From: Candidatus Hydrogenedentota bacterium
Lineage (GTDB): Bacteria > UBA8481 > J006
Length of the DNA stretch: 64,000 nt
Assembly (NCBI GenBank): GCA_003697085.1
Contig: RFFU01000094.1
Coordinates: 21,552 to 85,551, forward strand
Reading direction: 5' to 3'
Each line of letters begins with the position of its first letter. Within the stretch, counting starts at the first letter, position 1. Positions 1-64,000 of this stretch are shown in pieces. Below the pieces are notes generated by a model. The model was not told the DNA's origin and searched no databases. It was given only the letters and a program-made list of their open reading frames with translations. Position numbers and translations under genes: made by a program.

Positions 1-251
1 TGCCGTGAGAGGGCTAAAGCGCGTTTTTTTCTCCTTTCCTTATTCTGCGCGGGAACACAGACGCCGCCGCAACGCGGGGCGAGCCGGCACCCGAGGGCGG
101 AGCCAAAGGGCGGAGTTGTTCCGCGGCGGGAGCCGCGGGGATCGGGAAGCGACGAGGGGAAAGACCCGCCTTCCTTGCGGCTGCCTCCTTCCGACCCCCC
201 TGCGGTGTTTTCTCTTTCCCGTCGATGAAGATTTGAGGTTAGGATTCTCCT
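1..251. other. Non-coding or unassigned left edge
   Basis: I find no convincing gene here. The plus-strand open frame that crosses this stretch is low-complexity, arginine-rich and runs out of frame through trmJ. Position 240-245 (TAGGAT) could be a weak -10 box for trmJ. The segment may include the end of a gene whose body lies outside the window. Confidence 0.4.
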
Positions 252-1013
252 ATGAGAGAGATTTCTTTGGAAGAGAGGAAGCACGCGACGACGGAGGAGG
301 AAGTCCTGGGGAGAATCGTTCCCTGTTTGGTGCGGCCGGAGGGGTCGGGCAACATCGGTTCCGCCGCCCGCGCGGCCGCCGTCATGGGATTGGGAACGTT
401 GCGACTCGTTCAACCCCACGCTCCGATCAACCTGGAAGCAAGGAAAATGGCGGCGGGGGCTCAGGAGGCCTTACGCGCGGCGCGCTCCTGTGCTTCGCTC
501 GATGAGGCCCTTCATGATGCCGTTTTCGTCCTGGGATTCTCCGCGCGCCGGCGCGAGCATCGGATTCAACCCGTCTGGCTCGAATCGGCCGTGCCGAAAG
601 CCTTGGCGGCGGCGAGAAAGGGAACGGTTGTTCTTCTTTTCGGGAATGAGCGGACCGGGTTGGAAAATCCGGAACTGGACCGCGCGCATCAGGTTGTGAG
701 AATTCCGACGTCTCGCGTCTTCTCCTCCCTCAATCTTGCGCAGGCGGTGATGACCGCGGCCTATGAATTTCGCCGGCACGCGGGTGCGGAGATGGAAGAG
801 TACCATTATGAACTGGCACCTGCGGAAGACGTAGAACGCTGTATTCAGGCGCTGGCCGCCGCATTGGACAGGCGCCGTTTCTTTGCAAAAGCGAAACGCA
901 CTCTTGCCCTCCGCCGTCTGCGCGATCTTTTCGGCCGTGCCGTTCCGTATAAGAATGAAATCTCTCTCTTGCGTGGAATGATTCGTTCCCTCGACGAAGA
1001 CCCGCCGGTTTAG
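252..1013 (+). CDS. trmJ: tRNA 2'-O-methyltransferase, TrmJ-like (SpoU/TrmH superfamily)
   Basis: This 253-residue protein is a SPOUT-class RNA 2'-O-ribose methyltransferase. The N-terminal half shows the LVRPEGSGNIGSAARA block, the middle has the FGNERTGLENPEL loop, and residues around 155-170 carry IPTSRVFSSLNLAQAV. These three motifs build the trefoil knot that binds SAM. TrmJ family members methylate position 32 in the tRNA anticodon loop, and the length and the helical C-terminal extension (about residues 175-250) fit TrmJ better than TrmH or TrmL. The gene stands alone and converges on the bioF-like gene. Substrate specificity is inferred from the family only. Confidence 0.85.
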   Translation: MREISLEERKHATTEEEVLGRIVPCLVRPEGSGNIGSAARAAAVMGLGTLRLVQPHAPINLEARKMAAGAQEALRAARSCASLDEALHDAVFVLGFSARRREHRIQPVWLESAVPKALAAARKGTVVLLFGNERTGLENPELDRAHQVVRIPTSRVFSSLNLAQAVMTAAYEFRRHAGAEMEEYHYELAPAEDVERCIQALAAALDRRRFFAKAKRTLALRRLRDLFGRAVPYKNEISLLRGMIRSLDEDPPV

Positions 1014-1019
1014 AAACGC

Positions 1020-1035
1020 TTTTCCGAAAGGAAAA
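1020..1035. terminator. Small convergent hairpin, possible bidirectional terminator
   Basis: TTTTCC-gaaa-GGAAAA forms a 6-bp stem with a GNRA-type tetraloop, placed in the short gap between the convergent stops of trmJ and the bioF-like gene. Read in either direction it ends in a short T run. The stem is short and AT-rich at its base, so the call is weak. Confidence 0.3.
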
Positions 1036-1049
1036 TCAGGTCTCGAAAC

Positions 1050-2228
1050 TTACCGGAAATCTGCTCTGATCAGACGCAAAACGCGGCTTAGTTCTTCCCG
1101 CGGGTGATCCGCTTGGAGGGAGAAACGCAGTCTGTCCGTTCCACGAGGAACCGTCGGAAAGCGGATCCCACCGACCAAAACTCCTTTCTCGAGAAAAAAT
1201 CTCTTTCGTTCCATCACGAGATTGGGGTCTCCCAAGACGACCGGAACGATCGGAGAGGGGATCGAATCCAAATGGAGGGCTTCCCGAAAAGAAAGGGTCA
1301 TCTCAGTGAGACGTTTTCGCCGGAGAGGTTCTTTGCGGAGGAGTTTCAGAGCCGCGCGCGCGGCACCAACCGATGCCGGATTGATCCCTGTCGTGTAAAC
1401 GAAGGACGGGGCTTTTTGCAGAGTCAAGGCGATGATCGCTTCGGATCCAGCGAGAAACCCTCCCTGGCTTCCCAAGGCCTTCGAGAGTGTCCCCATTTGA
1501 ACGATGTCTTTCTCGGGTAGGAGAGAGAAATATTCACAGGTTCCGCGGCCTTCCGTTCCGATGACGCCGGTTGCGTGAGCGTCGTCCACGATGGAAAGGG
1601 CTCCAAAACGCCGCGCGATGGAGAGGATTTCGGGAAGAGGGGCGATATCCCCGTCCATCGAATGGATGCCGTCGAAGACGACGAGGAGTCGCTGAACGTG
1701 ATGCCGGTCGCGAAGGTTTCGGAGCGCGGATTCGAGAGAAGCGAGGCGGTCCCGCCGAAAGACGGCGATCCGTGCTCCGCTGAGGCGACTTCCTGATACA
1801 AGGCAATTGTGAGAGGATTTTTCCAGAACGATTCCGTCGTTCCGTCCCGCCAAGGCCGTCAGAACCGCCAGCGCTGCCATATACCCCGTCGGTGTAACCA
1901 AGGCTCGTGGAGCCTGCTTGAAGTCCGCCAGTTCTTCCTCCAGAGCCGTCACGGCCGGCGATGTTCCGGCCACGAGTCTCGAGGAGCCGGCGCCGGTTCC
2001 ATGATCGCGCAAAGCCGCAACGGCGCCTTCGATGACCTCGGGATGCGTGGCCAGAGAGAGGTAGTTGTTGGCGCTGAGGTTGAGCAGTCTCTTGCCGTTG
2101 TGGAAAAGAATCGGCGCGGCGCCTTTCGGAAACGTCTCGGCTTCGCGGCGGTACGCCGGATCGAGCGCGCGGAGTTCCTCCGCTACACCGGAATGCGTGG
2201 AGTGTTCCGGAGGAAAGGGAGTCTTCAT
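1050..2228 (-). CDS. bioF: Alpha-oxoamine synthase, BioF-like (8-amino-7-oxononanoate synthase family)
   Basis: This 392-residue PLP enzyme belongs to the alpha-oxoamine synthases, which condense an acyl-CoA or acyl-ACP with an amino acid and release CO2. The frame shows IHSMDGDIAPLPEI, the cofactor-binding DDAHATGVIG, and the PLP lysine in GTLSKALGSQGG, as in BioF. I chose the ATG at 2228 because it overlaps the stop of the upstream ketosynthase (ATGA), which implies translational coupling. BioF is the closest match by motif. KBL-like, serine palmitoyltransferase-like or other oxoamine synthase roles remain possible, because no other biotin gene is nearby and the partner is a ketosynthase. 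Confidence 0.75.
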   Translation of the reverse strand: MKTPFPPEHSTHSGVAEELRALDPAYRREAETFPKGAAPILFHNGKRLLNLSANNYLSLATHPEVIEGAVAALRDHGTGAGSSRLVAGTSPAVTALEEELADFKQAPRALVTPTGYMAALAVLTALAGRNDGIVLEKSSHNCLVSGSRLSGARIAVFRRDRLASLESALRNLRDRHHVQRLLVVFDGIHSMDGDIAPLPEILSIARRFGALSIVDDAHATGVIGTEGRGTCEYFSLLPEKDIVQMGTLSKALGSQGGFLAGSEAIIALTLQKAPSFVYTTGINPASVGAARAALKLLRKEPLRRKRLTEMTLSFREALHLDSIPSPIVPVVLGDPNLVMERKRFFLEKGVLVGGIRFPTVPRGTDRLRFSLQADHPREELSRVLRLIRADFR

Positions 2229-3385
2229 CGCCTGCCGGATTGTTCCGGCGCTCTCGCGCGAAAGGCCGGTCTGTTCGTCCGCCCTTCGACGGCTTCCACA
2301 ACGAGCGCCGTCATCGGTCCCCCGAAGCCGTACGAAAGCAGGAGCGCGCGGTTTCCTTCGAGCGGGAAATCTCTGGTCAGGATACAGTCGGTGCGGAAAG
2401 AGGGATCGATCGTTTCGCAGCCCGTGGTCGCGGGAGCGAGACCGCGGTGAAGCGCGTCGATGGTCAAGAGGAGTTCGACGGCGCCGGCCGCTCCGAGACA
2501 ATGTCCGGTCAAGCCCTTCGTGGACGACGCCGGAACGAAGACGCCACGCGAGTCGAAGAGGAGCCGGAGGGCGTCCGCCTCGGCGGCATCGTTGATTTGA
2601 GTTCCGGTTCCATGAAGGTGAACGTAGTGAAGGTCGGAGGTTTCGAGGCCGGCGGAGTTCAGGGCGGCCAAGGCAAGTTCTGCTATCGCTTCGCCATCGG
2701 CCGTTCCACCGTAGGCCGAGGTGGTGTTGGCGCGCTGGGCGTATCCGAGAATTCGTGCCGAAAACGCGCGCCCGTCCGCGCGGGCGTCACTTTCTCGCTC
2801 GAGAAGAATGACACCGGCTCCTTCGCAGGGGACGAATCCATCGCGCCGAAGATCGAAGGGGCGAGGCCTCGTTCGACTCAACACCCCCATTCTGTCAAAA
2901 CCGGCTAGGACGAGTTCGTTGAGCGTGCCCTCTGCGGCGCCCGTCAAAACGATGTCCGCCTCGTCCCACTCGATCATCTGGACACCGCGAATAAGACTGA
3001 GAAATCCGGTTGCGCAAGCACCGATGCACGTCGTGGCGGGACCGGTTACACGTGCCGGTACCGGGGCAGGGAGGAGTGTTTCGAACCACGTTTTCGCCTC
3101 CGGCCACTTATCCTGGAGATCGGGGGCAAGGCACTGTTTGTAGAGACCATCGATGCCGAGTTTGGAGGCGGAGAGAGTGGAAGCGATTCGCGCGCCGCGG
3201 CGATTTTCGATTTCGCCTCGGACCATCGTTTCCTCGACCGCCAGACGCAACAACGCCGCGCTACCGTCGCCTTCGACCCCCGCCGTGAGACGGCGAGGGT
3301 GGGAATCCGTTAAGGGTTCGGTGGACGCAAGAAGAAGATGCGAGGCCGAAACCACGGCGGTGCGTGAGACGTCATTTCCGTGCAT
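2225..3385 (-). CDS. Divergent beta-ketoacyl-ACP synthase (KAS II/FabF-like)
   Basis: This 386-residue thiolase-fold condensing enzyme shows the catalytic cysteine in CIGACATGF, the first histidine in HLHGTGTQIND, and the lysine/second histidine block STKGLTGHCLGAAG, so the Cys-His-His triad is intact. It also has the glycine-rich end SYGFGGPMTALV. The N-terminus is unusual: the normal FabF opening (VVITGLG.VSPLG) is replaced by a degenerate stretch, and the protein is slightly short. The open frame continues about 100 codons upstream, but that part translates intergenic repeat DNA, so I start at the ATG at 3385. Its last four bases overlap the bioF-like gene, suggesting the two act on one acyl chain. 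Confidence 0.75.
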   Translation of the reverse strand: MHGNDVSRTAVVSASHLLLASTEPLTDSHPRRLTAGVEGDGSAALLRLAVEETMVRGEIENRRGARIASTLSASKLGIDGLYKQCLAPDLQDKWPEAKTWFETLLPAPVPARVTGPATTCIGACATGFLSLIRGVQMIEWDEADIVLTGAAEGTLNELVLAGFDRMGVLSRTRPRPFDLRRDGFVPCEGAGVILLERESDARADGRAFSARILGYAQRANTTSAYGGTADGEAIAELALAALNSAGLETSDLHYVHLHGTGTQINDAAEADALRLLFDSRGVFVPASSTKGLTGHCLGAAGAVELLLTIDALHRGLAPATTGCETIDPSFRTDCILTRDFPLEGNRALLLSYGFGGPMTALVVEAVEGRTNRPAFRARAPEQSGRR

Positions 3386-4262
3386 AACAGAGAAAAGTCT
3401 AACAGGAGCCTCAACACGGAACCACGGTAGAAATACAAGGATAGGGGCAAGGACGAAGAAAAAGGCAAAAGTCAAAAGGAAAAAGGCAAAACGGAAAAGG
3501 GAAAAGGGAACGGAAGATTTGGAGCGGAAACTCTCCAGTCTGCGAATTGCCGATCCGCCCGTGGTGTCATTCCGAGCGAGGCGGCGCGCAGCGACGCCGA
3601 CGAGGAATCCCCCAAGATTGCTGACAACCGCCTCGTTCTCCCTCGCCCCTCGGGGGAGAGGGTTGGGGTGAGGGGGGCGCTTTGGAACCACGGCGGGATA
3701 CCGCGAGAAGGGGTTTCCTCGCTAGCGCTCGGAATGACAACGCGGACGGCGATCCACCCCACAGGTTCGAGAACCTGCGCTCGATTTTCGCCGTGTTATG
3801 GAGCGCAGACTCTTCAGTCTGCGTTTGGCTGATCCGCCCCTCCGGGGTGTCACTCCGAGGAGGGTGGAGCCCGACGAGGAATCCCCCACAAATGCCCCCG
3901 GGTGCATGGCAAATTGTGGGCAGGGTCAAGTTCGGCAGACAGCCCTTTCTGGGAGCGCAGGCATCTTGCCTGCCAAAACGGGCTCTTAGAAGGTTACCTT
4001 TCGGTCTCCCCGATCATATTCGGGGTTTCGCCCAGGAGCGGACCGATAGGATTCGGCAAAAGGTGCTCATTTTCGCCGTGACACAACGGAGATTTTTCCG
4101 TTGAATGGGGGCAGGACGATGTATATTTTTTGCGGTTGGGGATAAGGCACGAGGGAAGTGGGAAGCGAGGAAATGGATGTCAGACCATCGTGAAACGAGG
4201 GAAGGTATTGTGCCGAAACGTGGCGAAGAAATCGTGTTGCACGTTATTCGGCGTTTTTCCGT
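3386..4262. other. Long non-coding region with dispersed repeats
   Basis: No gene is supported in this 0.9-kb stretch. It holds a purine-rich AAGGCAAAAGTCAAAAGG tract (about 3460-3510), a composite repeat module (3507-3823), a second GACGAGGAATCCCCCACAAATG-type copy (about 3866-3897), a GCAGGCA-tct-TGCCTGC hairpin (about 3958-3974) and a CAACGGA-gatttt-TCCGTTG hairpin (4084-4103). It separates the divergent ketosynthase and SGNH hydrolase genes, so promoters for both should lie here, but I cannot point to a clear one. Confidence 0.6.
3507..3823 (+). repeat. Composite intergenic repeat module, copy 1
   Basis: In order: a decayed hairpin copy (about 3520-3544), a GTGGTGTCATTCCGAG block, GACGAGGAATCCCCC, an inserted CCCTCGCCCCTCGGGGGAGAG-type segment, an ACAGGTT-cgag-AACCTGCG hairpin, and the hairpin CGCAGACT-cttc-AGTCTGCG at 3804-3823 preceded by ATGGAG. 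The same blocks occur in the same order, in reverse orientation and without the insert, at 56552-56733. Confidence 0.75.
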
Positions 4263-5267
4263 GTGAAGGAATTTCGGGCGCGGGAAGTCATTATCGGACT
4301 CGCGCTCGGATTTTTGTGCTCGGTTGTTCTTGCCGAGGTATATCTGCGTCTTCAAGTTTCTCAAGACAATTACCATTTCCGAAATTACATACGTGAGGTG
4401 GAAACTCGTCGCAAGTATGGTCTGAAGCCCGGAACGTATCCGGGCAACATAACGATTCTTCCGGAAGGCATTCGTGGACCGCGTTCCCTATCCGATACCG
4501 CCGAATTCACGATCGCTTGGATGGGAAACAGCGTTGTATTTGGCGCCGGTGTTCCCGATTCGTTCACCTTGCCCCACCTTTTGGAGACTTCTCTCCGAGA
4601 GCAGTTTCCCTCTATCGTCGTATGGAACCTCGGCATTCCCTCATATTCCAGCACCCAGGTTCGCGCCTATCTCGAGGAGATACTCGATTCCCACACTTTC
4701 CAATTACTGATCATTACCGTGGGAGGAAATGACCTGTCACTTGCCTCTCAATTCGGCAATGAATTCGATTCCTCTTCAAACTGGCGCGACATCCGTTTTC
4801 GAAAAGAAATAGTCCGAAATCAGAAAATCCATTCCGAACTGGCTGTTCGGCTACAAGACTTCTTTTCAAAAAAAGAAGTTCCTTTCTTCCGAACCAACCC
4901 TGAACGAGCCCTCCAACGTGCCTGGCCCGTGATCCGGAACAACCTCTTCGCAATTGCCTCTTTATGCCATAAGAAGAATATTCGTCTCGTCCTGACCACC
5001 TATTATCTCAAAGACAGTTTTACCGCGTCAGACGATAGTCATACGCGGTGGGGGAACACGGTTCGCGAAATGAGCTCCCGCTTTATGCAATTCGGAAAAG
5101 AACAGGGAATTCTCGTATTTGATGTAGCACGGGTTATCGCGAAATCTCCTCACCCCAACTCCTTTTATATCGATAACGTCCACTATTCGCCAAGAGGCGC
5201 GAAAATGCTATCAAAACAGTTGGCAATTTTTTTGCGAAAAAGATTCCTTGGTTCTTACAAAAATTGA
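4263..5267 (+). CDS. Membrane-anchored SGNH/GDSL-type hydrolase
   Basis: This 334-residue protein has one N-terminal membrane segment (about residues 9-28) and then an SGNH hydrolase domain. Block I is MGNSVVFGAGV, with the nucleophile serine in GNS; block II is NLGIPSYSS; block III is GGND; block V is DNVHYSPRGAKML, with the catalytic Asp and His. Such enzymes remove or transfer acyl groups on glycans or lipids outside the cytoplasmic membrane; the substrate is unknown. It starts with GTG and no Shine-Dalgarno site is visible. Codon use is clearly AT-richer than in the surrounding genes, and the gene sits alone beside repeat-rich DNA, which suggests later acquisition. Confidence 0.75.
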   Translation: MKEFRAREVIIGLALGFLCSVVLAEVYLRLQVSQDNYHFRNYIREVETRRKYGLKPGTYPGNITILPEGIRGPRSLSDTAEFTIAWMGNSVVFGAGVPDSFTLPHLLETSLREQFPSIVVWNLGIPSYSSTQVRAYLEEILDSHTFQLLIITVGGNDLSLASQFGNEFDSSSNWRDIRFRKEIVRNQKIHSELAVRLQDFFSKKEVPFFRTNPERALQRAWPVIRNNLFAIASLCHKKNIRLVLTTYYLKDSFTASDDSHTRWGNTVREMSSRFMQFGKEQGILVFDVARVIAKSPHPNSFYIDNVHYSPRGAKMLSKQLAIFLRKRFLGSYKN

Positions 5268-5453
5268 TTTCATCAACGGAATTCGCGGGTGAATTGCGGG
5301 GCTGTGAGACCTCCGAGGAATCCCCCACAAATGCTGGCGGCGCCCTCGGAGGAATACGGGGAGGAGATACGGGTTTCTTCTTGGCAGAGCCTGGACCCCG
5401 GACGCAACGGCGAGTCCGTAGAAGGAAGAGGTGAGTCCAAGGGTGAAGAAAAA

Positions 5454-8400
5454 CTATATCGCCAACGTTGGGATCAGGATCAGTGTCGCGAAGAGAGAGG
5501 TTGTCAGTCCGCCGATGACGGTTATAGCGAACGGTTGAAAGATGTGAGAGCCTGTGTGAAGCGCCAGTGCAGCCGGAATCAACGCACCGATGGTGGTCAG
5601 CGATGTGAGCAGGATCGGGCGCAAGCGGATCGAGACGGCTTCCTTGAAGGCGTTGATGCGGAGTGTACGATCCAGGCCCCCGGCGGCGTTGCCGTGCTGC
5701 ATTTCAAGGCGGACGAGACTTCGATCGGCGAAATCGAGGAGAACGATGGCGTTGTTGACCGCAACCCCCACGAGGGTGATTACGCCCAAGGCGACGGAGA
5801 CGTCGAGGGCCTGATTGAAGAGGCGGAGGGCCACGACGGCTCCGGTCAATGCTGTCGGAACAGTGACCAAAATTAGAATCGGCCGCATACCGGAACCGGT
5901 CTGAAGCACCAGGATGAAGTAGATCAAGAGAATTGCACCGGCGAGAAGAAGAACCAGGTCGAGCGCGGAACGCATAAGAACCTTGTACTGTCCGCTGATG
6001 GAGATACTGTATCCGCTGGGAAGGGACAGTGTCCGAAAACTCTTCTTCAGGTGCGCCGCCACACTCGGAATATTTCCCTCGACCTCCGCAATCAGAGTCA
6101 ATTCCCTTTGACCATTCAAGCGGTGAAGAGCGGAAGGGGTCTTACGGCGGGAGATACTGGCAACCGCGCTCAACGGTACGAGCGTTCCCTGGTAGGTTCC
6201 AATGGGAAGATTCACGAGATCCGAACCGGCCGTCGCGGAGTTATGATCAAGCGTCACGATAACGGAGACCGTCTCTCGAGGTTTAATGATCGATGTGGCG
6301 ACGAGATCTTGATGCGCGGCCTTGAGAGTCTGAAAGACATCTTCCGGCTCGAGGTGAAAGCGTTCCAATTTCGCCGGATCGATGCGCACATCGACCTGCG
6401 ACGCCTTGAATTTCGTGTTGTTGACGATATTGGAGATGGCCGGATCGGCTGCCATGATCTTCTCGACCTGTCCCGCGATTTTCTCCAGTTCCTCCTCGTC
6501 GTCGCCGTAGATCGTGACGCCGAACACGGCGGGGAGACCGGAAAAACTCTCGTCCATCTTCTCCTGTGTCGGCTGATGGTAAACGAGAACAGCGCCCTCC
6601 AGTCCATCGAATGACTTGCGCAATGTCCGGATGACGTCATCCGCCGATCTCCGCCGGAGTGTTCTCTTTTTGAGTTTTATCAAAATCTCGCCGAGATTGA
6701 CGCCTTCGATCTGGAAACCTCCCTCGGGAGATCCGCTCATCCGAAAAACGCAGGCGACAGCGGGATCGGAAAGGACGGTTTTTACCAGTTCCGCGCCGAG
6801 CCGATTGCTTTGGGTCAAAGATGTTCCCGGAGGAAGAGTGTACTCGACAAGAATGCCGCCTTCGTCAATTGGTGGAAGAACCGCCACGTTCATTCCGAGA
6901 CTGCAAAGAACACCGGCGACGCCCCCGAGAGCGGCCGCTCCAACGACGACCTTCCGGTGATCGAAACAGAAGTCGAGCAGGGATAACAAGGGTTCTTGGA
7001 GAAGTCGCAAAACGTGTTCCCCGGCTCGCGACTCTCTCGGGAGGCGCTGGGCCACGGGCAAGCGGCAGAAGAGAATGGGAACGAGGGTCAGGGAAAAGAG
7101 AAGGGAAATCATCAATGCGGAGCTGATCGTGACTCCGAAGGGTTTGAGGAAGAGCCCGAAGATGCCGGTGATGAAGACAAGAGGGAGAAAGGCCGCGGCT
7201 GTTGTCACGGTGCCGGCCGTGTCCGCCGCGGCAATCTCAACCGTGCCCCTCCAGGCTGCGTCGATCGGGGAGAGTCCCTTCGAGGAATGACGGTGGATAT
7301 TCTCTGCAACGACGATCGTGTCGTCGACGATCATTCCAATGGACAGTACCAGAGCGCTCATCGTGATGACGTTAAAACTCAGTCCAAAAAATCGCATAAT
7401 GACGATGGTGCCCAGCAGTGTTAAGGGAATCGTGATGACGACGATCAGGGTCGGCCGGAATGCCCCGAGGAAGAAGGCGAGAACAGCGATGGCGATCCCG
7501 GCGCCGAGAACCATATCTTCGAGAATCTCGTGCTGGGACTCGTGGACGATTTCGGATTGGTCGTAGTACTTCTGAACAATTGTACCATGAGGGAAAAGAG
7601 ATCTATTTTCCGAGAGAAATTTGTCGACCGCGGCGACGACGTCCGTGGTATTCGCGCTTGGTTGTTTGCGGACCAGAAGCGCCACGGCCGGGTGCCCGTT
7701 CCCCGTCACGGTGTAGTGTTTCGGACGAACCCCCTCCGAAAGAGTAGCGACGGCGGAAAGGGGAACCGAGGTTCCATCTCGATCGGACAAGGCGAGGTGT
7801 TTCAGGTCCTCGATCGTTCGAATGCGTCCCTCCGCGCGAATTCTGTATTCCCGTCCGGCGTCCTCGTAATAGCCCGCGGATTCGAGAGAATTGTATTTTT
7901 GCAAGGTCCGGACGAGATTAGGAATCGATAGTCGCGCCGCATCCAACGCCTCAGGACGGACCCGAACGAAGAAGGCTCTCTCCTCACCGCCGATCACATC
8001 GACGGAGGCCACACCCGGAACCTCGTTGATGCGCCCCGCGATCTTGTAACGGACGAGATTCGTTAGGGCAACCGGGTCGTCAACGCCGTAAACGACGTAA
8101 TCACAGACTTCCTGAAGCGTGGTCCCGATGTTTTCCAGGCGGGGCGTGGCGCCCTGCGGGAGAAGAGAGCGGAGGCGTGCGAGCCGCGCCTGAACAATCA
8201 TCCACGCATCCTGAACCCGTGTTCCCCACGCAAACTGAATGGTGACGCGCGAGATCCCTTCAGCGGAGACGCTGGAGACGCGCTGGACCCCGGGAATGCT
8301 TTGCATCTGACTCTCGATCGGCCGCGAGACGAGAAATTCAATATTCTCGGCCGATGCTCCGGGCAAATGAGTAATGATATTGACGAGAGGAACATTGAGG

Positions 8401-8519
8401 TCGGGAAAGAGGCCGACCGGCATCTGGTCCGCCGATCCAATTCCAGCCAATGTCAGCGCAAGCATCAGAATCAAGACGACGATCGGCCGCCTTCCCATTG
8501 TTTGGAGAAAATCACGCAT
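5454..8519 (-). CDS. RND-superfamily efflux permease (AcrB/MexF-like)
   Basis: This 1021-residue protein has the RND layout: TM1, a large periplasmic loop, TM2-6, a second loop and TM8-12. TM4 carries GMIVDDTIVVAENI, whose paired aspartates are the proton-relay residues of hydrophobe/amphiphile exporters, and TM11 carries VGVAVNNAIVLLDF. The double Asp argues against the heavy-metal CusA branch, although the N-terminal loop (PGASAENIEFLVSRPIE) is generic. The gene is last in a tolC-mfp-permease operon, 20 nt after the membrane fusion protein. It would form the inner-membrane pump of a tripartite exporter. The substrate is unknown and no local regulator is encoded. Confidence 0.88.
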   Translation of the reverse strand: MRDFLQTMGRRPIVVLILMLALTLAGIGSADQMPVGLFPDLNVPLVNIITHLPGASAENIEFLVSRPIESQMQSIPGVQRVSSVSAEGISRVTIQFAWGTRVQDAWMIVQARLARLRSLLPQGATPRLENIGTTLQEVCDYVVYGVDDPVALTNLVRYKIAGRINEVPGVASVDVIGGEERAFFVRVRPEALDAARLSIPNLVRTLQKYNSLESAGYYEDAGREYRIRAEGRIRTIEDLKHLALSDRDGTSVPLSAVATLSEGVRPKHYTVTGNGHPAVALLVRKQPSANTTDVVAAVDKFLSENRSLFPHGTIVQKYYDQSEIVHESQHEILEDMVLGAGIAIAVLAFFLGAFRPTLIVVITIPLTLLGTIVIMRFFGLSFNVITMSALVLSIGMIVDDTIVVAENIHRHSSKGLSPIDAAWRGTVEIAAADTAGTVTTAAAFLPLVFITGIFGLFLKPFGVTISSALMISLLFSLTLVPILFCRLPVAQRLPRESRAGEHVLRLLQEPLLSLLDFCFDHRKVVVGAAALGGVAGVLCSLGMNVAVLPPIDEGGILVEYTLPPGTSLTQSNRLGAELVKTVLSDPAVACVFRMSGSPEGGFQIEGVNLGEILIKLKKRTLRRRSADDVIRTLRKSFDGLEGAVLVYHQPTQEKMDESFSGLPAVFGVTIYGDDEEELEKIAGQVEKIMAADPAISNIVNNTKFKASQVDVRIDPAKLERFHLEPEDVFQTLKAAHQDLVATSIIKPRETVSVIVTLDHNSATAGSDLVNLPIGTYQGTLVPLSAVASISRRKTPSALHRLNGQRELTLIAEVEGNIPSVAAHLKKSFRTLSLPSGYSISISGQYKVLMRSALDLVLLLAGAILLIYFILVLQTGSGMRPILILVTVPTALTGAVVALRLFNQALDVSVALGVITLVGVAVNNAIVLLDFADRSLVRLEMQHGNAAGGLDRTLRINAFKEAVSIRLRPILLTSLTTIGALIPAALALHTGSHIFQPFAITVIGGLTTSLFATLILIPTLAI

Positions 8520-8539
8520 CAGACGAATGGAATTCGCAT

Positions 8540-9643
8540 TCAGTCGGAGACCTTGAATGTCCGACTGAAATCGCGGTGAAAGAGTTCGTAGGCACCGTGT
8601 ACGACGATCTCATCGGAGGGATCGACGCCGCCAATCACTTCGATGAGATCCCCGTCGGCTTCCCCGAGGGATACGGAAATTTTTTCAAATCCATTCTCGG
8701 TTTTCCGAAAGAGAAAAGGCATGCCCTTCTCGTCTTTTACGATCGCGGTTCTTGGAACGGCCGGAGAATTCTTATGACGTCCAACGATGATCGAACCGGA
8801 GACGAAGGCGCCGGGGGAGAAGAATTTCGAGAGCGAGTCACCATCGATCCAGACCTGCGTCGCACCACCGGCCGAACGGCGAGGAAGGACTCTGATAACC
8901 CGCGCGCTGATTTCAAACGCTTTGCCGGGGACGCGACAGGTCGCCTTCTTTCCAAGGAAAACGTCTCCAGACGGTGAAAATACCGTCGCGAGGATACGAA
9001 TTCCGCGCGAATCAATGATGTCGGCAAGATGGGCCCCTGTGTTCACGAATTGCCCCCGAGAGACGGTTCGACTCGTGAAGATACCTGAGACAGGGGCGGG
9101 GACGGAGGCGGCGTCGTCGAGCAGTGACAATTCCTGCTGCGTCCGAGAGAGTTCCAGCCGCAAGCGATTGAGGTTGTCAAGTGCGGCAAGGGCCTCTCTG
9201 CGCGAGACCAGTTTCTCCTTCAAAGCTTCTCGATATTTCCCCGCATCCGCTTCCGCGATCGAAATCTGCCGCCCAAGGAATTCCTGTTTTTCCTCCAGGA
9301 CCTTCCGTCGGGTGATCAGTTGAGTTCCACCGATGAGAAAGAGCGATTCTCCCGCGCGGACACGCCTTTCATCCGGAACGCGTTGCGCGAGAATCTCGCC
9401 GTCCACCCGCGCCGTTATCTCGATCCGATTGGTCGCCACAACCTTGCCATACCAAGGGATCCGAACGGAAAAATTATGGCGCGAGGGACGCGCCGTTTCG
9501 ATGAGAACGGGGGAATCAAGAGTGACCCGTGATCGAGTGTTGCGACGGGAGTACGCGGCAAAGAAAAGGAGCCCAAGTGCGATGAGAGCGAAGAGCAACA
9601 GAATACCGAGGCGGCGGGAAGATGGTTTTCTCCGATCCTTCAA
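8540..9643 (-). CDS. RND efflux periplasmic adaptor (membrane fusion protein)
   Basis: This 367-residue HlyD/AcrA-family adaptor has an N-terminal membrane anchor (about residues 10-30), a biotinyl-lipoyl half-motif (ARVDGEILAQRVPDERRVRAGESLF), a coiled-coil hairpin (about 110-175), the second lipoyl half (PAPVSGIFTSRTVSRGQFV) and beta-barrel and membrane-proximal domains. It bridges the permease to the TolC-type channel. It starts with TTG at 9643, overlapping the TolC stop as TTGA, with a GGAG sequence upstream; the anchor directly after this codon supports the choice. Confidence 0.88.
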   Translation of the reverse strand: MKDRRKPSSRRLGILLLFALIALGLLFFAAYSRRNTRSRVTLDSPVLIETARPSRHNFSVRIPWYGKVVATNRIEITARVDGEILAQRVPDERRVRAGESLFLIGGTQLITRRKVLEEKQEFLGRQISIAEADAGKYREALKEKLVSRREALAALDNLNRLRLELSRTQQELSLLDDAASVPAPVSGIFTSRTVSRGQFVNTGAHLADIIDSRGIRILATVFSPSGDVFLGKKATCRVPGKAFEISARVIRVLPRRSAGGATQVWIDGDSLSKFFSPGAFVSGSIIVGRHKNSPAVPRTAIVKDEKGMPFLFRKTENGFEKISVSLGEADGDLIEVIGGVDPSDEIVVHGAYELFHRDFSRTFKVSD

Positions 9644-11019
9644 CGCTCGTGGCTCCGGTCCGCCGGGATCGTCCCGATCAGTGTTCGTCCTGACGAAATC
9701 TCCAACGCAATGACGAGATCGGCCAAGCGGCCTTGGAGGGAACGCTTTTCCAATTGTTTCTTCAATAGGCGAGAGACCGTCTTGTAGTAATCGAAGATGT
9801 CGGTTCGACCGTCGTCAGCGGCTTTTTTCGCCCAACGTTTCTGAAGCAGGAGGTTATCGATTTCCGTATTCACGGTTTCTATTTTCGCCCGAACGGCGGC
9901 GATTTCATTCAAAATCTTTCCGATCTCGGAGCGCGCATCAAAGAGCCGAGCGTTGTATTCATCGAAGAGTTGTTTTCTGGTGGCTCGTTCCCGGGCGATC
10001 TCACCCTGATTCTGGTTGAAGAGCGGCAGTGTGATTGAAATCTCCGCCCCGTTCGTCTTGACGGAGTCGATATCCCGCGCGGTGAGGAAGCCGATATTAA
10101 TCCTGGGAAACTGCCTCAGGATTGCTCTGCGAACTTTCTCCTCCTGACTTTCATATCCGCGGCGAAGAGCGAGCAGATCGAGGCGCCGTGTTTCGAGATT
10201 TTTTGTCAGTTCGGATTCATCGGGAAGCCCCCTCGGCGGTGCAAAGACAACACCCGTTTCCGGTTTGAGTTTCATTTCAGGGGGGACGCCGAGGGCGCGA
10301 TTGAGCGCGAGGCGTTCCCGTTCGATATGGTATCGATTTTGTTCGAGAGAATCGCGTGCGCGGAGAAGACGATTTCTTTCCGCCGCCAAGGTTGATCTGT
10401 CCGCAAGGCCGAGTTCAACCACCCGCCGTTCCGCCGCGTATTCCTCACGAACGTTCCTTAACAGTTCCTCCCAGAGAGGGCGTTGAGATTGCGAGAGGAC
10501 CAGACGATACAGATGAAGTTTGGCCGCCTCCGCCGTCTGCCATTCACTCCAGGCGATGTCGAGATCAACGGATGCCGCGTGCTTCTTTTCCGAACGGATC
10601 GTCCCGTTGCGGGAAAGAAGCGATGTGATATTCCAATTCACACCGTACGAAACGGCGTTCTCCTTTTCGCCGGCGTTTCGTCCACGCGGCGATTCGAAAC
10701 CGTAGGAGAAGGTCGGGTTGGGAAGGAGGCCGGCCTGAAGAACCTGCGCGGCCGCCCGGCCGCGTTCATCCCGTAGGGCTTTCAAATGAGGATTAACGAT
10801 GACCGCCATTACGGCGGCCTCCTCCGGAGAGAGCCCGTTGCGATAATCGACAATGAGAGGAGGCAAAAGAGGATGACTGATGGAATCGGAAAGAATCCGA
10901 ATCGCTTCGGCGTCCGGCACGAAATCCGTATTCTTCAGAGGAAGTGGATGATAGGAAGCGCAAGCACCGATCAGACAAATGGACAGCAGAGTTGTTCCTT
11001 GTTGAAGAAACCGGAGCAT
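9640..11019 (-). CDS. TolC-family outer-membrane efflux lipoprotein
   Basis: This is an outer-membrane factor of 459 residues. The signal peptide ends in a lipobox (LIGAC), so the mature protein should be lipidated at Cys19. Two repeated halves follow, each rich in long amphipathic helices (EERRVVELGLADRSTLAAERNRLL and ERATRKQLFDEYNARLFDARSE regions), as in OprM/CusC. The open frame extends 31 codons further upstream, but the ATG at 11019 puts the lipoprotein signal at the start, so I prefer it. It is first in the efflux operon and overlaps the adaptor gene. Confidence 0.85.
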   Translation of the reverse strand: MLRFLQQGTTLLSICLIGACASYHPLPLKNTDFVPDAEAIRILSDSISHPLLPPLIVDYRNGLSPEEAAVMAVIVNPHLKALRDERGRAAAQVLQAGLLPNPTFSYGFESPRGRNAGEKENAVSYGVNWNITSLLSRNGTIRSEKKHAASVDLDIAWSEWQTAEAAKLHLYRLVLSQSQRPLWEELLRNVREEYAAERRVVELGLADRSTLAAERNRLLRARDSLEQNRYHIERERLALNRALGVPPEMKLKPETGVVFAPPRGLPDESELTKNLETRRLDLLALRRGYESQEEKVRRAILRQFPRINIGFLTARDIDSVKTNGAEISITLPLFNQNQGEIARERATRKQLFDEYNARLFDARSEIGKILNEIAAVRAKIETVNTEIDNLLLQKRWAKKAADDGRTDIFDYYKTVSRLLKKQLEKRSLQGRLADLVIALEISSGRTLIGTIPADRSHER

Positions 11020-11184
11020 AATGATGGCATAATCGGAATCCCGCGGATTGTCCAGCAAAGGAATTGTTCTCCGTGGGAAAGGTACTTGGTGAGCCATCTC
11101 TGTAAAGAACAATTACCAACCGATTCCCACCCGCGAATTTTGCTGCGGAACCCCCAATTTTTTCTCAAAAACGAGGTAAATCTG

Positions 11185-11967
11185 ATGTATAATCACATCA
11201 GGCGAGAACGGAGGGAACGCGGGGGCGGGGAGGGAAGAGCAGAAGCGAGAGAGCGGATGTCGGGAACGTCTTCGAACGTGTTGAAAGAAAAGCCTGGTGA
11301 CGTGCGGCAGCGCGCGGAACGGAGAGAATGGCGAAGGGACAAGGAACGACCGTCTTCCCAGAGCAGCCGCCTGGTTGGAATTTTGACGCGTTATCGGGTA
11401 CCGGCCGCGTTTTTTCTGGTCCTTTTTCTTTTCGCGAAAGACCTCCTTTCCGGAACTCGCCCGCTTGATCTCGATGCGTTTGTTACCGGAAAATTTCCGT
11501 GGACGGGAAGTGTGGCGGTTTTGGTGATCCTCAGTGGGATCTTGTTTCGGGCTTGGGCCGCGGGGACGATCGAAAAGAGCCGGAAGGTCTGTCGTAAGGG
11601 ACCCTACGCCGTCGTACGGCATCCGCTTTATCTCGGGTCGCTTCTCATTGCCCTCGGGTTTTGCGCGGCGCTCAACAGTGTCGAGAATATCTTCGCGGTT
11701 TTGCTTTTCGTCGTGGTCTTTTATGTGCCAAAAGTGCGTCAGGAAGAAAAGGAGTTGTTGGAGAAGTTTGGAGAGGATTACGCGCGGTATATGGCCGAAG
11801 TCCCCGCCCTGTTTCCTTATCGAATTCCGAGAAGAATCGCGGGAGAATGGTCTTGGAGACGTTATTGGCGCCATCGGGAATGGCGGCTGGCGGTCACCTC
11901 GATTACGGCGTTGATACTTTTGGAACTGCTCTCGGAACGGGTCATTTCCTTTTCAATGTTTCCCTGA
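11185..11967 (+). CDS. Isoprenylcysteine carboxyl methyltransferase-like membrane protein (ICMT/PEMT family)
   Basis: The C-terminal half of this integral membrane protein carries the family signature RKGPYAVVRHPLYLGSLL, then a hydrophobic hairpin, then EEKELLEKFGEDYARYM. This is the SAM-binding module of Ste14-like/PEMT-like methyltransferases, usually annotated only as isoprenylcysteine methyltransferase family; the substrate is unknown. About 80 basic, low-complexity residues precede the first membrane segment. The start is uncertain: ATG 11185 has GAGGT 8 nt upstream, but a perfect TATAAT at 11188-11193 would instead favour ATG 11257. Confidence 0.7.
   Translation: MYNHIRRERRERGGGEGRAEARERMSGTSSNVLKEKPGDVRQRAERREWRRDKERPSSQSSRLVGILTRYRVPAAFFLVLFLFAKDLLSGTRPLDLDAFVTGKFPWTGSVAVLVILSGILFRAWAAGTIEKSRKVCRKGPYAVVRHPLYLGSLLIALGFCAALNSVENIFAVLLFVVVFYVPKVRQEEKELLEKFGEDYARYMAEVPALFPYRIPRRIAGEWSWRRYWRHREWRLAVTSITALILLELLSERVISFSMFP
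11188..11193 (+). promoter_or_regulatory. Candidate -10 box TATAAT before the ICMT-like gene
   Basis: A perfect TATAAT lies 64 nt before ATG 11257. No good -35 hexamer is found at 16-18 nt. It overlaps the first codons of the longer version of the gene, so either it is fortuitous or the shorter start is used. Confidence 0.4.
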
Positions 11968-12209
11968 ATGTCATTAGATCCATCCCGGCTCTTTCTTCCA
12001 CGGGTCCCGTATGGATCGTGTTGTTCCGTCTCTTCGTCGTTATTCGTTTCTCGTTTCTGATTGTTCAGTGTTGAACGACGAACGGTAAACGTTTGTAGAT
12101 GCCGCCTTTCCCTCCCCCTTCCGCGTTTTCGGTGTGTTCGGTGTTTTCCCACTTTCCGAGAATTCAGCGTGTTCAGCGGTTTTGATGTGCGATTTCCGTC
12201 TTTCTCGAC

Positions 12210-12215
12210 TATAAT
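12210..12215 (+). promoter_or_regulatory. Candidate -10 box TATAAT for nadA
   Basis: A perfect TATAAT lies 30 nt before the nadA ATG. The predicted transcript would carry the purine-rich AAAGGAAAGAAAGG ribosome-binding region. No clear -35 is present at the usual distance. Confidence 0.5.
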
Positions 12216-12244
12216 TGCGACGAAAGGAAAGAAAGGCAGAGACG

Positions 12245-13225
12245 ATGGGAGTGACATTGGAGGAAAAACTGTCCCGATTGGGAGCCGGACTCTATGATGC
12301 CGAAACGGTGGCGGAACTCGAGAGGGACCTCGAGGAAATACGCCTCCTGAAGAAGAAGCACGGAGCGGTTCTTCTGGCGCACAACTACCAACGGCCGGAG
12401 ATCTTCGAAGTGGCGGATTTCGTGGGAGACTCCCTGGAACTGGCGCGGAAAGCGGCGGAGGTCTCGGCTCCCGTGATCGTCTTCTGTGGAGTCCACTTTA
12501 TGGCCGAAACGGCCAAGATTCTCTGTCCCGAAAGCCGCGTTCTTCTTCCGAACCTGGCGGCGGGCTGCAGTTTGGCGGAGGCGGCGACTGCGGAGGCCGT
12601 GCGCCGAAAAGCAGCCGAACTTCGAAAAGACTATCCCGATCTCGCCGTGGTCTCTTATGTGAACACGACGGCGGAAGTGAAGGCGGTTTCCGATGTCTGT
12701 GTCACATCGGCCAATGCCGTCAAGATTGTCAACGCGCTTCCGAACGAGACGATCCTCTTCCTTCCCGACAGGAATCTCGCGGCTTATGTCGCCAAGAACT
12801 CGAAAAAACGAATTATTCCGTGGGAAGGAGATTGCTACGTTCACCACCAGCTTGCACCGAAGGATATTCTCGAGACGCGGAAGGCCTTTCCGAAGGCGAA
12901 GGTACTCGTTCACCCCGAATGCCGAACCGACGTTCTTGATCTTGCCGACGCCATCCTCTCCACTTCGGGAATGATTCGGTACGCTCAAGAATCCGACGCG
13001 GAAGAATTCATCGTCGTTACCGAATGCGGACTTTCCGACCGCTTGATGATCGAGGTTCCGCACAAGCGCTTCTACAAATCTTGCAATCTTTGCAAATATA
13101 TGAAGATGATTACCGTTCCGGACACGAGAAGAACTCTGGAACGGTTGGCGCCGGAGATCCGACTTTCGAGGGAGGTGATGGACGCGGCGCGAAGAACCAT
13201 AACGCGGATGTTGGAATTGGCTTGA
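12245..13225 (+). CDS. nadA: Quinolinate synthase
   Basis: NadA condenses iminoaspartate with dihydroxyacetone phosphate to make quinolinate in de novo NAD synthesis, using a [4Fe-4S] cluster. This 326-residue protein shows LLAHNYQRPEIFEVADFVGDSL near the start, AGCSLAE, the TECGLSDR cysteine and the C-terminal SCNLCKYMKM cysteines, so the cluster ligands are all present. I start at ATG 12245, behind AAAGG-type spacing, rather than the TTG ten codons earlier. Neither nadB nor nadC is in the window. It is probably transcribed from the TATAAT just upstream. Confidence 0.93.
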   Translation: MGVTLEEKLSRLGAGLYDAETVAELERDLEEIRLLKKKHGAVLLAHNYQRPEIFEVADFVGDSLELARKAAEVSAPVIVFCGVHFMAETAKILCPESRVLLPNLAAGCSLAEAATAEAVRRKAAELRKDYPDLAVVSYVNTTAEVKAVSDVCVTSANAVKIVNALPNETILFLPDRNLAAYVAKNSKKRIIPWEGDCYVHHQLAPKDILETRKAFPKAKVLVHPECRTDVLDLADAILSTSGMIRYAQESDAEEFIVVTECGLSDRLMIEVPHKRFYKSCNLCKYMKMITVPDTRRTLERLAPEIRLSREVMDAARRTITRMLELA

Positions 13226-13262
13226 TTGCCGACCGGCGGTTTTGCTCTTCCTTTCCGAGGCC

Positions 13263-14067
13263 ATGAATTCCTTTTCGACCGATTCCTATTGGCGTTCCGT
13301 GCACCGGGAGACCGTCGATGATCTTGCGGCTGTCAATTATCCGTCTCTTCCCGCTGGTTTCAATCGTCTCGTCGATCGCATTTTTCGAGAGGCGATCGAG
13401 GAGGTCCTGCGGGAACTCCCTTCGGGCCGAGCGTTCGAGATCGGATGCGGACGCGGGCGATGGATGCGGTTGCTGCGGGGGCGAGGGTGGGTCGCGCATG
13501 GCTGCGATATTGCTCTGTCCGCCCGTCCCTCGGTCGTCGCTTCCGAGCTCGCCGTGCCGATTCGAAGCCGTTCGTGTAATCTCGTGCTCGCCATTACCGT
13601 GTTGCAACATATTCGGGAGAAGGAATTCGTGCTCGATGAAATTTTCCGTATTCTCGAACCGGGCGGGCACGTTCTCCTGGTCGAGATTCTGGAGCGTCCG
13701 GGGGGTCACCTGGCAGGCGCATATGTTTCCTGAACGGTTGGAGTGGTGGCGTGAGCAATTGCGCCGGAGCGGATTCGTGATCGTGAAGGAAAGGCCGGTG
13801 GAGTATCTCCCTGTGCTGCGTGCCGTGGAATGGGCGAAAGGGATCGAAAAACGATTGCGGGGGAAAGGGAAAAATGACTCATCGTTGCCGAGAACGGCGG
13901 AACGGGAGCGCGTGTCTCCGCAAGGTGTTCCAAAGAAGCAGCCGATGTGGAAGAATCTCTTCTGGGAAGTCTTGACGCCGATCTCAAGCCTTTTGGAGAA
14001 ACCTGCTGGATTTCTTCCGTTTTTCAAGGCCAGTCACCGCCTCTTCCTTCTTGAAAAGAGGAACTGA
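13263..14067 (+). pseudogene. Frameshifted class I SAM-dependent methyltransferase
   Basis: The N-terminal part (from ATG 13263) has methyltransferase motif I, FEIGCGRGRWMRLLRGRGW, then AHGCDI, a LVLAITVLQHI motif and a FRILEPGGHVLLVEI strand. After a run of six G (13700-13705) this frame ends at a TGA at 13731-13733, while the +1 frame continues with WQAHMFPERLEWWREQLRRSGF, which is the expected next block of this family, to 14067. Removing one G would give a single protein of about 267 residues. It follows nadA closely. It may be a true pseudogene, a programmed shift, or a base-calling error in the G run. Confidence 0.65.
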
Positions 14068-14548
14068 TTTTTTTCGAAAGATAAGAGCCTGGTGTTTCGA
14101 AGGAGATAAGAGACTTGTGGAGAAACGAATGGAAAGACGGGAAAGCGGGAAAAAGAGTGACGAATCAGGTGAAGTTATAAACCGGGATCATGCAACTTTA
14201 TCCGAAACAAGATTTGCTACGGGGACGCAGAGATCACGGAGAATGGAAAGTGGAGAATGAAAAGTGGAGAAGAAGAAGTCCGGCCGAGCGAGAAGGTCCG
14301 CTTAACCGTTTTGTATATCTCTCGCCCCGTCGGAGCCCTTCTTTTCGGGATGTCGTTTTTTTCGAAAACGACATTCGCCATTCCCTTTTTCCATTTTTTC
14401 TCTGTGCCTCCTCGGTATGTCCTCCGTGATCTCTGTTGATTTGAGAAGAGCAACCGCTTCTTCCCAAAATGTCAAAAAGTAAACCCCTGGGGCAAATCGC
14501 TGGGGCAAATCGGGGCTGGGGCAAATCGGGCGCAAATCGCGAATCGAG
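14068..14548. other. Non-coding stretch between convergent methyltransferase and lpxA
   Basis: No gene is supported here. The segment contains a GTGCCTCCTCGGTATGTCCTCCGTG-like low-complexity patch (about 14400-14440) related to the CACGGA-type repeats elsewhere, and a short tandem repeat next to the lpxA stop. Confidence 0.5.
14486..14546 (+). repeat. Short tandem repeat, unit CTGGGGCAAATCG
   Basis: Three nearly identical 13-nt units (about 14487-14499, 14500-14512, 14516-14528) are followed by decayed copies (GCGCAAATCG, CGAATCG). The array ends two bases before the lpxA stop codon region, on the 3' side of that gene. Confidence 0.8.
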
Positions 14549-15382
14549 TTATCGGAGAATTCCCCGTTCGGACTTCCTCAGAAATTCCAGGATCAATCGA
14601 ATCTCCTGAATATTGCGGCATTCCGAAGCGATTCTTTTAACAGCAGCGTGGATGGTTAGTTTTCCTCGGAAAAGAATCCGCAAGGCCTTGGAGATTTCTT
14701 CGACGACCTCTTCGGAGAAACCGCGTCGTTTCAAACCGATGGAATTGGCCCCGAGAAAAAGGGGAGGAATTCCCGCGATGCGCGCGAAGGGAACGACATC
14801 CTGGCTTATGCGTGTCTGACCTCCGATGAAGGCGTACGGTCCGATTCTCACGAATTGGTGGACGGGCGTCAACCCCCCGACCGCGGCGCAATCCCCTATC
14901 GTGACGTGCCCGGCCAGCGTGGCCGCATTGGCTAAAATCACCTCGTTACCAAGATGACAGTCATGCGCGACATGGGAGTAGGCCATAAAAAGGCATCCGT
15001 TTCCAATCGACGTCTTGCCGCCTCCTCCAACGGTCCCTCGATTGATTGTGACGCATTCTCGGAAGATGTTTCTCGAACCGACGACCAGAAGAGTTTCTTC
15101 CCCGCGGTATTTGAGGTCCTGCGGCCGCGATCCCACGACACTTCCTGGAAAGAAATGATTCTCGTCGCCGATTTCCGAGGGACCTTCGATCGTGACGTGG
15201 TTTCGGAGTAGACATCGGGCCCCCAGGCGCACCTTCGGGCCGATGACGCAGTACGGCCCGACAATGGTTCCCGAACCGATGACGGCTTCGGCATCGACCA
15301 CGGCGGTCGGGTGAATCTCCGCCCCTCCGTCGATACCGGAACCGGTGTGTCCGGTTGAATTCGCGGAGACGGGCGAAGTCAC
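14549..15382 (-). CDS. lpxA: Acyl-ACP--UDP-N-acetylglucosamine O-acyltransferase
   Basis: LpxA performs the first step of lipid A synthesis, moving a 3-hydroxyacyl chain from ACP to UDP-GlcNAc. The 277-residue protein has the left-handed beta-helix hexapeptide pattern (IHPTAVVDAEAVIGSGTIVG and following), the catalytic histidine in YSHVAHDCHLG, and the helical C-terminus with LRILFRGKLTIHAAVKRI. The GTG start at 15382 lies 2 nt after the lpxC/fabZ stop. It is the last gene of the lipid A operon. An N-terminal extension of about 20 Ser/Gly-rich residues precedes the helix. Confidence 0.93.
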   Translation of the reverse strand: MTSPVSANSTGHTGSGIDGGAEIHPTAVVDAEAVIGSGTIVGPYCVIGPKVRLGARCLLRNHVTIEGPSEIGDENHFFPGSVVGSRPQDLKYRGEETLLVVGSRNIFRECVTINRGTVGGGGKTSIGNGCLFMAYSHVAHDCHLGNEVILANAATLAGHVTIGDCAAVGGLTPVHQFVRIGPYAFIGGQTRISQDVVPFARIAGIPPLFLGANSIGLKRRGFSEEVVEEISKALRILFRGKLTIHAAVKRIASECRNIQEIRLILEFLRKSERGILR

Positions 15383-15384
15383 GT

Positions 15385-16689
15385 TCAGCCCTCCTCCGGA
15401 ATCGAGAATTTCAGATCGGCCTCCGCCACCAGGGTTCCTTCCACGTAGGCTTCGCCGCGCATCAGTCCCGTCCTCGATCGAATCTTGACGGCTTCCACCT
15501 CGAAGATGACCTGATCGCCGGGAACGACGGGTTTGCGGAACTTGACGTTGTCCAGCCCCATAAAGAAGACGAGGCGACCGGGCATATTCGAGCCGGAGAG
15601 CAGCATCACTCCCCCGACCTGAGCCATCGCCTCGATCAAGAGAACCCCGGGCATAATCGGATACTGCGGAAAATGCCCCTGGAAAAAGTGTTCATTACCG
15701 GTGACGTTTTTAAGACCGACGATCTTCTTCCCCGGCTCGATGGAAAGGATGCGGTCCACGAGAAGGAAGGGATAACGATGCGGAAGGATCCGTTTGATGG
15801 CCTCGATGTCGAGCTGTTCATTCGTGACGGAAAGGGAACGGTGGTAATGAGCGACGGTTTTTTGCTTCAACTCGTCGAGTTTTCGGGCCATGCGGACGTT
15901 GAGCGCGTGGCCGCCACGGATAACGATCACGTGTCCCTTCACTTGGCAGCCGAGAAACATCAGGTCGCCGATGAGATCGAGGATTTTGTGTCGTACGGGT
16001 TCATCGGGGTAACGCAAGCGACACTGTGGAAGAACGCCCTTCTCATCGAAGACGATGGCGTTTTCGAGGGATCCGCCCTTGATCAACCCGGCGCCGCGCA
16101 GTTCCTCCACCTCGTCCTTCGTGCAAAAGGTTCGCGCCCCCGCCAGCTCCTTCTCGAAACTCTCTGCGGTCACCGATAGGGAATAGAACTGAGAATGAAT
16201 GCCGGATTCCGGATAGTGAATCGTGTAGGAAACGCGAAAATCGGTGGAAGGGAGAATGATGATCTGCTTGTCGTTATCTTCGAGCCAGACGGGTTCCCTG
16301 ACTCGAAAGATCCGCCGCGGAGATTTGAGGGATTTGATACCGACCTTTCTTATCTCCTCGACGAACGGAGCGGCGCTGCCGTCGAGGATCGGTACTTCGG
16401 GTCCGTTGATGTCGATGATCGCGTTGTCGATGCCGAGTCCGCCGAGTGCGGAAAGGATATGTTCGACGGTGTGAACGGTGACTTCGCCGCGCCCCAGAGT
16501 CGTTTCTCGTTCGGTGCCGATGAGGTAATCGAGACGGACCGGGATCTCGGGGGATTCCGCGAGATCGGTTCGGACGAAGATGATTCCTCGGTCGGCTTCG
16601 GCGGGCCGGATCCGCATCCGCACGTCGACGCCCGTATGTAATCCGGCTCCTTCAAATGTGATCGCTCTTCCCAGAGTAGCCTGGTTCAC
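15385..16689 (-). CDS. lpxC/fabZ: Bifunctional UDP-3-O-acyl-GlcNAc deacetylase / 3-hydroxyacyl-ACP dehydratase fusion
   Basis: Residues 1 to about 283 are LpxC, the zinc deacetylase that commits lipid A synthesis: [17 protein letters not shown], the ligand block [11 protein letters not shown], and RGGHALN. Residues from about 293 to 434 are Fab[14 protein letters not shown], the catalytic [20 protein letters not shown], and a hot-dog fold C-terminus. The fusion is known in Bacteroidota and several candidate phyla and couples two enzymes competing for 3-hydroxyacyl-ACP. It begins with GTG, overlapping the lpxD stop as GTGA. Confidence 0.95.
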
Positions 16690-17744
16690 ATCGGTCCTCC
16701 TTCCAATTTGTCGATCCTACGGGCCAGGCGCTGGACCGCCGTTGTGAGCTGCCCGACCTTTCTAACGAGTTCGGGAAGGCGCGGCAGGCTGACCACGATC
16801 TTCTTCTCTTCGTTGTGCGGTTTGGCGGGGAAACCCGAGACGTGCATATGACCGGGAAGAGACTTCGTGACGCCGGATTTCGCCGCCACGACGGTGCCGG
16901 GGCCGATGGTCAAATGCCCCGCCACTCCCGCTTGACCGGCAAATACTACGTGGTCTCCTACGCGAACGGAACCTGAAATTCCCACCTGTGCGACAATCAG
17001 ACAGTCCGAGCCTATGACGACGTTGTGAGCGATGTGTACCAGATTATCGATCTTCGTTCCGGAGCCGATCACGGTCTGTCCCGAAGCCGCTCGGTCGATC
17101 GTGCAGTTCGCGCCGATCTCGACGTTGTCTTCAACCACAACAGTCCCGATCTGAGGAATCTTGTAATGCTTCCCCTTGTCCTCGACGAAACCGAATCCGT
17201 CCGAGCCGATGACGGTTCCGGCGTGGATGACACAGTGACTGCCGATCGTCACGCCATCTTCGAGGGAAACATTGGAATGGATATGGGTATGATCGCCGAT
17301 CGAGACATCCCGGCCCACGATCACACCGGGAAAAAGGACGGAGCAATCTCCAATGCGAGCGTTTTCACCGATGACAACGTTGGCCCCGACGGCGATCTCC
17401 CTTCCCAAAATCGCGGTTTCGTGAATGACGGCCGTGGTGTGGATCCCGGGTTCAAAACGGCGTTGAGGCGCATAGAGGGATGCAATGCGGGCGAAAGCAA
17501 AGCGGGGATTCTCCACTTGCAACAACGGAAGTTCGGATTCCGTGATGTGAGGAGGAACAATGATGCAGGAGGCCTCCGTGGCGGCGGCGTTCTGGAGGTA
17601 CTTTTCCTCCACCGCGAATGTGATGTCTCCTCGCCGGGCGTTCTCGATCGCCGAAACCCCGGTGATGATCGTTTCTGGATCTCCCACGATCCGGCCGCCG
17701 ACGAACTCAGCCAGCTCCGCCAAACTGCGTCGCTCGCGATTCAT
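16686..17744 (-). CDS. lpxD: UDP-3-O-(3-hydroxyacyl)glucosamine N-acyltransferase
   Basis: LpxD adds the second, amide-linked acyl chain in lipid A synthesis. The 352-residue protein has the N-terminal uridine-binding domain ([19 protein letters not shown], then [12 protein letters not shown]), a long hexapeptide beta-helix, and the catalytic histidine in [15 protein letters not shown]. The C-terminal helix ([24 protein letters not shown]) is as expected for ACP binding. It starts at an ATG 64 nt after skp and overlaps the following lpxC/fabZ gene. Confidence 0.94.
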
Positions 17745-17808
17745 CGTTCCGCGCCCGAAACCCGACGAAGATTCCGGCGTATCACGCCGTCGGTCTCCTC
17801 TTCCGCGT

Positions 17809-18441
17809 TCAGCGGAAGGGCCAGTGTCCCGAGCCGACCGCCGGTTGGGAAGCCGAGGGAAAGGCCGTGGGAGCCACTGACGGAGCGTTTCCGGAGGAAA
17901 CAGAGGTCCCCTTGGCGGGATGACGACGGTTCAATTCCGCAACCACCTCGTTCGTGATTTCCAAGGCCTCGGAAGAAAAGATCAACATTCCCTTTTCCAA
18001 AACCAGATCGAGTTTCCGCTCTTTGGCTATCGACGCGACCACATCCTCGATCTCTGCTCGAATCTGAACCTGGAGACTGTCGAGTTCGTTTCGGAACTGG
18101 ATGTTGGTTCTGGTCACGAATTCCCGCAAGTCCTGGTCTCGGGCCTGAATCTCCTCCCGCTTCTTCTTCAGTTCTTCGTCGCTGGCCGTCGCACGGACCT
18201 TCTCGAGCGAGTCGATTAAGGCCAGGACTTCCTTCTCCTCGCTGTCCACGACCGACTGCAGCTGGGCCTTTTTGTCCTCCAGCGCCTTGACGGCCGCACG
18301 GTAACGATTGTATTGCTGGCCCACCGTTTGCAGATCCACGACGCCGATCCGTAAATTTCCCTCGTCCGCGCCTACCGGAGAGACGAACCCCGCCACCAGC
18401 GCGATGCCGAGAAGAAAGACCGAAATACGAATGATTTTCAC
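17809..18441 (-). CDS. skp: OmpH/Skp-family periplasmic chaperone
   Basis: Skp-type chaperones hold unfolded outer-membrane proteins in the periplasm. This 210-residue protein has a signal peptide (to about residue 25, ending in GADEG), the family opening [29 protein letters not shown], and a long charged coiled coil (about 50-150). An alanine/serine/proline-rich tail follows. The GTG start has AGGAGG about 11 nt upstream. It heads the lipid A operon, as in many diderms, but no bamA gene precedes it here. Confidence 0.85.
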
Positions 18442-18847
18442 AACACCCTGCCTCCTTCTTCACTAGGGGAAACGGAACGAAGGTTCCGGTACGAAGTCCC
18501 TTTTCTCAAGGAAACTTTATACCAGAAAGATACAGGTCGCCTATCAAAAAACCAGGAAAGAGGGAAAGGAAGGCAAAAGTCAAATGGGAGGGGGCGAAAG
18601 GAAAAACAAAGTATTCCTCCTATTCCGCCCCCTTCGATTTTTGTTTTTTGCCGGCGGTATCTAACGCTGAACTTTATGGAAAACACGGCAATGGAAAGAG
18701 GTGTGGAACTTCAGGAGAGAGAACGTCTGCCTTTTTTTCAGCCCTTGCGCCTTTTTCCCTGGGGGTCTTTTTCCTTCGTCCCAGTAAGCACCGTATTTCC
18801 TACGGCTCAACTCTTTCTGGCACACAACTTGTCCGCTTCCGAATTAT
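18442..18847. other. Non-coding region upstream of the lipid A operon
   Basis: This 400-bp gap separates the end of lolD from skp. It holds a likely promoter (18516-18547) and, at about 18550-18605, a purine-rich stretch containing AAGGCAAAAGTCAAATGGGA that belongs to the GGCAAAAGTCAAA family also found near 3470, 56390, 56750 and 59100. No gene is visible. Confidence 0.55.
18516..18547 (-). promoter_or_regulatory. Candidate sigma70-type promoter of the skp-lpx operon
   Basis: On the minus strand TATAAA (18521-18516) is preceded by TGG, an extended -10 feature. A TTGATA hexamer (18547-18542) lies 20 nt upstream, longer than ideal. The resulting leader would be about 70 nt and contain the AGGAGG site used by skp. 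Confidence 0.5.
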
Positions 18848-19570
18848 TCAGCCCGCCCGCTCCGTTTCCGGTATGAGACGGCCGTGTTCGAGGCGGAAGA
18901 GGCGATCGGCGCGGGCGGCGACCTTTGGATCGTGAGTCACCACAACCAGGGCCGCTCCCCGGTCCCGGACGGTGCGAAACAACACTTCCGTGACCTGTTC
19001 CGAGGTTTCCTCGTCCAGACTGCCGGTTGGTTCATCCGCCAAAATCAACCCCGACTCGGCCGCCAAAGCGCGCGCCAAGCCCGCCCGCGCCAGTTCTCCG
19101 CCGGAGAGTTCCGTGGGAAGATGCTTGCGCCTTTCAAGAAGCCCGACGGCACGAAGATACTCTTCCGCGATCTCCCGTGCCGCCCGCCGCTCCTTGCCGG
19201 CCAAACGTGCGGCCATGGCAACGTTTTCCCAGGCGGTGAACTCCGGCATCAAATAGTGGTGCTGAAAGACGAGGCCGGGATGTTCCACTGAAGACCTTAT
19301 CTCTCCTCCGTCCGGACTTTCGATGCCGGCCAAAATGTGCAGCAAGGTCGTTTTTCCGCTTCCGCTGCTTCCCATCACGGCAACCGTTCTTCCCACCTCC
19401 ACCTGAATCGAGGCGTCCTTGAGAATCGGAAGCGGCGAGCCGTCGGGGTTGAGGAAGGATTTTTGCAGCCCAAAAGCCTCAAGAATAAAAGGCACCGCAC
19501 CGTTTCCTTCTTCGCCTTTCCTTTTCACCGCCTTTGCGCGCGGCCCGCCGTCGGCGTCGTTCCTTCTCAT
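18848..19570 (-). CDS. lolD: LolD-like ABC transporter ATP-binding protein
   Basis: This 240-residue ATPase powers release of outer-membrane lipoproteins from the inner membrane together with LolC/E. Walker A is GSSGSGKTTLL, the Q loop is LVFQHHYLMPEFTAWENV, the signature is LSGGELARAGLARAL, Walker B is LILADEPTG, and the switch is VVTHD. The HHYLMPEFTA segment is typical of the LolD/MacB subfamily. ATG 19570 overlaps the lolC stop as ATGA. It is the last gene of the long ftsH-lolD operon. Confidence 0.85.
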   Translation of the reverse strand: MRRNDADGGPRAKAVKRKGEEGNGAVPFILEAFGLQKSFLNPDGSPLPILKDASIQVEVGRTVAVMGSSGSGKTTLLHILAGIESPDGGEIRSSVEHPGLVFQHHYLMPEFTAWENVAMAARLAGKERRAAREIAEEYLRAVGLLERRKHLPTELSGGELARAGLARALAAESGLILADEPTGSLDEETSEQVTEVLFRTVRDRGAALVVVTHDPKVAARADRLFRLEHGRLIPETERAG

Positions 19571-20967
19571 ACCTCGAACCTCAACGCGCGCGATGGAGAA
19601 AGTTTTGAGGCGGATCGGGCGGGATAGAGCGAGGCCCCCAGGCTCATCAAGAGCGCCGCTGTCGTGGTTGCGACCACGAGCGCGGGGGACATTTGGACGG
19701 GAACGGAATCGATATAATAAACGCTTCCTCCTCCCGGCATCGGCACGGGGAAGTATTCGAGATACTTGCAAAAAGCGACACCGAAGAAGAGGCCGAGGAA
19801 GGTTCCCGTACCTCCCAACAAGAGTCCCTCGAGGCCGAAGAGCAAAAGGATCCGCATTCGGCTCATTCCCATCGCCAACAAGAGCCCGATCTCCCGCGTC
19901 TTTCTTCCGACGGCCATAAAGAGGGCGGAGGAGATATTGAAGGAGGCGACGAGCACGAGGAAGGCCTCGATGATGAACATCGCCGTTCGCTCCGTCCGCA
20001 TCGCCTTATAGAGGTTGCGCCGCATTTCTTGCCACGAGAGAACCAACAGCGGAGCAGGGATCGAGGTGGCGATCTTGTCCGCCAGCCGTTTCGCGTCCAT
20101 CGGATCCCCTCCGGACACTTCAATACCGCTGATGAACCTTCCCATCGCGAAGAGCGTGGACGCCGTCTTTACGCCGGTGAAGATCATGCTTCGATCCACC
20201 TCATAGAAACCCGTGCGAAAGATTCCCGCGACGGTGAGGTGACGCATCCGAGGAACGACTCCGGCGGAGGTTACGGCGCCTCGGGCCGTGAGAATCCAAA
20301 AGGCGTCGCCTTTCCTCAGCAGGAAGGTCTTGGCGAATTCGGACCCGATGAGAGCTTGGTCAGGGGAGTTCAAATCGCCCCAATTTCCCTGGAGGAGTTC
20401 AGGCGCGGGACCGGATCGAAACTTGCCCGGATCGATACCGCGTACTTTAAGGGGGAAGGGGTGTTCCACTCCGTCGATTTTTGCCAGAGCGTTCTCCTCG
20501 ATATAGGGCCAAGCCGACTTGACTCCGGGGACGCGACGGACCCGTTCGAGAAAGGCAGGGTCGAGGCGGGAGGAGAAATCGGTCACGACGACCTCCGGCG
20601 TCGTCTTGAGAAGCGCTCGACGGATGTCGGCCGAAAAACCGTCCATCACGGAGACGACGACGATCAAGGTCATCACACCGATCGCAATCCCGGCCACGGC
20701 CACGGTTGAAACGATCGTGGCGTAGGCGCCGCGGGCGGAATCGGGGAGCGGTTTATGGACGCGCGCGCGAAGAACCAAGAGCACAAGGAAGATTCCCAGT
20801 CCCGAAAGAATTCCATAGACGGGATGACCGGCGGCGCCCAAGCGTATTCCCACCGCGGCGGAGAGGAGGACGGAGAGGCCGAAGGTTGCCCAGCGCGCTC
20901 TCCGCCATCGCACGAAATCTCGAAAGCGTCCGCCGAAGAGATGCCGAACGGCGATCTCCCCGATCAC
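19567..20967 (-). CDS. lolC: LolC/LolE-family lipoprotein-releasing permease with extra N-terminal helices
   Basis: This 466-residue FtsX-like permease has the LolC/E opening RHLFGGRFRDF, the conserved GIAIGVMTLIVVVSVMDGF first core helix, a periplasmic MacB-type domain, and three C-terminal helices including the coupling segment GRKTREIGLLLAMGMSR. Unlike usual LolC/E proteins, about 60 residues with two additional hydrophobic segments (about 25-65) lie between the amphipathic start and the core helix. A single permease with one ATPase suggests a homodimer. It begins with GTG, 4 nt after lysS. Confidence 0.82.
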   Translation of the reverse strand: MIGEIAVRHLFGGRFRDFVRWRRARWATFGLSVLLSAAVGIRLGAAGHPVYGILSGLGIFLVLLVLRARVHKPLPDSARGAYATIVSTVAVAGIAIGVMTLIVVVSVMDGFSADIRRALLKTTPEVVVTDFSSRLDPAFLERVRRVPGVKSAWPYIEENALAKIDGVEHPFPLKVRGIDPGKFRSGPAPELLQGNWGDLNSPDQALIGSEFAKTFLLRKGDAFWILTARGAVTSAGVVPRMRHLTVAGIFRTGFYEVDRSMIFTGVKTASTLFAMGRFISGIEVSGGDPMDAKRLADKIATSIPAPLLVLSWQEMRRNLYKAMRTERTAMFIIEAFLVLVASFNISSALFMAVGRKTREIGLLLAMGMSRMRILLLFGLEGLLLGGTGTFLGLFFGVAFCKYLEYFPVPMPGGGSVYYIDSVPVQMSPALVVATTTAALLMSLGASLYPARSASKLSPSRALRFEV

Positions 20968-20971
20968 CTTT

Positions 20972-22453
20972 TCACTCCCCCACTTCGTCTTTTTCTGATC
21001 GGAGATCTTCTTGTACGGGACGCATCGTCGGAAAGAGAATCACGTCGCGGATCGTGCGCGTCCCCGTCACAAGCATAACGAGGCGGTCGATGCCGATGCC
21101 CAGTCCTCCAGCCGGGGGCATTCCCACGCGAAGCGCTCGAATATAATCCCAGTCGATCTCTCCGGGCGTTCCCTTGGCTTGCGCTTGCTCGAGAAAACGC
21201 CGCTCCTGTTCCCGTGGATCGTTCAACTCAGTGAACGCGTTCGCGATCTCCATTCCCCCAATGAAGACCTCGAAGCGCTCGACGATTCCGGGAGATCCGG
21301 GCCGGGATTTCGCCAAAGGGCTCATCACAAGCGGGAAGTCCGTGATGAAGACGGGGCCGACTAAATATGGTTCCGCATATCGATCGAAAAAGGCATCAAA
21401 GCAGGCGGCGGGGTCGGCGAGGTCGCATTCCAGTGCGCGTTCCTCGGCGCTTTTGCGGACGGAATCGAGGTCGGCGGGATCGAGGTCCGGACCTCCTCCG
21501 TCGCGAATTGCCTTCAAAAAGGGAACTCTCGGCCACGGGGGGGCTACATTCGCCGGGCGCCCTTCTTGTTCCGGAAGAGTTTCCCGGCCGTGAATCTCTC
21601 GAACGACAAAGGCAATCAGTTCCTCCGTCAAGTTCATCATCGTTTCGTAATCTCCGTACGCCTCGTAAACCTCGAGCATTGTGAACTCCGGATTGTGGTT
21701 TCGATCCATTCCCTCGTTTCGAAAGTTCCGGTTCAACTCATAAACCCTCTCAAATCCTCCGACGAGGAGTCGTTTGAGATAGAGTTCAGGAGCGATGCGG
21801 AGAAAGAGATCGATGTCGAGGGTGTTGTGATGGGTGCGGAACGGGCGCGCGGCGGCTCCGCCCGCCAAGGTCTGCATCATCGGCGTCTCCACCTCCACAA
21901 ATCCGCGATCGTCGAGAAATTTTCGAATGGTTTTGATCACCCGCGCGCGAATCTCGAAGATCTCTTTCACTTGCCGATTGGCGAGGAGGTCGAGGTAACG
22001 CCGGCGGAACCGAATCTCCACATCGGAAAGACCGTGCCACTTTGCGGGAAGCGGTTCGAGGCTTTTGCAGAGCAAGCGCACTTCCCGGGCCAAGACCGTT
22101 ATTTCCCCCGTCTTCGTCCGAAAGAGTTCCCCCGTGGTTTCGATGAAATCTCCGACATCGAGGCGTTTCTTCCAGATCCGATAGGATTCCCCCAGGATAT
22201 CGAAACGAAAATTCAGCTGAATCCGGCCCGAGGCGTCCTCGATCGTCAGAAACATCGTTTTACCGTGTCCGCGGATCGCGCGCACGCGCCCCGCTACGGT
22301 CACACTCACGGCTTTCGTAGTTTCATCAGAAAAACAATTTCTTGCTTCCTCACAGGAATGGGTCCGTTCGGAGCGGGGGGGATAAGGATCGACGTCGTCC
22401 GCGATCCAGGCGTCTCTTTTGGCGCATCGAACCTCGTATTCGCTTTCCGACAT
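20972..22453 (-). CDS. lysS: Lysyl-tRNA synthetase, class II
   Basis: LysS charges tRNA-Lys. The 493-residue protein has the N-terminal OB-fold anticodon domain (VAGRVRAIRGHGKTMFLTIED), motif 1 around FVEVETPMMQ, motif 2 FRNEGMDRNHNPEFTMLE, and motif 3 GLGIGIDRLVMLVTG. I start at ATG 22453; a TTG three codons earlier is too close to the AGGA sequence. It sits between the GAF/HD-GYP gene (16-nt gap) and lolC. The acceptor-domain insertion (about residues 330-370) is short but intact. Confidence 0.94.
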   Translation of the reverse strand: MSESEYEVRCAKRDAWIADDVDPYPPRSERTHSCEEARNCFSDETTKAVSVTVAGRVRAIRGHGKTMFLTIEDASGRIQLNFRFDILGESYRIWKKRLDVGDFIETTGELFRTKTGEITVLAREVRLLCKSLEPLPAKWHGLSDVEIRFRRRYLDLLANRQVKEIFEIRARVIKTIRKFLDDRGFVEVETPMMQTLAGGAAARPFRTHHNTLDIDLFLRIAPELYLKRLLVGGFERVYELNRNFRNEGMDRNHNPEFTMLEVYEAYGDYETMMNLTEELIAFVVREIHGRETLPEQEGRPANVAPPWPRVPFLKAIRDGGGPDLDPADLDSVRKSAEERALECDLADPAACFDAFFDRYAEPYLVGPVFITDFPLVMSPLAKSRPGSPGIVERFEVFIGGMEIANAFTELNDPREQERRFLEQAQAKGTPGEIDWDYIRALRVGMPPAGGLGIGIDRLVMLVTGTRTIRDVILFPTMRPVQEDLRSEKDEVGE

Positions 22454-22469
22454 AACGTTCAAATCCTGA

Positions 22470-24665
22470 TCAAAAACGGCCCGTCACGGATACCGGCGTC
22501 TCTCCATCCTCGCCCTCCGGCTTCTCGTCGAACTCCTCACCGGACGCGTCGAACCCCAATATCATTTCAAGCGCGCCGACGACGAGCGGATGAAATTGGG
22601 TTCCACTGCATTTCTTCAATTCCGCCATCGCTCCTTTTCGCCCGATCGATTTCCGATACGGACGATCCGAGGTCATCGTATCGTACGCATCGGCCACAGC
22701 GATGATGGCACTGCCGATCGGGATTTCCTCGCCTTTAAGCCCGTCGGGATATCCCTTTCCGTCCCAACGCTCGTGGTGGTGGCGGACGAGCACGGCTTCC
22801 TCGCGCAACATCCGGATCGGTTTCAGGATGTTTTCACCGAAGATGACGTGCCCCTTCATCGTTTCGTATTCCTCGGGAGTGAGTTTTCCGGGCTTGAAGA
22901 GGATCGCGTTCGTGATTCCGATCTTTCCTATGTCATGAAGCAACGCCGCACGCTCGATCACCTCGACCTCCTTCGGGCTCAGGCGGAGTTTTCGCGCCAG
23001 GGCCATCGAGAGACGACTGACGCGGCGGGAATGTCCGTGCGTGTAGGCGTCCTTCGTATCGACGGCCTGGGCGAAGGCCTCGAGAGTCTGGCGGTTGAGT
23101 TCGCGCAGTTCCTCGAAATGTTTCGCTTTCTCGATCGCCTGCGCCGCCGAACCCGCCAAGCCCTTCAAGAGGCTCTCGTCCTCGCGGGTAAAGACCCCGA
23201 ATTTCACATCGCGTTCCACATTCAAAACCCCGATGATGCGTTCTTTGATTTTGAGCGGCACCGCCAGAAGCGTTTCATCCCGTCCGACGTCTTCCCCTCT
23301 CCGAACGACGAAAGCATCTTCCTCGCGGATGTTCTCGACGATCCGCGAATGGCCGGTCTTGGCAACCATTCCGGCGATCCCCTCGCCGATCCGGAACTGA
23401 ATGATCTTACCCGCGGGGATTCCGCGCGTGCAGCGCGCCGTCAAGACGTCACCGTCGAGCATCAACAACGATCCTTTGTCGGCGCGCATCACCCCGCAGG
23501 CCTTCTCGACGATCAACCCCAGCGTTTCATCGAGATCGGTGCTGGTTCCCAGGACGTTGCTGACCTCGAGCAGCGTCGAGACTTCGTTGAGGCGGTTCTC
23601 GAGTTGTTCGTGGGAACGTTGGAGGCTGTCGGCGTATTCGCGGATCAATTTGTGGCTCCGTTCCAATTCGTCCGTCTTCTGTTGAAGGCCGCGGATCAGC
23701 ATAGCGTTGGCAAAGAGAGCGCGCACCTGATGCGAAAAGAGGCCGATGAACCGTTCTTGATCCGGATCCCGCGCTGCGTTCTCCATCAGAATGAATCCCA
23801 TCGTCTGTTTTTCTTGAGCACGGAGAGGAATCACGACCAGCTCGTAGCACCGCGGCGAGCAGACGATGGGGCGCACGAGGGAAAAGTCCTCGCGATCGAT
23901 CGCTCCCGTCTCTCCATCGGCCAGGATTCGCTCGATCCTCTCCGGCATCGATTGCCGCGTAATGACTCCGGGAGGGGGGACGGACGGCATCGAGGAGCGG
24001 AATACGACGCGGCTCCAGCAACCGCGCGCGGAATCGAAGAGGTAGATGGCGATCGAGGTCAGCCCCCGCAGTTTGACTCCCTCTCCCGCGATCCCCTCGA
24101 GAATCTTGTCGAGGTCACCGCGAGAGGAGAGGGCGCGGAAACTTCTCTGCAATCCGACCAATACCGCCAACCTCTGTTCCGACTGTTTGTAATGGCGGAT
24201 GCTGTCGAGGGCGACCGCAAGATGAGAGCCGAGCGAGAAGAAGAGGTCCCGGTGTTGTTCCGAAAAGTGTTGCGGAAATCGGCTGCCGAGCATAAAGAGT
24301 CCGACGACATCGTTGTGCGTGATCAAGGGAACGAGGATATAGGATCGAATCGGGCCACCGGGGGGAAAGATCACGTTCGCCGTCTCTTCAACGACCTCCG
24401 ATACGATATACTCTTCGGAATTCCGCGGATAAAAATCCTCGAGGTTAAGACTTCCCGGAGGGATCGCGAGACCGGACGAGACCTTCAATTCGATCTCGTC
24501 CGAAGGTTGGAGCAACGCCAACGCGTACTCGTCGAAATCCCGGATATTGCGTGCCGCCTCGAGACAGCGTTCGAGGACGGCGTCGACGTCGTAATTGAAG
24601 AACTCGAAGAGCGTGGCCATCTCGGCCAGAAGCGCCGCGCGCTGTTCCTCGTAACTCCGCGTCAT
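22470..24665 (-). CDS. Triple-GAF HD-GYP domain protein, putative c-di-GMP phosphodiesterase
   Basis: This soluble 731-residue protein has three GAF-like sensor domains (about 30-180, 185-340 and 380-535), a coiled-coil linker (about 340-380), and a C-terminal HD-GYP domain (about 545-715). The latter shows [42 protein letters not shown] and [14 protein letters not shown], the full metal and GYP signature of enzymes that hydrolyse c-di-GMP. ATG 24665 overlaps the pdxJ stop (ATGA). With the PilZ protein encoded in the same operon, it gives the cell a local c-di-GMP degrader and receptor. The GAF ligands are unknown. Confidence 0.88.
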
Positions 24666-25393
24666 TCCGCCGCCTCCTCCGCCGCATCGATGGCCCTTCG
24701 CATCTCCCTGACAGCCTCCTCGAGCCCCACAAAGACGGCCCGGGCGACGATCGAAAAGCCGATGTTGAGTTCCTCGAGATCGGGCAGGGCGGCCACGAAG
24801 CCGACGTTGTTCAGGTCCAGACCATGACCGGCGTGAAGATGCAGGCCCGCTGCGACGGTCGCGGCCGCGGACTCGCGAAGAACCTCCCGCTCCGCCTCGT
24901 TCGGCGTCCGCGCATACCGTCCCGTGTGGAGTTCGACGGCGTCCGCGTTCACAGAAGCGGCCGCCTCGACCTGAATCGGATCGGGATCGATGAAGAGCGA
25001 CACCCGGATTCCGGCGCCTTTCAAGGTCCTCACGACCGTCGCGATCCGCTCGCAGTTCCCCGCGACGTCGAGGCCGCCTTCGGTCGTCAATTCCTCGCGC
25101 CGTTCCGGAACCAAGCACGCCGATACCGGAAGGGGATCCTTCAGCGCAATCTTTGTCATTTCCTCCGTCGCGGCCATCTCGAGGTTCAAGGGAAAGCGGG
25201 ATGCGATTCGGGGTAGATCCTCATCCTGAACGTGGCGGCGATCCTCGCGCAGATGCATCGTGATTCCGTCGGCGCCGCCTTTCATCGCCGCTTCGGCCGC
25301 CTCCAGAATGTCGGGAACCCCCTCGCGACGCGCCTGCCTCAGCGTCGCGACGTGATCGATGTTCACGCCCAACCGGATCGGACGATCCCGCAT
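24662..25393 (-). CDS. pdxJ: Pyridoxine 5'-phosphate synthase
   Basis: PdxJ closes the pyridoxine ring from 1-deoxy-xylulose 5-phosphate and 3-amino-2-oxopropyl phosphate. The 243-residue TIM barrel shows [16 protein letters not shown] at the N-terminus, [29 protein letters not shown] and [11 protein letters not shown], all family hallmarks. The start at 25393 overlaps the cdaR stop by one base (TGATG), and the gene's end overlaps the HD-GYP gene. Why vitamin B6 synthesis is fixed between two signalling genes is not evident. Confidence 0.94.
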
Positions 25394-26073
25394 CAGCGCT
25401 CCTCCTTCTCTTTCGTATCCGCCTCCACCGGCGTGTCCCGCGTCTCCAGTTCGAAGGTCGCGGTCACGTATGGAGGATAAGCGGAACTCTTTCCCGGCGC
25501 AACGACTCCCACGGCAATCCCTTTCTTCCCTGGTCCCCCCGCGACTGTGATCGGCTTCGTCAAAACCTCGCGAATCCCCTTGAGTTCCTCCTTCGTTCCC
25601 TTCAGGCGGACTCTCGTCGGTTCCAAGATGATCTTTCCGGCGATCGCCATCGTATCCGGAAGCGCACCGAGGCGGGGTTTGACCCGCACCTCCCGCGTAA
25701 AGAGCGGTTCCGTCTTGACGCGAACCTCCGAAGGATCGATTCGGACGATCTCCAAGCCCGGGGGAATTCCGGCGACGAGCGAAGGGACGAGCGCTCGGGT
25801 GTACTCGCCCGGCTTCGATTCCGCCAAGACCAGTTTCACTTCGAGGTTCTTCAGGCGTTCGGAGGCGAGAAGCCGGCGGGGGCCGCGAAGCAAAACCGCC
25901 ACCGTGCGGGGAAAGGCCTCGCCGCGCAGGTCCGACGTTTCGAGCCGGACGTTGACGGGAATCTGGAACGACCATTCCGACTCCCGTTGTCCGACGACGT
26001 ACACCCAAAGAAGACCGGCCGAAAAGAGGGAGACCAAGGCCAGGACGAGGTTCTGGATGCGACGCGGCGTCAT
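25393..26073 (-). CDS. cdaR: YbbR-domain protein, CdaR-like regulator of diadenylate cyclase
   Basis: This 226-residue protein has one N-terminal membrane helix (about residues 8-27) and then YbbR repeats facing outward ([54 protein letters not shown]). In Firmicutes CdaR binds and tunes CdaA. Its start directly follows the cdaA stop here, the classic pairing. The charged C-terminal tail (TKEKEER) is short. Confidence 0.85.
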
Positions 26074-26847
26074 TCAACCCGCCTCTTCGTCCTTCGCCGC
26101 ACCGACATACAACGCCAGCATCTCCTTCAGCGTCTCCTTGTTCACGTTGGTGACAAGTTTTCCATTCACGGCCAGCGAAACCCATCCGGTCTCTTCAGAG
26201 ATCACGACGACAAGCGCATCGGTTTCGCGGCTGAGACCGAGCGCGGCGCGGTGACGCGTGCCGTAGCGACTGCTGATCTCCTCCTCCGTCGCCAACGGAA
26301 GAATGCAGCCGGCTGCGATCACTGAATTTCCCCTGAGGATGACAGCGCCGTCGTGAAGACGTGTTCCCGGAAAGAAGATCGTCTCGAGAAGTTCCTCCGT
26401 CACTTCGGCGTTGAGAAGCGTTCCCGTCTCGATGAACGGGTTCAAGGCGATGCGGCGCTCGAAGACGATCAGCGCTCCATGCCTCTTCCGCGCCAATTCT
26501 TCCGCTGCGGCGCAAACCTCCTCCATCACCCGCATCTCCTCGGTCGAATAAAAGGTTCCGAACCAGCGCTCGCCCAGTCGGGCGAACCCCCTCCTCAACT
26601 CCGGCTGAAACAGAACGATGACTCCGATCAGGATGACCGGCGTGAGCCGTTCGACGATCCAACTCAATGTCTCGAGATGAAAGAAACTGGCCAAACCGAC
26701 GATGATGCCGAAGACCGCCAGACCTTTCATCACCTGCGCGGCGTAAGATCCGCGGAGAAGAAGAAGGAAGGAGTAGATCACAACGGCCACGACGAGAATG
26801 TCGAGAAGATTCCGCGGCTGAAACATCTCCTCGGCCAACCCGCTCAC
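26074..26847 (-). CDS. cdaA: Diadenylate cyclase (c-di-AMP synthase)
   Basis: CdaA makes c-di-AMP from two ATP. The 257-residue protein has three N-terminal membrane helices (about 15-80) and a DAC domain with the catalytic motifs [14 protein letters not shown] and [27 protein letters not shown]. The GTG start overlaps the pilZ stop as GTGA; ATG 26826 is an alternative seven codons in. c-di-AMP usually governs potassium and osmolyte balance and envelope stress; no known receptor is obvious nearby. Confidence 0.92.
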
Positions 26848-27518
26848 TCTCCCGGCTCCTCCTTTCCGGCCTCCCCCTTCTTCTTCTTCTGTTGTTCATG
26901 CTGGACGCGGAAGGTGTATCGTATGATCTCCGTCCTCTGCTCGTCGTCAATTCCTTCGAACTGCATCACGTGAAGACGGGTTCCGCTTTCCCCCGGACGA
27001 ATCGTGAGGATTCGGGCCGTAACCCCGCTGATCGAGGGGCCGTCTTCTCCAAGATCGAACTTCAATTCCACGACCAGATTCGGCGGAATGGTCGTCATCA
27101 AGGCGGCCACGAGGCCGCCGCCGGAGATGTTCGTGATGACTCCCGTGATCGCGTTCCTCCGGCGATCATCCGAACGGATCATCGAGACGGGAATTTCACA
27201 ATCCACCCTCAGATAGGCCCGCAACTGCCTCCGCTCGATGGCCGTGGGACGCGGGACGTAGAGCAAAGGGAAGGGTTTCTTCTTCACGGCCAACACGATC
27301 GTATCGAATTGATATCCGGCGTCCCGCCGGTGATACCGAACCTTCAAAGACGCGTCTTCTTTCGGCAGGAAAACCTCTCCTCCTGAATCCGGTCCGGAAA
27401 GAATCAGTCCCTTCTCCGTCTCATCCAGAACCTTCGCCAACCCGTGCCGCGTCAAACCGTCGTCCTCGAACTCCACCTCGACCGCCATCCCGACCTCGGG
27501 CGAATCCGGCTTTACCAT
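26844..27518 (-). CDS. PilZ-domain protein, putative c-di-GMP receptor (YcgR-like)
   Basis: This 224-residue protein has an N-terminal YcgR-N-like beta domain (GMAVEVEFEDDGLTRHGLAKVLD to about residue 95) and a C-terminal PilZ domain. The c-di-GMP-binding signatures are both present: RRQLRAYLRVD (RxxxR) and TNISGGGLVAAL (NxSxxG). The ATG at 27518 overlaps the folP end by seven bases. It is cytosolic. YcgR-type proteins act on flagella or on polysaccharide synthases; no flagellar gene is in the window. Confidence 0.83.
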   Translation of the reverse strand: MVKPDSPEVGMAVEVEFEDDGLTRHGLAKVLDETEKGLILSGPDSGGEVFLPKEDASLKVRYHRRDAGYQFDTIVLAVKKKPFPLLYVPRPTAIERRQLRAYLRVDCEIPVSMIRSDDRRRNAITGVITNISGGGLVAALMTTIPPNLVVELKFDLGEDGPSISGVTARILTIRPGESGTRLHVMQFEGIDDEQRTEIIRYTFRVQHEQQKKKKGEAGKEEPGE

Positions 27519-28420
27519 GCGGCTCTCCTCGTCGTCTCGATCCGCTCTTTTCCCTCGTTCAACGCGGCGATTACGTTCAGCGCCTTCTTCGTGGCCGCGA
27601 TATCGTGGACGCGAAACACCTCGACCCCCGCGCAAAATCCCCATGCGGCGGCGGCCAAACTTCCCTCGAGACGATCCTCCGGCGTCTCACCCGCGCCAAG
27701 CAGCCCGAGGAAACTCTTCCTCGAGACGCCTAAAACTTGCCCCGCTGCTAGGTCGGAAAAGTGATCGAGGTGGCGTAGGAGAGCAAGGTTGTCCTCCAAG
27801 CGCTTTCCAAAGCCGATACCGACGTCCACGAGAATCCTTTCTCGAGAGATTCCGGCTCGCTCCGCGCGACCCACCGCCCGCTCCAGTTCCTCGTGGACTT
27901 CCGCCAAAACGTTCTCGTAATGAGGATTCCGCTGCATCGTCTTCGGTTCTCCCCGGGAATGCATGATCACCATCCGGGCCCCGTGTTCCGCCGCGACTTC
28001 CGCCAAGGCGATATTGCGCAATGTCGAAACATCATTCACGATCCGCGCCCCCGCCTCCAGACACCGGCGCGCCACTTCCGGATCACGCGTGTCGATCGAG
28101 AGGATCGCGTCGGGAGCCAACGCCTCAATGATCGGAAGAACCCGCGCAATCTGTTTGTCCGTTGGCACGGGATCAGAACCCGGTCGTGTCGATTCTCCGC
28201 CGATGTCGATCAGACTCGCTCCTTCGCCGATCATTTCTCGTCCCCGACGTACCGCCGCCTCCGGAGAGAAATACCGTCCGCCGTCATAGAAAGAATCCGG
28301 TGTAACGTTGAGCACCCCCATTATCGCGAAGGAAGCGCGGTCGGAAAAGATATCGTTCCATGCGGAAGCGGCAAGACGCTCGGCCCGGTTCGAGGTTTTC
28401 CGGGTCGAGACGATCGTCAC
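27512..28420 (-). CDS. folP: Dihydropteroate synthase
   Basis: FolP joins p-aminobenzoate to dihydropterin pyrophosphate in folate synthesis. The frame shows MGVLNVTPDSFYDGG, IDIGGESTRPGS, SIDTRDPEVA, NDVS, IMHSRGEPKTMQ, DVGIGFGK and GVSRKSFLG, covering all substrate loops. I use the GTG at 28420, 7 nt after the ftsH stop, giving 302 residues. No Shine-Dalgarno site is visible, so translation may depend on coupling. ftsH-folP adjacency is common in bacteria. Confidence 0.9.
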   Translation of the reverse strand: MTIVSTRKTSNRAERLAASAWNDIFSDRASFAIMGVLNVTPDSFYDGGRYFSPEAAVRRGREMIGEGASLIDIGGESTRPGSDPVPTDKQIARVLPIIEALAPDAILSIDTRDPEVARRCLEAGARIVNDVSTLRNIALAEVAAEHGARMVIMHSRGEPKTMQRNPHYENVLAEVHEELERAVGRAERAGISRERILVDVGIGFGKRLEDNLALLRHLDHFSDLAAGQVLGVSRKSFLGLLGAGETPEDRLEGSLAAAAWGFCAGVEVFRVHDIAATKKALNVIAALNEGKERIETTRRAAW

Positions 28421-28427
28421 GGTTTCG

Positions 28428-30362
28428 TTAGGCGGGCTGAGTGGCGGGTTCGAGCCCTCCGGGGGATTCGGGAACGGACGGTTCCTCCTCGCGCAAACCC
28501 CCGGAGGCAGGAGCATCCGAGGCGCCCGCGGCCTGTCGCGCCCGCAAATCCTCCAGCGTCCCTCCGGAGATCAAAATCTCGATTTCTTCACCATCGAGCA
28601 CTTCCCGTTCCAAAAGCGCGGCGGCGACGCGATCGAGCACCTGGCGTTCGGCCAACAGGATTTCTCGGGCCCGCGTGTAGGCCTCCGTCACCATCATCCG
28701 AATCTCGGCATCGATTTCCCGCGCCGTACTCTCGGAATAATCCTGGACGCGCTGAATATCCCGCCCCAAGAAGAGTTCCTCCTGTCGTTCTCCATACGCC
28801 AAGGGGCCCAGCTTCTCCGACATACCCCATTCGCAAACCATCTTCCGCGCCAAATCCGTCGCTCGGCGGATGTCGTTGCCCGCGCCGCCCGTGATCTCGC
28901 CGAAGACGATCTCCTCCGCGACCCGCCCCCCCATCAGCACAGCCATCTCCGCTTGATACTCTCCCCGCTCCTTCAAATAGCGGTCCCGTTCCGGCAACTG
29001 ATACGTCGCTCCCAAGGCTGCGATTCCTCGAGGGATCAACGTCACCTTATGAACGGGGTCGGTCCCTGGCAATTTGCGGGCCACGATCGCATGCCCCGCT
29101 TCGTGATAGGCCACAATTCGTTTCTCTTTTTCGGAAATCTTGCGTGTCCGCCGTTCCGGGCCCATCATCACCTTATCACGAGCATCCTCGAGATCTTCCT
29201 GGATGATTTCGTTTCGCCCGCGCCGCGCGGCCAAGAGTGCGGCCTCGTTCACCAGGTTCGCCAAGTCCGCACCGGAGAAGAACGGCGTGCCCCGCGCCAC
29301 CAATTTCAGATCGACCGACGGAGACAAGGGAACGTTGCGGGTGTGTACCTTGAGAATGCCGAGGCGGCCGTCGAGATCCGGCAGATCCACGACAACGCGA
29401 CGATCAAATCGTCCGGGACGCAGAAGCGCGGGGTCGAGAATGTCCGGCCGGTTTGTCGCCGCCAACAACACGACACCTTCCTTCGTCTCGAATCCGTCCA
29501 TCTCCACCAGCAAGGCGTTGAGCGTCTGTTCGCGCTCGTCGTGCCCCCCTCCCATCCCCCAGCCGCGGTGCCGCCCCACGGCATCGATCTCATCGATGAA
29601 AATGATGCAGGGCGCGTTCCGCTTCCCCTGCTCGAACAAGTCCCGCACACGGCTCGCTCCCACCCCCACGAACATCTCGACGAAGTCGGACCCGGAGATC
29701 GAGAAGAAGGGAACATTCGCTTCTCCCGCGATGGCTTTCGCCAGCAGCGTCTTTCCCGTTCCCGGAGGCCCCACGAGAAGAACCCCCTTCGGAATTCGAG
29801 CCCCTAATCTCGTGAACCGCGCGGGCTCCTTTAGAAACTCGATGATCTCCTCCAACTCCGCCTTCGATTCCTCGATTCCCGCCACGTCCGCGAACGTCGT
29901 CTTCGGCCGTTCCTCCGTAAGCAACTTCGCGCGGGATTTTCCGAAAGAGAAGGCGCGGTTGCCGGCCGTGTTCACCTGCCGGAAGAAGAAGAACCAGAGA
30001 ACCCCGATCAAGAGCAACGTCGGAGCCCAGTAGTAGAGGAAGTTCTGAAGAATTTCACTCTCCGGCTCCTTCGCTTCGTATTCCGGAACCTTCATCTTCT
30101 CGAGTCGTTCCGCGAGGGTGAGATCGGTGGCGATGATGTAGGTGAGATACTTCTTTCCGTTCGCCAACTCCCCGGTGATCGTTCCCTCCTGGTTATCGAT
30201 CGAGGCGTTGCGGACCTTGCCGTCTCTGGCCAACTGCCAGAATTTGCTGTAGCTGATTTTTTCCGTCGCCTTCGGCTCATGCGTCTGTTTCTGCCAGACC
30301 AGCATCAGGACGAAGAAGAAGAGGAGCCAGATACCCAAATTGACGAAATTCCTCTGTTTCAT
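28428..30362 (-). CDS. ftsH: ATP-dependent zinc metalloprotease FtsH
   Basis: FtsH is the membrane-bound AAA+ protease that controls, among others, LpxC and misfolded membrane proteins. The 644-residue protein has two membrane helices (about 7-25 and 110-128) around a periplasmic domain, Walker A GPPGTGKT, Walker B IIFIDEID, the SRH region [18 protein letters not shown], and the zinc motif HEAGH. The C-terminal tail is Pro/Ala/Glu-rich. It is first in the ten-gene minus-strand operon. A TAGAAT box ends only 6 nt before the ATG, so the message is probably leaderless or nearly so. Confidence 0.95.
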
Positions 30363-30368
30363 ATCTTC

Positions 30369-30374
30369 ATTCTA
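30369..30374 (-). promoter_or_regulatory. Candidate -10 box TAGAAT immediately before ftsH
   Basis: On the minus strand TAGAAT is followed by GAAGAT and then the ftsH ATG. A transcript starting 6-7 nt after the -10 box would begin at or within a base of the start codon. The -35 region (TTTCTT) is poor. Confidence 0.5.
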
Positions 30375-30443
30375 ACAAAGTTCAAGCCGAAAGAAAGCCG
30401 AAAGAGGAGGGATTCCGGATTTCCGCGCCCGGACGATACGGAG

Positions 30444-30449
30444 TATAAT
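30444..30449 (+). promoter_or_regulatory. Candidate -10 box TATAAT in the ftsH/pflX divergent region
   Basis: A perfect TATAAT with a TTCCGC hexamer 17 nt upstream. The box ends 7 nt before ATG 30457. It would drive the short open frame and the downstream radical SAM gene. Confidence 0.5.
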
Positions 30450-30456
30450 TTTTTCG

Positions 30457-30609
30457 ATGAAGGCAGGCGAACGCGAGAAATCGTTTCGGGGGAGGCTCCG
30501 GAGTAACGTGCCGGGAGCCGTTTGGCGCATCGGATTTCGTCTCCGAGGAACGGCTGGTCCCGGGGACGCCCCATTGCGGTCTCTTCCCGCGTCTTCCGGG
30601 AAGGCGTAG
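30457..30609 (+). CDS. Short leader open reading frame (50 codons), doubtful
   Basis: An ATG exactly 7 nt after the TATAAT box opens a 50-codon frame that is arginine- and glycine-rich and ends in TAG, 4 nt before the GTG of the radical SAM gene. I recognise no family. It may be a leaderless small protein that couples translation to the next gene, or only a transcribed leader. Its low-complexity composition keeps confidence low. Confidence 0.25.
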   Translation: MKAGEREKSFRGRLRSNVPGAVWRIGFRLRGTAGPGDAPLRSLPASSGKA

Positions 30610-30613
30610 TCTC

Positions 30614-31474
30614 GTGGCAACCCCCGACACTTCGCGGAAATGCTCCCTCCGTATCTCTCCTTGCCGACTCTGTCCGCGGCGGTGCGGTGCCCGGCGAAGC
30701 GCTGGAGAGATCGGCGTCTGTGGAGCCGGGGCGGAACCTGTGGTGAGCAGCGCCTTCGCACATTACGGTGAGGAGCGGGTTCTCAGCGGCCGGAGAGGCT
30801 CGGGAACAATCTTTTTCGAGGGTTGCGGGCTCCGCTGTGTCTTCTGCCAGAACTACGATATTTCTCATTTCGTGTCGCGGAGTTGTGTGAACAGGGAAGA
30901 ATTGGTCGAGATGATGTTGCGGCTCGAACTCGCTGGGTGTCACAACATCAATTTAGTGACTCCAACACATTTCGCCCATATCATCGCTGAGGCAATTCCT
31001 CAGGCGCGACGGCGCGGTCTTTCGATTCCCACTGTTTACAACTGCGGTGGATACGAATCCGTGGAGACTCTCCGTGCTCTGGAAGGCCTGATCGACATTT
31101 ATATGCCGGACGTGAAATTCTTCGATCGCGGTGCAGCGCGTCGCTATTTGCAAGCCGCCGATTATCCCTCAGTCGTCCGCGCCGCTTTGGTCGAGATGCA
31201 CCGCCAAGTCGGTGATCTTGTCATAAATTCCGCAGGAATCGCTAAGCGCGGATTGCTCGTGCGCCATCTCGTTATGCCCGATTTCATCGAGGATTCACGA
31301 GCCATCGTACGCTTCCTCTCCCGCGTGTCCCGAAGGACCTTTCTCAATGTTATGGGACAATACAGGCCCGAGGGGGAAGCCCACCGCTTTCCGCGCATCG
31401 CCCGGCGCCCGTCGTACGAGGAAATCGCGATCGTGAGAGAAGAAGCCCTTCGCCTCGGCCTTCGCCTCGGGTGA
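30614..31474 (+). CDS. PflX-family radical SAM protein
   Basis: This 286-residue protein resembles the uncharacterised Fe-S radical SAM group named PflX. The N-terminus has an additional cysteine cluster (CRLCPRRCGARRSAGEIGVCG), then the radical SAM motif GCGLRCVFCQNYDIS, the INLVTPTHF strand, IDIYMPDVKFFD, and VRHLVMPDFIEDS. It is a GTG start with GGGAAGG about 10 nt before. The substrate is unknown. Its last 180 bp overlap an opposing reading frame. Confidence 0.8.
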   Translation: MATPDTSRKCSLRISPCRLCPRRCGARRSAGEIGVCGAGAEPVVSSAFAHYGEERVLSGRRGSGTIFFEGCGLRCVFCQNYDISHFVSRSCVNREELVEMMLRLELAGCHNINLVTPTHFAHIIAEAIPQARRRGLSIPTVYNCGGYESVETLRALEGLIDIYMPDVKFFDRGAARRYLQAADYPSVVRAALVEMHRQVGDLVINSAGIAKRGLLVRHLVMPDFIEDSRAIVRFLSRVSRRTFLNVMGQYRPEGEAHRFPRIARRPSYEEIAIVREEALRLGLRLG

Positions 31475-32944
31475 ACCACACTCGTAATCCGGTGCCATAA
31501 ACCGCGCAATGTCCCGTGTGGTCGCGGCCGTCTTCTTCGCTATGACCTTCGTCGGCGTCCGCATCACCGAAACCGACCTCCATTTGAGCGGCCCCGGCGC
31601 CTCCTCGTAATCGAGATCGCGGATAATACCGCATCCGTCTCCGCCCCGCGCCGAAAATCTGAAGGACATCAACTGGTTGTCCTTGTCCGGCGAGTTATAA
31701 ATTCCGACCCCGACGAGGGAACCGTCCCTCAGTTCCACGAGATCATCGAGATAATCCAAACGCCCCTTCTTCTCTTGGAACGCCCAACGAATTCCGCCCT
31801 CCGCATCCATCCGAATTCCCGACGAATACCAATCTTCTTCCCCGCGCTCGAAATAGCCCGCAAGAAGAATACCCCCGTCACGGGTCGCCGAGGCGTTGAG
31901 CGGTTCACTCGAGGCGCCGGCGATCCCGATTTCCTTTTGCCACACGATCGTTCCGTCTTTCTCTCGAACTCTGGCGATCCACTCCACTTCCTCGTAATCC
32001 CGCTTTGGATCCTCGCGGATTCCGGGAATGAGGTAGTCTCCGTTCTCGAGGCCTGCGATAGTCCAGATTCCCTCCGCTTCCTCCGTTCCGTAAAGTCTCT
32101 GCCAGATCGGGAGCCCCCCCTCCGGCTCCAATTTCAAGACGAGGATGTCGCCGTTCTCCTCGTAGGAGAGGGACGTTGCTCCCGCGACGATGTTTCCCTT
32201 CTTGTCGAAAAAGGCTCCGACCGCGAACTCTCCGTAATCGCTCGGAGGAGACTCGTCCTTCGGACCGCCATAAGCGTTCTGCCATAGAATCTTGCCGTCG
32301 CGAGAGAGGCACAGGATCCAGATATCCGTTTGCCCGGCTCCAAACGACGTCGTTCCGGCCCCGACAACGAAACCGCGGTCGTCGGCATCGATGGTCGTCG
32401 CCTGTTCATCCCCATCTCCTCCATATCTCCGCTCCCATTCGATTTCCCCCTCTTCGTCGATTTTGACGACCCACACGTCGGTCCCCTCCGCGCCGAAGGA
32501 TTTCGTCCAACCCGCCGCGATGTAGCCTCCCTCGGGGGCGACGGCAATGTCAATCAGTGCATCATCCTCATTTCCGCCATAGGTCTTGGCCCAGAGCACG
32601 TTGCCGTATTCGTCCAGTTTGATTGCGATCGCATCCCCCTCGTCGTCTCCGCTGTAAGCATCGGCCCCCCCGACGGAGACGAGGTCTCCGCGGGAATCCT
32701 GCACGACATTCTCGAATTCCTCCGCGTCTTCTCCACCGTAGAACGCCAGCCATCGCTTATACGTCTGCGAAGTGTTCCGACGCCGGCGTTTCGGCGGCCT
32801 TACATCGGAAATCACTCCCGCGGAACCGGGCGCCTCTACGCTCCGCCCGCGTTCAGGCGAACCACATCCTCCGGCGAAAAGAAAGATGGTGATAAGCGGA
32901 GCGAAGAAGAAAAGTGTTTTCCGGGAAGAATGTTTTCCGGGCAT
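31295..32944 (-). CDS. Beta-propeller-type lipoprotein with YGG repeats
   Basis: The 549-residue product has a signal peptide with lipobox FAGGC, so it should be a lipoprotein. Residues about 65-400 hold repeats of about 50-60 residues of the pattern W..xYGG..DD...D.....GG.I..G.T.SFG....D.W..K.D..G, a propeller-like fold found in many secreted bacterial proteins. ATG 32944 has GGGAGG about 8 nt upstream. The last 60 residues are antisense to the radical SAM gene; a sensible natural end would lie near DYECGSPEA, so the stop may have been lost. Function unknown. Confidence 0.72.
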   Translation of the reverse strand: MPGKHSSRKTLFFFAPLITIFLFAGGCGSPERGRSVEAPGSAGVISDVRPPKRRRRNTSQTYKRWLAFYGGEDAEEFENVVQDSRGDLVSVGGADAYSGDDEGDAIAIKLDEYGNVLWAKTYGGNEDDALIDIAVAPEGGYIAAGWTKSFGAEGTDVWVVKIDEEGEIEWERRYGGDGDEQATTIDADDRGFVVGAGTTSFGAGQTDIWILCLSRDGKILWQNAYGGPKDESPPSDYGEFAVGAFFDKKGNIVAGATSLSYEENGDILVLKLEPEGGLPIWQRLYGTEEAEGIWTIAGLENGDYLIPGIREDPKRDYEEVEWIARVREKDGTIVWQKEIGIAGASSEPLNASATRDGGILLAGYFERGEEDWYSSGIRMDAEGGIRWAFQEKKGRLDYLDDLVELRDGSLVGVGIYNSPDKDNQLMSFRFSARGGDGCGIIRDLDYEEAPGPLKWRSVSVMRTPTKVIAKKTAATTRDIARFMAPDYECGSPEAKAEAKGFFSHDRDFLVRRAPGDARKAVGFPLGPVLSHNIEKGPSGHAGEEAYDGS

Positions 32945-33351
32945 GGCGAGCCTCCCTTGTCCCCCTACTTCACCTCTTGGAAGGGGGTTGTCGACTTCCC
33001 TTTTACCACAACGATACCCGGCTCGAAAACATTTTGTGAGAGGCGCTGCTCATTCCGGCCGGAACGGGAAAGGAAGAGGAAGAGGAAGAGGAAGAGGGGA
33101 AACAGGGGACCGCAGGAATCCCGCACCGAACATGCGCATTTTCTCTACGTTATCGCTACCGTCCTTCTGAGACACCCCGCTTCTCTCCGATAACGGTGTG
33201 TCAAATATCACATTGACAGATGTTTTTAGGGGGAGCAGAATAGAATTGAAATTCAAAAGGATTTCCGCTCGTCAATCGGAATCTCTGGGGGTGGGTCGTT
33301 TCCCTGGTGTTAAGTTTTCGAGTTTCAGGGTTTCCGGAAAAGGAGAATATC
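32945..33351. other. Non-coding region with purine microsatellite and promoter
   Basis: This gap separates divergent secreted-protein genes. It holds a (GGAAGA)n microsatellite at about 33066-33098 and a good promoter at 33213-33241. I see no gene. Confidence 0.55.
33213..33241 (+). promoter_or_regulatory. Sigma70-like promoter TTGACA-N17-CAGAAT
   Basis: A perfect -35 (TTGACA, 33213-33218) and a 4/6 -10 (CAGAAT, 33236-33241) are 17 nt apart. TAGAAT at 33241-33246 is an alternative -10 with 22-nt spacing. The leader to ATG 33352 would be about 100 nt. Confidence 0.6.
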
Positions 33352-34518
33352 ATGAAGAATGCCGAGCGTCTGGCGTCATTGGTTCTTGTGGTCGCGGGAA
33401 CCCTCGTGTTCGGATTTGGAGTTGGAGGATTCGCAACCCCCGTCTCCGCCGCGGAAGTCGGGACAGAGCAGACGGTAACGAAGGAGGAATTGGCGGAAGT
33501 AGGCCGCTGGGTTGAGGAACGGTTGTTCAGTTCTCTTTCGCTCACGGAAGAACATATCGATGAGAAGATCGCCCAAGCGGAATCCCAGCCGATCGATAAC
33601 GATGGTCTTGAAGTGAATCTCCTCCGTCACGCCGTCGAAATGTGGAACGAGAGTTCTGAAAATCCGATCGATGAAGCGGAAATTGATACGAAGTTGCTTC
33701 GGAGGATACACATCTATTTCCTCACCGGCATTGATCCCGTGACGCGGCGCCCGACAACGATGTTGGACATATCGGAGGATCTCGGGATTCCCTCGGGGGA
33801 TTTCTCGGGCGGAGGCGGAACGGATATGGGAAATGAAGCGAGGAAAGATCCCATCCCGGATCAAGGATTGGTTGTTCCCGTGTTCGGGATTGTTCACGAC
33901 GGAGCCCGGTACGAGGCGACCTGGTTGGAGAGGAACCGGGGGCCCGACGGCGGTCTCACCCTCTGCGGAAAGACAGCGGTCGATCTTGCTTCAGCGCGCT
34001 CCCGCGCAAAACAGATGGAGGAAACGTATCTTGACGTCCTGGACGCCGAAAAGCGCCTCAACGCGGTTCTCACCGTTTACGGGATGAGCAAATCGGGCCG
34101 GGAGGCCATCCTTATCACGCATATGAAATACAAAAACACGAAAGACCAAGGAACGGATCCGACATCGTTCATCACCTACGTGAATGTGGGAAAGGCGGCG
34201 AGAGCGGCTCTGGCTTCGGCCGGAAGGGCCGTCATAAAGTTCGCCAGTTTCGCCAATCCGTACAACTGGCTCCTGGGTTCTTTCGATGCTTTTGTGAAAG
34301 AGGAACACCTTCGCCATCTGATCGATGAAGTGGGCGAGGGAAGCGTGGCGGCGAAGGCGGAGCTGGACTTGGCTCTGGGGCAGCTCAAACAGGCGCTCGA
34401 AGCAGCGAAGGCATGTCCCGGTGTCGAGGTTCCTCCGCTGACCTGCGTCCTGCACGACGCCCCGCATTACATCTGGTATTATCAGGTGATGCAGAACCAA
34501 GTGTCGATGCCGCAATAG
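33352..34518 (+). CDS. Secreted protein of unknown function
   Basis: I do not recognise this 388-residue protein. It has a Sec signal peptide (hydrophobic residues about 8-24, cleavage likely after PVSAAE-type Ala), an acidic helical N-terminal domain (EELAEVGRWVEERL...), a Gly-rich linker (GDFSGGGGTDMG), and a central region with GLTLCGKTAVDLASARSRAKQMEETYLDVLDAEKRL that looks helical. Three cysteines remain in the mature part. ATG 33352 has AGGAG 6 nt upstream. It is a single-gene unit with its own promoter and a perfect terminator, so it is probably well expressed. Confidence 0.75.
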   Translation: MKNAERLASLVLVVAGTLVFGFGVGGFATPVSAAEVGTEQTVTKEELAEVGRWVEERLFSSLSLTEEHIDEKIAQAESQPIDNDGLEVNLLRHAVEMWNESSENPIDEAEIDTKLLRRIHIYFLTGIDPVTRRPTTMLDISEDLGIPSGDFSGGGGTDMGNEARKDPIPDQGLVVPVFGIVHDGARYEATWLERNRGPDGGLTLCGKTAVDLASARSRAKQMEETYLDVLDAEKRLNAVLTVYGMSKSGREAILITHMKYKNTKDQGTDPTSFITYVNVGKAARAALASAGRAVIKFASFANPYNWLLGSFDAFVKEEHLRHLIDEVGEGSVAAKAELDLALGQLKQALEAAKACPGVEVPPLTCVLHDAPHYIWYYQVMQNQVSMPQ

Positions 34519-34875
34519 CAAAACGTTAATTGTTTCGAGAAGCGATGCTGGGGGGGCTCGCCCCCCCAGCATCCTTTTGAAATGCGACCCCACCTTGTCT
34601 TCTTTCCAAGAACGGAGTGCCCCGTTCCAAAGCACACGTTCCTCTCTCCGCCGCCTGCGTTTCGAAGGATTTTTTCAGGTTGAAAAAGAGTCGGAGTGAT
34701 AGTATCAAGGCGCGTTCGGATCGGCGCCTCGTTCGCCCGGGAAACGCTCGATATTTCAAATTTCAGTTACTGCGACGGCACGGAGACGATAAGATATCTC
34801 GCGTGCCGTTCGAGCGATACGGCCGGCGGGTGGAACAAAGAAGAAGAAACGGAACGGAAAGGGAAGAACGGCTTG
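34519..34875. other. Intergenic region with terminator
   Basis: Apart from the terminator at 34544-34573 I see no gene or clear promoter between the secreted protein and tmk. Confidence 0.5.
34544..34577 (+). terminator. Rho-independent terminator of the secreted-protein gene
   Basis: GATGCTGGGGGGG-ctcg-CCCCCCCAGCATC makes a perfect 13-bp stem with a four-base loop, followed by CTTTT. It lies 26 nt after the stop codon. Confidence 0.85.
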
Positions 34876-35622
34876 ATGGTCTTGCGAGGAAAACGAAAGA
34901 AGAAAGGACTCCTGATCACCTTCGAAGGGCCGGATGGAAGCGGGAAAACCACGCATGCGCGCCGTTTGGTCCGAAAACTGCGTCGGCAAGGGTGGGAGGT
35001 CGTATTGACGAGGGAACCCGGGGGAACGCCGTTTGGTGACCGCGTCAGGAAGATTCTTCTCGATAGGAAATTCGAGGAAGAGATCGGAGCGCGGACGGAA
35101 TTGCTCCTCTACGAAGCGATTCGCGCGCACCACGTCAAAAACGTGATCGCTCCCGCGATCGCCAACGGTGAGATCGTAGTCTGCGACCGTTTCACCGATG
35201 CTTCGGTGGCGTACCAAGGGTGGGGACGACGGCTGGGAGAAAAGGAAGTGAAGGCGATCAACGCATTCGCCACCGGAGGGATCACACCGGATCTGACGAT
35301 CTTGTTGGACCTCAAACCCGAGGTAGGACTGGGAGTGATCGAAACCCGTCGGAATGGCGGGAAAGACGGCCTGGACCGGGTCGAGGCGGCCGGGATCACC
35401 TTTCATCGACGCGTCCGGCGGGGATACCGGTCGCTCGCCCGGAAGGAAAGGAACCGAATCGTGATGATTCGCAGGGCCGAGGATCCGGAAGAAACCTTCA
35501 AGAAGATCGAAGATGCTGTTGAGACCTTCCTGAAAAGAAAGGGCGCCGGTGTGTCAGGGGTGGGGAAGGAGCCGAGGCGGCGCCGGCGCGTCGCCGGGAT
35601 GAAGATGCCGAGGAAGCGATGA
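34876..35622 (+). CDS. tmk: Thymidylate kinase
   Basis: Tmk phosphorylates dTMP to dTDP. The P loop is FEGPDGSGKTT, followed by LTREPGGTPFGDRVRKILL, the DR motif VVCDRFTDASVAYQG, and the LID/arginine region ending DGLDRVEAAGITFHRRVRRGY. Its length is 248 residues including a basic C-terminal tail of about 25 residues beyond the usual end. I start at ATG 34876 after AAGGGAAGAACGG. The stop overlaps yaaR as ATGA. Confidence 0.9.
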   Translation: MVLRGKRKKKGLLITFEGPDGSGKTTHARRLVRKLRRQGWEVVLTREPGGTPFGDRVRKILLDRKFEEEIGARTELLLYEAIRAHHVKNVIAPAIANGEIVVCDRFTDASVAYQGWGRRLGEKEVKAINAFATGGITPDLTILLDLKPEVGLGVIETRRNGGKDGLDRVEAAGITFHRRVRRGYRSLARKERNRIVMIRRAEDPEETFKKIEDAVETFLKRKGAGVSGVGKEPRRRRRVAGMKMPRKR

Positions 35623-36080
35623 AGGTTGAGGGAAAGGGAAAAGTGGGTGGAGCGGGAATCCGCGGGAAAGCGGCGCGGGTCAAGACGCCGGCTGTGTCCG
35701 GCGGTGGAGCGGTGGAGGCTGCGGAAGAAACGAAGGAAACATTCGCGACAAAGGTGCGCGAGGCGGAACTGGAGGAGTTGCTTCGCGAAATCGAGGAGAG
35801 AGGCGAGCGCCTTGTTGAGCGAAGGACCGAAACCGAGCTCGTCGCGTATCGGGATGCGGTGAAGGAATTTATGGCGCGGGTTGTCGGAGAAGGATGGGTG
35901 ATTGAGGAAATTCCATCCGCGCGGTTCATGGAGAACAACAAGGTCTTTTTGATCGCCAAGACCGTGAAGAAGCGACTCCTGGATCTGGCGGAGGAGATCA
36001 GGCGGGAACAGTCGGACGCGATGACGGTGACCGCGTTGACGAGTGAAATCCGGGGACTCTTGCTCGATCTAAGAGGGTAG
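35619..36080 (+). CDS. yaaR: YaaR-family protein (DUF327)
   Basis: This 153-residue, highly charged helical protein has the DUF327 pattern: ELLREIEERGERLVERRTETELVAYRDAVKEFMARVV, then VIEEIPSARFMENNKVFLIAKTVKKRLLDLAEEI. Its molecular role is unknown. tmk-yaaR linkage is well known from Firmicutes, where holB follows; here the next gene is convergent instead, and the last 12 bases overlap trmFO. Confidence 0.8.
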   Translation: MKVEGKGKVGGAGIRGKAARVKTPAVSGGGAVEAAEETKETFATKVREAELEELLREIEERGERLVERRTETELVAYRDAVKEFMARVVGEGWVIEEIPSARFMENNKVFLIAKTVKKRLLDLAEEIRREQSDAMTVTALTSEIRGLLLDLRG

Positions 36081-37382
36081 CGGAGACAGGAGGCGGAGGC
36101 GCCGCGCGTAGTTCTGGACGGCCGCGGTGGAAATTTCGGCGCGCCGCTGGTTCCGCTCCCGTTTCCGGAGGCGCCCCGGCGGCTCGGGAACGAGTCCCCA
36201 GTTCGCCTTCATCGGTTGAAACGGAGTGGCGGCCGAGGTCGTGATGTAGCGAACGAGCCCGCCGAGGACGGTTTCGACCGGCGGTAATTCCTGCTCGCCG
36301 CCGGCCAGAATTCCGGCGAGAAGTCCCGATGCGGCGGACTCGACATACCCTTCGACACCGGAGATTTGACCGGCGAAACGGAGACGGGGAAAGCGGAGGA
36401 CCGAGAGATCGGGAGCCAACAGGCGGGGAGAGTCGAGATAGGTGTTCCGATGAGCGGAGCCGTAACGGGCGAAGCGGGCACTGCGGAAGGGGAAGAGCGA
36501 ACGGAAGAGCGTTTTTTGATCGGGAATGGAAAGTTGCGTTTGAAAACCGACGAGGTTGTAAAGTTCTCCGTGGAGGGATTCTCGCCGGAGTTGAATCACG
36601 GCGTAGGGCCGCTCGTTCGTGCGGGGATCCGTCAGACCGACCGGTTTGAGGGGGCCGAAACGAAGCGTTTCTTCCCCTCGCCGAGCCATCTCCTCGATAG
36701 GAAGGCATCCCTCAAAAAACGAGGGTTTTTCAAGTTCCGGGAGATGGGAGCGCACGGAGGCGCGGCGGAGAAAATCGACGAGAAAGGAATATTCGGATTC
36801 CGTCAGGGAAACGTTGAGGTAATCGCCGTCTTTGGTACCGTCATAGCGTGACTGACGAAAGACGCGCGAAGGCTCGATGGTCGTGGCGTCAACGATGGGG
36901 GCGATGGCGTCGTAGAAGGAGAGGGTTTTCGTACCGAGGAGTTCGATGAGGGAACGGGTGAGTGCGGGGGAAGTCAAGGGTCCGGTTGCGATGATCGTAT
37001 CGGTCTTTTCGGGGAGAAGCGTAATTTCGTCCCGATGGATACGGATTCGGGGATGGCTTTCGATCGCGGAAGTGATGAAACGGGCGAAGGCCGTCCGATC
37101 GACGGCGAGCGCCTTTCCCGCGGGAACCCGGCTGGCCTCCGCGGCGGCGAGAACGAGGGAATGGAGAACCTTCATTTCGCTCTTGAGCGCGCCGACGGCG
37201 GAAGAGGGGGCTTCCGAACGAAAAGAGTTGCTGCAAACGAGTTCGGCGAGGTCGCCGGAAGTGTGGGCCGGCGTCATTCGCTTCGGTCGCATCTCGTAAA
37301 GATCGACATTGCGCCCCCGGGAAGCAGCTTGCCAAGCGGCCTCACACCCGGCAAGCCCGCCGCCGATGACGGTGAGGCTCAT
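36069..37382 (-). CDS. trmFO: Folate/FAD-dependent tRNA (uracil-54-C5)-methyltransferase
   Basis: TrmFO makes ribothymidine at tRNA position 54 using methylene-tetrahydrofolate and FAD. The 437-residue protein opens with the FAD motif MSLTVIGGGLAGCEAAW, followed by LYEMRP.RMTPAHTSGDLAELVCSNSFRS, ALAVDRTAFARFIT, SFYDAIAPIVD, and GVEGYVESAASGLLAG. I use ATG 37382 because the FAD-binding strand must be at the N-terminus; the stop of topA is 8 nt upstream. topA-trmFO adjacency is common. Confidence 0.93.
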   Translation of the reverse strand: MSLTVIGGGLAGCEAAWQAASRGRNVDLYEMRPKRMTPAHTSGDLAELVCSNSFRSEAPSSAVGALKSEMKVLHSLVLAAAEASRVPAGKALAVDRTAFARFITSAIESHPRIRIHRDEITLLPEKTDTIIATGPLTSPALTRSLIELLGTKTLSFYDAIAPIVDATTIEPSRVFRQSRYDGTKDGDYLNVSLTESEYSFLVDFLRRASVRSHLPELEKPSFFEGCLPIEEMARRGEETLRFGPLKPVGLTDPRTNERPYAVIQLRRESLHGELYNLVGFQTQLSIPDQKTLFRSLFPFRSARFARYGSAHRNTYLDSPRLLAPDLSVLRFPRLRFAGQISGVEGYVESAASGLLAGILAGGEQELPPVETVLGGLVRYITTSAATPFQPMKANWGLVPEPPGRLRKRERNQRRAEISTAAVQNYARRLRLLSPLPS

Positions 37383-37390
37383 CTGGAGAA

Positions 37391-39904
37391 TCAGGTTTCG
37401 GATTCGGCGATGGAGACGGTGTCGGGAAGGACTCCCGAGCAATCCTTACGGGCGCAGACGAGGCTCCCGTCTTTTCGGAAGAGTGCGGGGGCGGAACATT
37501 CGGGACAGGTTTGAGCAACCGGTTCGAGGGAAGAGCGAAAGCGGCACTGGGGATATTGCGAACAGGTGTAATATAGCCCGCTCTTCCCGCGCCGTTCGCA
37601 GAGTTCTCCGGAACAACCGGGCGCCGGGCAAGGCACGTTGACGAAGTACGGAAGGGCTCCCTTGCAATCGGGATAACGGGTACAGGCGAGAAAGCGGCCG
37701 AAGCGGCTCTTTTTCACTTCCATCTCTCCCCCGCACTCGGGACACTCTCGATCGACGATCTCGACCTTTTCCACTTCGTACTGCTCCTCACCCACTTTTT
37801 TGAGCGAACGCGTTCCGCGGCATTCCGGATAGCGGGAGCACGCGAGAAAAGCGCCGAACCGCGATTTCTTGAAGAGCATGGGGGAGTGACATTTCGGACA
37901 GACCTCGTCGAACTCAGGAGTCTCGATCTTCCGCAGATTCCCTTCCGCGTCCTCGGTCACTTCAAAAGTGGTCGAGCACTGGTTCGTGTCGAAGGCGCTG
38001 CAAGCCAAGAAACGACCGTTCTTCCCGTAGCGAAGCCGCATAGGGGAGCCGCATTTTGGGCAGGTGAATTCGGTATCGACGCCCGCCTTGAGATTCGGCA
38101 TCGTTTCCTGCGCCGCTTGAAAGACGTGGCGAAAGCGGCCATAGAAATCCGAAAGGACCTTCTGCCAGTCGATCTCACCTTCTTCGATGGCATCGAGTTC
38201 GTTCTCCATCTCGGCCGTGAAGTTGTAGTCGAAGATTTCAGGGAAAGCACGGATGAGCATATCGGTGACCGCGATTCCAAGGTCGGTCGGAACGAGCCGG
38301 CGTTGGACGACGTGTGTGTATTTCCGGTTCTTGAGGGTCGCGATGATACTGGCATAGGTGGAGGGGCGGCCGATACCACGCTTCTCCAACTCCTTGACCA
38401 GCGTGGCTTCGGAATACCGGGGAGGAGGTTGTGTTTTATGTTGGGCCGGCTCGAAGCGCTTGGTTTCGAGACGATCTCCTTCCTCGAGTTCCGGGAGACG
38501 TTGGTTCGTTTCCGATTCCGATTCCTTCTCCGCCGTCTGATAGACCTTCAGGAATCCGGGGAACTTGAGCACAGAGCCGGTGGCGCGGAAGAGAGCCGGT
38601 CCCAGCGAAATGTCGACGCTGACCGTATCGAAAACCGCCGGACGGCACTGACTTGCGATGAAGCGCGACCAGATGAGGCGGTAGAGTTGGTATTGTTTTC
38701 TGTCAAGATACGGCCGGACGGACTCCGGGTCGCGCAAGGCGGAGGACGGGCGGATCGCTTCGTGAGCATCCTGGGCTCCCTTCTTGTTCCGGTAACGATT
38801 TGGTTTTTCGGGAAGGTATTGTTTTCCGAAACATTGTTCAATCAAACGGCGCGCTTCGCCCACGGCATCGTCCGAAACCCGGACGGAATCCGTTCTCATA
38901 TAGGTGATCAGTCCTGTCATCCCGTCGGGGCCGAGTTCGATTCCCTCGTAAAGTTGTTGGGCGACGCGCATCGTCTGGGAGACGGGAAAACGGAGTTTCG
39001 CAGCCGCTTCCTGTTGAAGCGTCGATGTAATGAAAGGCGGCGGAGCCGATCGCTTCCTTTCACTCCGAGTGACCTTCGTGACCTTGGGAGGAAGCGTCTT
39101 TATCTTCTCCACGATCTTTTCGACCGAGGCACGGTTCAGCAGGACCGCGCTTCCTTTTTTCACGGGAAACGGTTCCGTGATCGGTTTGCCCCCGGAGGAA
39201 TCGAGGAACTTGAGTATCTTCCGCGCAACGGATTCGTTGGGAGTGACGATGAGAGTATTATCGAAGGAAAAGAGACGAGCGGAGAAGGCGGTGGCGCCTT
39301 TCCGGAAGAGAGCGTTGAGCGTCCAGTATTCCACGGAACGGAACCTTCGAATCTCCTTCTCTCGTTCCACGAGCAGACGCAAGGCAACGGTTTGGACGCG
39401 GCCCGCGCTGAGCCCCCGAGCGATCTTTTCCCAGAGAAGTTGGGACACGTCGAAACCGACGATGCGGTCCAGCAAGCGCCGCGACTGTTGAGCATTGACG
39501 AGATTTGAATCGATTTCCTTGGGGTGCCGAAAGGCTTCCTGAACCGCCTTTTTGGTGATTTCGTGGAAGAGGACGCGGTGAATCCGTTTGTGGTCGATCA
39601 GAGTTGCAATATGGTAGGCGATTGCTTCCCCTTCGCGATCCGGATCCGGTGCCAAAAAGACCTCCGTGCTCTTTTTCGCCGCGGTTTTCAATTCACGGAT
39701 CGTCTTGGCCTTGGATTTGATCGGCACCAGTTCCGGCTCGAAACGATATCCTCCGTTTACCGATTCGACCTTGTATCCGCCTCCTTTCTTCGGGAGATCC
39801 ATGACGTGTCCCATCGAGGCTTTCACGTCGAATTCAGAGCCAAGATACCGTTGGATGGCCTTGGCTTTTGTGGGGGATTCCACGACGACGAGTTTCTTGC
39901 TCAT
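37391..39904 (-). CDS. topA: DNA topoisomerase I
   Basis: TopA relaxes negative supercoils. The 837-residue protein has the TOPRIM start KKLVVVESPTKAKAIQRYLG, the acidic DPDREGEAIAYH, the active-site tyrosine in GLITYMRTDSVRVS, and five C-terminal cysteine zinc-ribbon units, the last of which is abbreviated. The 3' end is followed after 8 nt by trmFO and the 5' end by smg 9 nt upstream, so smg-topA-trmFO reads as one operon. Confidence 0.95.
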   Translation of the reverse strand: MSKKLVVVESPTKAKAIQRYLGSEFDVKASMGHVMDLPKKGGGYKVESVNGGYRFEPELVPIKSKAKTIRELKTAAKKSTEVFLAPDPDREGEAIAYHIATLIDHKRIHRVLFHEITKKAVQEAFRHPKEIDSNLVNAQQSRRLLDRIVGFDVSQLLWEKIARGLSAGRVQTVALRLLVEREKEIRRFRSVEYWTLNALFRKGATAFSARLFSFDNTLIVTPNESVARKILKFLDSSGGKPITEPFPVKKGSAVLLNRASVEKIVEKIKTLPPKVTKVTRSERKRSAPPPFITSTLQQEAAAKLRFPVSQTMRVAQQLYEGIELGPDGMTGLITYMRTDSVRVSDDAVGEARRLIEQCFGKQYLPEKPNRYRNKKGAQDAHEAIRPSSALRDPESVRPYLDRKQYQLYRLIWSRFIASQCRPAVFDTVSVDISLGPALFRATGSVLKFPGFLKVYQTAEKESESETNQRLPELEEGDRLETKRFEPAQHKTQPPPRYSEATLVKELEKRGIGRPSTYASIIATLKNRKYTHVVQRRLVPTDLGIAVTDMLIRAFPEIFDYNFTAEMENELDAIEEGEIDWQKVLSDFYGRFRHVFQAAQETMPNLKAGVDTEFTCPKCGSPMRLRYGKNGRFLACSAFDTNQCSTTFEVTEDAEGNLRKIETPEFDEVCPKCHSPMLFKKSRFGAFLACSRYPECRGTRSLKKVGEEQYEVEKVEIVDRECPECGGEMEVKKSRFGRFLACTRYPDCKGALPYFVNVPCPAPGCSGELCERRGKSGLYYTCSQYPQCRFRSSLEPVAQTCPECSAPALFRKDGSLVCARKDCSGVLPDTVSIAESET

Positions 39905-39913
39905 TTCCCTTTC

Positions 39914-40387
39914 CTAATGCCGCGTGTTGGGATCGAGCAAAAGAAGGCGCAGCAAGGAGCCTTCCTCCGCCGTCTCGGAAGCCAGTTCCTTCAGAGCCGC
40001 CGTGTCGAGTTCTCCCGTGTTCGCGAGACTGGAATGTTGGAGGATCACCTCGAGTTGAGAGCGGGAGAGCACTCCCATGGCCCGCCATTCGTCGAGCAAC
40101 CCCCGGGCTTCTTCCGTCATTCCCAGTTCTTCCCGCGGCGTCAACGGCCGTTCGTCGGCGAGTTCAGAACCACAGGGCCGGAAGATGTTGACCTCCACGG
40201 GCAATTTCTGGAGTACATCCGTCAGAACACCGACGGCCTCATGAATGTCTCCCGGCGTGAAATCCTCCTGAAGCATCAACTCGTGAATTCGATCTTCGAC
40301 CTCGGCGCGCTCCGTGCTCGTCGAGACGATCTCGACGAGATGAGCCACGAGGGTGAATATCTTACGATCGATGCCTTTTTCGGTCAT
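39914..40387 (-). CDS. smg: Smg-family protein (DUF494)
   Basis: This 157-residue acidic helical protein matches the DUF494/Smg family that commonly precedes topA. Seen features are KIFTLVAHLVEIV at the start, ELMLQEDFTPGDIHEAV, and the C-terminal LTPREELGMTEEARGLLDEWRAMGVLSRSQLEVILQHSS. The biochemical role is unknown. ATG 40387 has GGGAGAGG 6 nt upstream; a longer frame upstream is unconvincing. Confidence 0.75.
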   Translation of the reverse strand: MTEKGIDRKIFTLVAHLVEIVSTSTERAEVEDRIHELMLQEDFTPGDIHEAVGVLTDVLQKLPVEVNIFRPCGSELADERPLTPREELGMTEEARGLLDEWRAMGVLSRSQLEVILQHSSLANTGELDTAALKELASETAEEGSLLRLLLLDPNTRH

Positions 40388-40491
40388 GATACCTCTCCCT
40401 CGAATTCGTCCTCGTTTCTTCCGAGACTCCCTTCCCGGTGAAGGGATATCGCGAAAAATATGCGAGGTTTCCGAAAAGCGGAAGAGTTTTA

Positions 40492-40519
40492 TTTGCGCCA
40501 CATCAGAAGAAGATAGAAT
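40492..40519 (+). promoter_or_regulatory. Candidate promoter TTTGCG-N16-TAGAAT
   Basis: The -10 TAGAAT (40514-40519) ends 7 nt before GTG 40527, so the transcript should begin at the start codon itself. Confidence 0.5.
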
Positions 40520-40526
40520 ATCTTCA

Positions 40527-41726
40527 GTGAAAGCCGAAAGGAAAACAGAGAAGAAAAATTTGCCGGAATCGTTTGTTGATCTCCGCTCGGAAATGGCCGT
40601 TATCGCTCGAGGCGAGGAACGGATACTTCGTTTCGACGGCGAGGGGCGCCTCTTTCTCGCTCAGGAGGGAGGATTCTCGTTTCGCAGGGGCTTCGACGGA
40701 CGTATCCGGAAACGGCCTCGCGCCGTTCGCTTCCGGGAACGGACTTCGAAGGCACAGTGGCTCGACGGACACCAGGCAGAGGACTTTCTGGTGCGCTCTC
40801 ACGAAACGGCGCTACGGTCCCTCGAAGAGGCGTTGCGGGGAGACTTGCCGTTTTTGAAAAACACAGCCGCGGAGGAAGCAGTTGAATGGAAGAAGCGGAT
40901 CGCCTCGTGGACGCCACGGCGGTATGCAGATTCGGCCTCGGAATTTCGGCGCCTCTACGGCTCCATCCCCGTGCTCCCCCCCGATCAGTATTACGCCGTC
41001 TATCTCCAGGTCGTGTTCGGTTGTTCCTATAACCGGTGCTCTTTCTGTACTCTTTACGCGGACCGTTCCTTTCGCGTGCGGACCATGGAAGAATGGAGGA
41101 GACACCTTGAGGAAGTGAAACGATTTTTTGGACGCGGTCTCTTCTTGAGACGGAGTTATTTTTTGGGGGACGCCAACGGATTGGCGATGGAACAAGAGGA
41201 GATTCTGACCCGATTGGCAATGGCCCGAGAGTCGTTGCCGGCGCTTCGCGACGGTTTTCACGCCTTTCACGATACCTTTTCAGGAAAGGAACGAACGGCG
41301 GAGGAATACAAGGCGCTCCGCAACGCCGGCCTGCGAAGAATCTATATCGGAGTCGAGTCAGGATGCGACGAGTTGCGCCGGCGTATGGCGAAGCCCGGTA
41401 GCGCGGAAGCGGTCCGCAGGCGGGTTCTTCTGGCGAAGAAGGGAGGATTGGCGGTCGGATTGATGATCCTTTTGGGAATCGGGGGGGAGGAATTCTCCGA
41501 TCGGCATGTCGAGGAGACCCGAAACCTTCTTGATTCCTTATCGTTGAGCAAGGAAGATATAGTGTTTCTCTCCCCGCTCTTTGTTGGGGAACGAGAGGAG
41601 GTTCTTCCGGGGGTGCCTGCCCCCCCCTCTCTGGAGAGGGTGATTCGACGGGAGGAGAAATGTTTTCGTGATTCTCTTTCCGGCCCGCGGATTTCGAGAT
41701 ACGACGTTGAACAATTCGTTTATTGA
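40527..41726 (+). CDS. Radical SAM protein of unknown substrate
   Basis: This 399-residue protein has an N-terminal RFDGEGRLFLAQEGGFSFRRGFDGR segment, the radical SAM motif VVFGCSYNRCSFCTLY, the GDAN strand typical of the HemN-like/elongator-like barrel, and IYIGVESGCDELRRRM. It lacks a recognisable accessory domain. GTG 40527 lies 7 nt after a TAGAAT box, suggesting a leaderless start; ATG 40593 is the alternative. It is divergent from smg-topA. Confidence 0.72.
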   Translation: MKAERKTEKKNLPESFVDLRSEMAVIARGEERILRFDGEGRLFLAQEGGFSFRRGFDGRIRKRPRAVRFRERTSKAQWLDGHQAEDFLVRSHETALRSLEEALRGDLPFLKNTAAEEAVEWKKRIASWTPRRYADSASEFRRLYGSIPVLPPDQYYAVYLQVVFGCSYNRCSFCTLYADRSFRVRTMEEWRRHLEEVKRFFGRGLFLRRSYFLGDANGLAMEQEEILTRLAMARESLPALRDGFHAFHDTFSGKERTAEEYKALRNAGLRRIYIGVESGCDELRRRMAKPGSAEAVRRRVLLAKKGGLAVGLMILLGIGGEEFSDRHVEETRNLLDSLSLSKEDIVFLSPLFVGEREEVLPGVPAPPSLERVIRREEKCFRDSLSGPRISRYDVEQFVY

Positions 41727-41854
41727 GGAAAACGATTCGATTCGGGAACGAAGGGAGGAACGGGAAGGTTTCGAACCAAACGGAGGGGGGCGTCCCCGCT
41801 CCTCCTATCCTGCGAAAAAACTTTAAATCCCGTGTTTGCATCTTTTTATTTAGC

Positions 41855-41873
41855 AAATCATCAATTATGATTT
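41855..41873. promoter_or_regulatory. Inverted repeat overlapping the wza promoter
   Basis: AAATCAT-caatt-ATGATTT is a perfect 7-bp inverted repeat that contains the putative -10 TATGAT (41866-41871). The -10 ends 7 nt before ATG 41879. The site lies in an AT-rich island and looks like an operator for a dimeric regulator. Confidence 0.5.
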
Positions 41874-41878
41874 AAAGT

Positions 41879-43735
41879 ATGGAGGGAAAGGGCTTTTTGT
41901 TCCTTATGGTCAAACAGTTTTTCAGAAGTCCGTATGCGCCCGCGGTTGCGGCGGTTTTGTTGCTTGCCGGAGAAATTGCGTCTCAGGGCGGCGCGCATCT
42001 CCGGGAGTCTTCTGTTGAGAGACTGGTTTCCTCGACCGCTATCGCCTCTTCCCCTTCTCCCTACCTCGATGCTCAACTCACGCGACCGCCGCAACATCCC
42101 CGACTCGTTACCGAAAACACGCCGGCGGTCTCCCGAGAACCGCCCCGAGGAATCCGCTTGGCCGGCGCGGATATTCGAAGAGTCGATACCATAATCGGAA
42201 GAGAACCATTCCATTCGAGTCGCGGTGTTGAAGAAAAGGAATCGGCGAAGTATCCCGCGTTCTCCCCTCCTTCAGACTCCCGTGCGCTTTCTGCAAACTC
42301 CCCTTCCCCTTACGATGCGATCAGCGCGGGGGAAAGTAACTCGGAAGAACCTACCGGAACAACGCCTTCCGGGAAAACAGTACCGGAGATCCCCGTCCTT
42401 CCCGTGGAATCTCCTTCGAAAACGAATTCTCAATCGGCTTCCGCCGGAGCAAAGGAACTGCGCCTCTCTTCTTCTCCCCCCCTCCGCCCCCTTGGCGTCG
42501 GGGAACAGGTCTCCGGCGTTTCGGCTTCGTCTCCACCGGCCTCCGCTCCCGCTTCGGGTCACCGAGTGGAAACGGATTCGACCAACGGAGGAGGGCGGGT
42601 GAAGGAACCCGTTCCAAAGGAATCCGTCGCCGCCTATCATCCGGAGGATCCGTTTGCGGTCAAGATTCGTCCCGGTGACCTCGTGGATGTCTTCGTTTGG
42701 GGACAGGACGCGCTTTCAGGAAAGATGCGCGTCGCCAAGGACGGGTCCATCGTCGTTCGGCTCGCCGGAAGCGTCCGCATCGCCGGCCTGACGGTGGATG
42801 AAGCGGCCGATCTGATCACGACCCGTCTCCGTCGCTATCTTCTCCAGCCGGCCGTCACTGTTTCGATCGCCGAGCCAGCCGGGAAAGACATTCTCGTGGT
42901 GGGAGAGGTGGAGCATCCCGGGCCGGTTGCGATCAACCGTCCCACGACTCTTCTCGACGTGCTGGTTCAAGCGGGGTGGAAGAAGAAGACCGCCGATCTT
43001 GGAATCGTCCGAATCGCGCGAAGGGATACGACGATCGTCTGCGACATCGAGTCGGTTCTGAAGGGGCGTGATCTGGAGCAAAACATCTCCGTGGAGCCGG
43101 GGGACATCATCGTGGTTCCCTCGAGAGAACAGAGAATCAGCCTGTTGGGCGCATTCAAGAATCCGGGCCGATACAGTTTCTCTTCCCGCCGAAGCCTGCG
43201 CGTCAAGGATCTGCTTCTTGAATCCTCGATGTGGACCCCGAAGGCGGACATCGCGAAGGCCTTCATTCTCCATCCCGACGGAGCGCTCGACCCCTGCGAC
43301 ATCAACGCATTGTGGTTTCGCGGTGACGCGACGCAGGACAAGGTTCTCCGGAACGACGACTCGCTCGTGATACCGGAGCTGAAGGAGATCGGCGTCTATA
43401 TATTGGGAAAGGTATCCCGTCCCGGGCTCTACACGCGCGCCGAATCCTTCAACCTTATGCAAGCCCTGACGATGGCCGTCCCTTCGACATTCAGTTCGCG
43501 AATGTATGACATCCGGGTCGTTCGAGGGTGGCCCGATCATCCGACCGTCTTCCGAATCGACGCGAAGAAACTGCTCGAGGGGGACACCTCGCAGAACCTA
43601 ATGCTTGAACAGGGAGATGTCATTTACGTCCCCGAGGGGCCAATCTCGTACACGCTGGAGTTCTGGAACCGGTTGCTTCGCCCGTTGAGCGGAACGGCGG
43701 CGACCATAAGCGACTACCAGGACCTCGGAAACTGA
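41879..43735 (+). CDS. Polysaccharide export protein, Wza-like (Poly_export/SLBB)
   Basis: The 618-residue product has an N-terminal hydrophobic segment and a long Ser/Pro/Glu-rich low-complexity stretch (about 40-245). The Poly_export domain follows (IRPGDLVDVFVWGQDALSGKMRVAKDGSIVVRLAGSVRIAGLT), then SLBB domains (VVGEVEHPGPVAI; LLGAFKNPGRYSF; ILGKVSRPGLYTR). Wza-type proteins form the channel that carries capsule or EPS outward. The low-complexity arm is much longer than in Wza and no lipobox cysteine is visible. ATG 41879 appears leaderless; ATG 41906 is an alternative. It heads the EPS module. Confidence 0.82.
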   Translation: MEGKGFLFLMVKQFFRSPYAPAVAAVLLLAGEIASQGGAHLRESSVERLVSSTAIASSPSPYLDAQLTRPPQHPRLVTENTPAVSREPPRGIRLAGADIRRVDTIIGREPFHSSRGVEEKESAKYPAFSPPSDSRALSANSPSPYDAISAGESNSEEPTGTTPSGKTVPEIPVLPVESPSKTNSQSASAGAKELRLSSSPPLRPLGVGEQVSGVSASSPPASAPASGHRVETDSTNGGGRVKEPVPKESVAAYHPEDPFAVKIRPGDLVDVFVWGQDALSGKMRVAKDGSIVVRLAGSVRIAGLTVDEAADLITTRLRRYLLQPAVTVSIAEPAGKDILVVGEVEHPGPVAINRPTTLLDVLVQAGWKKKTADLGIVRIARRDTTIVCDIESVLKGRDLEQNISVEPGDIIVVPSREQRISLLGAFKNPGRYSFSSRRSLRVKDLLLESSMWTPKADIAKAFILHPDGALDPCDINALWFRGDATQDKVLRNDDSLVIPELKEIGVYILGKVSRPGLYTRAESFNLMQALTMAVPSTFSSRMYDIRVVRGWPDHPTVFRIDAKKLLEGDTSQNLMLEQGDVIYVPEGPISYTLEFWNRLLRPLSGTAATISDYQDLGN

Positions 43736-45894
43736 ACGCGAACGCTACTCTCGAGAATAAAGGAGGGAGCACGCAAGGAAATATTCTCGATTACATCGCC
43801 ATTCTCCGTCGCCGGTGGCTCGTTTGTCTCTTGGCTCTTTTGGGAACGCTGGTCACGTCCACGGTTTATGAACTGAAACGCCCGGTCTATTACACCTCTT
43901 CCACCGAGATTATGATCTCTCCGCCGCCGCTCTCCGAACAGATACGGACACTTGATGCGGCCGTCGTTCGAAGGATGGAAAATATTCAGTTTCCGTATTA
44001 TGTCGAGCATGCGCGTTCGGAGGAGTGCATCGGCGAAGTGATCAAGACGGGCATCTTCGGGCCGCCGCCTGCGAAAAATTCCGAGGAATGGATTTCGCTG
44101 TACGAGCGAATCGCCGGTATGGTTTCGGCCACGCGTCTCGGAAAGCGTCGTGTCTTGAAGATCACCGTCACCGGATCGAATCCGAAGGCGGTTTACCGGC
44201 TCGCCCGGGCCCTCGGCCCGGCCTATGTCACTTCGCTCCAATCTTTCCTTCTCTCCTCGACGGAACGAATGGAGAAATTCATTGACCAAGAGATCCGCCA
44301 GACGGAGTTGGAACTGGCGAGGTATCGGGCGGTCGTGGCGGAGCTGGAACGACAGGAAAAACTTTCCGGAATGGCGAAAAAGATTCGTGCCGACGCCAAC
44401 GAACTGGCGGAAGTGAGACGGATTCTCAAGGAAAACGCCGGCCCGATCCAGGGACTTCATCGCAGGCTTCAGTCCGGGGAGATGCCGCGGCTGGAGGAGA
44501 TGGAGATGGCGTTGACATCGCTTTTGGGTTCTCTCCCCCGGGACCTGTCGCCCTCGCTGGGAGGGGCGGCGCGGGATCGCATGGAGGCGGCGCGCGCCGT
44601 GTGGGCGGAGAAATGGAGCGCTTTCCAGAAGAAGAAACGCGTCGTGACGCGCTTTCACCCCGACTACGCCGCCGCCGCGCTGGCGGCGCGGAACGCCGCC
44701 GCCCATCTCGTTGAGGCTGTCTCGGCGTGGACCGACGTCGTCGATCGCCAGATTGATCTCCGACTCCGAAACCTCGCCCGCTTTCAATCGGCGCGCACCC
44801 CGAATCTTGAACCGCTTCTCGAAGGAGAAACCCTTGCCTTCGATCCCTTGGCCGTGCCGCGATACAAAACGGAAATCGGTGTGCGGGAACAACTCCTCGG
44901 AGAACTCGTCCGGAAGAAATCCGAACTGCGTCTCAAAAACTCGGGAAGAGGCGATATCGCGCAATGGGTCCGCCCCCCCGTCTATCCCCCCGCGCTGCAC
45001 GGCCCGAACCTTCGGCGGGGAATTCTTCTTGGATTCGCCCTCGGCCTTCTTGTCGCGTTCGCCTTCGCCTTCGTTCTGGAATCTTTCGACCAGTCTCTTA
45101 AGAACCCGCGCATTCTTGAAAACCGCCTCGGCAAACCGGTGCTTACTGTAATCCCCCGTTTCCCCACAAAAACCCTTTCCGCGGAAAGTGAATTCGACCG
45201 CCATCTCGTCATCGCATCGGAATCCCATTCGAGCGCGGCCGAGGCCTATCGGACGCTGGCGCATAAGATCGATACGCTCGAGAGCCGCTGCCTTGTCATC
45301 ACCAGCACCGGTCCTCAGGAAGGAAAATCAACAACAAGCGCAAATCTCGCGGTGGCGTTGAGCGAGATGGGACGCAAGACACTGATCATCTCCGCAAACC
45401 TTCGCCGCCCGACACTTCATCGCTTCTTTGAGGCGAAGGAATCTCCGGGCCTTCGTGACATTCTCTCCCGAAAAACCAGCGCCGATCAGTCTCTTCAAAA
45501 GACCGCATTTCCTCAGCTGGATCTTCTCGCCTCCGGAACCTCGGATCTCGGAAAGATCAATGAACTCCTCAGTACCTCCCGCATTCAAGAACTCCTGTCC
45601 TCTCTTCGGGAACGATATGATTTCATCTTGATCGATGTTCCTCCCACCGCGCCCGTCTCCGATGCCTTTCATTTCGCCCGCGTTTCCGATGCTGTTCTCT
45701 TTGTCTATATGGTGGGGCGGGCCGGTGAACTTGACGTTCAAGCCGTCCTTCGTTCTCTCGAAGATGTCGGCGGGCGGATCCTGGGGATCGTTATGAATGA
45801 CGTCCGCGGTGTCGGCCTCGCGTACGGATACGGTTACGGATACGGTTATGGTTACGCCTACGGCCGCGATCCCCTTTACCACGGATACAAATGA
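43732..45894 (+). CDS. Wzc-like polysaccharide co-polymerase with degenerate BY-kinase domain
   Basis: Order: Wzz-like N-terminus (ILDYIAILRRRWLVCLLALLG), a long periplasmic coiled coil (about 160-350), a second membrane helix (GILLGFALGLLVAFAFAFVLESF), and a cytosolic ATPase. Walker A is GPQEGKSTT and Walker B ILIDVPP, but Walker A' reads LIISANLRRP, lacking both aspartates of the usual LLIDADLRRP. The tail is a tyrosine cluster (YGYGYGYGYGYAYG), the autophosphorylation zone. No ATG, GTG or TTG precedes the first helix: I use a CTG overlapping the wza stop (CTGA); ACG 43771 behind AAAGGAGGG is the alternative, and TTG 43831 would cut into the helix. Confidence 0.78.
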   Translation: MNANATLENKGGSTQGNILDYIAILRRRWLVCLLALLGTLVTSTVYELKRPVYYTSSTEIMISPPPLSEQIRTLDAAVVRRMENIQFPYYVEHARSEECIGEVIKTGIFGPPPAKNSEEWISLYERIAGMVSATRLGKRRVLKITVTGSNPKAVYRLARALGPAYVTSLQSFLLSSTERMEKFIDQEIRQTELELARYRAVVAELERQEKLSGMAKKIRADANELAEVRRILKENAGPIQGLHRRLQSGEMPRLEEMEMALTSLLGSLPRDLSPSLGGAARDRMEAARAVWAEKWSAFQKKKRVVTRFHPDYAAAALAARNAAAHLVEAVSAWTDVVDRQIDLRLRNLARFQSARTPNLEPLLEGETLAFDPLAVPRYKTEIGVREQLLGELVRKKSELRLKNSGRGDIAQWVRPPVYPPALHGPNLRRGILLGFALGLLVAFAFAFVLESFDQSLKNPRILENRLGKPVLTVIPRFPTKTLSAESEFDRHLVIASESHSSAAEAYRTLAHKIDTLESRCLVITSTGPQEGKSTTSANLAVALSEMGRKTLIISANLRRPTLHRFFEAKESPGLRDILSRKTSADQSLQKTAFPQLDLLASGTSDLGKINELLSTSRIQELLSSLRERYDFILIDVPPTAPVSDAFHFARVSDAVLFVYMVGRAGELDVQAVLRSLEDVGGRILGIVMNDVRGVGLAYGYGYGYGYGYAYGRDPLYHGYK

Positions 45895-46009
45895 TCACCG
45901 CCCCCACCCGCCGCGACGCTCCCGAATTTCCTGAAAAAAAACGCTTCCGCCGGATATTTCCGCAAGGACAGCCTCGAAACGAAACATTCGTTCCTCTTCA
46001 CCCGAATTG

Positions 46010-46546
46010 ATGCCGAATCGCTTAAGAAATCTGTTGCTTCTCGCCTTCGTCTCTCTCTTCTTGGCCTCAGTCGGAATGCTTCTTCTCGGTCCCCCCATTC
46101 CCCCCGCACTCAGGAATCCACCGCCCCCAATGGTTGCCAATTCGCCGTTGGAAGCACGACGCGGTTCCATTTTGGCGGTCGATGGGCACGCGTGGCGATA
46201 TGAGAACACGAAAAAATATCTCTTGGAAGCCGGCGATCCCCTCCCCGACTCCGCCGTCGTTTCGACCGACTCCGGCTCCCGCCTCTCCTTCTCTCTCGAA
46301 AACCTCGAGGTAACACTTGCCCCCCGATCGCGACTCCGAATTTGTCTTCGGCCCTCCGACCAAATCCACGAACCGGCTCCCTCGATCGAACTTCAGCAGG
46401 GAAGCGCCTATTTTCGTTTCCGCTCCTCTTCCGATTCCTCCGCCTCTCCCATCTTCGTCAGTGGCCCCGGCCTACAGTGCGAACCGTTCGAGGGTGAAGC
46501 CGTCGAATTCTTCCTCGCGGTTCCCTCCCCTCCCTCGGTACCGTGA
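46010..46546 (+). CDS. FecR-like membrane-anchored protein
   Basis: This 178-residue protein has one N-terminal membrane helix (about residues 8-28) and an outward beta-rich domain. DSAVVSTDSGSRLSFSLENLEVTLAPRSRLRI followed by IELQQGSAYFRF matches the core pattern of FecR domains (threshold loop, then structured output). FecR-like proteins of EPS clusters are poorly understood. ATG 46010 lies directly after a TTG that is also possible. The stop overlaps the next gene as GTGA. Confidence 0.6.
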   Translation: MPNRLRNLLLLAFVSLFLASVGMLLLGPPIPPALRNPPPPMVANSPLEARRGSILAVDGHAWRYENTKKYLLEAGDPLPDSAVVSTDSGSRLSFSLENLEVTLAPRSRLRICLRPSDQIHEPAPSIELQQGSAYFRFRSSSDSSASPIFVSGPGLQCEPFEGEAVEFFLAVPSPPSVP

Positions 46547-47418
46547 AAAAGATTCTTGTCACCTTGTCCTTCTTTTTCCTTGGATTCTTCTTGCTCCTTT
46601 CTTCGAACGCAGTGGCTTTGACAAAGGAGGACGACGCACGAGCGGTCCTTTCCGTGCGGAACGGCCGCCTCCGAGTTGAAACCGCTCGTAACCGAAAAAC
46701 GGTGGGAGCGGGGGAAAACGCCTTCGTTGATCGTCGAGGGCGACTTCGCTTCTTTGGGCACGTTCCCCAACGGCTCGCGCCGGTGCGACATTTTTCAAGT
46801 GCTCTCGTCGTCGTCACAAAGGGAAGACTTCTCTTAAACAAAAGCCTTGTCCTGACGGAACCTCAAATGATCCTTCTCCCCCTCGATACAGAACCTCGTC
46901 CCGTCTCCCCGCGCTTCATCCTCGATTGGAAACGATTTCTCGGCACAACCGTCGAAGAGACACCATGGAGGCAAGCTGTCGTGGGGCGCGACATTCGCGG
47001 ACGAATTCATCACGAGATTTCGCTCGCCGCGGAAAGCCTTCGCCGGAAGAACATCCGAGCGGCGGCCAGCATCGCCTCTCCCGCGGCTCGTTTCGGCCCT
47101 CTCGATCGCGAAGCACTCGCCGCGCGCATCGCCGATCTCCTCCGCGACAACGAAGTCCATTCTCTCGAATGGATACTCACCGATTTCCTCCGCGAACCGA
47201 ACGGCTCCGTCTCCTGTCGCATCCTCGTCGCGGCCGAGATTGCGCCGACGTTTCTTCCTTTCGCCACAACAAGCGTCGCGGCCTCGGGAATCCTGGATTT
47301 CAGGGAGCGAGACGGCCGTTGGCAAATCGAATCGGGAAATGTCACGGCCTTGGACGTGCAGGGAAACACGCTCTTCCGGCGCTTCGTGGATTTCCGTCGC
47401 GAAATCCTGGGCCGTTGA
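46543..47418 (+). CDS. Secreted protein of unknown function in the EPS module
   Basis: I do not recognise this 291-residue protein. It has a Sec signal peptide (KKILVTLSFFFLGFFLLLSSNAVA), an N-terminal beta-rich stretch reminiscent of the preceding FecR-like protein (SVRNGRLRVETARNRKTVGAGENAFVDRRGRL), and a C-terminal alpha/beta part that resembles an NTF2-like fold in outline (AARIADLLRDNEVHSLEWILTDF ... GILDFRERDGRWQIESGNV). The GTG start overlaps the FecR-like stop, so the two are co-translated. Confidence 0.65.
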   Translation: MKKILVTLSFFFLGFFLLLSSNAVALTKEDDARAVLSVRNGRLRVETARNRKTVGAGENAFVDRRGRLRFFGHVPQRLAPVRHFSSALVVVTKGRLLLNKSLVLTEPQMILLPLDTEPRPVSPRFILDWKRFLGTTVEETPWRQAVVGRDIRGRIHHEISLAAESLRRKNIRAAASIASPAARFGPLDREALAARIADLLRDNEVHSLEWILTDFLREPNGSVSCRILVAAEIAPTFLPFATTSVAASGILDFRERDGRWQIESGNVTALDVQGNTLFRRFVDFRREILGR

Positions 47419-47523
47419 TACACTTCGTCCCTTCTTTCGTGTCTCCGGTTTCCCCCCCTCCCCCCCACACTTCGGTCGTCCCGCGATCTTTCCGTTTCTT
47501 CCGAACCGGCTTCCCGGTTGGAA

Positions 47524-47552
47524 TTGACGTCTTGGACCCTCTTCTTCATAAT
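47524..47552 (+). promoter_or_regulatory. Promoter TTGACG-N17-CATAAT of the ExeA-like gene
   Basis: Both hexamers match 5 of 6 consensus bases with ideal 17-nt spacing. The -10 ends 8 nt before ATG 47561, so transcription should begin at the start codon. This is the best promoter/leaderless pair in the window. Confidence 0.7.
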
Positions 47553-47560
47553 CCGCACCT

Positions 47561-49138
47561 ATGATCGACTATCGTTTCGAGAAGGAGCCGTTCGGTGTCG
47601 CGCCTGATCCGGGAATGGTCTTTCGCCACAGCGGCTTCGCGGACGCCTTTGAAGCGCTCGAAGAGGGGATTCACCGAGGGAAAGGATTTCTTGTCATTAC
47701 CGGCGATGTCGGATCCGGAAAGACAACCTTGATGCGTTCCTTCCTCTCCCGCGACGATTCCCGGCTCGTCACCGCCGCCGTGCTCAATACGGGACTCGGT
47801 CCCGACGATCTCCTCTCGACGATCGCTGAGGACCTGGGACTCTCCGTTCCCCCCGCGGCGACACGAAAGGATCTCATCAATCTCCTCTACGACCATCTCC
47901 TCAAGACCTTCGCCTCGGGCAAACAGACCGCCGTCTTCATTGATGAAGCCCAGAATCTTTCGCTGGAATCCCTCGAGGTCGTCCGAATGCTTTCGAACCT
48001 CGAGACGGAAACAGACAAGCTTCTCCAGATCGTCCTCTTCGGACAGAACGAACTCCGTGTTCGGCTTGCCGAGCCCGAGCTGGTGCAACTCCGGAGTCGA
48101 ATCGCCGTTCATCGCCATCTTACGCCGCTTTCGTTGGAAGAGACGACCGAGTATGTCCGCCATCGGCTCGCCGCCGCCAACCCCGCCATTCCCGTTTCCT
48201 TCGATCACAACGCTCTCAAACGTATGTATCGCCTCACCGGCGGCCTTCCCCGCCGGATCAACATTCTCGCCGGCGTAGTGCTTAAAAAGGCCGCGGAATC
48301 GGAGAGTGAGATCGTCACCGAGCAGCACGTACGGGCAGCGGAGGAGGAATTCGCCTCGCTCGATGAGATCGGCGCGGAGGAACGTCCCGAAACCGGTGGG
48401 ATGCCGTGGTCTACAATCGGGGCCTGGTTCGTTCTGATCATCGCTCTTGTTTCGCTCACCGTGCTTCGGTTCCGGAGGATGCGGGAGGAATCGCCTCCGC
48501 CCGAACTTCCCGTCTCGAGTGCTGTCCGCGCTCCCTCTTCCGTACTTCCGGCATCGCGGGAGGAAGCGCCTTCCCCCGAGCGGCTTCCCCTTTTGGCCTT
48601 TTTCCGTGCGAACGCCGAGTCTTTTCCGTTCGATCCCGGTATCCTTGAAATCGCTCGGCCGGAAGCCGTGGCCCGTTCCTTGCACCTCCGCTGGCGAGCA
48701 ATCCAGACGACCGCCGCGGAACTCCGCGCCATTCGTCTCCCCGCTCTTGTCAGGCTTCGCGCACTTCCTCCCGATCAATTTGCATTATTGGAGCCGGTCC
48801 AAGGAGCCGATTCCGAGTCCGTTCTCGTAACTACGGCCGAACGTTCCTCCAGGCTCCCTTGGGAACTCGTCGATCTCGCCCCCGGAACCACTGCCGTCCT
48901 TCTCCTTCCGGAAACGATGCCGGAACGATTGCTTGAATTCGGCATGACCTCGGACTCCGTCCTTCACCTTCAGGAAGCACTCGTCCGCTTTGGAAATTTT
49001 TCCGTGACGCCGAACGGCCATTTCGGTCCGACGACGCTGGCAGCGGTGCGTGATTTCCAGGCGCAGGTCGGATTGACCGAGGACGGAGTCGTTGGCCCGC
49101 GTACGCTGGGAGCGCTTCTCTCTCGAGGCCTCTGGTAG
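47561..49138 (+). CDS. ExeA/GspA-like AAA ATPase with C-terminal peptidoglycan-binding domain
   Basis: The 525-residue protein has an N-terminal ATPase ([23 protein letters not shown]; Walker [12 protein letters not shown]; Walker [12 protein letters not shown]; sensor [17 protein letters not shown]), one membrane helix (about 288-305), a Pro-rich linker, and an outward part ending in a PG_binding_1 domain ([11 protein letters not shown]...[34 protein letters not shown]). This is the GspA/ExeA architecture, which places secretion or export complexes in the cell wall. Relatives occur in exosortase/EPS clusters; no exosortase is seen here. It has its own promoter. Confidence 0.85.
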
Positions 49139-49367
49139 TTTCCCTCCGAAAAAAAGACTCCCGCTTCCCCGCTCTCCTCTGTCATTTAAGACCAACAAGG
49201 AGGTCATTTTTGATCGGTCCGGAGATCGGTTATCGTGGAACCTTATGAATTTCAAGATGGCACGGCCATTGCTATTCTCTCGATACGTTCGAAGCGCACC
49301 GTTTTGTCGAGAAGGGACTTTCCCCCATCGAGAAGACGGAGAAATCAAATCAAATGGGAGGGTCGCT

Positions 49368-50780
49368 ATGACACCTAAGGAAGTAACGGCGTTCATCAAG
49401 GAAAAGGGCATTCGGTCCGTGGATTTTAAATTCTTGGATCTACCGGGTCTGTGGCAGCATTTTTCGATTCCCGCGACGGAATTCTCCGAAGAGATATTCG
49501 AGGAAGGCGTGGGATTCGACGGATCGTCGATCCGCGGTTGGAGGGTGATCAATGAATCGGATATGCTCGTGATTCCCGATCCGGAGACCGCCTTTGTCGA
49601 TCCCTTTTACAAGAATCCGACGCTTTCATTCATCTGCAACATCGCTGTTCCACAGACGAGGGAGCCGTATGACCGGGATCCTCGCACGATTGCGCGGAAG
49701 GCGGTCGAATATCTCAAAACGACCGGCATCGGAGACACAGCCTACTTCGGCCCGGAAGCGGAATTCTTCATCTTCGACGACATTCGTTACGAGCAGAATC
49801 AGCACTGCGGGTACTATTTCATCGATTCGGTCGAAGGGCGTTGGAACTCCGGCCGCGAGGAGAATCCGAATCTCGGGTACAAACCCCGGTACAAGGAAGG
49901 CTATTTCCCCTGCCCTCCGATGGATAAGTTCCAGGATCTTCGGGACGAGATGGTCCAGGTAATGGAGCAGTTGGGGATTCGGGTCGAGTGCCAGCATCAC
50001 GAGGTGGCCACCGCGGGACAGGCCGAGATCGATATCCGATTCGAACCGCTCGTCAAGCAGGCCGACAACCTCTATCTCTACAAGTACGTCATCAAGAACG
50101 TCGCGGCGCGCAACGGCAAGACGGCGACTTTCATGCCGAAGCCGCTCTTCCTCGACAATGGAAGCGGAATGCATACCCATGTGTCGCTGTGGAAGGGGGA
50201 CAAGAATCTCTTCGCCGGTGACGGCTATGCCGGGCTTTCGGAGACGGCCCTGTATTTCATCGGCGGACTGCTCAAGCACGCGGCAAGTGTCATCGCTTTC
50301 ACCAATCCGACGACCAACTCCTATAAGCGTCTCGTGCCGGGCTTCGAAGCCCCGGTCAACCTCGCGTACAGCCAATCGAACCGTTCCGCCGCCGTCCGCA
50401 TTCCGATGTATTCCCAGAGCCCGAAGGCGAAGCGGATCGAGTTCCGGTGTCCCGACCCGTCCTGCAACGCCTACTTCGCCTTCACGGCGATGCTTCTGGC
50501 CGGACTGGACGGAATCGAAAATCGAATCGACCCCGGGGAGCCGTTGGACAAGAACATCTATGATCTCTCTCCGGAGGAGAAGAAAGGCGTCCCCTCGACG
50601 CCGGGGAGTCTCGAGGAAGCGCTCGACGCCCTCGAAAAGGATCACGACTTCCTTCTGAAGGGAGACGTCTTTTCCGAAGATGTGTTGCAAGCATGGATCA
50701 ATTACAAGCGGAACGAGGAAGTGGATGCATTGCGGACGCGACCTCATCCCCACGAATTCGAGATGTATTACGACATTTAG
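49368..50780 (+). CDS. glnA: Glutamine synthetase, type I
   Basis: GlnA makes glutamine from glutamate, ammonia and ATP. The 470-residue protein shows [40 protein letters not shown], the ammonia/metal region [29 protein letters not shown], and [18 protein letters not shown] carries the tyrosine adenylylated in GSI-beta enzymes, so AMP-type control is likely. ATG 49368 has GGGAGG 7 nt upstream. It is monocistronic, with a strong terminator after it. No P-II gene is adjacent. Confidence 0.96.
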
Positions 50781-50842
50781 TACGACATCTCCCCCAAACC
50801 GACGCGATCCTCCGGAAGTTTTCTTCCGAGGCGCTTCGATCG

Positions 50843-50879
50843 CGGGAGTCCCGGGTTGCGGGGCTCCCGTTTGTTTTTT
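50843..50879 (+). terminator. Rho-independent terminator of glnA
   Basis: An 11-bp stem (5' arm from 50843 CGGGAG.CCCG, 3' arm to 50869) with one G-T wobble and a five-base loop is followed by TTTGTTTTTT. Confidence 0.88.
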
Positions 50880-51007
50880 CTCGAGCCCGCCGCCACCGGA
50901 AAGGATACGCAGAAAGGACGCGCTCGGAAGAATACGGTGAACGAATACCTCTGGCTGATACGAATCCGCTATCGCGGCGACAAAAACCTTCCCGCCGGCA
51001 CGATTTA

Positions 51008-51016
51008 TGCTAAAAT
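51008..51016 (+). promoter_or_regulatory. Extended -10 promoter box TGC-TAAAAT
   Basis: TAAAAT preceded by TGC, about 118 nt before ATG 51134. The -35 region (TTCCCG at 16-nt spacing) is weak. Confidence 0.4.
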
Positions 51017-51133
51017 TCTTGGAAGACGGGCTTCCGGAAATTGCTCCGAACGACCGAATACTCGGAGCAACCTTCCCGGAAGCCGTCGAGAGAAAAAAAT
51101 CAGGAGGAATCCCTGGAAAGGACGGGTGGTGGT

Positions 51134-51763
51134 ATGATCTTCGGACGAAGAAAGCGGTTCACCGGTGGGGTGGTTTTGGCACTGGTTCTTGTGGTCTTGG
51201 TGGGCACGAGCGGTTGCACGGAACAGGAACAGAGCACGACCACGGGCGCTTTGATCGGAGCCGGACTCGGCGCGGTCATCGGAAATCAGTCTGGGAAAGC
51301 CGTCGAGGGAGCGCTGATCGGAGCGGCTGTCGGTGGTGCTATTGGTTATATTGTCGGAGAATCGCGGACCCAGAGGATTGCCTCGGCGGACCAGACCTAT
51401 TCTCAGCAAGGATACCGTGCCGTCGAAGGACTCCAGATCAAGATCACCGAGGCTTCGGTTTCACCGACCGTGGCTCGCCCGGGGGACGACGTCGATCTCA
51501 ACTCGACCGTCGCGGTCATGGGCCCGGGTTCCGATCCGGTCAAGGTACGCCAACGGATCGCCATCTATAAAGGGCAGGAGTTGGTCGGAGACATTATCGA
51601 AGATCAGTTTGACCTCGAACCGGGAACACACAGGATCTCGAGGCGCATCACGCTTCAGAAGGATTTTCCGGCGGGACGTTATCTTTACGTGACCCACGTG
51701 AAAGCGTATTCTGGGGATGACGTTTCCGAATCCTCCCGGGAGGTTCCCTTCTCGGTCGGCTGA
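51134..51763 (+). CDS. Glycine-zipper lipoprotein
   Basis: This 209-residue lipoprotein has a signal peptide with lipobox TSGC, then a glycine-zipper hairpin (GALIGAGLGAVIGNQSGKAVEGALIGAAVGGAIGYIVG, about residues 37-75), as in the OmpA-like/17-kDa antigen group of outer-membrane lipoproteins. The C-terminal domain is beta-rich (VDLNSTVAVMG, VRQRIAIYKGQELVGDI, FPAGRYLYVTHVKAYSGD), resembling an Ig-like fold. Function unknown; the zipper suggests oligomerisation in the membrane. Confidence 0.8.
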   Translation: MIFGRRKRFTGGVVLALVLVVLVGTSGCTEQEQSTTTGALIGAGLGAVIGNQSGKAVEGALIGAAVGGAIGYIVGESRTQRIASADQTYSQQGYRAVEGLQIKITEASVSPTVARPGDDVDLNSTVAVMGPGSDPVKVRQRIAIYKGQELVGDIIEDQFDLEPGTHRISRRITLQKDFPAGRYLYVTHVKAYSGDDVSESSREVPFSVG

Positions 51764-51881
51764 TCAAGCGTCCGCCGGGCCGTTACAGACAAATCGATTA
51801 TAAGTTCTTTCGGGCGGACCGTCCTGAGATACGGCCTTGGACGGAGAGAGGGGTGGGATGCGTGGGAGAGGGGGGCCTCGT

Positions 51882-52721
51882 CTAGGGACGGGGAAAGCCG
51901 TCCCAGACCTCGACTCCCTCGCGTTGCGGCGGGCGCGCCTGGCCGGGACGCCGCATCTGGACGATGCGAGCCTCCGGCCACCGTTTTCGATAGACCTCGA
52001 TATTGCGCATCGAATCGTCGAACGCCGCCACGACCGTGCCGAGCCGCTCGATGAACCCGGCCGCCTCGTTCTTGAACGGCGCCGCCGGAGCCTTCGGTTT
52101 CGGTTTCATGATCAACATCGTCCGTTCGACTCCGATCGGAAAACCCAGATGCTCCAGTTCCCCCGCCGTTCCCGAAAACATACTGGGTTTGTCCCGGCCT
52201 GTGAGATAGACGATCATCGCCCCGGATTTCCACAACCGATTCACGAAGGCAACCGCTCCCGGGATCGCCGTGTCGAATCTGAGAAATCGATTCGAGAAGA
52301 ACCTGTCAGCCCAGAATTTCAGGGCATGTTCGAGAACGAACAGGTTCGAGATACCGCAGTCCTGAAAGGTATCAACGAGATGGTACTGAACGGAATCCGC
52401 GCGAAGGTTGCGAATCCTCGGAGCGACATCGGGATATGCGTTCCCTTTCTCTTCGACAAACTTCTTCAGAATGGCGCAAGTTCGGGGGCGATTATCCACA
52501 AGCGTTCCCTCAATATCGAAGACAACGATCGGAACCCGTCCCTCGGCCATCACTTTTCCGAAGCTCTTTTTCCAGAAGTCCGCTCGGGAAGAGTCCTCCG
52601 CCGAGATCACCGCGGCAAGGTTTCCGATTCCTCCCAACAAGAATACGACCCCGAGTACCAGAGCGCGGTGGAGGCCGCGCCGGGGAAATCTGTAACTTTC
52701 GTTGTTCCTCATTCTCCTCAT
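51882..52721 (-). CDS. Exported HAD-superfamily-like protein
   Basis: The 279-residue protein has a signal peptide or anchor (about 18-42), then a HAD fold: motif I VVFDIEGTLVD, motif II VYLTGR, and motif IV AAFDDS. In motif I the second acid is Glu rather than the usual Asp (DxD), so standard phosphatase chemistry may be altered. Such exported HAD proteins resemble class B/C acid phosphatases or DUF2608-type proteins. A TATAAT lies 3 nt before the first ATG; ATG 52712 is an alternative start. It is divergent from the mqnC-like gene. Confidence 0.7.
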   Translation of the reverse strand: MRRMRNNESYRFPRRGLHRALVLGVVFLLGGIGNLAAVISAEDSSRADFWKKSFGKVMAEGRVPIVVFDIEGTLVDNRPRTCAILKKFVEEKGNAYPDVAPRIRNLRADSVQYHLVDTFQDCGISNLFVLEHALKFWADRFFSNRFLRFDTAIPGAVAFVNRLWKSGAMIVYLTGRDKPSMFSGTAGELEHLGFPIGVERTMLIMKPKPKAPAAPFKNEAAGFIERLGTVVAAFDDSMRNIEVYRKRWPEARIVQMRRPGQARPPQREGVEVWDGFPRP

Positions 52722-52786
52722 CTCATTATATCATCGGCCGGGAAACTCTGTTGTAAAAAGTCTTTTTCCGAAAGGACGGAAACGAA

Positions 52787-53890
52787 ATGGTTGACCGAGT
52801 CCGCCGCCTGTCTTCAAGCGAGGCTCTTGCTCTCTGGCGCAAGGCCGACACGACCGAATTGAAGGCGCGCGCGCGCGCGGTGCGCAATCGATTCCATAGT
52901 CCGAAAACGGCCACTTATACGATTATGCGGATCGTCAATTTTACGAATGTCTGTGTCGCCCAATGTGACTACTGCGCTTTCTACGTTCTTCCCGGGCACC
53001 CCGGCGGGTACGTCCTCGGCCTCGACGAGATCTTCTCCCGTATCGACGAACTCCTTTCTCTCGGCGGCGACCTGCTGGGTTTCAACGGCGGTTTCAACCC
53101 CGATCTTACCCTCGATTTCTATTGCGATACTTTTCGTGAAATCCGCCGGCGTTATGGAGAATGGATCGAATTCTACGCGTTGACGGTCGCGGAGTTCCTC
53201 TATCTCGCCGACCGCGCGCGGCTCACGTACGACGAATGTGCCCGGCGGCTCCGCGACGCTGGAGTGCTTTGGATCACCGGGGGAGGGGCGGAGATACTAA
53301 CCGAGGACTTCCGCCTTCGCCACAGTCGGCTCAAATATTCCGTCGAGGAATTCTTCGAGGCCCAGCGCGCGCTGATCCGGAACGGCCTCCGCACGACCGC
53401 GACGATGGTCATCGGTTTCGACGAATCCCTCGAGGAACGAATCGAACATCTGGAACGCATCCGTGATTTTCAGGACGAGGTCGGCGGTGCGCTTTACAGT
53501 TTCCTCGTCTGGACCTACAAGCCGCTCCATACCGCTCTGGGGGGAAGAGAGATCTCGGACGAGGAATATCTTCGACACGTCGCACTGTGTCGAGCGTTTC
53601 TCGATAATATTCGTCACATCCGCGTTTCTGTTTTGACGCGCAACGAAACGGCGCTGCGGGCGCTCGATTACGGTGCCGACGATTTCGACCTTCCGATCGA
53701 GGACGAAGTGACGGAGAAAGCCGGGGCCGTCATCGAGAAGGATCTCGAATCTCTCCTTTCCCGTGTTCGGAAACTTGGCTATTCTCCCGTATATCGCCGC
53801 ACGCCACGTTGCCCTCGTTCGCAGGACTGTGATTCGTCTTCCGAAGGGAGTGCGCGAACGGTCTCAAGGAAAGGAGTCGGAGTCGAATGA
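52787..53890 (+). CDS. MqnC/CofH-like radical SAM enzyme
   Basis: The 367-residue protein belongs to the radical SAM group of MqnC (futalosine menaquinone pathway), MqnE and CofG/CofH. It shows VNFTNVCVAQCDYCAFYVLPGHPGGYVL with the CxxxCxxC cluster, LLGFNGGFNPDLTLDFY, and GVLWITGGGAEIL. MqnC (cyclic dehypoxanthinyl futalosine synthase) is the best match by these blocks; CofH/MqnE cannot be excluded and no other men/mqn gene is in the window. ATG 52787 has AAAGGA about 10 nt upstream. Its stop overlaps the OmpA-family gene by four bases. Confidence 0.78.
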   Translation: MVDRVRRLSSSEALALWRKADTTELKARARAVRNRFHSPKTATYTIMRIVNFTNVCVAQCDYCAFYVLPGHPGGYVLGLDEIFSRIDELLSLGGDLLGFNGGFNPDLTLDFYCDTFREIRRRYGEWIEFYALTVAEFLYLADRARLTYDECARRLRDAGVLWITGGGAEILTEDFRLRHSRLKYSVEEFFEAQRALIRNGLRTTATMVIGFDESLEERIEHLERIRDFQDEVGGALYSFLVWTYKPLHTALGGREISDEEYLRHVALCRAFLDNIRHIRVSVLTRNETALRALDYGADDFDLPIEDEVTEKAGAVIEKDLESLLSRVRKLGYSPVYRRTPRCPRSQDCDSSSEGSARTVSRKGVGVE

Positions 53891-55215
53891 GAAATTCCCC
53901 GAGGCATCTTCTCCCGATTCTTTTCCTGATTCTCCCTCATCCCTTCCTTTCCGGCGCCGCCCCGGCCGGCGCGTTGACTCTTCGGGAAGCGACTTTCCGC
54001 GAGGTTGCCCGCATCGAAAAACGGCGGGGTGACGCCCAGGGGGCGCAATTCCTTGAGAAACTCGGCCAAAAACCTCCTGCGCTTCCTCCGGATATTTCGG
54101 TTTCTTACCCGGACCGCTATCGGAACTTGGTTCAAACCTACCGCCTTGCGCGACGTCGTCTCGCCTTCGGCCGTACCCGACCGGACGCCGCACGGTACGA
54201 TGACCGTCTCACGCGAGCCGAAGCCTTTCTCTTTCTGGCGCACTATGAACTGGAGCAGGGAAACCGGGGAGTCTTGAGCGTTATCCGTCGGGCCTTGCGA
54301 GAAGCGGAAAAGGCCTTCGGTGAGGAAGTTCCGGAACCAACGAGAAATTATCGGGTTCCCTCCGATGCTAGCGCCTCTAAAAAACGCTCTCTCTCCCCGC
54401 CGAAAATCGCGGTCACCGCTTCACCCCTCGAACCGCACTTTGGTGAATCCGTCGAGATTTCCTGGACGGTAACGAACGCCAAAACACTCCTTCTCGACGG
54501 AACCGCGGTGCCCCTCTCGGGAAAGAAAACGTTCCTTGCCAAACAAAGACGAGACTTTCGTTTCGAGGCGACCGGTCCGGGGGGAAAGGCCCGGCGACTC
54601 TTCACGGTCAATGTTCTTCCTCGAAAGATCGAACGCTATCCGGCCGCAAGCCTCTTGGCGATTCCGCCCGAGATCATCGAGGAAGAATGTGCGGAACTAC
54701 GCTGGATGGTTTTCGATGCGGATGAGATTTTCCTCGATGGAACACCGGTCGATTCCTTCGGTAGCAGAAGCGTCTGCCCCGAGACGACCACCCGCTACCG
54801 AATCGTGGCCCGCCGCGGTGATGATCGCGCGTTCGCCGCCGTGACCGTCACGGTCCTGCCTCGCGGCTCAAACCCTTGGAGAATCTTCTTCGATTACGAC
54901 GACGACCGGATCCGCGAGGACGCGCTCGATACACTCGTCCAAGTCGCGCGATACCTGCGGATTCACCCGGAACGACGCTTGACGATCGTGGGCCATACCG
55001 ATTCGCGCGGAACGCGCGAATACAACCTCGCTCTTGGAGAACGCCGGGCGCGCGCCGTGAGAAATTACTTCGTTCACGTCTTCGGTATCCATCCGCGCCG
55101 CTTCGTCATTCGTTCGAAGGGTGAGGATGATCCTATCGCTCCCAATACACTTCCGGATGGACGAGACAATCCCGCGGGAAGACGGATGAACCGGAGGGTG
55201 GAGTTTGTCCGTTAG
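53887..55215 (+). CDS. OmpA-family C-terminal domain protein with two Ig-like domains
   Basis: This 442-residue exported protein has a signal peptide (to about residue 28), a helical N-terminal domain (about 30-155), two beta-sandwich domains (about 170-255 and 260-335, each with a LDGT pattern), and an OmpA C-terminal peptidoglycan-binding domain (FDYDDDRIREDALDTL; IVGHTDSRGTREYNLALGERRARAVR). This end should bind the cell wall as Pal does, but no lipobox is present. It is co-translated with the mqnC-like gene (ATGA) and overlaps the next TolB-like gene by 11 bp. Confidence 0.85.
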   Translation: MRNSPRHLLPILFLILPHPFLSGAAPAGALTLREATFREVARIEKRRGDAQGAQFLEKLGQKPPALPPDISVSYPDRYRNLVQTYRLARRRLAFGRTRPDAARYDDRLTRAEAFLFLAHYELEQGNRGVLSVIRRALREAEKAFGEEVPEPTRNYRVPSDASASKKRSLSPPKIAVTASPLEPHFGESVEISWTVTNAKTLLLDGTAVPLSGKKTFLAKQRRDFRFEATGPGGKARRLFTVNVLPRKIERYPAASLLAIPPEIIEEECAELRWMVFDADEIFLDGTPVDSFGSRSVCPETTTRYRIVARRGDDRAFAAVTVTVLPRGSNPWRIFFDYDDDRIREDALDTLVQVARYLRIHPERRLTIVGHTDSRGTREYNLALGERRARAVRNYFVHVFGIHPRRFVIRSKGEDDPIAPNTLPDGRDNPAGRRMNRRVEFVR

Positions 55216-56323
55216 TCTTCATCAATCCAGGAAGAAGCGGAAAGGAGGAACCCGAAATCTCGGCTCCGGCTCGGGCGGGAAGAGGAACGTATTTTGCGCT
55301 CGCCGTGTTCGCGACTTTCGACGGCGCCGAACTTCCCTTTCGGAAGCCTGCTTCCTTCTCGCTTTCGTCCTTTCGACTGTCTTTTCTTCGATCGCTCATT
55401 CGGCCCCCGCGCCGCCGAGTTCCCCCGAGGGGGCCGCGGCCCTGCCGGATGGCTTTCGGATCTCTTCAGCCCTACCGGCACGCTTCGCCTTCGTTATGGA
55501 GAACTCACTCTGGATCGCCGATCCCGCCGATGGTTCGCTGGAACGTATCGAGGGCGAAGACTGGACCAGTCCCGGTTCCCCGACCTTTCTCTCTCCCCGA
55601 GGGGATCGGATCCTCTTCGGCGCTTATCGGCGCCGTCGGTATCCGCCTCATCCCGGTACAATTGACATCTCCGTCTCGAATCTCTACGAGTATCGCAATG
55701 GAAAGGTCTTTCCCTTGACGGATCGGAACGACCTTAACCTTTCTCCTGATTTCTGCCGCGCCACCGGTGCAATCGTTTTCGTCTCGAACCGCCATTCGCA
55801 TCTGCGGAAACTCTTTCCGCGTTACAACACGATCGAACTCTATTACCGCGAAAAGAAATGGCATGCGGCTCGGAAATTCACAGAATCCGGCGGGACGAAG
55901 TTCAATCCTCGATGGTCACCCGACGGAACGCACGTGCTCTTCCTCTGGTACACGCCCGAAACGGCCGGACTCTATCTCCTCGATACGCGGAATGGAAAGG
56001 TTCGAAGGATTTCGGAAACCGGAGACTATGCGACGTGGAGCCCCGATGGTGCCCGGATCGCTTTCGTTCATCAAGGCGAAATTTTTGTTGTCCCGGTCGG
56101 GAAGAACTGTCGTACGCGAGGGACTCCCCGCCTCTTGCTCGGGACTGACCGGCTTCCCGGTTACGCTTCTTTCACCCGGTGGACCGATTACGGTCTACTT
56201 TTCCAGTGGGCGGCGTCCGGCCGAAGCGGGATATCGCTTTACAATTCGAAAAAAGACTTGATCACTGAACTTGTTTCCGCCGATGCCGTCTTCGGCGGCA
56301 GTGATCTCGCGCCGCTATTTTGA
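55205..56323 (+). CDS. TolB-like PD40 beta-propeller exported protein
   Basis: The 372-residue protein has a very basic N-terminus and a signal peptide near residues 45-68, then PD40-type propeller blades (FNPRWSPDGTHVLFLW, YATWSPDGARIAFVHQGEIFVV, FLSPRGDRILFGAY). TolB is the best-known relative; it lacks the separate TolB N-terminal domain. It starts with TTG inside the end of the OmpA-family gene; no better start is available. The pairing of a cell-wall-binding OmpA protein with a TolB-like propeller recalls Pal-TolB. Confidence 0.72.
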   Translation: MSVSLHQSRKKRKGGTRNLGSGSGGKRNVFCARRVRDFRRRRTSLSEACFLLAFVLSTVFSSIAHSAPAPPSSPEGAAALPDGFRISSALPARFAFVMENSLWIADPADGSLERIEGEDWTSPGSPTFLSPRGDRILFGAYRRRRYPPHPGTIDISVSNLYEYRNGKVFPLTDRNDLNLSPDFCRATGAIVFVSNRHSHLRKLFPRYNTIELYYREKKWHAARKFTESGGTKFNPRWSPDGTHVLFLWYTPETAGLYLLDTRNGKVRRISETGDYATWSPDGARIAFVHQGEIFVVPVGKNCRTRGTPRLLLGTDRLPGYASFTRWTDYGLLFQWAASGRSGISLYNSKKDLITELVSADAVFGGSDLAPLF

Positions 56324-56411
56324 CTCGAAAGGATGAACGGTAAACGATGAACGAACACTACCTTCTAGTTCCCTTTTGCCTTTTGACTTTTGCCTTTCTC
56401 TTTTGCCGTAT

Positions 56412-56485
56412 TTTCCGTGTCTTCCGTGGTTTCTTCCCCTCCGCGTCGTCCGAGTTTTCCGTGTCTTCCGTGGTCCTTTCGTTCA
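56412..56485. repeat. TTCCGTGTCTTCCGTGG low-complexity repeats
   Basis: Two blocks of TTTTCCGTGTCTTCCGTGG are separated by about 30 nt. Related strings occur at about 59125-59250 on the same strand, and the CACGAGAGCACACGAGAG variants near 62850 and 63030 look like relatives. Confidence 0.7.
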
Positions 56486-56551
56486 TCACCGTTTTTCATT
56501 CAACGCTTTTCCTTTTTTGCCGAATTCCTTTCCAATGCCGGCCCGTTCTTT

Positions 56552-56733
56552 CGCAGACAAGAGTGTCTGCGCTCCATAATACGGCAGAAATGGGGCGCAG
56601 GTTCTCCAACCTGCGGAGAGCGAATCGTGCACTCGTGGGGGATTCCTCGTCGGGCTGCGCCCGCCTCGGAATGACACCACGAGCGAATCGGCAATTCGCA
56701 GACTGGAGAGTCTACGCTCCCAATCTTCTGTTC
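56552..56733 (-). repeat. Composite intergenic repeat module, copy 2 (inverted)
   Basis: It contains three hairpins: CGCAGACA-agag-TGTCTGCG (56552-56571), CGCAGGTT-ctcc-AACCTGCG (56596-56615) and CGCAGACT-ggag-AGTCTACG (56697-56716). Between them lie GGGGGATTCCTCGTCGGGC and CCTCGGAATGACACCACGAG. Read on the minus strand, the order matches copy 1 at 3507-3823. Confidence 0.8.
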
Positions 56734-56865
56734 CATTTTGCTTTTTGCCTTCTCCCTTTTGCCCTTTGCCTTCCTTTTTTCAGTGTCTTCCGAGGTTCCC
56801 CTTCCCTTCCGCGTCCTCGGTGGTTATCCGGTTTTGAAGCGGCGATGATCCGGAGCGAGACGTAG

Positions 56866-57348
56866 ATGGCGAAATCTCCCCTCTTTCGCGCGGTACAGGC
56901 GTTTCTCGGAATCGAATCCTCTCCTGAGAAATCGTCGATGCTGGAACAGGCCCCGGGTTGGAAAGGGCCGGAAGGCGATCCCGACGCGGTCGCCGTCCTG
57001 ATGGTTATGGCCGCGGCGGCGGATGGGATCGTTTCCAGGGAAGAAACAGACCGGATGGCACGAGTTCTCGAAAGAGAGTATGGCGTCAGACCGGAAGAAG
57101 CACGCGCCTTGCTCCAGACGGCGCGTGAACAAGCCGATCGTGCGATCGAATTCTACGCCTTCGTGAAGCGGGCCGCGGGACGACTTCCTTACGAAAAACG
57201 GCTTCGCATGCTGAAACTTCTTTTCGACGTCGCGACCGCCGACGGCCTCGATAACGACGAGATCGAAAAACTCCGCTCGATCGCCGCGACCCTCTCAATC
57301 TCGCCCCGCGACTTCGGGCGCATCAAGGGCGGCTCCCAACACTCCTAG
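56866..57348 (+). CDS. TerB-like (tellurite-resistance/DjlA N-terminal type) helical protein
   Basis: This 160-residue soluble protein has the TerB/DjlA-N pattern: AVLMVMAAAADGIVSREETDRMARVLEREYG, then RLRMLKLLFDVATADGLDNDEIEKLRSIAATLSI, with two acidic ADG.....E motifs that usually bind metal. The function of stand-alone TerB proteins is not known. ATG 56866 follows GGAGCGAGACGTAG. Confidence 0.78.
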   Translation: MAKSPLFRAVQAFLGIESSPEKSSMLEQAPGWKGPEGDPDAVAVLMVMAAAADGIVSREETDRMARVLEREYGVRPEEARALLQTAREQADRAIEFYAFVKRAAGRLPYEKRLRMLKLLFDVATADGLDNDEIEKLRSIAATLSISPRDFGRIKGGSQHS

Positions 57349-57469
57349 CGATCTTCACCCGGGGTCGATGGGAACGCAACGGCCGATTTTTCGCAATCCC
57401 GAGGTTTTCCGGCGATCAACGTCAAGGGCCCCCCTCAACCTTCTTCCCCGAACTGCCGATAACACAACC

Positions 57470-58045
57470 ATGGCTGCAACTTCCCAAAACGTAGGCCAAT
57501 GGATCCGTGATCTTCTCGGCCCGCGAAAGTTCCTTCGTGCCATGAACAACGCGGAGACACGAGCGCGAATCGAGGGAATAGCGCGCGAAATCGATCGCGG
57601 CCGGCTCGATTCCAATCTCGTCCGCGGAGCGCTGGCACGCGCATCCGCGACCCGCGACGGCCTCGATAATGTTCTACGGGAACTCGAGGCGTCTCTCCCT
57701 ACTCCCGCCGCTTCGCCCGACGAAGTTCCGGCTTTGGCGGCCGACCGCGATCGCGAACGTGCCCGGAAACAGGAAGAAGAATTCGAAGCGTTGGTCGGAA
57801 CCGTCATCGGACTCCGAAACGACCTCATCTCCGCTCGAAATATGATCCACGAAATGGACGGACTCTTGAGGGAACTGGTGTTGCGCGCCGTACTCGATGC
57901 TACGCGGATTCGCGGCCTGGAAAATGCTTTAATGGCCTTGGCTTCCGCCACCGGCGACCCGCGTCTGCAACGCGTCTGCGAGGAGGTCTATTCCCGGTCG
58001 ACGGCCGAATACCTCGCCCCTCGTCTCAAGAAAATCGCCGTCTGA
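57470..58045 (+). CDS. Helical protein of unknown function
   Basis: I do not recognise this 191-residue protein. It is almost fully helical and charged (NAETRARIEGIAREIDRGRLDSNLVRGALARASATRDGLDNVLRELEASL; DRDRERARKQEEEFEALVGTVIGLRNDLISARNMIHEMDGLLRELVLR), without signal peptide or membrane segment. ATG 57368, 34 codons earlier in the same frame, is the alternative start, but that part reads as random Arg/Ser/Thr. It follows the TerB gene by about 120 nt on the same strand. Confidence 0.5.
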   Translation: MAATSQNVGQWIRDLLGPRKFLRAMNNAETRARIEGIAREIDRGRLDSNLVRGALARASATRDGLDNVLRELEASLPTPAASPDEVPALAADRDRERARKQEEEFEALVGTVIGLRNDLISARNMIHEMDGLLRELVLRAVLDATRIRGLENALMALASATGDPRLQRVCEEVYSRSTAEYLAPRLKKIAV

Positions 58046-58210
58046 AAAGACGGAAACAAAGAAGTACGAATTCTTTTCCGGGAAATCTCCGCGCGGCCGG
58101 AGGGAGGAAAATCCGGTCAAGGAGGGGAAACGATCTTTCCCGCAACCTGCTCTGGAAACCTCACCCGCAACCGCCGGCCAAGAACCGAAAAGGAAGCCGT
58201 GCTGAAATTG

Positions 58211-58849
58211 TCAAATTGGAAGAATGACACCTTTTTGTTTTCGGTAGAGGGCCGGGTTGAATCGGGGATCGTTGTACATCTTGAACTGACGGTAAATCCG
58301 CATTCGTTTTCGTCGTTCGCGGAGGTCTTCGAACAACTCCGCCAATGCGATCTCCAAGTCCGATCGCTGTTGCTGCAGAATTTCCAATTTCGAACGGCAT
58401 TCCACAATGTGGCCCTCTTCCACGTCTTCCCGTTCCGTCTCCTGGCGCATATGAAATATCTTGAGGGAGGCGATTGAGAGGCGATCGATGATGGAACCGG
58501 GGGTTTCCGAGTTCATCGGAAGATCTTCGTTCTCGATGACCCACGGCCACAGGGATACGATCCATTCGTCAATTCTCTCGATCTCGTCGTTGCGCTTCTG
58601 ATTCCAATAATCGATCTTCCGTTTCTGCTCGGCAATGTAAGCGTCATCGACGTCCTTCCGGCGGGCCTCGTCTTCGATGTGCCAGAGGTGGAAATTGCAC
58701 GCATGATTCTCGAGCACGCGGCGCAGAAAACCATCCCCCGCGAGGTCGATCTTTTCCTTATGCCATTTCACGACGAACCGGTCGTGCCACGCGACGATCT
58801 CATCGGCCGGAACTAAAAAATCCTTTCTCTTTTCACGCTCACCGTCCAT
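58211..58849 (-). CDS. DUF4254-family protein
   Basis: The 212-residue soluble helical protein matches DUF4254: HACNFHLWHIEDEARRKDVDDAYIAEQKRKIDYWNQKRNDEIERID and MNSETPGSIIDRLSIASLKIFHMRQET. The family is often encoded beside LPS or O-antigen glycosyltransferases and its biochemical role is unknown. Here it is alone. I start at ATG 58849, since the frame upstream translates a repeat region. Confidence 0.78.
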   Translation of the reverse strand: MDGEREKRKDFLVPADEIVAWHDRFVVKWHKEKIDLAGDGFLRRVLENHACNFHLWHIEDEARRKDVDDAYIAEQKRKIDYWNQKRNDEIERIDEWIVSLWPWVIENEDLPMNSETPGSIIDRLSIASLKIFHMRQETEREDVEEGHIVECRSKLEILQQQRSDLEIALAELFEDLRERRKRMRIYRQFKMYNDPRFNPALYRKQKGVILPI

Positions 58850-59335
58850 CAGAACGCGCACTCTAAAAGATTCTCCTTCTCTCCGCAACCGCCCGTTGAG
58901 CGCCGCCCGCCGGTCCCAAGGGGAGATTCTTCGCGTTCGCTCGAAATGACAAGGAATTCGTCGCTTCGCCCCACCTTGCGCGGTAGGACGTCGGGGACGT
59001 GGGCGGTGGGCAGACACGGACGGCCACTACTCCATCGGTATTCTGCAGGCAAGATGCCTACCTGCCGGCCGGCAGGCCTGCGCTCTACGTTTCCTTTTTC
59101 CCTTTGACTTTTGCCTTTCTTTTTTTCCGTGTCCTTCTGTGTCTTCCGTGGTTTTCCTTTTCTTCCGTGTGATTTCGTGTCTTCCGTGGTTCTTTCCCTT
59201 CCGCGAGTTCCGTGGTCTCCTCTTCTCCGCCGACTCCGTGGTTTTCCGGGTGCATCACCAGACTCTTTATGCTAAAAAGAAAAGTCCTTGCCGCGCGACG
59301 GTGATCATCCTGCTCAAAAAGGGGGTAGCGAATCC
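58850..59335. other. Non-coding repeat-rich region between divergent genes
   Basis: No gene is supported. The region has an AAGGGGAGATTCTTCGCGTTCGCTCGAAATGACA copy (58918-58951), a GCAGGCAAGATGCC hairpin relative with an inserted CTGCCGGCCGGCAG palindrome (about 59047-59080), a CCCTTTGACTTTTGCC tract (about 59099-59118) and TTCCGTGTCTTCCGTGG-type repeats (about 59125-59250). TATGCTAAAA at 59270-59279 may be a promoter box for the UvrD-like gene. Confidence 0.65.
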
Positions 59336-61342
59336 ATGCTCTCCGCCCGGGATTACCAGAACCTCGACCTTCTTCCGCCCATCGAACGGGATCTTGCCGA
59401 AAGACGCCTTCGTTCCGCATGGAATGATCCGATTTTCAAGCGAATCTGGCCCGCTTTTCAAAGATACCTTGCTCCCGAGCAGACCTTGGCGGCCCTGGAT
59501 CCCTCGCCTTTCCTTTTGATTCACGGGCCGCCCGCCTCGGGAAAAACCACAACGCTTATCGCGCGTTTCCTTCTGGACTACGCCTCCGCTTCCTCCCGCG
59601 AGCGCCCACTCTTGCTCTTTTCCGATCGGCGCCTGCTCGAATTCTGGTCTCCTTTTCTCGATTCCGTGTTTCGCCGGGAAGAGAAGGCCTTCGAAACCGC
59701 AGGCGATCCTTCTGGACGCGCCGGTCGGAACTGGACTTCGTCCGTTATGACCGTACAATTCTTTTTGAAACGTCGTTGGGAAGACGGAGGAAAATCGGAT
59801 AACACGAAAACCATCGCGACTCCTTTGCAGCGAAGACACGCTCTGCTCCTTGCTCTCGAGAAATTTCCCGACTTCCGCGCCGCGCTCCCTCCTTTCGAAC
59901 GCCTTCTCGGTTTCCTCCGTGAGTGCAAGACCCATCCCGAAATGGCGGGAACCCTCTTCGCCGAAGTTTCCCACCTCGAACCCCTTCTTTACGCCTACAA
60001 CGCGATCCTCGACGCCCAAGGGCTCATCGATATCGACGATCTCCCGTCCCGACTTCGTCCCGAAATCGATGAGGTGAAGGAAGCCGGATCGCTCTTTTTG
60101 ACCGACTTCTCCCGCCTCTTTCCGGTTTGGCAAAAGGCCGCTCTCCGCCTCGCCCGCTTTGCCTCCCGGGTGACCTTCGTCTCCACGACGACTCAACCCG
60201 ACCTCCCCTCCTTGCGCATTCACAATTTCTTTCGGGCTTTTTCGCCGGCGAAAAAGCTTCTCGATGATCGAAAACTTCCGCGTTGTTGGGCGAAACCAAA
60301 ATCGGCGGAGAAAAGAGACGGCGGTTCCCGATTCATCCGACTTTTCGAGGCTGAAGAAGCGGTTGAGGAATCGGCCCGGGTCGCGGCATTGGTCGGCGAC
60401 TTTGTCAAACATCACTCGTCTCCATCGGAAAGCATCCTTCCCTCTCAACCCGCGATCCTCTATTATTCCTCTTTCTTCTTCGGCCTGCTTCTGTCTCGAT
60501 CCTTGACTCATCTCGATCTTCCTTTCGCCACGGATCTTCCGAATCCGGCGGAGGCCTTCCCGGAAACGGCGGCCCTGGCGGCATGGATGGACCTTACTTC
60601 TCTCGCGCTTCTTCCCGTGTCCCATCGCCGAAAACACCGCCCTCTTCTCGTCGATCTCCTCCGCGTCCTCCTCCACCATCCCACTTTCGTCGGAGCAGGC
60701 ACCTCATCGTGCGAAATCGAAGCGCTTGCTGACGCCTTTGAGACGTTCGACTGTTCCCCGCGACGGCGCAATCTCCCGCTCATTCATTCCCGGCTCCTTC
60801 ATGCTCTTTGGATTTCTCCCTCCCGTACAACCCGCCCACTGCCGGAATTCGTTCTCGAGCGATCGCTCGATTTTCTCGGTACCGAACCGGTCTCCTGCCC
60901 CCGCGCTGTCTTCCAACTCGAACTCGAGCGCTATCGTTTCCTCGCTGCGAAACAGAACCACGATATCGGTGAGCCGGGGGAGGTTCTTGCGCGGGTTGCG
61001 GCGCTGATGCGCCGTTTTCCTCGGCCGCCGGATCATTCTTCGCCGCCGATTCTCCTCCTCAAACTCGGCTTCGAGACACTTCCGGCCGGACTCGTGGTGC
61101 TCACCGACCTCTCCGCGCCGCCCGCGCACGCCTCTCGGTTCCCCGGCGCCCGGCGGCGTTACCGAGAAACAAAAAACCTCGCTCTCTACCGGGCCTTCAC
61201 AGGCGCCCGGTGCGGCGTTGTCCTATCCCGCCATCGCCGCCCCCCGGCTTCCGGCAAATCGTTCTTCCATTCGGAGAAGAACCGCCCTGATCCCCTTTTT
61301 ACATTCTTTCGAAGGATGGGAGCCCCCCGGCTTCAAAGATAA
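59336..61342 (+). CDS. Degenerate UvrD/AddA-like SF1 helicase-fold protein
   Basis: The 668-residue protein follows the UvrD layout from end to end, but key motifs are altered. Walker A is intact (HGPPASGKTTTL). Motif Ia is LLLFSDRRLLEFW; the pre-motif II block is NAILDAQGLIDIDDL. The motif II position reads LFLTDFSRLFPVW instead of DExQD; motif III reads VTFVSTTTQPDL instead of VGDPDQ; motif VI reads LALYRAFTGARCGVVLS, with Gly in place of the arginine of ALTRAR. It may bind DNA or nucleotide without unwinding, like AddB-type or other inactivated partners. ATG 59336 has a G-rich site upstream. Confidence 0.65.
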   Translation: MLSARDYQNLDLLPPIERDLAERRLRSAWNDPIFKRIWPAFQRYLAPEQTLAALDPSPFLLIHGPPASGKTTTLIARFLLDYASASSRERPLLLFSDRRLLEFWSPFLDSVFRREEKAFETAGDPSGRAGRNWTSSVMTVQFFLKRRWEDGGKSDNTKTIATPLQRRHALLLALEKFPDFRAALPPFERLLGFLRECKTHPEMAGTLFAEVSHLEPLLYAYNAILDAQGLIDIDDLPSRLRPEIDEVKEAGSLFLTDFSRLFPVWQKAALRLARFASRVTFVSTTTQPDLPSLRIHNFFRAFSPAKKLLDDRKLPRCWAKPKSAEKRDGGSRFIRLFEAEEAVEESARVAALVGDFVKHHSSPSESILPSQPAILYYSSFFFGLLLSRSLTHLDLPFATDLPNPAEAFPETAALAAWMDLTSLALLPVSHRRKHRPLLVDLLRVLLHHPTFVGAGTSSCEIEALADAFETFDCSPRRRNLPLIHSRLLHALWISPSRTTRPLPEFVLERSLDFLGTEPVSCPRAVFQLELERYRFLAAKQNHDIGEPGEVLARVAALMRRFPRPPDHSSPPILLLKLGFETLPAGLVVLTDLSAPPAHASRFPGARRRYRETKNLALYRAFTGARCGVVLSRHRRPPASGKSFFHSEKNRPDPLFTFFRRMGAPRLQR

Positions 61343-61444
61343 GTCGGGGAAGATTCTTTCTTGCGCCCGGGCGGGAATTCGGAAAGGTTAAGGGAGGTTC
61401 AGGGGGGAAGCGGAGACTCTAGGGAAAGGCGGAGGGACCGAAGG

Positions 61445-61505
61445 CGATGGAAAAAAGGAAGGGGAAGGGGAAGGGGAAGGGGAAGAAACGGAAGTCGAGG
61501 AGGAA
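61445..61505 (+). repeat. (GGAAGG)n-type purine repeat before mscS
   Basis: Several GGAAGGG or GGGGAAG units precede the mscS start. The tract also supplies an extended Shine-Dalgarno-like region. A similar (GGAAGA)n tract occurs at about 33066. Confidence 0.7.
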
Positions 61506-61514
61506 GTCGAACCG

Positions 61515-62606
61515 ATGAACTGGTTGCTCTACGGCGGGCCGCCGTGGCTGGACAAGATGATCTGGCACAATACGGTCCGCGAGTACGCCATCGCCTTCAT
61601 CATTGTCTTGGGTCTGGCCGCCGTGGTGCGCCTCTATGCCAGTTTTCTCCAGAGACGGTTGCGAGTTTTGGCGGAGAAGACAAAGACGCTCATCGACGAC
61701 TTTCTGCTCGACTTGATCGATCGGATCATCACTCCGCTGATCCTCGTCGGAGGGTTCTTTCTTCTGACGCGGATACTCGATACGGGAGGTTTCGTGCGTG
61801 TTTTGGCCACGGGACTCGTGGTCGTGGCCGGTACATGGTACGGAATCACCTCCGTGCTGCGTCTGATCGATTTCCTCGCGGAGCGCGCGGTCGCGGGGGA
61901 ACTGGGAAAGGTGAGGATCGACCCGCAGGCGGTGCACCACATTCGTTTGATCGCCAAGGTTGCTGTCTGGGTCATCGGGCTGCTGCTCGTCTTGAACAAC
62001 CTCGGTTACGACGTCACGAGCCTCATCGCCGGACTGGGAATTGCGGGGATCGCCGTCGGCCTGGCCGTTCAGAATATCCTCGGAGACCTCTTCAGCTACT
62101 TCTGTATCTTGGTGGACAAGCCGTTCGTCATCGGAGACTTCATTATCGTCGGGGACGATTTGGGTGTCGTCGAGTACATCGGGATTCGGAGTACCCGTGT
62201 TCGTACGCTTCAGGGCCAGGAACTTGTCATCTCGAACGCCGATCTGACCTCCGCGCGCATCAACAATTACAAGAAGATGCTTCAGCGACGTGTGGTCTTC
62301 ACGATCGGTGTGACCTACGATACGCCCGCCGAAAAACTGCGGAAGATACCGGAGATGATCCGCGAGATCATCGAGGGGATCGAGGGAATCCATCTCGACC
62401 GCGCCCATTTCAGCAGTTTCGGTGATTTCAGTTTGAATTACGAGATCGTTTATTACGTCCATACGGGCGATTACAATAAGTATATGGATGCCCAACAGGC
62501 GATCAATTTGGGGCTGGTCGAGCGATTTGCGGAGGAGGGGATCGAGTTCGCTTTCCCGACACAGACGCTCTACGTGCATCGCTCCCCTTCGGCGGCGACG
62601 AACTGA
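61515..62606 (+). CDS. mscS: MscS-family mechanosensitive channel
   Basis: The 363-residue protein has four predicted membrane helices, the pore helix TM3 (VTSLIAGLGIAGIAVGLAVQNILGDLFSYF), the beta domain (KPFVIGDFIIVGDDLGVVEYIGIRSTRVRTLQGQELVISNADL) and the C-terminal alpha/beta domain (VTYDTPAEKLRKIPEMIREII). It opens under membrane tension to protect against osmotic downshock. It could act downstream of c-di-AMP osmotic signalling, but that is only inference. ATG 61515 follows a long G/A tract. Confidence 0.9.
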   Translation: MNWLLYGGPPWLDKMIWHNTVREYAIAFIIVLGLAAVVRLYASFLQRRLRVLAEKTKTLIDDFLLDLIDRIITPLILVGGFFLLTRILDTGGFVRVLATGLVVVAGTWYGITSVLRLIDFLAERAVAGELGKVRIDPQAVHHIRLIAKVAVWVIGLLLVLNNLGYDVTSLIAGLGIAGIAVGLAVQNILGDLFSYFCILVDKPFVIGDFIIVGDDLGVVEYIGIRSTRVRTLQGQELVISNADLTSARINNYKKMLQRRVVFTIGVTYDTPAEKLRKIPEMIREIIEGIEGIHLDRAHFSSFGDFSLNYEIVYYVHTGDYNKYMDAQQAINLGLVERFAEEGIEFAFPTQTLYVHRSPSAATN

Positions 62607-62646
62607 AGCCGAAAGATGCAAAATTTCCGCTCCGCGGAAATCCGAC

Positions 62647-62722
62647 CTCGGGGCGGTATCCCGTGCGCTTCGACGCGGGGCCTCGGAACGAGAAAGCCGG
62701 TTCCCAACGGCGCCGCCGGTGC
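62647..62722 (+). repeat. Imperfect direct repeat, left copy (flanks mntA-hepT)
   Basis: It shares TATCCCGTGCGCTTC, a variable CGACGCGGGGC / AATGCGAGGTC segment, then GGAA.GAGA.AGCCGGTTCCCAA and GGCGCCGCCGG with the copy at 63866-63940. By eye the two are about 80% identical over about 75 bp. Confidence 0.8.
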
Positions 62723-63089
62723 CGGGGCATCGCCTGAGGCGCTGTAGAAAAGACGCTCGCGTTCCCCAAAAGGCTCACATTTCGAAAATCAGCTGGGCCA
62801 ATGATTTGTCATACAGACCGACCCCCCTGAATCCCCGAAGAAGATTTCACCACGAGAGCACACGAGAGATCACAAGAGAAGAAAAAAGATAGAGAATAAG
62901 GAGGATTCGAAATCAGAACGGGATTTGATCATGAAAACCTGCGAACGGAAAGCGAGCCCCTGTTTTCACCTGTTGGGTGAAAAGTCTCCTTTGCGAAAAA
63001 AACGCCTACACTCTTCCCCCATCTCTCGTGTTCTCTATGTTCTCTTGTGGTGGGGAGAACCTTCGGGGAATGAGGGCCCCAACGCCTCC

Positions 63090-63117
63090 TTGCGGCAAAT
63101 CCGGGAAGGAATATACT
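63090..63117 (+). promoter_or_regulatory. Promoter TTGCGG-N16-TATACT of mntA-hepT
   Basis: The -10 TATACT (63112-63117) ends 7 nt before ATG 63125. The AGGA at 63107-63110 is too far away to act as a ribosome-binding site, so a leaderless start is favoured. Confidence 0.55.
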
Positions 63118-63124
63118 GATCCTC

Positions 63125-63415
63125 ATGGAGGAAGTTCTCAACATTGTTGAAATTCTTCGTGCTCATAGGAAGGAGATCCTCCGTTTTGGAGTGAAGAGAT
63201 GCGGGGTTTTCGGTTCGGCTTCGCGGGGGGAGTTAACACCCGGAAGCGATGTCGATCTGTTTGTCGAGTTTCACGATCCGACTTTTGATAATTTCATGGA
63301 CCTGGAGTTCTATCTGGAGGATTTGTTGGGGCGTAAAGTCGAACTGGTGTGTCCCGAGTCTCTTCGCCCCAGCCTCCGGAGGAAGATCGAAGCGGAACTT
63401 TTGGACGTTGCTTGA
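63125..63415 (+). CDS. mntA: MntA-type nucleotidyltransferase antitoxin
   Basis: This 96-residue minimal nucleotidyltransferase has the family motif GSX10DXD ([23 protein letters not shown]). In characterised MntA-HepT systems the MNT protein neutralises HepT by transferring AMP to a tyrosine. A third acid is plausible at the VELVCPESL strand. It overlaps hepT by 8 nt. Confidence 0.87.
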
Positions 63416-63734
63416 TTACGATCTTTACCTTGAAGACATCCGGTCTGAATGCCGGCATATCGAGGAATTCATTGCGGGGATGACGTTCGAAACGTTCATG
63501 GAGGATTTAAAAACGCAACGTGCAGTGATTCGCTGTCTCGAGATCATCGGCGAAGCATCGAAAAGACTTCCCGATGAAGTCCGAAGACGATACCCCGATG
63601 TTGAATGGAAGAAAATCGCTGGAATGCGAGATCGCCTGATCCATGATTACTCGGGGGTGAATTACAGGATCGTCCGGGATGCTATAACCACAAAAATTCC
63701 GGAACTGCGTTCCGTTCTCGGAGACATTTCTTGA
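63408..63734 (+). CDS. hepT: HepT-type HEPN toxin (DUF86)
   Basis: This 108-residue HEPN protein has the RNase signature Rx4HxY ([13 protein letters not shown]), preceded by the usual [35 protein letters not shown] block. The tyrosine is the residue AMPylated by MntA in known systems. I use TTG 63408, which gives the family's normal N-terminus ([10 protein letters not shown]) and an 8-nt overlap with mntA. Confidence 0.85.
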
Positions 63735-64000
63735 CTCTCTCCATCAGCCAGGCGGCGGGGAAAGAACATGTATGAGAAATGACGCGAGGGTAATGGTATT
63801 CCGTAAGGGCGCGTTCGACGACGCGGCCGAAACGGGGCACGATCCTTTTCCTGCGGGAGTCGTGCTTCGGGGCATTATCCCGTGCGCTTCAATGCGAGGT
63901 CTTGGAATGAGAGAGCCGGTTCCCAAGGCGCCGCCGGATTCGTTCTCGCGGCACCATTCTTGCTACGTTGATTCTGAGATGACGAGCGGGTAGAGTTCTG
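63735..64000. other. Non-coding right edge
   Basis: Besides the right direct repeat (63866-63940) I see no gene in this stretch. Confidence 0.5.
63866..63940 (+). repeat. Imperfect direct repeat, right copy (flanks mntA-hepT)
   Basis: Same orientation as the copy at 62647-62722. Contains TATCCCGTGCGCTTC, GAGAGAGCCGGTTCCCAA and GGCGCCGCCGG. Confidence 0.8.

Follow-up and report, generated by a model that had tools for sequence, protein, structure and literature searches.

REP elements, which are mobilized by REP-associated tyrosine transposases (RAYTs), are best known from Proteobacteria. Their published foot reads GTRG (PMC3686654), and foot and loop together are the recognition determinants, with the foot bases A3 and G4 being tied to the CT site at which the RAYT cleaves (PMC8266576). 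REP subfamilies that differ by alternative, complementary stem residues are described in PMC3733652. Here, we analyzed a dispersed family of small hairpins in a 64-kb stretch of DNA (the window) and in the genome from which it derives. These hairpins are very probably REP-type elements that occur either singly or joined into composite dimers and that would be spread in trans by a RAYT. They would thus be a non-autonomous mobile repeat of a known kind with an altered foot, GGAG instead of GTAG.

Eight family copies were found in the window. The hairpins listed in the initial annotation all exist, shifted by no more than one or two bases, and one further copy, a GTT-type unit on the minus strand (3761-3778), had been missed. 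The leftmost copy is a decayed ACT-type unit on the plus strand (3521..3544; GGAG CGGAAACT CTCC AGTCTGCG). Both clusters of the window (3761-3823 and 56552-56615) are inverted heterodimers of a type with 26 bp between the partners. In the first of these, the decayed GTT-type copy with the foot CGAG (minus strand, 3761..3783 including the foot) is the left partner, and an ACT-type copy with the foot GGAG, the loop CTTC and a perfect stem (plus strand, 3800..3823; hairpin 3804-3823) is the right partner, located 26 bp away with the feet of the two facing inwards. The second consists of an ACA-type copy with the foot GGAG and a perfect stem on the left (minus strand, 56552..56575; hairpin 56552-56571) and, 26 bp from it, a perfectly paired GTT-type copy with the foot GGGG on the right (plus strand, 56592..56615; hairpin 56596-56615). 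The remaining copies are a GCA-type copy with a perfect stem (plus strand, 3952..3973; hairpin 3957-3973; GGAGC GCAGGCA TCT TGCCTGC), a slightly decayed ACT-type copy with the foot GGAG (minus strand, 56697..56720; hairpin 56697-56716) and a GCA-type copy (minus strand, 59045..59088; hairpin 59045-59082) in which the palindrome CCTGCCGGCCGGCAGG is inserted between foot region and hairpin. Insertions of the CCTGCCGGCCGGCAGG type also occur in at least two other copies of the genome (L079 and L110). The decayed copies at 3521-3544 and 56697-56716 and the copy with an inserted palindrome at 59045-59082 are as initially described; at 56592, the foot is GGGG rather than GGAG.

Several other features adjoin the hairpins. 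The ACT-type copy at 3521..3544 sits at the 5′ end of a ketoacyl-synthase ORF (2225-3691, minus strand), in an extension that has weak support. The C-terminal half of this ORF corresponds to a ketoacyl synthase; its first 200 residues have no family match and overlap repeats, so that the gene start may be truncated or frameshifted. A second repeat family, GTCATTCCGAG...GAGGAATCCCC, is present at 3560-3620, 3720-3740 and 56636-56680 of the window and at many other loci, often directly 3′ of GTT- or ACT-type hairpins, with 17 spaced matches in 464 kb. Moreover, tandem-like TTCCGTGTCTTCCGTGGT stretches adjoin hairpin clusters (56400-56480 and 59120-59200 in the window; 9 exact 17-mers in 464 kb).

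The genome of the window is represented by a 3.2-Mb assembly of 145 contigs, rated 94.6% complete, and our statistics cover the window together with another 400 kb in longer stretches and some 70 short loci. Four discrete subfamilies can be told apart by their inner cores, which are GTTCTCCAAC, ACTCTCCAGT, ACACTCTTGT and GCATCTTGCC; they comprise the ACT, GTT, ACA and GCA types seen in the window. In the sequence examined, 245 non-redundant copies differ by at most three mismatches from one of the cores (213 of them by at most two); the reversed-sequence control contains none within two mismatches of the four cores. Searched as an exact pattern, CAGRYTCTCCARYCTG occurs 74 times in the genome, compared to 0 in the reversed control and no more than 2 in each of 289 other genomes, and these reversed-sequence controls rule out a chance origin of the hairpins. 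Counts of the pattern GCGCAG...CTGCG in other genomes are swamped by the coding GC background. As had been suggested in the initial annotation, we also built a covariance model, R1, from the CTCY types, which recovered about 130 copies genome-wide at E <= 0.01 among the best 150 candidates scored. Overall, the genome has over 100 close matches to the family. With 53 copies of at most two mismatches in the 464 kb sampled, the genome probably holds roughly 300 copies, an extrapolation which may be high because the stretches came from contigs known to hold copies. GTT cores identical to the consensus number 36, and since many copies still match their consensus, the family was probably active recently. 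The one relative from the same order that was searched (G001) has no copies by either the pattern or the R1 search, and the exact GTT core string had no match in the literature searched. Many hairpin copies are found no more than a few hundred bases from contig ends of the assembly (C28, C40, C75, C86, C88, C103, C110 and C124), which suggests that repeat clusters break the assembly.

Each unit spans 24 nt and consists of an unpaired GGAG or GGGG foot at the 5′ side of an 8-bp stem, closed by a loop of 3-4 nt that reads CTCY or, for GCA-type units, either TCT or TCC. In this genome, the foot was GGRG in 100 paired copies and GTRG in 2, so the published GTRG foot is not that of this family, in contrast to same-class elements in other genomes, where GTRG prevails by 61 to 5. 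A scan for foot and loop that applied no pairing criterion gave a bimodal distribution, with either 0-4 or 6-8 of the 8 pairs formed; the second mode is missing from the control.

Composite elements follow fixed rules of spacing and orientation. In GCA>GTT composites, which point in the same direction, the cores lie 11 bp apart, exactly so in 21 of 32 cases. Where an ACT or ACA unit and a GTT unit are inverted with their feet inwards, 26 bp separate the cores in 11 of 14 pairs. Inverted partners always belong to different subfamilies (37/37): not one homodimer was found among inverted neighbors, compared to a mean of 10.8 upon shuffling of the labels, and none of 20,000 shuffles reached a value that low, although the 37 pairs are not fully independent since each composite is copied as a whole. 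According to Di Nocera 2013 (PMC3733652), REPs generally favor heterodimers, and the authors suggest that SbcCD-type enzymes clear long perfect inverted repeats. The rule observed here may likewise reflect avoidance of long perfect inverted repeats, and would explain why the stems of neighbors differ while each still pairs.

Differences between stems had originally been read as paired changes in independent copies that point to selection on structure. The paired changes are real but mark the four source subfamilies, corresponding to about three to four events. Fully paired 8-bp stems come in three versions in this genome, plus the GCA type, which rules out independent compensatory evolution of each copy, and the covariation of the inner three pairs within the genome reflects the existence of three source stems. 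Inside the subfamilies, we counted 179 stem changes on one side only and 14 on both sides, of which 10 still pair; among the nine of these that form a Watson-Crick pair, eight replace A-T by G-C or C-G at a single stem position, mostly in the GCA type. For the five outer pairs, 49 distinct variants yielded one two-sided change, 18 one-sided wobble changes and 25 broken cells. Changes inside subfamilies thus mostly break pairs, indicating that ordinary copies decay and that structure is kept in the source elements only. Across genomes, both sides vary in six of the eight pairs, and 16 fully paired stems were seen among the genomes sampled. Here, 97.6% of the cells are paired, a share that falls to 73% upon shuffling and to 23-43% when the partners are slid. 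The 97.6% is inflated by preselection of the rows for at least six pairs, which affects the covariation less. Together with the second pairing mode, this covariation indicates that structure is conserved in the mobile lineage and not site by site, while individual copies decay; the original reading is thus supported only in part.

This decay also bears on the idea that the hairpins are transcribed RNA elements, i.e., terminators or mRNA-stability elements selected at each site. The hairpins are indeed stable, GC-rich and mostly located between genes (39 of 49 placed copies lie outside called genes, compared to 23% non-coding in the sampled sequence, with genes called by a simple script rather than a trained gene finder), and one-sided stem changes often yield G-U pairs. 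However, copies decay by pair-breaking changes, a T-rich tail follows none of 213 copies on the plus strand and 8 of 213 on the minus strand, terminator scans returned no member of the hairpin family among their matches, and Rfam gave no match at gathering score within the window. Neither are the 49 placed copies enriched in intervals between convergent genes, a check suggested in the initial annotation. An origin as RNA elements, which had been considered alongside mobile repeats, is thus improbable; single copies may have acquired a secondary RNA use. Binding sites of a host nucleoid protein or regulator that do not move are an even less probable explanation. Short conserved palindromes would suit such sites, and REPs elsewhere do bind host proteins, but the strand asymmetry of the units, with a foot on one side only and a pyrimidine loop, and the recurrence of identical composites amid unrelated flanks argue for copying, and relatives in other phyla flank transposase genes.

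As initially noted, no REP-associated transposase is encoded in the window. The search for one was extended to the assembled genome (94.6% complete) with the RAYT family model NF047646 at its cut-off of 80 bits, and no RAYT over this cut-off and none flanked by the hairpins was found. A single Y1 transposase was found in the assembly, L031, which is also the only RAYT relative; this protein of 347-357 aa scores 48 bits. Inverted repeats, AAGGTGTCATTCTT..., delimit its gene and belong to a dispersed family of their own, unrelated to the hairpins. This terminal repeat is 29 bp long, AAGGTGTCATTCTT(A/C)CA.TTTG.CA.TTT, and has 12 copies in the sequence examined, among them one in the window (58205-58233, minus strand) and others at L031, L076, L079, L084, L086, L087, L089, L106, L121 and L126. 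The arrangement fits the TIRYT/TIRtron described in PMC3733652, in that the gene is flanked by inverted repeats that recur elsewhere in the genome; in contrast, the repeats of L031 have nothing in common with the hairpin family. As the sole Y1 transposase found in the assembly, L031, of the long RAYT-like type flanked by terminal inverted repeats, could be thought to mobilize the hairpins. We consider this unlikely, as the gene is flanked by its own dispersed repeat and not by the hairpin, and as the protein groups in the tree with other long RAYT-like proteins, apart from those RAYTs that have CTC(C)-type REPs at their flanks. Rather, a RAYT that fits the hairpins may have been lost or may lie in the unassembled part of the genome; according to PMC3733652, many E. 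coli strains have lost theirs.

In other genomes, same-class elements do adjoin RAYT-family genes, in four of them in total. Several copies of the 21-nt GTT/ACT hairpin occur in a Holophagales MAG, in WOR-3/Stahlbacteria MAGs and in two Planctomycetota MAGs, where they have GTAG or GTGG feet and the loop CTCC, and other outer stems (GGCCG, GAACAG, CACAG) are found as well; single matches to this hairpin in further records may be due to chance. In the WOR-3 genome G063, the RAYT gene L065 (1357-1851; 97 bits against NF047646) lies between two GTGG CTCC hairpins, and in the Stahlbacteria genome G061 the RAYT gene L067 (100 bits) has hairpins with a CTC loop on both sides. When R1 was run over 241 genomes, G055 and G138, on which the model had not been trained, gave two matches each, all of them adjoining RAYT-family genes (L210 and L218), which are fragments of 63 bits each and thus under the cut-off. 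In a tree of RAYTs, L065, L067, L210 and L218 are placed in the same region, which is moderately supported. A further RAYT of G061, L071 (109.5 bits), lies between REPs of another family that have GGAG feet and a CGT loop; judged from its flanks, a GGAG foot can go with a RAYT. Another Stahlbacteria RAYT, L070, is 72% identical to that of L065 and has the palindrome ATGTCATCCC TGC GGGATGACAT at 1306-1328 and 1954-1976 in direct orientation. This palindrome is an unrelated one, so that closely related RAYTs can have very different flanking repeats. The unrelated genome G191 (L176, L185, L190, L193, L196, L199 and L202) harbors many CTCC/CTCT hairpins of the same class, mostly with GTGG feet, and none of its RAYT-like genes is flanked by them; here too, REPs are present while no cognate RAYT is evident.

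The REP reading, and with it the mobile REP-like element proposed in the initial annotation, therefore rests on anatomy, copy number, subfamilies, the dimer rule, intergenic position and RAYT-flanked relatives elsewhere; mobilization by a RAYT itself is what we infer. The family shows the short palindrome (20-40 bp) with a short loop, the high copy number mainly outside genes, the variable complementary stem, and the dimers and mosaics of set spacing and orientation that characterize REPs. A cognate RAYT over the cut-off and flanked by the repeat was not found in this assembly but is present elsewhere (L065 and L067; as fragments below the cut-off, L210 and L218; for another GGAG family, L071). 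As the foot departs from GTRG and no cognate RAYT was found in the assembly, we class the family as a GGRG-footed REP variant rather than placing it directly within the GTAG superfamily. In the proposed mechanism, a RAYT, a Y1 HUH single-strand nuclease, would act in trans on the hairpins and, by analogy with characterized RAYTs, would recognize the foot and the loop of single-stranded DNA, whereas the stem would matter mainly for its fold. Source lineages could then come to differ by paired substitutions in the stem, with the foot and the loop remaining constant. Amplification of four source subfamilies would have been followed by decay of the copies. Because GGAG keeps A3 and G4, cleavage at CT would be expected to persist. 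A more specific scenario, which we put forward tentatively, is a GGAG-guided RAYT/REP branch in which the second foot position has changed genome-wide, loop and stems have remained like those of GTRG elements in other phyla, a RAYT with a changed guide would have co-adapted and the different-stem rule for inverted partners is strict.

Little-studied phyla thus share this foot-stem-loop grammar, as seen in their MAGs; one genome has a natural variant of the foot, and in others relatives of the hairpins flank RAYT genes. These elements provide natural substrates for testing how the tetranucleotide guide and the loop set RAYT specificity. The apparent covariation, which here stems from a few mobile source lineages and not from selection on each copy, calls for caution when covariation is read as evidence of functional RNAs.

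Among known systems, the GTAG REP superfamily (PMC3733652, PMC2817692, PMC3686654) resembles the family in its 20-25 nt units, in which an unpaired tetranucleotide, G..G, immediately precedes the 8-bp palindrome on the 5′ side. The short loop, the high copy number, complementary-stem subfamilies, heterodimers and RAYT-flanked relatives are shared as well. In contrast to that superfamily, the foot here is GGAG/GGGG instead of GTAG/GTGG, the loop is CTCY, the assembly has no RAYT over the cut-off, and presence in candidate phyla is patchy. The BIMEs of E. coli, built from the REPs y, z1 and z2, are likewise mosaics of REP types with fixed spacing and orientation, but the perfect stems described here lack the bulge that is conserved in REPs of E. 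coli (PMC8266576), and the foot differs. Finally, like REPINs (Bertels and Rainey 2011, PMC3116915), the inverted doublets are copied as units; unlike in REPINs, the commonest stereotyped inverted spacing, 26 bp, goes with a tail-tail arrangement in which the feet face each other, and head-tail GCA>GTT composites with 11 bp between the units account for many copies.
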